DNA from: a virus
Direction: 5' to 3' (one strand)
DNA: 27,078 nucleotides
Virus record (IMG/VR): IMGVR_UViG_3300004273_000356
Location: 1 to 27,078 of that record
The position numbers and the translations under genes were made by a program. This document shows positions 1 through 27,078 of the stretch, in pieces; the first letter of the stretch is position 1; the number at the start of each line of letters is the position of its first letter. A model generated the notes under the pieces. That model saw only the letters and a list, made by a program, of their open reading frames with translations, was not told the origin of the DNA and searched no databases.

Positions 1-750
1 GAAGACCCCTTCACCTTCGTGAACAACCTGGAGATCGTGATGCGGGCGCTCAAACCCGCCCACACGCTCTACGATTTCCGCTTCCTGTTCACTGAGAATT
101 TCGCCCCGTTCTTCTCGGACAGCATGACGCTGGACATGGAGACTTACTACTACCAGGACTGGCGGCGGTACTGCTTGGGCTCCAGGCAGATCACCGGCAC
201 AGAGGGCGTGTCCCTCAACGACCGCACCTTGTTCAGCGACGCCACGAGGGATTTCGCCAAGGTGCTGCCTGGTGCGGACCTCTTCATTGAGGCAGGGCCT
301 AACTCGTCCGTCGGTGGGCGGGGACAGATCGGCCACTACGTGGTGGATGAGGTGCGTGCGTTTCCTGTGGGGGACGACGCTACCGCACGGGCCTACACGA
401 CGGTCAGTGGCCTGAGCGGCACGGTGACGGTAGCAGGGGACGTTCTGACAGACACCTCCCAGAACTGGGCTCTGGCCCCCGAGGGTGACATCCTGACGAT
501 CACGGAGGGATCCAACGCAGGGAGCTACCGCTTGAAGACCCTGGTTGGGCTCAACGGCGGCCCCGTTGGAACCGTGGACGGCACCCTCTTTACGTTCACG
601 CAGGTCCGGGTGGCCCACAGCATCCTACGCCTCCAGACGAGGATGCCTGTTGAGAGAACGGACCAGAGCTATACGGTCCAGGTGGACCGCTTGGGGGTGC
701 AGGTGCCGAGGAGTAGGGCGGACGATGTCTCGTCCTATTTCTTCCGCTGA
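1..750 (+). CDS. Phage structural protein, 3' part only (5' end outside the window)
   Basis: The frame is open from the first base (it begins E-D-P-F-T-F) to the TGA at 748-750, so this is the last 249 codons of a longer gene. The GTG at 19 has no ribosome-binding site and is probably internal. The N-terminal visible part contains the stretch MRALKPAHTLYDFRFLF. A small beta-rich module follows at about residues 140-200 and contains G-S-N-A-G-S-Y (170-176). The same G..AG.Y pattern recurs in a module inside the 1,810-residue protein at 2726. There is no signal peptide or membrane segment. The gene heads a run of giant tail-type genes, so a baseplate or tail component is likely. I do not recognise the family, and the function is inferred from context only. 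Confidence 0.75.
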   Translation, partial: EDPFTFVNNLEIVMRALKPAHTLYDFRFLFTENFAPFFSDSMTLDMETYYYQDWRRYCLGSRQITGTEGVSLNDRTLFSDATRDFAKVLPGADLFIEAGPNSSVGGRGQIGHYVVDEVRAFPVGDDATARAYTTVSGLSGTVTVAGDVLTDTSQNWALAPEGDILTITEGSNAGSYRLKTLVGLNGGPVGTVDGTLFTFTQVRVAHSILRLQTRMPVERTDQSYTVQVDRLGVQVPRSRADDVSSYFFR

Positions 751-754
751 TTGG

Positions 755-764
755 CCTATACCCC
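755..764 (+). promoter_or_regulatory. Putative phage promoter box (CCTATACCCC)
   Basis: This lies in the 49-base gap between the stop at 750 and the start at 800, with TATA at 757-760, 43 bases before the ATG. Near-identical boxes occur at 16314 and, as an inverted pair, at 22731-22757. No TTGACA-like -35 element is visible upstream, so a phage-modified or phage-encoded RNA polymerase specificity would be needed. A short imperfect hairpin (CGGCCT, then AGGTCG) follows at about 764-780. Promoter function is inferred from recurrence and position. Confidence 0.4.
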
Positions 765-799
765 GGCCTGTATGAGGTCGGAGACCGTGAGGAGAAGCT

Positions 800-2716
800 A
801 TGCCTGCCAGCATCCGAGTTACCCTATACGATTCGCCCGGGGGAACCCAGGTCGGGTCGGTCACGACGGATTCCAGCCGGGACGATCTCCGCAAGGGGTA
901 TCAGGTTGTCTGTGAGTCCGTCTACGAATCGAACAGCTACAGTTGGGCGTTGGCGTTCACCCCGGACTCCTCCGGCCCGGTGTCAGCTTCCGGGAACAAC
1001 TTTGACGGGACGCCTTCCCTGGCCGCCCTTCTACCCCCCGAGGGGAGTACCTCCCGGACCTGCAAGTTCAACATCGACTGGGATGGGGCCTACCTTCTCC
1101 GCCTCGTTGTAGACGCAGGGCTGCCGACAGAGGCGACGACATTCATCCGTCTGCGGCTCATGACTACGTTCGGCGACATCAAGCTCGTGGCAGCGGGTGA
1201 GCGCCGGGATCAGACCGGCGTCGTACCCGTGGACGCCAGCCCCGAAGGCTGGGCCAACGACCAGAACCAGAACCTTCAGCGGATCATGGGACTCGTCCGG
1301 CGCACCTCCACCAGCGGGCGTGTCCTGTACGTGGATGCCAACAGGGGGCGTGACAGGTCAGCGGATCCGAATGACCCCGACAACATCATCCGCATGCCGG
1401 GGCCTGACTCGGTGGCCCGTGACCAGTCCGGGTTCCGTATCCGGGCGGTCGGATTCGGCGACTTCTCATCCATCAATGACGCCATCGCCTACGCAGAGGG
1501 CGCTGTAGGTCGGGGTGAGCCTGCCCCGTCCGAGTTGGACCCCTACTGGATCATGGTGGCCCCGGGCTACTACGAGGAAGCCCTGGACCTCAAGCCCTGG
1601 ATTCACCTTGCAGCAAGGGACGCAGGGCTTGCCTCCCTGATGCTCCTGGCGACGGAGTTGTTCCGGGTCGGTTCCGTAACTGTGAGGGTCCCCTCTGGCT
1701 CCGCACAGGGCATGCACCTGGCGACAGGTGGCATGACGACGCCTGCCAGCGCCTTCGAGTACTGTGCCATCAACGGCATCCAACTGGAGAGTGCAGAGGC
1801 CAACACGTACCCGGCCTTGGGCCTCGACGGCATCGTGGCTTTCACAGCACTGAGTTCGGCCACAAAGCTTGGCACGCAGGGTTGCGGTATCGGGGTTCGT
1901 CCTGGGAGCCTTGGCGGATTCATCGCCTTCGACAGTGCCTTCAACGGCACTCAGGACAGCTTCTCCTACAGTGGGGCAGCCCTCGAAGATGGATGCTTGG
2001 GGATCTTGGTCCGGTCTACCGCAACAGGCGGTTCCGGGTACATCGCAGAAGGCGCAGACGCCACCTCATTCCTTCTTTACTCTATCCTGGAGGGGTATCA
2101 CGCCAGCGGCTGGGGTGCCCGTGTGCAAGGGGACCTGGGCTTGACGTTCACCCACTCCTTCGGGGGTGCATCAGGCGGGGCCCTCCGGTACGAGTGTCCC
2201 ACGGGATCCACCCAGTCGTTTGAGCCCACTCTGGCCCACAGCAGCCTCGACGGCGACGTGGTGTTCGACGGTTCGAACACCACGGGCACTATCACAGTGT
2301 ACGCACGGGGGACGACCGCCAAGGCATCGGGCGACGTAACCTCCATCGGTGGCAACGTCACCATCCAGGGTGGCTACTTCATCGGGGGCGGGGGCGGCGG
2401 AGGCGGCAACGTCTGGGACGTGCATCCTCTGGCCTCGGCGACTCCGTACCAGATGACGAACGACAACCGCCTCGTCCTGGCCGATACGACCCTCGTGTCC
2501 CCCACGGTTCACATGCCGCTTTCCCCTTCTGAGGGCCAGATCGCATCAGTGAAGGATGCGGGGGGCAACGCTGCGGTCAACAACATCACCCTCACGACAG
2601 GCGGCGGGGGTAACGTGTTCGATGCCAGCCTCGGCGGCGGTGGGGCCTATACGATGGCTGTGAACAACTCAGCCTTCAACCTCTGCTACTACTCCGGGGT
2701 CTGGTACTCAGTCTGA
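800..2716 (+). CDS. Tail fibre/spike-like protein with pectin-lyase-type beta-helix
   Basis: A 638-residue protein. The ATG has a strong GAGGAG site at 789-794 with a 5-base spacer. Residues 1-130 form an unassigned beta-rich head. From about residue 178 (Y-V-D-A-N-R-G-R-D) the protein reads like a phage pectin-lyase fold: an F-S-S-I-N-D-A-I-A-Y-A start at 222, then a V-A-P-G-Y-Y-E-E strand-turn signature and Gly/Ser/Thr-rich rungs to about 520. A run of eight glycines (529-536) leads into a C-terminal domain. That domain has the order GQIASVKDAGGNAAVNNITL, a glycine loop, and a final Y-Y-S-G-V-W-Y-S-V, a pattern common at the C-termini of phage fibres. The expected role is a trimeric host-binding spike or fibre. 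No catalytic residues for polysaccharide cleavage can be assigned, so depolymerase activity is unproven. Confidence 0.8.
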   Translation: MPASIRVTLYDSPGGTQVGSVTTDSSRDDLRKGYQVVCESVYESNSYSWALAFTPDSSGPVSASGNNFDGTPSLAALLPPEGSTSRTCKFNIDWDGAYLLRLVVDAGLPTEATTFIRLRLMTTFGDIKLVAAGERRDQTGVVPVDASPEGWANDQNQNLQRIMGLVRRTSTSGRVLYVDANRGRDRSADPNDPDNIIRMPGPDSVARDQSGFRIRAVGFGDFSSINDAIAYAEGAVGRGEPAPSELDPYWIMVAPGYYEEALDLKPWIHLAARDAGLASLMLLATELFRVGSVTVRVPSGSAQGMHLATGGMTTPASAFEYCAINGIQLESAEANTYPALGLDGIVAFTALSSATKLGTQGCGIGVRPGSLGGFIAFDSAFNGTQDSFSYSGAALEDGCLGILVRSTATGGSGYIAEGADATSFLLYSILEGYHASGWGARVQGDLGLTFTHSFGGASGGALRYECPTGSTQSFEPTLAHSSLDGDVVFDGSNTTGTITVYARGTTAKASGDVTSIGGNVTIQGGYFIGGGGGGGGNVWDVHPLASATPYQMTNDNRLVLADTTLVSPTVHMPLSPSEGQIASVKDAGGNAAVNNITLTTGGGGNVFDASLGGGGAYTMAVNNSAFNLCYYSGVWYSV

Positions 2717-2725
2717 TGAGGTCCC

Positions 2726-5700
2726 ATGGCGGGTGAGCTTCACACCACTGACCCCGCAGAATGCTTTGGCACAAGCGTCTACGGGTTCGGTCCATTCCCC
2801 CTACCTGGCGAGACCGTTGTGGACTGCTCCACACAGCCGGTGGGTGCGGGCTTTGGCGGCGTGGGGTGGGCCTCTAGCCCTTACGAGGCCCCTCCGGCTG
2901 GCACGCCCTACGGTCTTGGCCCTTACGGCTGTGTGCTGGACCTGGGCGGCGCTCCTGACCTTGCCCTTGAGGGCGGTTACGGTGGCGACCCTTACGGACT
3001 AGGCTCCTACGGCAGCATCGACACAGTCCCGCCCCGGATCACCGGAGCGGTCAGCATCTCTGCGTGGGAGATCGAGGTCTTCTTCTCCGAGGAGATGGAC
3101 GAGGACAACCCGGCCCTTTTAGACCCCGCCTCGTACATCCTGACGGCGATGAGCTATGCCGCCACCACAGAGACCGAGTCTGTCACTGTGGGCACCCGTG
3201 GCAGCATTGGGGCCTGGGATAGCCTTGCAGCCCCGACGTCCGTCATCGTGCGGCACAAGGGCACAACACAGGGCGGAGCGTACAGCATCAGTGCGGTGGG
3301 GCCGACGGACCTCAACGGTTCGCCCCTCCTACCGATCACCATCCCGCTCCTGACAAGGGGGGCAGCGCCTCCTTACGAGGTGACCCCGTCCGGGAACGGT
3401 GAGCAGCTTCTGTTCAAGTGGCGCTACCCGATGCTCCCTGGTGGGGGTTCAGCGACGATGGCGTCTGTGGGTTCCACGGGCGGGTCGGTAGGTTCTGGAG
3501 ACTCCCTGGAGGATATGGGCTCCTACAGGTTTGAGTCCTCGCCGGAGTTCCCGGTGCTCTTGACGCCGCTTTCGGCAGAGTTCCCCTACGGCGGGGACTA
3601 CACCGAGAGCTTCCTGTCCGTTATGGGCATGACTTCACTGGAGTACACGGCCTACGTGTCTCCGGCCTACTCACAGACCTATGACGGGTCCACACTCCCG
3701 TCGGCGTCCGAGACTTGTGACGGTGAGGAACTGAACCCGTTGGGCGGGGCGTCCCTCCCAGGTGACTACCTCCGGCTGCTCCGGTACTCCACACGGGCTT
3801 ACGGTTGGGAGTTCCGGGAGCGTGCGGGGGCCTACAACAACCATCTCCTGCCAGACTCGACCATGCGGGTGGACTTTACGTTCAACGCACAGCAGGCCAC
3901 ATACTCGCCGCCCCTGAGCGGCTTGGCGGATTTCCGGCTGGGTACGCTCACGGTGGAGGACGGCCCGGTAGGCACAGGGGTCAAGGTCGAACTCATCTTC
4001 GTCAAGGCGCTCGACGATTACTGGATCACAGTGCAGTGCGGTGCCTATGCCCTGAAGGTCGAGGCCGCTTGGCTGTCCGGTACGAACACGGTCTCCGTTG
4101 TCCGCAACATGCTGGCGGGGATCTACACCGTCCTGTGGAATGAGCACCCGCTCATGTCCACGGCGCTCTCCAACTTCACGGAACCCTCTGAGGACGGACC
4201 TCGGGTTACCTGGTTGATGCCTGCCGAGGCAGTGCGGGTAGACGGCGTTCAGGTCTGGGATGTCAATGTCACGGCCACACAAACGGTCTTCTCGGGGGTG
4301 TGGAACTTCGCCCACGAGCACACGTCCACCTTCACAGGTTCCACGACGGCTACGAGGGACACCCTCCTGACGGAGAAGGGGCCGCTGGTCAAGGATTGGG
4401 GTGACGCTACCCCAGCCACGAAGCAGGACGTGTCTGTCCTGGTCAACGGGACGGCCATCGAAGTTGAGGACGTGAACCCCTGGATCGGTCAGGTGTGGAC
4501 TACGATCCCGATCCCGCTGATGCCGCCGGGGATGATCGACGTCCAGGTCGACTACAAGTGGCAGAAGAAGCCGGTGATGGAGTTCCAGGCGCTCAACACT
4601 GAGGGCCTCGTGCTGAACCAGTGGGACAGGGACAAGGGCAACACCTTCCCCGTACACCCTGGCTACGCCGTCCAGGACGCCACTCACCCGAAGGGTGCGG
4701 CCTCGATCACCAGGTTCCCCTTCGGGACCGTCCTGGGGCCGCTGGTCAATCCGACCCCGTTGCACATCGGTCACCGTTACATGGGCTTCGAGCGGGACTA
4801 CTCGGCGCTGACAAACAGCCCGACGACCCTGTTGCTCAACCAGAGCCCCTTCCGCACGTCCACGGACGCCTTTGAGCGGATGCCCGAGGGCGTGTCTGTA
4901 GCCTACGAGGGGATCGTCGATCCTTTGCTGGACGACCCCGTATGGATCCTCACAGGCACCGACGGTGGGGCACCCAACGGCGACGGCACTTACACAGTCA
5001 GCGATGACTCGAACGAAGACGCAGCACTGTACTGGCGGGAAGTGGACCTCACGTTCCCCTCCACCATCAACATGGTGGCCCGGTTCATTGTGGACTCCTA
5101 CACGGTGGACGGTGTGTTCACAGGGGTCGGTTTCGGCATCCACAACAACTACGAGTTGTTCATGGCCGGGGCCTTGCTGGTCAACGGTCTTGAGCACGTC
5201 GGGATGATTCTGGACCCGAGATACCCGGAGCAGCTTGCCTCCTGGGAGATCGGGCACACCACGGCGACGTTGCTTACCCAGAGCACGCTCTCCGTGACCA
5301 CCAGTGAGATCCCCTCGGGGTTGGCGGCGAGCGCACAGTTCCAGATCCTCACCGGGCCGCAGGCTGGCGTCTACACGATCACCAACGCTGTGGCCCAGTG
5401 TGACGGGACCACCACCCTCACGATCTCCGGGACGTTCCCGGCCAACGTCCGGCACTACGGGAACAACGACCCGGAACTCTACTTTGAGACCAAGTGGAGC
5501 GAGAGCCTGGCATCCTACCGGCTGACGGTGGACCCAGACTCGAAGAGCGCCGTGCTCACCATGTCCGGGTCGACCACAATGACTCTGGTCACCCTGGACG
5601 GAACAGCCCCGACCGTCCCGCAACCCGCTGATACCACACTGCTTCTGTCTACGGACTACACGGGGCAGGCGTTTTGGGGTGGTGTTAGCCGAGCAGCTAA

Positions 5701-8158
5701 GAATCAGAGCACATGGTCTTTCGTCCGCTACGGCGTTGTACCGGACGCCAGCACCATCAGAGGGCACGCCCTCACGACCGCCACGAACATGGATCTCCTG
5801 CCGGAATTGGACACGGACGACGAGTGGTTTACCCGTCAGGCGTTCGGGTTTGCCGAAACTTCGGGCGGGAGTTTGCTTCTCAAGTCCACATCGGCCAATG
5901 CATCCCTAAACTTCGGGTACAGTTACGAAAGGATCGAGCCGTTCTTCACCCAAGACTCCAACTTGGACCTCCGGGCACAGTATCATGCCGATTCGGGGAA
6001 CTTGGGGGCCGGAGACGCTGAGATCGTCCTGAATGATGGGACGAGAGAGGTCCGGCTGGCTACGCTCCTGTACAGGGAAGGCTTCTCCCACCCGTACAGG
6101 CGGTTGATCGACCTTCCGGTGGAGAGCATCGCCGGGATGCTCCTACCGACAGACCAGGGCTGGGCCCTGGTGGCCGCCTCCGACGGTTCCGCCGCTTCCC
6201 ACGAGGCCGACCTGGTCACGACGGTTGAGGCAGGGCAGATCCATCGGTACTCGGCCTCCTTGACGGCTAACCCGGACGTGCCGGACGGCGGTGACCGGAT
6301 CCTTGAGGCCCGTCTGGCTGTGGACTCTTACACAGCGGTCGGCGATGACACCGGGATCTTCTTCGCTGGAGAGGCGGAGGACGCCCCCTTCCACGGTTAC
6401 GTGGAGGTCCGGCTCCTGGTTGGACGTGTGGCCCTCGTGGATTCGATGGGCGGCACCATCCACTCCTTCGTATTCGCTTGGGATGACGGGGAGTTCCACA
6501 CCTACAGAGTCGTGGCCAGCAACGGTGGCGTCGTCCTGTCCATTGATGACACGATCCAGAGCCCCACACTCTCGCTGACCAGCTTCGGGGGCGGCACGGG
6601 AACATCCCGCTGCCTGTTCGGAGCCGGGGCGACAAGTGGGACGGCCAGCATTGTGCGGTGGCGTTCCCTCTCCTACTCGATGATGGAGCCTTTGGGCTCC
6701 CTCCGCACGTTGGGTGTGTGGAGAGGCGGCGACCGTTCGAACATCGACAACTGGGAGATCCCCCGGACGGACACCACGACGGCATCCAACTCGTCCGAGG
6801 TGGGGCCTGTCATCGAGCCCATGGACTGGCAGACGATCATGGATGTCCGCATCTTGCGGACGCCTGGTTGGGGTGTCTCCGTCTACCGGCCTGATCTTCC
6901 GGCTCCCCCGTACTACGTGCCCTCGACGCCGGGTGTCCCGGGTTCCGGGTTCATCACGACGACATCGGAACCCTCTGCGGCCTGGATCAACATGCTGTAC
7001 GGGGACATCCCCACGGTCTCCTCGACCTTCGGGTTCGTCCAGTGGGGCGCTCCTCAGTGGGAGAGTGTCACACAGCAGCGATGGTCTTACGTCCGCTACC
7101 GTCTCTTCAAGGTGCCGACCGAGGACTTCTTCGCCCCGACGGGCATGCTCCTCAACCGTTTCAATGTCATCGCCAGCGGGGAGATCACCCGGGACAGGGC
7201 GATGGAGACGGTCAGCGTGCAGACGCTGGACAACAAGCGGGTGACCCTGCGTCCGGCACACCTGTATGCCGATAGCATCTGGAAGGTCGTGGACGGGGAG
7301 ACCATCTTCACCCACGAGGACTTCACCCTCGGTGAACACGGCCAACTGATCACGTTGGGGACGGACTCGGCGGGCAACGAACTCACGTTCTCCGGCGACC
7401 ACGCCTCTGTCACCGTCGTGTTCATCCCTGGCAAGCCGGTAACGAACACTTACCTGCTCAACCAGCCGCTCCTGGATGGCGTGACCCTGTTGAACGAGGG
7501 CACTCCGCCGATCCCCAAGAGCATGGTGGGAGAGGCAGAGTACTACGAGTCAGTCGGGGCGACGGGACTTGGGCCGGACGATTCCGTGGGTGCAGGGGCC
7601 TCCGTAGGCGGCTACCCCATCGCCGGGTTCAAGGACACCCCAGGCACTCAGTACGAGGACCTCTCCTTCTACGAGGTGGACAACGGCGGGGACACGAACC
7701 TGATCCACCCGTTCTGCGAGGACAGGCAGGAGTACGAGTTCAGCGGCACCATGTTCTGGCAGCCCTATCCCGTCCCGAAGGCTGTGCCCTTTGAGGTCCA
7801 GCAGGGCGGCGGTATGCCGGGGCAGTTCCTGTACGCCTCGGGCGGCGGATACATGGGGCCGGTAGTGGATGACACAGGCAAGGTCATCGGTGAGGCCCCC
7901 TTGGGAGGCACGCTGGGACCTGGATCTGCTGTCCTGTGGCCCAACGCTCCGTCCCACAATGCGGTGGCCGGACGTGGAGAGGGCCACATCGAGCAGCGTG
8001 TCGAATGGCATATCAGGTTGCGCTCCGTACTGAGCGGGGCTGGTAGTGTAGGGGAGAGCACCGGCAGCGCAGGTACGACCGAGACCCCGTTGGAAGAGAC
8101 ATGGCCCTCGCCGACGGACGAGTTGATCGAGTTCACCCTGATCCCGGTGGGCCCGTAA
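2726..8158 (+). CDS. Giant multi-domain adhesin-like tail protein with laminin-G-like modules
   Basis: An 1,810-residue protein starting 10 bases after the previous stop, with GAGG at 2718-2721 and a short spacer. Residues 1-95 are Gly/Tyr/Pro-rich with P-Y-G-L-G-P-Y-G repeats. Residues 99-210 resemble an SbsA/Ig-like domain (V-P-P-R-I, then V-F-F-S-E-E-M-D, then D-P-A-S-Y). Three laminin-G/concanavalin-like stretches follow, near 380-480, 783-1000 and 1193-1325. The last two share R-(F/L)-x-V-D-S-Y-T and a later YR....VL(T/S) strand. The second is interrupted by a module at about 845-915. Near 1562-1597 there is a block with FIPGKPVTNTYLLNQPLLDG followed by L-N-E-G-T-P-P. Ser-Val-Gly linkers occur at 247-258, 1609-1629 and 1768-1788. 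The protein is soluble and has no signal peptide. Carbohydrate or receptor binding at the tail tip is inferred from the domain types. Confidence 0.78.
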   Translation: MAGELHTTDPAECFGTSVYGFGPFPLPGETVVDCSTQPVGAGFGGVGWASSPYEAPPAGTPYGLGPYGCVLDLGGAPDLALEGGYGGDPYGLGSYGSIDTVPPRITGAVSISAWEIEVFFSEEMDEDNPALLDPASYILTAMSYAATTETESVTVGTRGSIGAWDSLAAPTSVIVRHKGTTQGGAYSISAVGPTDLNGSPLLPITIPLLTRGAAPPYEVTPSGNGEQLLFKWRYPMLPGGGSATMASVGSTGGSVGSGDSLEDMGSYRFESSPEFPVLLTPLSAEFPYGGDYTESFLSVMGMTSLEYTAYVSPAYSQTYDGSTLPSASETCDGEELNPLGGASLPGDYLRLLRYSTRAYGWEFRERAGAYNNHLLPDSTMRVDFTFNAQQATYSPPLSGLADFRLGTLTVEDGPVGTGVKVELIFVKALDDYWITVQCGAYALKVEAAWLSGTNTVSVVRNMLAGIYTVLWNEHPLMSTALSNFTEPSEDGPRVTWLMPAEAVRVDGVQVWDVNVTATQTVFSGVWNFAHEHTSTFTGSTTATRDTLLTEKGPLVKDWGDATPATKQDVSVLVNGTAIEVEDVNPWIGQVWTTIPIPLMPPGMIDVQVDYKWQKKPVMEFQALNTEGLVLNQWDRDKGNTFPVHPGYAVQDATHPKGAASITRFPFGTVLGPLVNPTPLHIGHRYMGFERDYSALTNSPTTLLLNQSPFRTSTDAFERMPEGVSVAYEGIVDPLLDDPVWILTGTDGGAPNGDGTYTVSDDSNEDAALYWREVDLTFPSTINMVARFIVDSYTVDGVFTGVGFGIHNNYELFMAGALLVNGLEHVGMILDPRYPEQLASWEIGHTTATLLTQSTLSVTTSEIPSGLAASAQFQILTGPQAGVYTITNAVAQCDGTTTLTISGTFPANVRHYGNNDPELYFETKWSESLASYRLTVDPDSKSAVLTMSGSTTMTLVTLDGTAPTVPQPADTTLLLSTDYTGQAFWGGVSRAAKNQSTWSFVRYGVVPDASTIRGHALTTATNMDLLPELDTDDEWFTRQAFGFAETSGGSLLLKSTSANASLNFGYSYERIEPFFTQDSNLDLRAQYHADSGNLGAGDAEIVLNDGTREVRLATLLYREGFSHPYRRLIDLPVESIAGMLLPTDQGWALVAASDGSAASHEADLVTTVEAGQIHRYSASLTANPDVPDGGDRILEARLAVDSYTAVGDDTGIFFAGEAEDAPFHGYVEVRLLVGRVALVDSMGGTIHSFVFAWDDGEFHTYRVVASNGGVVLSIDDTIQSPTLSLTSFGGGTGTSRCLFGAGATSGTASIVRWRSLSYSMMEPLGSLRTLGVWRGGDRSNIDNWEIPRTDTTTASNSSEVGPVIEPMDWQTIMDVRILRTPGWGVSVYRPDLPAPPYYVPSTPGVPGSGFITTTSEPSAAWINMLYGDIPTVSSTFGFVQWGAPQWESVTQQRWSYVRYRLFKVPTEDFFAPTGMLLNRFNVIASGEITRDRAMETVSVQTLDNKRVTLRPAHLYADSIWKVVDGETIFTHEDFTLGEHGQLITLGTDSAGNELTFSGDHASVTVVFIPGKPVTNTYLLNQPLLDGVTLLNEGTPPIPKSMVGEAEYYESVGATGLGPDDSVGAGASVGGYPIAGFKDTPGTQYEDLSFYEVDNGGDTNLIHPFCEDRQEYEFSGTMFWQPYPVPKAVPFEVQQGGGMPGQFLYASGGGYMGPVVDDTGKVIGEAPLGGTLGPGSAVLWPNAPSHNAVAGRGEGHIEQRVEWHIRLRSVLSGAGSVGESTGSAGTTETPLEETWPSPTDELIEFTLIPVGP
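5258..5470 (+). other. Small module inserted into a laminin-G-like domain
   Basis: Residues about 845-915 of the 1,810-residue protein separate two halves of a laminin-G-like domain. The related copy further on (from residue 1193) has no such interruption. The module contains G-P-Q-A-G-V-Y-T-I (877-885) and a following T-T-T-L-T-I-S strand. It resembles the module with G-S-N-A-G-S-Y in the first gene of the window. Boundaries are approximate and were judged by eye. Confidence 0.45.
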
Positions 8159-8167
8159 CAATAGTCG

Positions 8168-8175
8168 GGCTATGA
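8168..8175 (+). promoter_or_regulatory. Possible degenerate promoter box (GGCTATGA)
   Basis: In the 44-base gap between 8158 and 8203, GGGCTATGAG sits with TAT 32 bases before the ATG. That is nearly the same distance as the clearer box before the gene at 16349. Like the box at 755, it is followed by GGCCTG. It departs from CCTATA(A/C), so it is a weaker candidate. Confidence 0.25.
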
Positions 8176-8202
8176 GAGCGGCCTGATAGGAGGAGTGACA
8201 CA

Positions 8203-8856
8203 ATGAACCGACGACCCCTTACGGAGCGCTTCCCCCGGCCCAAGACCGGGATGAAGATGGGCTTGGAGTTCCGGTACGCGGAGACCGTTCGTAAGCCCAG
8301 AGGGTTCTTCATCTTCCACATGACGGATGCCCGGACGGGAGATGTGCTGCATCACTTCGAGCGGGAGAACGTCATCACGCTGGACGCCGGGATTCTGGCC
8401 GCCCGTCAGATGAAGGACAGCCAGCAGCCTGTGGCGAACCGCAACAACGGTCTCCGCATGCTGACCATCGGCACCGGGGCTACAGGCAACGTCCTCTCCC
8501 CGGATGCACCGACGGAAGAGCAGCGCCGCCTCAACAGTGAGATCCAGCGTAAGGCGTTCGCCTCGTCCACTTTCAGGGACGAGAGTGGCGTGGCGGTGGC
8601 TTACCCCACACATATCGTGGACTTCACGACGACCTACGGGGAGGCAGAGGCGGTGGGGCCGTTGAACGAGATGGGCGTCATCAGCCCGTACTCGGACAAC
8701 CCGGCAGTGCAGAATCCCATCGAGAACGGGCCGACAGACTACGACCCGACCATCGACGTGAGTGCCAAGGATCTGATGGCGAACTACCTCACCTTTGGGG
8801 TGGTGACCAAGCCTTCCACGGCTCTGCTGACGATCACCTGGCGTTTCACGTTCTAG
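8203..8856 (+). CDS. Small phage virion structural protein
   Basis: A 217-residue protein. The ATG is set by a very strong AGGAGGAG at 8188-8195 with a 7-base spacer. The central part reads L-T-I-G-T-G-A-T-G, then L-N-S-E-I-Q-R-K-A-F, then a (D)-F-T-T-T-Y-G-E-A-E-A-V-G-P-L-N-E-M-G strand. The protein ends L-T-I-T-W-R-F-T-F. The sequence GTGA, then E..RKaF, then EA.G.lnEmG is a layout I associate with small phage tail or fibre-associated proteins. There is no signal peptide or membrane segment. It lies directly upstream of the 1,240-residue tail protein (22-base gap) and is probably co-transcribed with it, so it may act as an adaptor or partner. The exact role is unknown. Confidence 0.7.
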   Translation: MNRRPLTERFPRPKTGMKMGLEFRYAETVRKPRGFFIFHMTDARTGDVLHHFERENVITLDAGILAARQMKDSQQPVANRNNGLRMLTIGTGATGNVLSPDAPTEEQRRLNSEIQRKAFASSTFRDESGVAVAYPTHIVDFTTTYGEAEAVGPLNEMGVISPYSDNPAVQNPIENGPTDYDPTIDVSAKDLMANYLTFGVVTKPSTALLTITWRFTF

Positions 8857-8878
8857 TTTGGGCTGAAGAGGGATACGC

Positions 8879-11800
8879 ATGGCTGTAAAGGACCACGACA
8901 AGCATTATCCCGGGCTGAATGAGTCCGACGCAACGGTCCAGACACCCAACACCGTGTCCCGATACGTGCGTCCGGGCGACCGTTCCTTCGACTCCATCAT
9001 CTGGCAGTCCGGCAAGCCCGTTCTGGACTCAGAGCTTCAGCTTGGGCAGGACGCCGCTTGGTTCGAGAACTACCTCCTCCGCCGCTGGCAGGTTCCCTCC
9101 GGCTGGTTGCGGGGTCAGACCCGTTACGACTCCCTCTGTGACTACGTTCTGGAGCATGCCCCCGACGGCATTGTGGATGACTCCCCAAGCTCCGGCTCCG
9201 TGGGTGACTCCATCGGTTCCTTGGGCGGTGCCTACGGTTCCGTCGGTGAACCCACCTCAGTGGGCGGGTCCGTGGGTGAGTCTGTTGGCGGTGATTCCGT
9301 AGGATCCATCGGTGGGTCCGTAGGCGGTGGCGAGGCGGACGACGGGTCGGGCATCCTCCCGGACAGGACGCTGCTCAACGCTATCCTCCTGCCCCGGCTT
9401 GAGGCCATCGTGGCCGGGATGCCCATCGTTGTGGAGTACACGTACACCCGCACCGAGGGCTGGAACCTGATCACCCTGGAGTCGCCGACCATCTACGATG
9501 GCACCGACGGCACCGTGAAGCGGACGGACTTCCTGTTCCTGGAGGTGTTCCGGGCACTCGTGGCACCCAGCCCCAAGGCGACGGGCTACGTGGAGATCAC
9601 GGACATCAGCCTCCTGGCGGCGGGTGCTACCATTCTCATCGGCGGCCTCGTCCTGACCGCAGTAGCTGGTGCTCCTGCCATCGACGAGTTTGAGATCGAG
9701 GCCACAGCCAACCTCACGGCGATCAACATCGCCGCAGCGGTCAACCTGGCCACCAACTCTTTCGCAACCCTCGTAGCGGCACGGCCCTACTCCGACACCG
9801 TAGTCCTACAGGCCGTCGAGGCCGGTGTGGGTGGGAACACCATCTCCCTTGCGGAGACCGCCGCAGCGGGCGCTCTGGCGTTGTCTGGGCCTATCTTTAC
9901 AGGTGGGGCGGACAGGACGAACAAGCCCGCCACAGGGCAGGACAAGCTGTACCGACACGGCAACGTGCTCTCCCCTGAGCCTACGTGGCTGGACGATCAG
10001 ATGGTCGATCCGGTCGTGAACGCCGAGACAGCCCAACGGGGTCAGATCCAGTACCGCATCCGGCACACCGGAGCGACTGAGGCCATCAACTGGAAGAAGC
10101 ACCCAGACGGGTTCTCCAACAAGCTCGCCGGACCCTCTGCCGCTGTGTACGCACAGGGCACCCGGAGCGACGTGGCTTCTGCGGTCAACGTGGGCGGTGG
10201 GCGCTTCTACCCCTTCGTTCCGGCAGACAAGGCAACCGTGTGGGGCAATTCCTCCGCCGTGGAGTACGGCATCCAGGATTCGGGTCTGTGGATCGCCGGA
10301 GACGGTTCGGAGCAGGCGGCCAAGGACCTCGGGTCGGTGGACGGCTTCGTGTACGCCATCGGCATCGCCTTCCTGTTCCGTCACAATGACGCCTCGGACG
10401 CGGCGGCTGTGATCAGGGGTTTTGAGCCCGTGTCCAACGCCAACGGTGCCCCGACCTACCAGCACGGTGGGTACAACGGTGTCATCGGGCCGATCTCGGC
10501 GGGAGCGTCCGACAGGCCCGACGCTGAGTACTGTGACGTCATCACTGAGAGAAACGTCCTCGACTTGCGGCGGCACGTCATCTTCCCCGGTGTGGACCTG
10601 GCCAGCGAGGTCCAGTACCAGATGCAGTCCCTCATGGATGGGAACCTGCGGACTTGGCAGATGGACACGGCCAGCAAGCAGGACCTCGGCGGGGATTCTG
10701 GGGATGTGTCCACCCGCTACCTGATCTGCAACGAGATCGGGCGTATCGCCGACGGCAACAACAACACCTCCGGCGACACCCCTCGGGGCGTGGGTATCCG
10801 GGACTTCGATCACGTTGCCCGCCGGTTCGGGTCTCAGTCCGTTGTGGAGCGGGTCGTGTTCTCGTTCTACCCGGGCGACCGTCCGGCTGGGCCCATCGTG
10901 GCCCCTGGCACGGTGAACACCGGCAAGTACGTCACCAAGGCGGGGCCGGGGATCACATGGTACGAGGGCGACGTCCTCCACTTGGACCTCGGCAACCTGG
11001 ACGTGACGACCCTCGGCGGAGTCTTTGACGGTGGAACAGGCGGAGGCGGTTCCTTCGGGGGCGTGCCCAATTTCACCCACTTTGCTCCGCCCGGAACAGT
11101 CATCACGGACGTTCTGAGCATCTACCACGACGACGGACACCACGGGACGCCCGTAAGTACGCAGGAAGTGGAGATGGGTCTCGTGCAGGGCCTGGGCACA
11201 GGTCACCTGACAGTCAACCTCGACCAGAACGACCGAGTCGTGAACGGTGGAGACCCCGGCAACCTGAACTACCAGATGGTGGGCAGGGTAGCCGCACCCT
11301 TCAGCGGTTCGCCACGGCGGATCTTCGTCGAGGTGGAGATCACCTATCCGAACGGCGATGTGGGAGCGACAGACACCACGGACATGCATCTGGTCCCGGA
11401 CGTCGCTGTCTACGGCCACATCGAGGGTGCTGGGCCTGGCCCGCTCCTTGAGAACGACGTCACGCAGCGTCCCAACGACTTTGAGACCCTGGAAGCCCCG
11501 GCGTTCCGGTTCGGGTACAGGGAGATCCAACTGGACTACACGGCCAACAATACCTCGGGCCATGCGGTTGGGGACAGACACCCTGGTGTGCCGGTGACGG
11601 ACGAGGTGGTGAGCCGGACGACCACGGACATCTATACGCCCCGGCGTATTCGGGGCTACGCTCCTGGTACCGGACCTATCGGGGGCAACTCCGTGGCAGT
11701 AGAGGACCTAGTGGCCGGAGCCCCCGTGGCGGTGGACGAAACAGCCACCACGTTCGGGGACAGCCAGCGCAAGGTCGTGACAGCAGCCCACTTGTCCGAT

Positions 11801-12601
11801 GACCAGTGCCTCTGTGAGGTGCAGTACTTCCCGCAGGACCCGATCCCCAACTACGGTGCATCGGGCGGTGGCTACCAGGTCGCCGTGTACTTCCGCTCCA
11901 ACTCGCCGCAAACGGCGGGCGTCAAGGAGGGGGACATCGGAACGACGGGTGACGGCACGCTGCCCACCACGTTGCACGTTGAGCCGCTCTTGATGGCGGA
12001 GAATCTGTGGACGGGTCAGGTAGGCATGGGGTCCGTGGATACGGCCTTCCCCTATGTGGCCCCGCTGGACCAGATCCCGATCAATGACGGCTCCCCGCTG
12101 GACCCGGACGAGATCGCAGGGACCACGGGAGAGTGGTTCTTCTGTGCCACGGCCAGCATCACGGTGGACGACTTCAACGCTGATACGGGCCTGCTGTCCC
12201 TGCACCCCTTCGTACCGGCAGACGGTCAGGACGTGCAGGAGATCGGCGGCACGGCCAACGAGGAGAAGCCCCGCAAGGACTTCGAGTTCAGGGCCTTCTA
12301 CCCGTACATGGACGAGACGGCCTACCGCCCGACCATCCTGTCACAGCCCCTGTACGGGGCGACCCGGCACAAGGTGTTCTTCCCCTACGTGGCAAGGGCT
12401 GTGGAGGACACTCCTGGGGTAGACGGCGGCCTTCTGTTCCGCAAGGACGAGCTTCTGTTGGTCGTCCTGTCCCAGTTCGTCGAACTAGACACGGACAACA
12501 ACGTGCGATTCAACGACACCGAGAACCGTATGAGCGTGGGGGTGTACCGGACACGGAACCTCCTGCTGCTCGTTGGAGACCGGGTATGCGAGGAGGTGTA
12601 G
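8879..12601 (+). CDS. Giant tail protein, paralogue A (KPxLDSEL scaffold)
   Basis: A 1,240-residue protein with a GAGGG site just before the ATG. Residues 37-55 read F-D-S-I-I-W-Q-S-G-K-P-V-L-D-S-E-L-Q-L. The gene starting at 23601 has the same motif at residues 20-38, and further shared landmarks follow in the same order. These are T-N-K-P, then D-K-L, then G-N-V (from 347), I-Q-Y-R-I-R, L-W-I-A-G-D-G (from 470) with V-D-G-F-V-Y-A-I, and V-L-D-L-R-R (from 560). Differences include a Gly-Ser-Val-Gly linker at 105-151 and an inserted domain at 236-346. The motif with LDSEL near the N-terminus recalls phage tail proteins that begin with a 'Q.g.vlLDaDwNe' segment, but I cannot name the family with confidence. 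There is no signal peptide. It is probably a distal tail or baseplate-attached component. Confidence 0.75.
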   Translation: MAVKDHDKHYPGLNESDATVQTPNTVSRYVRPGDRSFDSIIWQSGKPVLDSELQLGQDAAWFENYLLRRWQVPSGWLRGQTRYDSLCDYVLEHAPDGIVDDSPSSGSVGDSIGSLGGAYGSVGEPTSVGGSVGESVGGDSVGSIGGSVGGGEADDGSGILPDRTLLNAILLPRLEAIVAGMPIVVEYTYTRTEGWNLITLESPTIYDGTDGTVKRTDFLFLEVFRALVAPSPKATGYVEITDISLLAAGATILIGGLVLTAVAGAPAIDEFEIEATANLTAINIAAAVNLATNSFATLVAARPYSDTVVLQAVEAGVGGNTISLAETAAAGALALSGPIFTGGADRTNKPATGQDKLYRHGNVLSPEPTWLDDQMVDPVVNAETAQRGQIQYRIRHTGATEAINWKKHPDGFSNKLAGPSAAVYAQGTRSDVASAVNVGGGRFYPFVPADKATVWGNSSAVEYGIQDSGLWIAGDGSEQAAKDLGSVDGFVYAIGIAFLFRHNDASDAAAVIRGFEPVSNANGAPTYQHGGYNGVIGPISAGASDRPDAEYCDVITERNVLDLRRHVIFPGVDLASEVQYQMQSLMDGNLRTWQMDTASKQDLGGDSGDVSTRYLICNEIGRIADGNNNTSGDTPRGVGIRDFDHVARRFGSQSVVERVVFSFYPGDRPAGPIVAPGTVNTGKYVTKAGPGITWYEGDVLHLDLGNLDVTTLGGVFDGGTGGGGSFGGVPNFTHFAPPGTVITDVLSIYHDDGHHGTPVSTQEVEMGLVQGLGTGHLTVNLDQNDRVVNGGDPGNLNYQMVGRVAAPFSGSPRRIFVEVEITYPNGDVGATDTTDMHLVPDVAVYGHIEGAGPGPLLENDVTQRPNDFETLEAPAFRFGYREIQLDYTANNTSGHAVGDRHPGVPVTDEVVSRTTTDIYTPRRIRGYAPGTGPIGGNSVAVEDLVAGAPVAVDETATTFGDSQRKVVTAAHLSDDQCLCEVQYFPQDPIPNYGASGGGYQVAVYFRSNSPQTAGVKEGDIGTTGDGTLPTTLHVEPLLMAENLWTGQVGMGSVDTAFPYVAPLDQIPINDGSPLDPDEIAGTTGEWFFCATASITVDDFNADTGLLSLHPFVPADGQDVQEIGGTANEEKPRKDFEFRAFYPYMDETAYRPTILSQPLYGATRHKVFFPYVARAVEDTPGVDGGLLFRKDELLLVVLSQFVELDTDNNVRFNDTENRMSVGVYRTRNLLLLVGDRVCEEV
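9191..9331 (+). repeat. Gly-Ser-Val-Gly repeat linker
   Basis: Residues 105-151 of the 1,240-residue protein are built from G-S-V-G, D-S-I-G, G-S-L-G, E-S-V-G and D-S-V-G units. The codons differ between units (Val GTG, GTC, GTT and GTA; Ser TCC, TCA and TCT). The repetition therefore exists mainly at the protein level and is not a fresh tandem DNA duplication. It is likely a flexible or extended spacer. The paralogue at 23601 lacks it. Confidence 0.75.
9584..9916 (+). other. Domain inserted in paralogue A
   Basis: About 111 residues (236-346) lie between the shared P-x-x-x-T and T-N-K-P landmarks, which are adjacent in the paralogue at 23601. The insert has the pattern of a small phage beta-domain: I-L-I-G-G-L-V-L-T-A, then F-E-I-E-A-T-A-N-L-T-A-I-N-I-A-A-A-V-N, then G-V-G-G-N-T-I-S-L and a final F-T-G-G-A-D. 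Reading frame and base composition are unbroken, so the fusion is fixed and not recent debris. Confidence 0.55.
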
Positions 12602-12604
12602 GTA

Positions 12605-15600
12605 ATGCCTCGTAAGGACATCGATCCCGGGACGATCACGACGGGACCTGGCAAGGCCGCTCCTGCTGAGTCCGACTTCCACCTCGGCATGGTTGCGCCC
12701 GGACAGGGCTACGTCCAAGGTGACGACAGCATCCCGGACGTGGGCGGTGGGGGTACGGCAGCCCTGAAAGCGCACATCCAGGACCCCGTGGGAGCACACC
12801 CCGCCTCGGCCATCAGCGTAGACGATGCTCCTGACCTGTTGGGGACACGGAACGTCGAGCAGAGCCTGGACGCTCTCATGGCGGGACTCAAGATCCAGCC
12901 GTATGAGATGGGTGTCCCGCCTGGTTCTTTCAGAGTGCCTTTTACGTCCAACCTACCTGGTTGGGGCATCCTTGGGTTGATCGACTCGAACCTGGTCGAA
13001 CAGGGGAGCATCACGGTTCCGATTACGGGGATCTTCAGCGGTCAGGAGGACGAGAACGAACCCGACTACATCTACCCCTACTACTTCACGCCTCCCTCCC
13101 CGGCAGTGGATTTCTACACCCGTCCTATGGGTCTGCTACCGAATTGGAACAGTGAAAACTATCAGGCAGGTGATGACCAGAGGGGTTCTGACCCCCACTT
13201 TGAGTTCCGCTTCGGGGACCTGTGGAATGTAGGCACCGTGATCGGTGGGGGTGACGGTTACGGACGAGCCGGAGCCTTCTCGGACGGTACGGACGTGGTG
13301 AGGACAGCAAGCATGTTCCCCCTCTCAATGGGGGTCATCCCTGCGTGTGTCAGCACCATGCTGTACCCGGCGGACAGGGGTGTTCTGGCCCTGATCTGGT
13401 GGCCCTATGACGGAGACGTGGCTGCCTTCCTGGCGCAGGATCTGTTGACCAGGTGTGCGGCGGCCATCCTGTTGGGGCAGGGCATCCGTGGCGGCGACTG
13501 TATCCACTGGGATGACTCTGTGGGCGCTCCCGTCATGTGTGACGGTGAGCCCGGGGGCATCTTCGAACCCGGTGTGGACGAGCAGGGATCCTACGATCCC
13601 TTCGCTTACCCTGGCAGGGCCGGTGGCCAGTACAACCTGGCCGAGATCTTCTCCGGCGTCTCGTCCATTGACGGGCAGCCCTTGCCCGACCCGTGGGATG
13701 ACTTTGACGGTGACGGTGTGCAGGGGGCTAACCGCAAGGCGGACTCGGAGATCCCGGGGCCTGGCCAGGTACGCTTGGGCACCGACCCCGCAGCAGGGGA
13801 GGGCAACATCTCTCCTTACGGCATCCCGATTCTGGGAGCGGACATCACGGCCTACGATAACCCGGCGCTGATCCCGCTCCTGTACGGATTTCTCCCGTAC
13901 TTGGGCCTGAGCTTTATCTTCGACACGAACTTCTTCTCGTACCGGCTCCCTGTGTTGGCAGGGTACGGGTCAGACATCGGACTCCAGTACACCCCTCGGG
14001 GTATCGATCCCTTGGAAACCAAGGAGACCGCACGGTACTTTGCCCTTGAGGCAGAGTTCGATGACGATGACACTTGGGTCGAGGAAGTCACTCCTGGTGT
14101 CTACAAGCTGATTTTTGCGGGAGCTTATGCGCCCCTTCTCGACGACTCAGGGGAAGGATCCTCCGATCTTCTTTCCAATCTCCTCGGACAGGACTGTTGG
14201 TACTGGCAGGTTGCCCGGTTCCGGCACTCCTTCTACGTGCCTGACTCCGATTCGGTAGGCCCCAAGGGCACCTACTGGATGATGCACTTCAAGACCGAGG
14301 GCGACTTCGAGAAGTTCGTCCGTGACGGCACCATGCCGTGGGACGTTGCGGCAGGGTACGAACTGTATGGGGCTTCTCCAGCGGCTTCTGCCATCGAAAA
14401 CTACGGCAACATCGTCAATGAGGACCCGGCCACTGAGTTGTCCCCGAGAGGTCCGGCCCCTGGTTACGGGTACGGCTCCTTCTCGTACTACAACAACAAG
14501 ACGGCCATCTTCGTGGGCGACAGGGACACTCACGACGACATCGTGGTGACGAACGACACATGGGACTACACGGTCGGGAGTATGGACGGCTTCATGGCCG
14601 TCTCCGGCGTCCAATACTTCACCCCGTTGGACCACACAGCGGGAACATCGGACTTCACGATCACCACCCTCACCGCAACGGTGCAGGGTGCAGCTAACCC
14701 CTGGCGGGACGGCTACAGGACGGACGACAACCCGTTGACGGCAGCGGCCAACCCGGCGCAACTGTCTAGTCCGTGCCCCGCTTTCCTGTCCCTGTCCCCG
14801 TTCTCCTACGACACGGACACCGGGGAGCCCGACGGCATCCCGACATTCACCGTCCCGGCCACGTTCACTGACACAAGGGGCACCAGGTGGCAGCGAGTGG
14901 AGTTCCCCTTCAACTTCCTGGGCTCGAACGGTGGCGGTGTCTTCTCGGAGACCAACGCCCCGCAGCCTGCGGACGACATGGACATCGCCCTCAGTGGGGC
15001 AGTGACTCTCATCGGGGATGAGGAGAACCCCTCCTTCTCCCAGAACGCTCGCCCGAGGTTCTTCGTGCGGCGGCCTTTGGCTCACGATGACTGGATGGAG
15101 GCGGTACAGCCCGCTTACAGCGCCCCGGATGGTTCGGGTGAGGGGCTGGAGAACAGCGACACCATCCTGTTCCATTCGACCAACTTCCACTTCGCCGGTG
15201 GTGGGGACGGGATCTACGCCAACGGAGTGCCCGCTGGGGTAGCCCCGCAGGCGTGCTACGGGTGGCTGGTCACTCCTGAGAAGGACTACGACGAGCGGTT
15301 CCTGGACGAGATCTACCGCTACGACAGTCGGTGGACAGGCATCCCGGTGTCAGAGGGTCAATACCAACTGGTCGGCCCGGGCATGCAGGGCTGGTCCGGC
15401 GGACCAATCCCTGTTCCCGTCCAGGCTGGTGCGACAATGACAGGAAGCTGGTTGGACGCCTCATGGGTCCAGAACTTCCTGCACGAGACCAGCACGGGCA
15501 ACCTGGCCACGATCCTCACCGGGGAGCTTCAGGTAGCGGGCCTCCCGGAGCGCAATCCGCCGATGAACGACTGGGTCACGGTGCCTTACCCCTCGGCGGG

Positions 15601-16309
15601 CATCTGCATGTACCCGAAGATCGACTACTTGAACGGTGGGTACGAGCCCAGCATCGGCACCTACCCGATGGTGGCGCAGCCAGACTACAGTGCCTGCACG
15701 GGCGACCGGGTCTACGTGCGTGCCTTTGACGTGGCTCGCACCCGGTCGACGGGCGAAAACGTAGTGGGTGACAACATCCTCTACCTGAAGCTCTCCGGCG
15801 TTGAACTGGACGACTTGCGGTTCAGCCCTCCCGGACCTGGGGGTTCGAACGGCGTAGCTGTCATGGTCAAGGTGCCTGGACAGACGACATGGATGGACGT
15901 AGGCCGCAGGAACGGTGAAGGCCCCAACAAGCAGGACCCGATTCTGGACGGAGCCGGGTGTCAGGTGGTTGGTCCCTACACGTTCTGGTGGCACGACACC
16001 TTGGAAGGTACAGCGACGTGCCAGATCAAGGTCGACATCGGGCCGCTGGCTACGCTTGCCAAGGGGCAGGGGGATGAGGTTCCGGTGCTGGTCAAGGTGC
16101 TGATGAAGGACCCGTCAAGCGTGCCCGCACCAGGCACCCCCTACAACTACGACTTCGACCACGAGGCGGATGAGAGTGGGAGTGCTACTTTCAACGGGTC
16201 CACGGGGCCCTCGACCAGCAGCCGACTGGTCCGAGGCATCTGTGGGATCAAGGTCTTGGCCCCCTCTGAGGTGACGGACTCTTACGGGAACCCGCTGATC
16301 CCCTCGTAA
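12605..16309 (+). CDS. Giant phage tail protein with AHPASAIS motif
   Basis: A 1,234-residue protein. Its ribosome-binding site AGGAGGT (12591-12597) lies inside the last codons of the preceding gene and the ATG follows that stop by three bases, so the two are translationally close. Residues 50-90 contain the phage motif A-L-K-A-H-I-Q-D-P-V-G-A-H-P-A-S-A-I-S, then N-V-E-Q-S-L-D-A-L, which is common near the start of fibre proteins. The rest is aromatic-, Gly- and Asp-rich with no membrane segment. A D-F-D-G-D-G run at 366-371 could bind calcium but lacks the usual Glu at loop position 12. Near the C-terminus are Y-L-K-L-S-G-V-E-L and then G-G-S-N-G-V-A-V-M-V-K-V-P-G. No enzyme motif was recognised. 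It is probably a fibre or baseplate-associated virion protein. Confidence 0.72.
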   Translation: MPRKDIDPGTITTGPGKAAPAESDFHLGMVAPGQGYVQGDDSIPDVGGGGTAALKAHIQDPVGAHPASAISVDDAPDLLGTRNVEQSLDALMAGLKIQPYEMGVPPGSFRVPFTSNLPGWGILGLIDSNLVEQGSITVPITGIFSGQEDENEPDYIYPYYFTPPSPAVDFYTRPMGLLPNWNSENYQAGDDQRGSDPHFEFRFGDLWNVGTVIGGGDGYGRAGAFSDGTDVVRTASMFPLSMGVIPACVSTMLYPADRGVLALIWWPYDGDVAAFLAQDLLTRCAAAILLGQGIRGGDCIHWDDSVGAPVMCDGEPGGIFEPGVDEQGSYDPFAYPGRAGGQYNLAEIFSGVSSIDGQPLPDPWDDFDGDGVQGANRKADSEIPGPGQVRLGTDPAAGEGNISPYGIPILGADITAYDNPALIPLLYGFLPYLGLSFIFDTNFFSYRLPVLAGYGSDIGLQYTPRGIDPLETKETARYFALEAEFDDDDTWVEEVTPGVYKLIFAGAYAPLLDDSGEGSSDLLSNLLGQDCWYWQVARFRHSFYVPDSDSVGPKGTYWMMHFKTEGDFEKFVRDGTMPWDVAAGYELYGASPAASAIENYGNIVNEDPATELSPRGPAPGYGYGSFSYYNNKTAIFVGDRDTHDDIVVTNDTWDYTVGSMDGFMAVSGVQYFTPLDHTAGTSDFTITTLTATVQGAANPWRDGYRTDDNPLTAAANPAQLSSPCPAFLSLSPFSYDTDTGEPDGIPTFTVPATFTDTRGTRWQRVEFPFNFLGSNGGGVFSETNAPQPADDMDIALSGAVTLIGDEENPSFSQNARPRFFVRRPLAHDDWMEAVQPAYSAPDGSGEGLENSDTILFHSTNFHFAGGGDGIYANGVPAGVAPQACYGWLVTPEKDYDERFLDEIYRYDSRWTGIPVSEGQYQLVGPGMQGWSGGPIPVPVQAGATMTGSWLDASWVQNFLHETSTGNLATILTGELQVAGLPERNPPMNDWVTVPYPSAGICMYPKIDYLNGGYEPSIGTYPMVAQPDYSACTGDRVYVRAFDVARTRSTGENVVGDNILYLKLSGVELDDLRFSPPGPGGSNGVAVMVKVPGQTTWMDVGRRNGEGPNKQDPILDGAGCQVVGPYTFWWHDTLEGTATCQIKVDIGPLATLAKGQGDEVPVLVKVLMKDPSSVPAPGTPYNYDFDHEADESGSATFNGSTGPSTSSRLVRGICGIKVLAPSEVTDSYGNPLIPS

Positions 16310-16313
16310 TGGG

Positions 16314-16322
16314 CCTATAACC
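16314..16322 (+). promoter_or_regulatory. Putative phage promoter box (CCTATAACC)
   Basis: This sits in the 39-base gap between 16309 and 16349, with TATA at 16316-16319, 33 bases before the ATG. It matches the box at 755. No -35-like hexamer is visible at the expected spacing. Immediately downstream, CCTGC (16321-16325) can pair with GCAGG (16335-16339). The second arm overlaps the start of the AGGAGG ribosome-binding site (16337-16342), which could moderate translation. Confidence 0.42.
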
Positions 16323-16348
16323 TGCCAATGTAGAGCAGGAGGAACGAC

Positions 16349-19300
16349 ATGGGCGACCCGAACACACGGCTGGGAGCCGACCGCATCACTTCCCACACTC
16401 AGTCCGGCAGGGCTCCGTGGGAAGAGATGCTGGGCAAGTACCCGGCTACCCCGGCTGCTCGATCCATCCAGGCCGCCAGTGCGGTACAGGGCATGGCCGG
16501 ATCGTGGGCAGGGTCTTGGACCCTTCAGCCCACGGGGATCATGAACGACACCATGGCGGAGGCTCCGGCCCCGCTTCAGGTGATTCCGAACCAGCTTGGG
16601 CGTATGGGCCTGCCCGAGATCAACTTCGTGCCCTACTCGGCGAACACGAACCGGATCGGCAACAAGGGAGCCTCCCTGGTTGGGTGCCCCATCTCCTACA
16701 GTGTGATCGGACCCACCATCAAGAACCGCCGGACGATCTGGCAGTGGCTGGTGGAGAACAACAAGGCGGTCACCGACCCGGACGTTCTGACCCTCGATAC
16801 CGTGGCCGCCATCGACGTGAGTGGCGTAGGCACCCCAGGCTTGGCCTCCTTCGATCCTCTCACGAGGGGCATCCAGGAACTGTACGGTATCGATCCCGCT
16901 ACGTGGGAGGACGACTACCCTGGCGGCCTCTACGTGATCGTGTCTATGACAGGCACGGAGGGGGCCCTTGGCGGCACCTTTGCGGCTGCGGGCGGCGTCG
17001 GTGACGGGTTCATCAACACGGTAGGCGGTGGCGAAGCCTGTGCGCCCCTGGAAGTGCTTTCCCCCTACGAGATCTTCAGGATCGCCGCGTTCGACGATGC
17101 CTCCATCATATTGGATCAGGGCAAGCAACTGTCCGACTACTTCAGCATCCCTGTCCTGCCGGACCTGGCCGTCATCAGGTCCATCACCATCGTGACCCCG
17201 GCGGCCTCCCGTTGCGTGGTCCTGCCGGGGTCCGAGGATAAGACCTTCGCTATCCTGCCGCCCGCACGGGCGCTGGGGTCCGATCAGCAGTACCCGAGGG
17301 ACGACTTCACGGGCGGCACCTGGGTTGAGGAGTTGACCAGTTGGTCGAATGCGATGGGGCCGAACGTCTATGACGAGGGCCCCTTGCTTCCTGTCCCCAA
17401 GCCCATCACCTTCATGAACGGCAAGTTGGATGGTGGTGGTGGTGTAGGTCCCTCCCTCACGGTCTTCATCGCCGGGACCATGAACATCTACATTGAGGAC
17501 ACTGACCACACGGATTACACAGGGAAGATCTTCTGTATCCGAGGGGCCACTGTCAAAGGCAACGCTGAACTCGTCCACGACCCCGTCACAGGATTCCAGG
17601 CGGGGTTGGGGTCGCTGCTGGGCTACTACGAGGTGCTTTTCCAGCCTGGAGCCAGCGGAGACTGGAGGGGTTGGGCGCTCCGCAGGATCGATGAGGCTGA
17701 CCCCGTAACCGGGCGTTCCCTCTTCGGGTGCGACCGAATGTTCGAACTTCAGACACCCACGGTTGCCGGGGATGAGATCTTCCTGGATGTGAGCATCCAC
17801 GAGCCTGTTTCGTCTATCTGGATGAGCGCAGCCTTCGATTATGACGCCGTGGATTCGGCCCGAATCAAGAACCTGCTCGACCCTCGGTGGATTGAGCGGA
17901 GCACCAAGACGATTGACGGGTGGCCCGGTACGTTCCCGAACAAGGCCGAGAAGGCTGTGTTCGATACGGCTACCAACGGCCCCCACAACAGCGTCAATCC
18001 GGGCAACCTCTATGACATGGGCTTCAAGGTCGTGCTCTACGCGGCGGAGATCGACGGTAACGGCAACATCGCCCCGAAGTGGTCCCACCCTGTAGCAGCC
18101 AACGACATGGTCCTGGGTGATGGCACCGACGGTGAGTCCTTCGTTGAGGTGGACTACGCTAACGGCCTGATCAGGCTGTCTGAGAGCCCCGAAAATTCAG
18201 ATTCGCCCTTGCAGATGGGCACTGGCGTAGACGTTCACGCTGACAACCCCCGAGGGGAGTTCATCATCTTCGCCTGCTGCGTGCCCTACACGCTTGAGGC
18301 GGGCCAGACGGGCACAGGGAGCAGGGTTACAGGTTCCTACAGTTCCTCGGTGTCTGGGGCGTGTGCAAGTGGCAGTGGCGTTGCGGGGTCACCGGACTTC
18401 GCTGACGTGTATGGTGGCCGGACGATGATCCCCTTGGAGGACGGCCCCAACATCCAGTCGTGGTACGACGGGGGTACGGCCAGCGCCATCACCCTGGAGG
18501 GCTACCATGCGGCGGACATCCCGCAGGCCGGGTTCGTTGAGATCCTTCAGGGGGAAACACCCTTCGGAACTCCGAACTTCGCCGACGAGGATGTGCGTGC
18601 GGCGACCTGGGGCTACTTCGGGACAAGGGAGCGTCTTTCGGGCGGTACGGACCCGGTAACGGACCTCCTCAACCCCTTCGGTGGCGGTGTCTACGGGGTG
18701 AGCAGCTTCCTGGCGTCGGGCCACAAGGCCATCCTGCGTCGTCACACAAGCCCTGCTTGGGGTGCGACGGGCACGATGCTCACGGACTACCAGTACGACA
18801 CCACCTACGGGCAGGCCGCCCGTGGGAGTACCCTTCGTTTTGACGGTGCCGAGGTTGTCCACAACCTCGACGGTTCCGTCACGGTGCGGATGCGGGATAC
18901 GGGGGTGCAGGACAACGTCGACAACTTCGGGGACCTCTTCTCCTCGTGGATTCTGGAAGGTGGAGTCCCGACGTTCACGGTTGCTGGGCTGAATGTGCGG
19001 GCAACCTACACAGAGATGACTGTTCTGGTTCGGGGTCAGCGTTTCACGATCCCGCCCGGGTACGTCCAGTTCGCTCCTCCGGCAGCGCCCTACGCCAAGT
19101 ACCTGTACGTCGATACGTCCGCCGCCTGCCCCACGATGGCGATGTCGGACACGCTCCCGCTGACCACGGGTGACTACAGCAAGGATCACATCCTCATCTC
19201 CAAGTGCTACGACTTGGGGGCAGGGCCGTTGGTCCATGATCTCCGGTATCCGCTGGTGGACGTGGATCAGCGGGTCGACATCTACGTCGGGCAGACGGAG

Positions 19301-21883
19301 AACATGGAGGCGGACACCCCGCACTTCACCTCCCTCGCCGACGCTGTGGCCTATGCCAGTGAGATCCAGAACCCGGACGCAGGGAACCCAGGCCGTCGGG
19401 TTCACATCAAGGTCGTAGGGTACACGGACGAGGCGGACGCCAACCTGCCGATCCAGATCAAGAGTGACGGGATCATCATCACGGGCAGCCCGCAGTTGAT
19501 GCAGTCTACTGAGAAGATGGAAGTCCGGTGGGACTCGGTCGACAAGGCGCTCATCGACTTCAACGGCCACCACGACACCCTCATCCAGAATGTCCCCTTC
19601 CGCAGCACATTGGACGAAGTGACCTATCCTCCAGGTAGCCCTGGACGTGACAGAGCTACCGCTGACCGTGTGCTCTTCATCAACACGGGTGCCACCTGTG
19701 AACGGGTGCATGTAAAGAACTGCCGCCTGAGAGGGCCCTCACAGGGCTTCTTGGCGGTCGTATCGGCCACTCACGGGGACGGCAGCTTCGAGGAGAGTCG
19801 GTTCGAGGACAACAACGCCATCGGGGTTCTCGACTTCGGGTTCTACGTGACGGTGGGCAGTGTCGCCATTGGCGGCAATAACGTGTTTGCCCACAACTAC
19901 ATCGAACAAGATGGGGCGAACCCGGGGGCCATGCAGGCTCTGAGTGAGGGTGGGGGTATCTGGTTTACCCGTGCAGGAATCGGGGCCAGTGCGTTCAACC
20001 ACATCACACACAACTACATGGTCGGTTTCTACCAGGGCATCTGTCTGGACTCCATCTACGGTCTGGTGGATTTCAATATCGTGGGGTCCACCCAAGGGCG
20101 GGGCTACCTCATCGACGGTTCCGCCACGGTCAGCAACAATGCGGGCATCAACGTCCACATCGCTGTGGGGGCACCCCGTAAAGAAGCGATGTCCTGCACG
20201 AACTTTACGGGGACCGTTCAGAACAATGATCTCGCACTAGCTTCGGCGGTTGCCGGGGACTTGGAGTTGTACGTTCAGAGCACCTACACCAAGGTGGCTG
20301 TCCGGGATAACTACGCTCTCCGCACAGAAGTTGATGGCCCAAGCATGCTCGTGGAAGGGCACTATGCTGAAGACCTGAGCGTGTTGGGATCCCGCACCCG
20401 TGTCGTGAACAGCACCATCGAAGAGATCGTCGTAGGGGCGGGAGTTTCCTACTGTTACATTGGAGGCTGCCACTGGACAGGCACGCCGCCCGCCATGACG
20501 ATCCAGCTTTCCGCTTCCTCCAACCACTGTGTGGTTGAGGGGTGCCACGGACTCCTACTGGCCGCCAACGGGACGGACGTTGCGGTCAACGACAGCACGT
20601 TCACCACGGGCCAACTGTTCGGGATCGACGCCCGTGTGTCCAACTCCTACTTCACGACAGCGCAACTCTTTGCGAACAACGCCCGGATGTCCAACTGTGC
20701 CGTCGGGACGTTGGAGGCGGGCTACAGGGTCTCTGACAACACCTTCATCGCCACAGGACACCAGATCTCGAACACAGAGGTGTCGGGCACGGCGTACTTG
20801 GGCGAGGAGTGCAGGGCCGAGAACAGCCGCTTCGAGTCCCTCACGTACCTCGCCACGGGATGCTCGGTACAGGGCAGTCACATCGCCGACCTTCGGGACT
20901 ATAACCTGATCTTCAGCGGGACATGGCACCCGGCTGTGGGTGTGGTGCTGGAAGGGAACACGGTCGCCGAGGTTGAGGGCGGCACCTTCGTGTTCCGGTG
21001 TTCTCGTTCGACCTTCATGGGCAACCAGTTCCTCACGTCCCTGAAGATTGAAAGTCAGGCCACTCCGTACCTCGGATTCAGGCACATCGTCCAAGGGAAC
21101 CAGTTCACGACGGGTTCCCTTGCGGTAGGTTCAGGGCCGCAGCCCGCCATCGAGTCCGTGGTGTCCGAGAACACCCTTCAGGTCGACCTGAAGACCTACG
21201 GGGACGATTCTCGGGTCTTCGGCAACCACATCTCGGGCAACATGGCGGTGTACGGGGATGGGCTGCACGTAAGCGGGAACAAGGCGCAGAATGCCGCCGT
21301 GCGGCACGATGTCGTGGGCGTGTCCTGTGTGGTTCGTGGGAATGACATCACGGGCGCTCTGCGGGTTGGCCCTGCGGGTAAGACAACCGGTCCCAACCTT
21401 GTGGCGGACAATCAGGTGTCCCTGAATCTGGAATGCTCTGACCCGAACGGAACGGTGACGGGGAATCGTTGTGGAAGCCTCACCGTGGACTCCACCAGCG
21501 AGGTCACGGGGAACTCATCCAATGGGCAGATCAACGTGAACACTGGCAGCATCGTGACAGGTAACTCCGCTGCCGGTGATATCACTGTGGCAGCGGACAG
21601 CATCCTCACGGGAAACAACACCGCCACGGACTTGGTGGTTGGCATTGATTCCACGGTACAAGGCAACATCGTCGGGGACGACATGCTGTTCTCCGTGAAC
21701 GCTGCCGGTTGCGTGATTATGGGCAACAAGGTGGTGGGCAACATCGGCGCAGCGGGCTTGATCAGTACCGCTATCGTGATGGGGAACAGGGCGGCTGCGG
21801 TCTTTGGGGTTGCAGGGCTTGTGGTGGGGCCGAAGGATCAGGAAGCCGCTGTGGCAGGGACTCCCTTCAACATCGTCAATTAG
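16349..21883 (+). CDS. Giant tail fibre/spike with long C-terminal parallel beta-helix
   Basis: An 1,844-residue protein with AGGAGG at 16337-16342 and a 6-base spacer. Residues 1-880 are unassigned beta-rich sequence. Residues about 890-970 look like the linker domain often found before phage fibre tips (V-L-V-R-G-Q-R-F-T-I-P, then Y-L-Y-V-D-T-S, then D-H-I-L-I-S, then D-L-R-Y-P-L). From about 978 the pectin-lyase-like start appears (Y-V-G-Q-T, then H-F-T-S-L-A-D-A-V-A-Y-A), followed by N-rich beta-helix rungs to the C-terminus. Rungs near 1410-1530 repeat V-S-N-S-x-F and those from about 1530 repeat V-x-G-N. The last 140 residues form a near-regular ladder. There is no C-terminal domain of the VKD.GN type seen in the gene at 800. 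It is probably a large receptor-binding or surface-degrading spike; enzyme activity cannot be assigned. Confidence 0.8.
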   Translation: MGDPNTRLGADRITSHTQSGRAPWEEMLGKYPATPAARSIQAASAVQGMAGSWAGSWTLQPTGIMNDTMAEAPAPLQVIPNQLGRMGLPEINFVPYSANTNRIGNKGASLVGCPISYSVIGPTIKNRRTIWQWLVENNKAVTDPDVLTLDTVAAIDVSGVGTPGLASFDPLTRGIQELYGIDPATWEDDYPGGLYVIVSMTGTEGALGGTFAAAGGVGDGFINTVGGGEACAPLEVLSPYEIFRIAAFDDASIILDQGKQLSDYFSIPVLPDLAVIRSITIVTPAASRCVVLPGSEDKTFAILPPARALGSDQQYPRDDFTGGTWVEELTSWSNAMGPNVYDEGPLLPVPKPITFMNGKLDGGGGVGPSLTVFIAGTMNIYIEDTDHTDYTGKIFCIRGATVKGNAELVHDPVTGFQAGLGSLLGYYEVLFQPGASGDWRGWALRRIDEADPVTGRSLFGCDRMFELQTPTVAGDEIFLDVSIHEPVSSIWMSAAFDYDAVDSARIKNLLDPRWIERSTKTIDGWPGTFPNKAEKAVFDTATNGPHNSVNPGNLYDMGFKVVLYAAEIDGNGNIAPKWSHPVAANDMVLGDGTDGESFVEVDYANGLIRLSESPENSDSPLQMGTGVDVHADNPRGEFIIFACCVPYTLEAGQTGTGSRVTGSYSSSVSGACASGSGVAGSPDFADVYGGRTMIPLEDGPNIQSWYDGGTASAITLEGYHAADIPQAGFVEILQGETPFGTPNFADEDVRAATWGYFGTRERLSGGTDPVTDLLNPFGGGVYGVSSFLASGHKAILRRHTSPAWGATGTMLTDYQYDTTYGQAARGSTLRFDGAEVVHNLDGSVTVRMRDTGVQDNVDNFGDLFSSWILEGGVPTFTVAGLNVRATYTEMTVLVRGQRFTIPPGYVQFAPPAAPYAKYLYVDTSAACPTMAMSDTLPLTTGDYSKDHILISKCYDLGAGPLVHDLRYPLVDVDQRVDIYVGQTENMEADTPHFTSLADAVAYASEIQNPDAGNPGRRVHIKVVGYTDEADANLPIQIKSDGIIITGSPQLMQSTEKMEVRWDSVDKALIDFNGHHDTLIQNVPFRSTLDEVTYPPGSPGRDRATADRVLFINTGATCERVHVKNCRLRGPSQGFLAVVSATHGDGSFEESRFEDNNAIGVLDFGFYVTVGSVAIGGNNVFAHNYIEQDGANPGAMQALSEGGGIWFTRAGIGASAFNHITHNYMVGFYQGICLDSIYGLVDFNIVGSTQGRGYLIDGSATVSNNAGINVHIAVGAPRKEAMSCTNFTGTVQNNDLALASAVAGDLELYVQSTYTKVAVRDNYALRTEVDGPSMLVEGHYAEDLSVLGSRTRVVNSTIEEIVVGAGVSYCYIGGCHWTGTPPAMTIQLSASSNHCVVEGCHGLLLAANGTDVAVNDSTFTTGQLFGIDARVSNSYFTTAQLFANNARMSNCAVGTLEAGYRVSDNTFIATGHQISNTEVSGTAYLGEECRAENSRFESLTYLATGCSVQGSHIADLRDYNLIFSGTWHPAVGVVLEGNTVAEVEGGTFVFRCSRSTFMGNQFLTSLKIESQATPYLGFRHIVQGNQFTTGSLAVGSGPQPAIESVVSENTLQVDLKTYGDDSRVFGNHISGNMAVYGDGLHVSGNKAQNAAVRHDVVGVSCVVRGNDITGALRVGPAGKTTGPNLVADNQVSLNLECSDPNGTVTGNRCGSLTVDSTSEVTGNSSNGQINVNTGSIVTGNSAAGDITVAADSILTGNNTATDLVVGIDSTVQGNIVGDDMLFSVNAAGCVIMGNKVVGNIGAAGLISTAIVMGNRAAAVFGVAGLVVGPKDQEAAVAGTPFNIVN
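21452..21800 (+). repeat. V-T-G-N beta-helix ladder
   Basis: From residue about 1702 the protein repeats (V/I/L)-(T/Q/M)-G-N every 16-20 residues: VTGNRC, VTGNSS, VTGNSA, LTGNNT, VQGNIV, IMGNKV, VMGNRA. Each unit fits one coil of a parallel beta-helix with a stacked Asn turn. The DNA copies are diverged, so this is structural periodicity and not a recent tandem repeat. Confidence 0.75.
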
Positions 21884-22653
21884 CCGTCACATCCGTAGGG
21901 GAGGGGGCACCAGACGCTCTTCTCCAGGGGGGTCACGTCGCACTGGCCTCCGGGCAGCGTGTGGACGAGGGCCACGTCCAGCGCAGTATGTATCGGGAGG
22001 CTGTCCTCTACGGGGTTCACCGACACGCTGTAGACCTTCTCGCCGGAGCAATACACCTCCACGGTTACACCAGCGTCGGGCACGTAGAGATCGTAGCCCC
22101 CCTGCCACGCAGGCTTGTTCAGCGCTGACCATCCCGAGACCGTCACGACGTAGGTGTCGGGATCTTGCGGCACGTAAGGCAGCGTGTAGCTCTTGGCCGT
22201 GACGCCGGAGTCGGGGTAGCAGGGATCCATGTTGTTGTCGGGGTTGTCATAGGGGTCCCACTCACTGGCCCCTTTGTAGAGGTTGCCGACATCGTAGTCG
22301 TCCACCCCGTTGCTCTGCACGGTCTGGTGGTACTCGGCCAGACCCTCCTCTAGCGTGGGGTCTTCTCCCGAGGGCTCGTAGGCCGTTACCATCAGGCTCG
22401 GGTTGTAGTTGTAGCCCGTCACGTCCTTGTCTCCGCAGTGCCACACGAGGCGCACATCCAAGCCCACGGACACGGGCACGGGGGACTCGCTGGCATCCTC
22501 GTCCGGCAGCGAAACCTCGGACAGAGGCTCGGAGTCCCCTATGGTGACGTCCGGGTAGTTCAGGGCACCGCCCGACGGCGATCCCGAGTCACAAGCGGCG
22601 AGTGCGCCCGTCAGGGCCAGTAGTACGAGCCAAGCAGCCTTCGTCATCCTCAT
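21880..22653 (-). CDS. Opposite-strand secreted lipoprotein, likely phage moron
   Basis: The only minus-strand gene (257 residues). It starts MRMTKAAWLVLLALTGALAA then C: a basic N-terminus, a hydrophobic core and a lipobox L-A-A-C with the lipidated Cys at 21. Asp at +2 would favour inner-membrane retention in enterobacteria-like hosts. A GTG four codons upstream is in frame, but GGAGG at 22663-22659 lies across it and is correctly spaced for this ATG. The mature part is Ser/Pro/Asp-rich at first, then beta-rich with six more cysteines (possibly three disulfides) and a V-T-V-S-G-W-S stretch. It has no phage-structural motif. Its TAA overlaps the TAG of the convergent 1,844-residue gene. A surface role in the infected cell, such as receptor masking or superinfection exclusion, is plausible by analogy with phage lipoproteins such as T5 Llp, but is not shown. 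A virion-associated or host-derived protein is the alternative. Confidence 0.8.
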   Translation of the reverse strand: MRMTKAAWLVLLALTGALAACDSGSPSGGALNYPDVTIGDSEPLSEVSLPDEDASESPVPVSVGLDVRLVWHCGDKDVTGYNYNPSLMVTAYEPSGEDPTLEEGLAEYHQTVQSNGVDDYDVGNLYKGASEWDPYDNPDNNMDPCYPDSGVTAKSYTLPYVPQDPDTYVVTVSGWSALNKPAWQGGYDLYVPDAGVTVEVYCSGEKVYSVSVNPVEDSLPIHTALDVALVHTLPGGQCDVTPLEKSVWCPLPYGCDG

Positions 22654-22786
22654 CGTGTCCTCCACACGTTAGCTCTCCCACTTCTTCAACACAGGTGTGA
22701 ACGGGGCTAAGCCTCCGATCCACTAGGCCGCCTATACAGACCCTTTAGCGGGTATAGTGGCATGGGTTTGACAAGAGAGGACCGCC
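22654..22786. promoter_or_regulatory. Divergent intergenic control region with inverted CTATAC boxes
   Basis: This is the largest non-coding gap (133 bases) and separates the lipoprotein gene from the + gene at 22787. It holds CTATAC at 22732-22737 and its exact reverse complement GTATAG at 22752-22757, separated by 14 bases with CCC and GGG inside. Read on the + strand the first copy is CCTATACAG. Read on the - strand the second is ACTATACCC. Each matches the box upstream of the genes at 800 and 16349. The pair could be two face-to-face promoters, an operator, or a hairpin. The gap also contains TTGACA at 22768-22773, which is too close to the start at 22787 to be its -35. Confidence 0.4.
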
Positions 22787-23581
22787 GTGAGGATTCTTGC
22801 TGATCTAGGTACACATGTAGCGGGCGACCCGGCGATCACGCAGGTTGATCACGCTCCCCTGCTGGATGAGACCTTCCGCACAGCCATCAACGGGAAGTTC
22901 GCCATCCCCGTCCCTTCGGGCGCAGAGTTCGACGTGGACCACGAGAGCTACATCTTGAACGGTGGCGTCGTGGACGGTGACTCGGTGGTGGCCATTTCGA
23001 TGTCGCACCTCCTGGCCGCCTACCCGATGTACGAGTTCATCTACTTCAACCCGCTCCTGACTGCCGCCAACATCGACGAACTGGACCTGAGCGCCACGTT
23101 CATTCCTCCGGGTTCCTCCGTGGGGTCCGATGAGTTCCCGACCCGTGTTCAGACAGGGCGGGGGGTTGGGGTAGACTCGGGGCAGATGCCCACACACACG
23201 GCGCTTTTGGCGGTCAATGAGGGGGCTTCCCCGTCCCGTCCCGGCCTCCTCATCACAGAGGAGATCGACATCTCCGTGGCGACGGGCGGAGCGGGTGCCG
23301 ATGAGTTCATGCCCTGGTGGAAGGTCTACTACTTTGATATCACTGAGGACTCGAACGGGTACGACAGCACCAACAGCCCCGCCATCCGGTACTTGAAGGA
23401 GGGCGACCAGGAACCATCCGGGTTGTCTGTCTATATCTCTGTGGATGATGGAGCCACCTGGTGCGAGGTAGGGCTACTGGAGACGGTGGCCTTTGCGGCA
23501 CCCTCGACGGGATTCAGGTTGGCGTTTGTGAACAGCGGCGACAGCAAGCTCTTCCTCGCCTGCTTCGCGGTAATGTTCTAA
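22787..23581 (+). CDS. Phage structural protein, unknown role
   Basis: A 264-residue protein with a GTG start; AGAGG at 22776-22780 with a 6-base spacer supports it. The first half contains P-V-P-S-G-A-E-F-D-V and F-P-T-R-V-Q-T-G-R-G-V-G-V. The second half reads W-W-K-V-Y-Y-F-D-I-T-E-D, then L-S-V-Y-I-S-V-D-D-G-A-T-W-C-E-V and ends R-L-A-F-V-N-S-G-D-S-K-L-F-L-A, a beta-sandwich-like pattern. There is no signal peptide or membrane segment. It lies 19 bases upstream of the large paralogue B gene and probably shares its transcript, much as the 217-residue protein precedes paralogue A. The two small partners show no obvious similarity to each other. A tail or baseplate accessory role is inferred from position. 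Confidence 0.65.
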   Translation: MRILADLGTHVAGDPAITQVDHAPLLDETFRTAINGKFAIPVPSGAEFDVDHESYILNGGVVDGDSVVAISMSHLLAAYPMYEFIYFNPLLTAANIDELDLSATFIPPGSSVGSDEFPTRVQTGRGVGVDSGQMPTHTALLAVNEGASPSRPGLLITEEIDISVATGGAGADEFMPWWKVYYFDITEDSNGYDSTNSPAIRYLKEGDQEPSGLSVYISVDDGATWCEVGLLETVAFAAPSTGFRLAFVNSGDSKLFLACFAVMF

Positions 23582-23600
23582 CGAGGAAGAGGGGCTTCAC

Positions 23601-26600
23601 ATGGCGAATGACTTTGGCAGTGGCGTATCCCGCACACTCGATGCTGTCTCAAGGCAGTTTTCGACGGTGGTGTGGCAGAAGAACAAGCCCCCGCTGGACT
23701 CCGAACTGAACTTGATGTCCCAGGTCGACTGGGCCAACCTTCAGCAGATGGTTCAGTCGATGATGCCCTCGGGGTTCATTCTGGACCCGACCAGGCCGAC
23801 ACAGGACTTCGAGACCGACCAGCAGTGGGCCAACCTGTTCAAGTTCGGGACGCCACCTGTCCCTCGTGGATCCCACGAGCAGTACCGGCAGACGCCGGTC
23901 GTGTGGGCCAACGTCAACGGGTGGATCATCCCCGTGGCAGGGACGGACTCTGACGGGACAAGCGCAGGGGACTGGGACGACCTGGCGAACCTGATCAAGC
24001 TGTACCCGCCGCCCGAGTCTGACAGCCGCATCGATCTCGTGTTCCTGGAGGCGTGGCAGACCGTCGTACACGGCAACCCCTCGACTACCAACAAGCCCGC
24101 CGCCGACAAGCTGTGGAAGTACGGCAACGTCCAGTACGGCGGGACGAACCTGGACGATGACCTGGAAGACCCCGAGATCCGCTTTGAGACCACGGCCCGT
24201 GTGCAGGTCCAGTACCGCCTCCGTGTCCACGGCTCCGGTGTGGGCCTGGGTGGCAGCGTAGCCCTCGACGTTCACCCGGACGGCCTGGGAGACCCCAACG
24301 TGTTCGGACAGGGGACAGCAACGACTCCCCAGTCCGGCTCACGCTTCACGAACATGGGCCGGGAACTGGGTGACCCCTCGCTGTGGCGGGCGGGTGACGG
24401 CGACCCGAACAACGCCTTCGGGACCATCGACGGCTACGTCTACGCCATCCCCGTGTGTGCGGTGTTCCGCCGCAACAGCAACGTCTACGTGGCGGTCAAC
24501 CAGAGCGGTAACCCGAACCAGAACGGTGCCTTCGAGCGCACCCCGAACAGCAAGCTCCTCCCGGACCCCTTGGCCGGGGCGACCGAGTTGACCCAGCCGA
24601 TCCTGGGCGAGTTCCTGTCCCCGACGGCAGCTACCACGGGCACGGACGCCGTTGTCCAGGTGAGCAACCTCAACGGTTCCGGGCTCGATGACCCGTCCCT
24701 CACCTTGACCAGCACCTTCATCGTCATCGACGACGAGATCCTCTCCATCAGCGCCGTCGACATCGTCAACGGCACGATCACCATCCCGCTGGTGGCTGAC
24801 GCTACCACGGGACGGAACGGACGAGGACGGAACGGCACGGCGGCCACGGGTCACCAGGCCGGTGCCTCGGTCAGCTTCTTCAACACCCGCCCGGACAGCC
24901 TGTTCAGCGATGAAGTGGCAGAGGCCGACATTCTGGACCTGCGGAGGGCCGTGAACGCTCAGGAGTGGGACTACATCCGGCTCCTGGAGCACAACCTCGG
25001 CGCTCTGACACGGGGCAAGCTCCGGTCGACGTGGAAGAAGTCCGGTGAGGGTGACTCACAGGGCCCCGTTGTGCAGGAGGTCGACTACCTGTACGCCGAC
25101 GGTGCGACCGCCGTCCCGAACCATACAGAGGCCATGGACGGCCCGGACGGCATCCGAACGATCTTCTCGGACGCCGCCACGATCCAGCCTGACGTGACCC
25201 TCCTGTTGGACAACGACGCCACACAGGATGCGAACCACTACGTCGGCTTCACGAATGACCCGCTGGACGACACGGTCGAGTGGGACGTAGGGCCGGACTT
25301 CAAGCCCTCCGCCTTCATGAACGTGGGCCCCGGCGACCTGGTGGCCGACAATGTCTGGACCAACGGCTCCTTGATCTTCCTGTACACAGGTGGGTCCGAC
25401 GGCACACAGGGTGCCCGCAGCACCTTCCGGGACGGCAGCACCAGGGCGGTTCGCCCGTTGATGCCCAAGGAGTACTGGAAGGACAACGAAAGGCTCCCCG
25501 CTACGGGCCGCCAGACGCCCGTCACGGCCCGCTTCGTGGGGGAGAGGGCCTTTGACCCCTACCCGCCCACCACGCCCGTCACGCCGACGGACCTGCGCCT
25601 GTGTCACCCCGGCCCGATGTACCCGTGGTACCAGTTGTTCTTCGACTGGCCCATCGTTGTACTCGGTGCCCCGCTACGGGACAGTCTGATCATCCAGAAC
25701 GTCCCGGTCTCGGACTACGGCGGCGGTGGGGGCACCCTAGAAATCGACCTCGGGGTGGACTTCGACACGGATGGCGTGTTTTTCCACAAGGAGAACGGGC
25801 GTTTCGCCAACGACCCCACGCAGATCTCGGCACCCCTTCTCCGGGGTAGTCGGACGCTGTGGGGGATGATTACGGACAATGGCAACGACATCACCGGGTT
25901 CTCCTCGGAGGTGTACCTCGTAGCTCACGGCGACCCGGATAACCGCACCAACAACGGTGTGTTCAAGGTCATCGGGGCCGGGACGGCGGGCTACACCGTC
26001 AACAACGCAGCAAACAGCACCAGTGTGCTGCTGTTTGCCTTGAATGCCGACATCAACGGGGCCGATTGGGGCACCGGCACCAACTCGGTCACCCTCGAGT
26101 TCCGGTCCCCGTACAGCAACTCCGATGACGCCTCTGACTACGCTGCCAAGGCCGCGGACATTGTGATCGGGCTGACGGACATCGGTGGGACGATTCTGGG
26201 TAGCTTCAGTTTAGGGACGGCTCTGTACCCGTGGGCGGCTGTAACACTGGATCAGTCAGTAGCGGCCAACTATGACACCTCGATGCCGAGGGACAGTCTC
26301 GAGGACATCGCTGCTGTCCCGTCCAAGTTGCTCCTTAACATGAGCCTCCTGTACCACCCGGGTCGAGGGGCGATGGCAAGGGTGCCGGACGACATCAACC
26401 GCTTCGCCATGAAGTTTGGCACCACGGAGACGCTGGGGGCCTACCTGCGGCAGAGCGGGACGGCCATTGACAACGTGTTCTCTGCCCCGTCCGGCGTGCC
26501 CTCCGACGAGACCTACTTCGACGTCATCCACGTCCAGACGTGGAACCGCCTCCCGTCCCTCGGGCTCACCGCTCCGGTCGCCCCCGATTACGGCGGCGCT

Positions 26601-27078
26601 GTGGTTGGGTTCACTGAGCAGGACAGGGAGCACGAGGCGTTCATCGACCGTGGCAGCAAGACCCTGCTGTTCCGTCCGTTCCGTGACAGGGAGATGACCC
26701 TCCAGGCTCAGTCCTTCACGGATCTGCTGACTACGGACTGCCTGCTTGGCACCTACGGCTACACCGCCGTTGCGGGTGTCCCACCCAAGGACGCCTTGCA
26801 GATCTGGACGGGCACCGCACCGAACATCGCCACTACGGGCAAGCAGATGGGCTTCGCCCTCCCGCCGGAGTTCATGCCCCGGTTCGGACGGCAGGACATC
26901 CCTGCGTGGCTGCGGATCAGCGACAACGACCCCTTCCTGCCGGGTATCAACCACCTCTTCGTGGATTCGGCGGACTGGAACCGCACGGTGTTCAACATCA
27001 TCGGCGGGGAGACCAACCACGGGGTGGGTTTGGAGGTCAACGGCTTCTACCTGTCCACCCTGGACCCGGCCAAGTACG
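23601..27078 (+). CDS. Giant tail protein, paralogue B (open at the right edge)
   Basis: The ATG at 23601 follows AGAGGGG (23588-23594). The frame has no stop for the remaining 1,159 complete codons, so the 3' end lies outside the window. Residues 20-38 read F-S-T-V-V-W-Q-K-N-K-P-P-L-D-S-E-L-N-L, matching residues 37-55 of the 1,240-residue protein. The shared landmarks continue in the same order: T-N-K-P (163), G-N-V, V-Q-Y-R-L-R, L-W-R-A-G-D-G (261), I-D-G-Y-V-Y-A-I and I-L-D-L-R-R (444). It lacks the Ser-Val-Gly linker and the domain at 236-346 of paralogue A, but has its own insert at about 334-429. Residues 720-731 form a canonical EF-hand-type loop, D-F-D-T-D-G-V-F-F-H-K-E. Later parts include W-T-N-G-S-L-I-F-L-Y and Y-H-P-G-R-G-A-M-A-R-V-P. 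It is likely a distal tail or baseplate component. Confidence 0.77.
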   Translation, partial: MANDFGSGVSRTLDAVSRQFSTVVWQKNKPPLDSELNLMSQVDWANLQQMVQSMMPSGFILDPTRPTQDFETDQQWANLFKFGTPPVPRGSHEQYRQTPVVWANVNGWIIPVAGTDSDGTSAGDWDDLANLIKLYPPPESDSRIDLVFLEAWQTVVHGNPSTTNKPAADKLWKYGNVQYGGTNLDDDLEDPEIRFETTARVQVQYRLRVHGSGVGLGGSVALDVHPDGLGDPNVFGQGTATTPQSGSRFTNMGRELGDPSLWRAGDGDPNNAFGTIDGYVYAIPVCAVFRRNSNVYVAVNQSGNPNQNGAFERTPNSKLLPDPLAGATELTQPILGEFLSPTAATTGTDAVVQVSNLNGSGLDDPSLTLTSTFIVIDDEILSISAVDIVNGTITIPLVADATTGRNGRGRNGTAATGHQAGASVSFFNTRPDSLFSDEVAEADILDLRRAVNAQEWDYIRLLEHNLGALTRGKLRSTWKKSGEGDSQGPVVQEVDYLYADGATAVPNHTEAMDGPDGIRTIFSDAATIQPDVTLLLDNDATQDANHYVGFTNDPLDDTVEWDVGPDFKPSAFMNVGPGDLVADNVWTNGSLIFLYTGGSDGTQGARSTFRDGSTRAVRPLMPKEYWKDNERLPATGRQTPVTARFVGERAFDPYPPTTPVTPTDLRLCHPGPMYPWYQLFFDWPIVVLGAPLRDSLIIQNVPVSDYGGGGGTLEIDLGVDFDTDGVFFHKENGRFANDPTQISAPLLRGSRTLWGMITDNGNDITGFSSEVYLVAHGDPDNRTNNGVFKVIGAGTAGYTVNNAANSTSVLLFALNADINGADWGTGTNSVTLEFRSPYSNSDDASDYAAKAADIVIGLTDIGGTILGSFSLGTALYPWAAVTLDQSVAANYDTSMPRDSLEDIAAVPSKLLLNMSLLYHPGRGAMARVPDDINRFAMKFGTTETLGAYLRQSGTAIDNVFSAPSGVPSDETYFDVIHVQTWNRLPSLGLTAPVAPDYGGAVVGFTEQDREHEAFIDRGSKTLLFRPFRDREMTLQAQSFTDLLTTDCLLGTYGYTAVAGVPPKDALQIWTGTAPNIATTGKQMGFALPPEFMPRFGRQDIPAWLRISDNDPFLPGINHLFVDSADWNRTVFNIIGGETNHGVGLEVNGFYLSTLDPAKY
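24600..24887 (+). other. Domain inserted in paralogue B
   Basis: About 96 residues (334-429) stand between landmarks that are close together in paralogue A (just before R-P-D and the L-D-L-R-R helix). The insert has F-I-V-I-D-D-E-I-L-S-I-S-A-V, then T-T-G-R-N-G-R-G-R-N-G-T-A-A-T-G-H-Q-A-G-A-S-V. This is the 'IDdEi, then RG..GT.A..H.aGa.V' pattern of a small module common in phage tail proteins. Boundaries are approximate. Confidence 0.5.
25758..25793 (+). other. EF-hand-like calcium loop in paralogue B
   Basis: These codons give D-F-D-T-D-G-V-F-F-H-K-E, with Asp at loop positions 1, 3 and 5, Gly at 6, a hydrophobic residue at 8 and Glu at 12. That is the full consensus for a calcium-binding loop. 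Flanking helices are not obvious, so it may be an isolated loop within a beta structure. Confidence 0.5.

Follow-up and report, generated by a model that had tools for sequence, protein, structure and literature searches.

A paralogous pair of large proteins encoded in the baseplate gene cluster of giant phages, probably derived from one ancient duplication

Two large proteins, A and B, encoded on a 27,078-base IMG/VR virus record (the window, i.e., the whole stretch of DNA analysed) share an N-terminal module, with no detectable likeness between their C-terminal parts. They are probably the products of one ancient duplication within the baseplate gene cluster of giant contractile-tailed phages, and would form two parts of the baseplate periphery with a common N-terminal docking module and different C-terminal parts. 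The module would dock each protein at the periphery, and the unrelated C-terminal parts would each build a different fixed element of the structure (arms, brackets or fibre sockets) that holds its own neighbours. A literature search found no paper describing the pair.

Gene content of the window

The window carries a train of genes on the + strand, listed here with the segments of A and B discussed below.

1-750, + strand: P8, a baseplate-region gene between Baseplate_J and P7
800-2716, + strand: P6, a baseplate-region gene between Baseplate_J and P7
2726-8158, + strand: P4, a baseplate-region gene between Baseplate_J and P7
8203..8856, + strand: P7, 217 aa, conserved neighbour upstream of A, with homologues in phage G (gp190) and Tunturi_5 ('virion structural protein')
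8879..12601, + strand: protein A (P0001), an ORF of 1240 aa with giant-phage orthologues (clade support 100/99)
8999..10888, + strand: A residues 41-670, the N-terminal module common to both proteins, with linker and insert (hhalign; secondary-structure agreement)
9179..9373, + strand: A residues 101-165, Gly/Ser-rich low-complexity linker (orthologue lengths; low pLDDT there)
9569..9910, + strand: A residues 231-344, inserted tail-sheath/flagellin/FliD-type domain (VIA fold match and sequence match)
11009..12598, + strand: A residues 711-1240, A-specific C-terminal part, conserved in A orthologues, with no match to the B C-terminal part and no variable tip
12605..16309, + strand: P3, 1234 aa, conserved neighbour downstream of A (gene-order comparison)
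16349..21883, + strand: P5, 1844 aa, parallel beta-helix-like (fold judged from sequence), with a C-terminus hypervariable among close relatives
22787..23581, + strand: 264-aa protein, conserved, immediately upstream of B (gene-order comparison)
23601..27078, + strand: protein B (P0002), at least 1159 aa with no stop before the contig end; orthologues known
23670..25220, + strand: B residues 24-540, the N-terminal module common to both proteins, with insert (hhalign; secondary-structure agreement)
24555..24881, + strand: B residues 319-427, inserted small tail domain (PHROG, VIA fold and sequence matches)
25407..27078, + strand: B from residue 603, start only of the B-specific C-terminal part, with no match to the A C-terminal part

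B orthologues are 1.5-2.1 thousand residues long, and an exact-match scan for the missing 3' end of B found nothing. Between the P5 and 264-aa genes, one ORF runs opposite to the train (21880-22665, - strand); it is lipoprotein-like, with a signal and a lipobox. A 32% identical homologue lies right after P5 in a related record (L047), and the Tunturi_5 tail cluster likewise contains a 'lipoprotein precursor'. A putative superinfection-exclusion role is possible.

Homology of A and B

The original prediction, made from the sequence, described A and B as diverged paralogues with the same scaffold order, on the strength of eight short landmarks. All eight are present and in the same order in both proteins, at A/B residues 42/25, 347/163, 355/169, 360/174, 391/204, 470/261, 487/276, and 560/444. 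The offsets of 17, 184, 209, and 116 given at the time were reproduced exactly, the full series being 17, 184, 186, 186, 187, 209, 211, and 116. Similarity by chance is excluded by the BLASTP score (E 5e-15), by Smith-Waterman alignment (z = 20.6 with 200 shuffles, as against z <=2.5 for A or B with large tail proteins encoded elsewhere in the window) and by hhalign of the orthologue families (29 A-type versus 26 B-type proteins; E 4e-75 / 6.5e-68, probability 100). With residues as columns, the hhalign match spans A 41-710 and B 24-602. AlphaFold models of A and B were made from separate alignments (mean pLDDT 74.5 for A 41-1240 and 68.6 for B), and the secondary structure predicted along the alignment agrees at 66% of the helix or strand positions of A, compared to a mean of 20% and a maximum of 28% in shifted controls. 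The profile alignment and structure prediction proposed as a check thus returned collinear module matches, with secondary structure matching outside the inserts. By contrast, no likeness is detectable between the two C-terminal parts (hhalign probability 9.9; Smith-Waterman z 0.2). The description of diverged paralogues with a common scaffold hence holds for the N-terminal half, i.e., the well-aligned core of about A 41-670 and B 24-540, and not for the C-terminal parts, which are unlike.

By these comparisons of sequence and predicted structure, A and B are confirmed as a paralogous pair that stems from a gene duplication in the phage lineage. When 11 protein families of the cluster were compared (nine neighbours together with A and B), the only significant pair besides A-B was P8-P4; P8 and P4 are separate in the window and fused in some relatives, e.g., LR745208. 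A segmental duplication of a neighbour together with its gene, from P7-A to 264-aa-B, was considered and rejected, as P7 and the 264-aa protein are unrelated.

Inserted domains and the shared module

The steps in the offset series had been ascribed to a linker and a domain gained in A, followed by a domain gained in B, and this account is supported. The Gly/Ser linker of A comprises 65 residues here and 0-13 in most orthologues. The A insert has the fold of the tail-sheath/flagellin domain: VIA gives a Z of up to 11.3 against the cyanophage A-1(L) sheath (2.6 A over 95 residues), the fold is also found in the PhiTE, Milano and Mu tail sheaths, flagellin and FliD, and the insert matches the Milano and 7-7-1 sheath proteins in sequence (E about 0.01). 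A similarity to T4 gp11 (Z 5.2) concerns the insert only and not the module. Since the insert is present in 27/27 core A proteins and missing from both early-branching A-type proteins, it was probably gained once, within the A line. Many B proteins have a related domain in their C-terminal part; among relatives (L041, L044, L072, L073, L093), it also occurs in P4, P3, and the B C-terminal part. The sheath/flagellin-type domain is thus a mobile tail domain, found in B C-terminal parts and in neighbouring tail proteins as well.

The B insert, present in 26/26 B-type proteins examined, resembles a JBD30 baseplate chain (VIA Z 8.7, 34% identity) and matches the same protein by sequence (E 0.0094); 9/26 B proteins have a PHROG tail-protein match in this region. 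After the duplication, a tail-sheath-type domain would have entered one loop of A, and a small tail domain another loop of B.

The shared module itself has no Pfam or PHROG family at a usable E-value, no match in the PDB by sequence, and no confident match to a solved structure. DUF4815 (PF16075) was hit by 1/20 module sequences, at E 0.14, and there are weak fold matches to DUF4815 proteins. The B model aligns with TssK at Z 5.2 (168 residues at 4.9 A), a score that unrelated folds also reach, and neither TssK nor the shoulder domain of siphophage receptor-binding proteins matches the module in sequence. The phi812 TmpF protein (1019-aa ORF63/TmpF) was also considered for the module fold and is not claimed, as its Z of 5.5-6.0, with partial coverage, falls in the same unrelated-fold range.

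Gene neighbourhood

That A and B are tail components, as first proposed, is supported by their gene neighbourhood. In an overlapping record from the same phage (G001; A 100% identical), a sheath-initiator-like gene and a Baseplate_J gene lie just upstream; Baseplate_J scores well above its Pfam cut-off, and the sheath initiator, below its Pfam cut-off, is supported by PHROG. Across the group, the genes follow the order gp25-like, Baseplate_J, P8, P6, P4, P7, A, P3, P5, 264-aa, B, with individual members having gained or lost genes. Nine of nine records tested contain Baseplate_J, at about 5-17 kb from A or the A homologue. A and B are thus encoded in a cluster with the sheath initiator (gp25) and Baseplate_J (gp6/gpJ), as are contractile-tail baseplate proteins, and both would be present in the virion.

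Distribution and age of the duplication

In scans of viral contigs, A-type relatives turned up at 47 loci and B-type relatives at 15. A search with module profiles covered 33 records, mostly giant-phage contigs or fragments; 24 of these have precisely one copy of each type, A and B, including records of 402, 436, 485, and 619 kb. A single copy was found in three fragments, two divergent records and Tunturi_5; another two divergent records each have a pair of copies not assignable to type, and phage G has several. One contig with the same A/B pair, IMGVR_UViG_3300022719_000283 (L051; 618,736 bp), is among the largest phage contigs in this set. A orthologues also occur on contigs binned to Spirochaetes, Terriglobia, and Verrucomicrobiota MAGs (L116, L117, and L118), which may be mis-binned phage contigs or hints at hosts.

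In the module tree, the A clade is supported at 100/99 and the B group at 85/95 for its core, or 84/76 when two early branches are included. The two clades show a mirrored branching order, and their module distances are correlated (r = 0.90, 20 phages). A single duplication before the radiation of the group, followed by joint inheritance, would explain these trees, since the A and B clades branch alike and the copies are paired in most records. The two copies are adjacent in one divergent record (G022), and a single gene separates the A-type from the B-type copy in another record (G024), as would be expected of an original tandem duplication. The duplication is thus older and more general than is visible from the window alone.

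The strict co-retention of one copy of each protein per genome, the correlated divergence and the side-by-side copies of G022 could also mean that A and B occupy pseudo-equivalent sites in the same ring, i.e., that a homomeric baseplate ring turned into a hetero-oligomer in which both are needed. We regard this as unlikely: Tunturi_5 manages with one copy, phage G has several, and correlated divergence is equally expected from shared vertical descent. It is likewise doubtful that the edge of the baseplate carries a mixed ring or bracket of A and B, a hetero-oligomer derived by duplication from a formerly homomeric part, that became obligatory as the virion grew, with single-copy relatives such as Tunturi_5 keeping the ancestral homomeric form.

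Conservation and the question of receptor binding

The original prediction also had A and B diverging to different partners or receptors, and the receptor half of this proposal found no support: few genes of the cluster are better conserved than A and B, and neither has a variable tip like that of P5. Between a 402-kb phage (G002) and its relative G008, the close pair with the best sampling, identity is highest for P7 (79%), followed by B (75%) and A (74%), and reaches 65% for P4, 62% for P3, 52% for P5, and 51% for P6. Moreover, the last hundreds of residues of A and B are 83-89% identical between these two phages, in contrast to the C-terminal third of P5, which falls to 0-36% per 100 residues while its N-terminal part is better conserved. 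The one dip in B (46% near residues 1600-1800) is internal, at a place where the mobile domain sits in other members. In most of eight close-pair comparisons, A and/or B come at or near the top in identity. A and B also show roughly the conservation of the wedge gene J. If the two had diverged to different receptors, their distal parts should vary fastest, and they do not; among close relatives, neither protein has a distal part that varies far more than its proximal part, and the close-pair comparisons revealed a hypervariable distal tip in P5 and none in A or B. From its sequence features, with repeats that point to a beta-helix, P5 is likely the receptor-binding fibre or spike, the best candidate in the window and a likelier receptor binder than A or B. 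Divergence of A and B to different partners, on the other hand, is plausible from their sequences, given that each has a conserved C-terminal part unrelated to that of the other.

It is accordingly improbable, in our judgement, that A and B are two receptor-binding fibres diverged to different receptors, even if a shared N-terminus combined with different C-termini, in large tail proteins encoded close to baseplate genes, is a common tail-fibre layout. Such a role would also agree with the 'tail fiber' annotation of the Tunturi_5 homologue and with a weak concanavalin-like match (Laminin_G_3) at 482-594 of phage G gp211. The lack of a hypervariable distal part, the wedge-like conservation and a Pfam search of A that showed no lectin, enzyme or depolymerase domain all speak against it. 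A fibre that binds an invariant receptor would be conserved as well, and the Tunturi_5 annotation is compatible with a fibre role. For the preferred reading, of two baseplate-periphery parts with a common docking module, the pair separates a conserved scaffold (A and B) from the likely host-recognition protein P5. As giant-phage tail tips are largely unannotated, it also offers a near-universal and easily recognised marker of one giant-phage group, and the ancient duplication provides a handle on how a large baseplate grew more complex.

Comparison with known systems

In T4, the baseplate-periphery and short-fibre proteins gp10, gp11, and gp12 are held to share an ancestor; they differ from A and B in size and sequence. 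The uncultured huge phage LR745208 (485 kb) is an unannotated record with clear A and B orthologues of about 43% identity over nearly their full length; its A and B genes lie 56 kb apart and its A lacks the linker. In Tunturiibacter phage Tunturi_5, gp247 ('tail fiber protein') carries the same N-terminal module and is encoded in a tail/baseplate gene cluster. It is the single copy in a 309-kb genome, its motif spacing is too short for the inserts, and the tree places it, with weak support, among the B-side sequences.

Bacillus phage G gp211 and gp420 have the N-terminal module of A and B, by sequence and by predicted fold, with genes that, unlike those of A and B, lie 170 kb apart. The inserts of A and B were not detected in either protein. 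For gp420, the spacing would suit an insert like that of B, but the sequence gave no match; such an insert, if present, would date the duplication before phage G. In addition, gp420 apparently has a second, partial copy of the module at its N-terminus, and further partial copies occur in gp423, which repeats the gp420 N-terminus at 54% identity, and in a 1027-aa protein. The phage G module loci are L016:18636-24668 (gp420), L016:26354-27736 (gp423), L113:1211-4276, and L114:829-3927. The P7 homologue gp190 lies near the gp6/J-like gene gp188 (PMC8570332). No literature on gp211 or gp420 was found, and the phage G tail paper mentions neither. Together with single-copy Tunturi_5, phage G makes the ideas on A and B testable.

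These repeated copies in phage G, and the spread of other domains in phage 0305phi8-36 (PMC2147016), would agree with a mobile virion-anchor cassette spread by domain shuffling, A and B being two of its many unrelated users, yet this is very unlikely given that the main group has exactly two copies, always N-terminal, in a fixed gene order and in two mirrored clades. A duplicated pair of periphery proteins thus remains the preferred reading. A precedent is the Bacillus thuringiensis phage 0305phi8-36, a large myophage whose paralogue families a-c have repeated domains in virion proteins, for which a shared virion anchor was proposed (PMC2147016). Those families consist of domains different from the A/B module and are spread over several genes, and a search of a phage collection with A and B gave no match to this phage. 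The docking role suggested here for the module draws on this anchor precedent (PMC2147016) as well as on the position and conservation of the module at the N-terminus. Paralogous virion proteins with a common anchor are already known, and A and B are a new, well-supported case that is unusually wide in giant phages.
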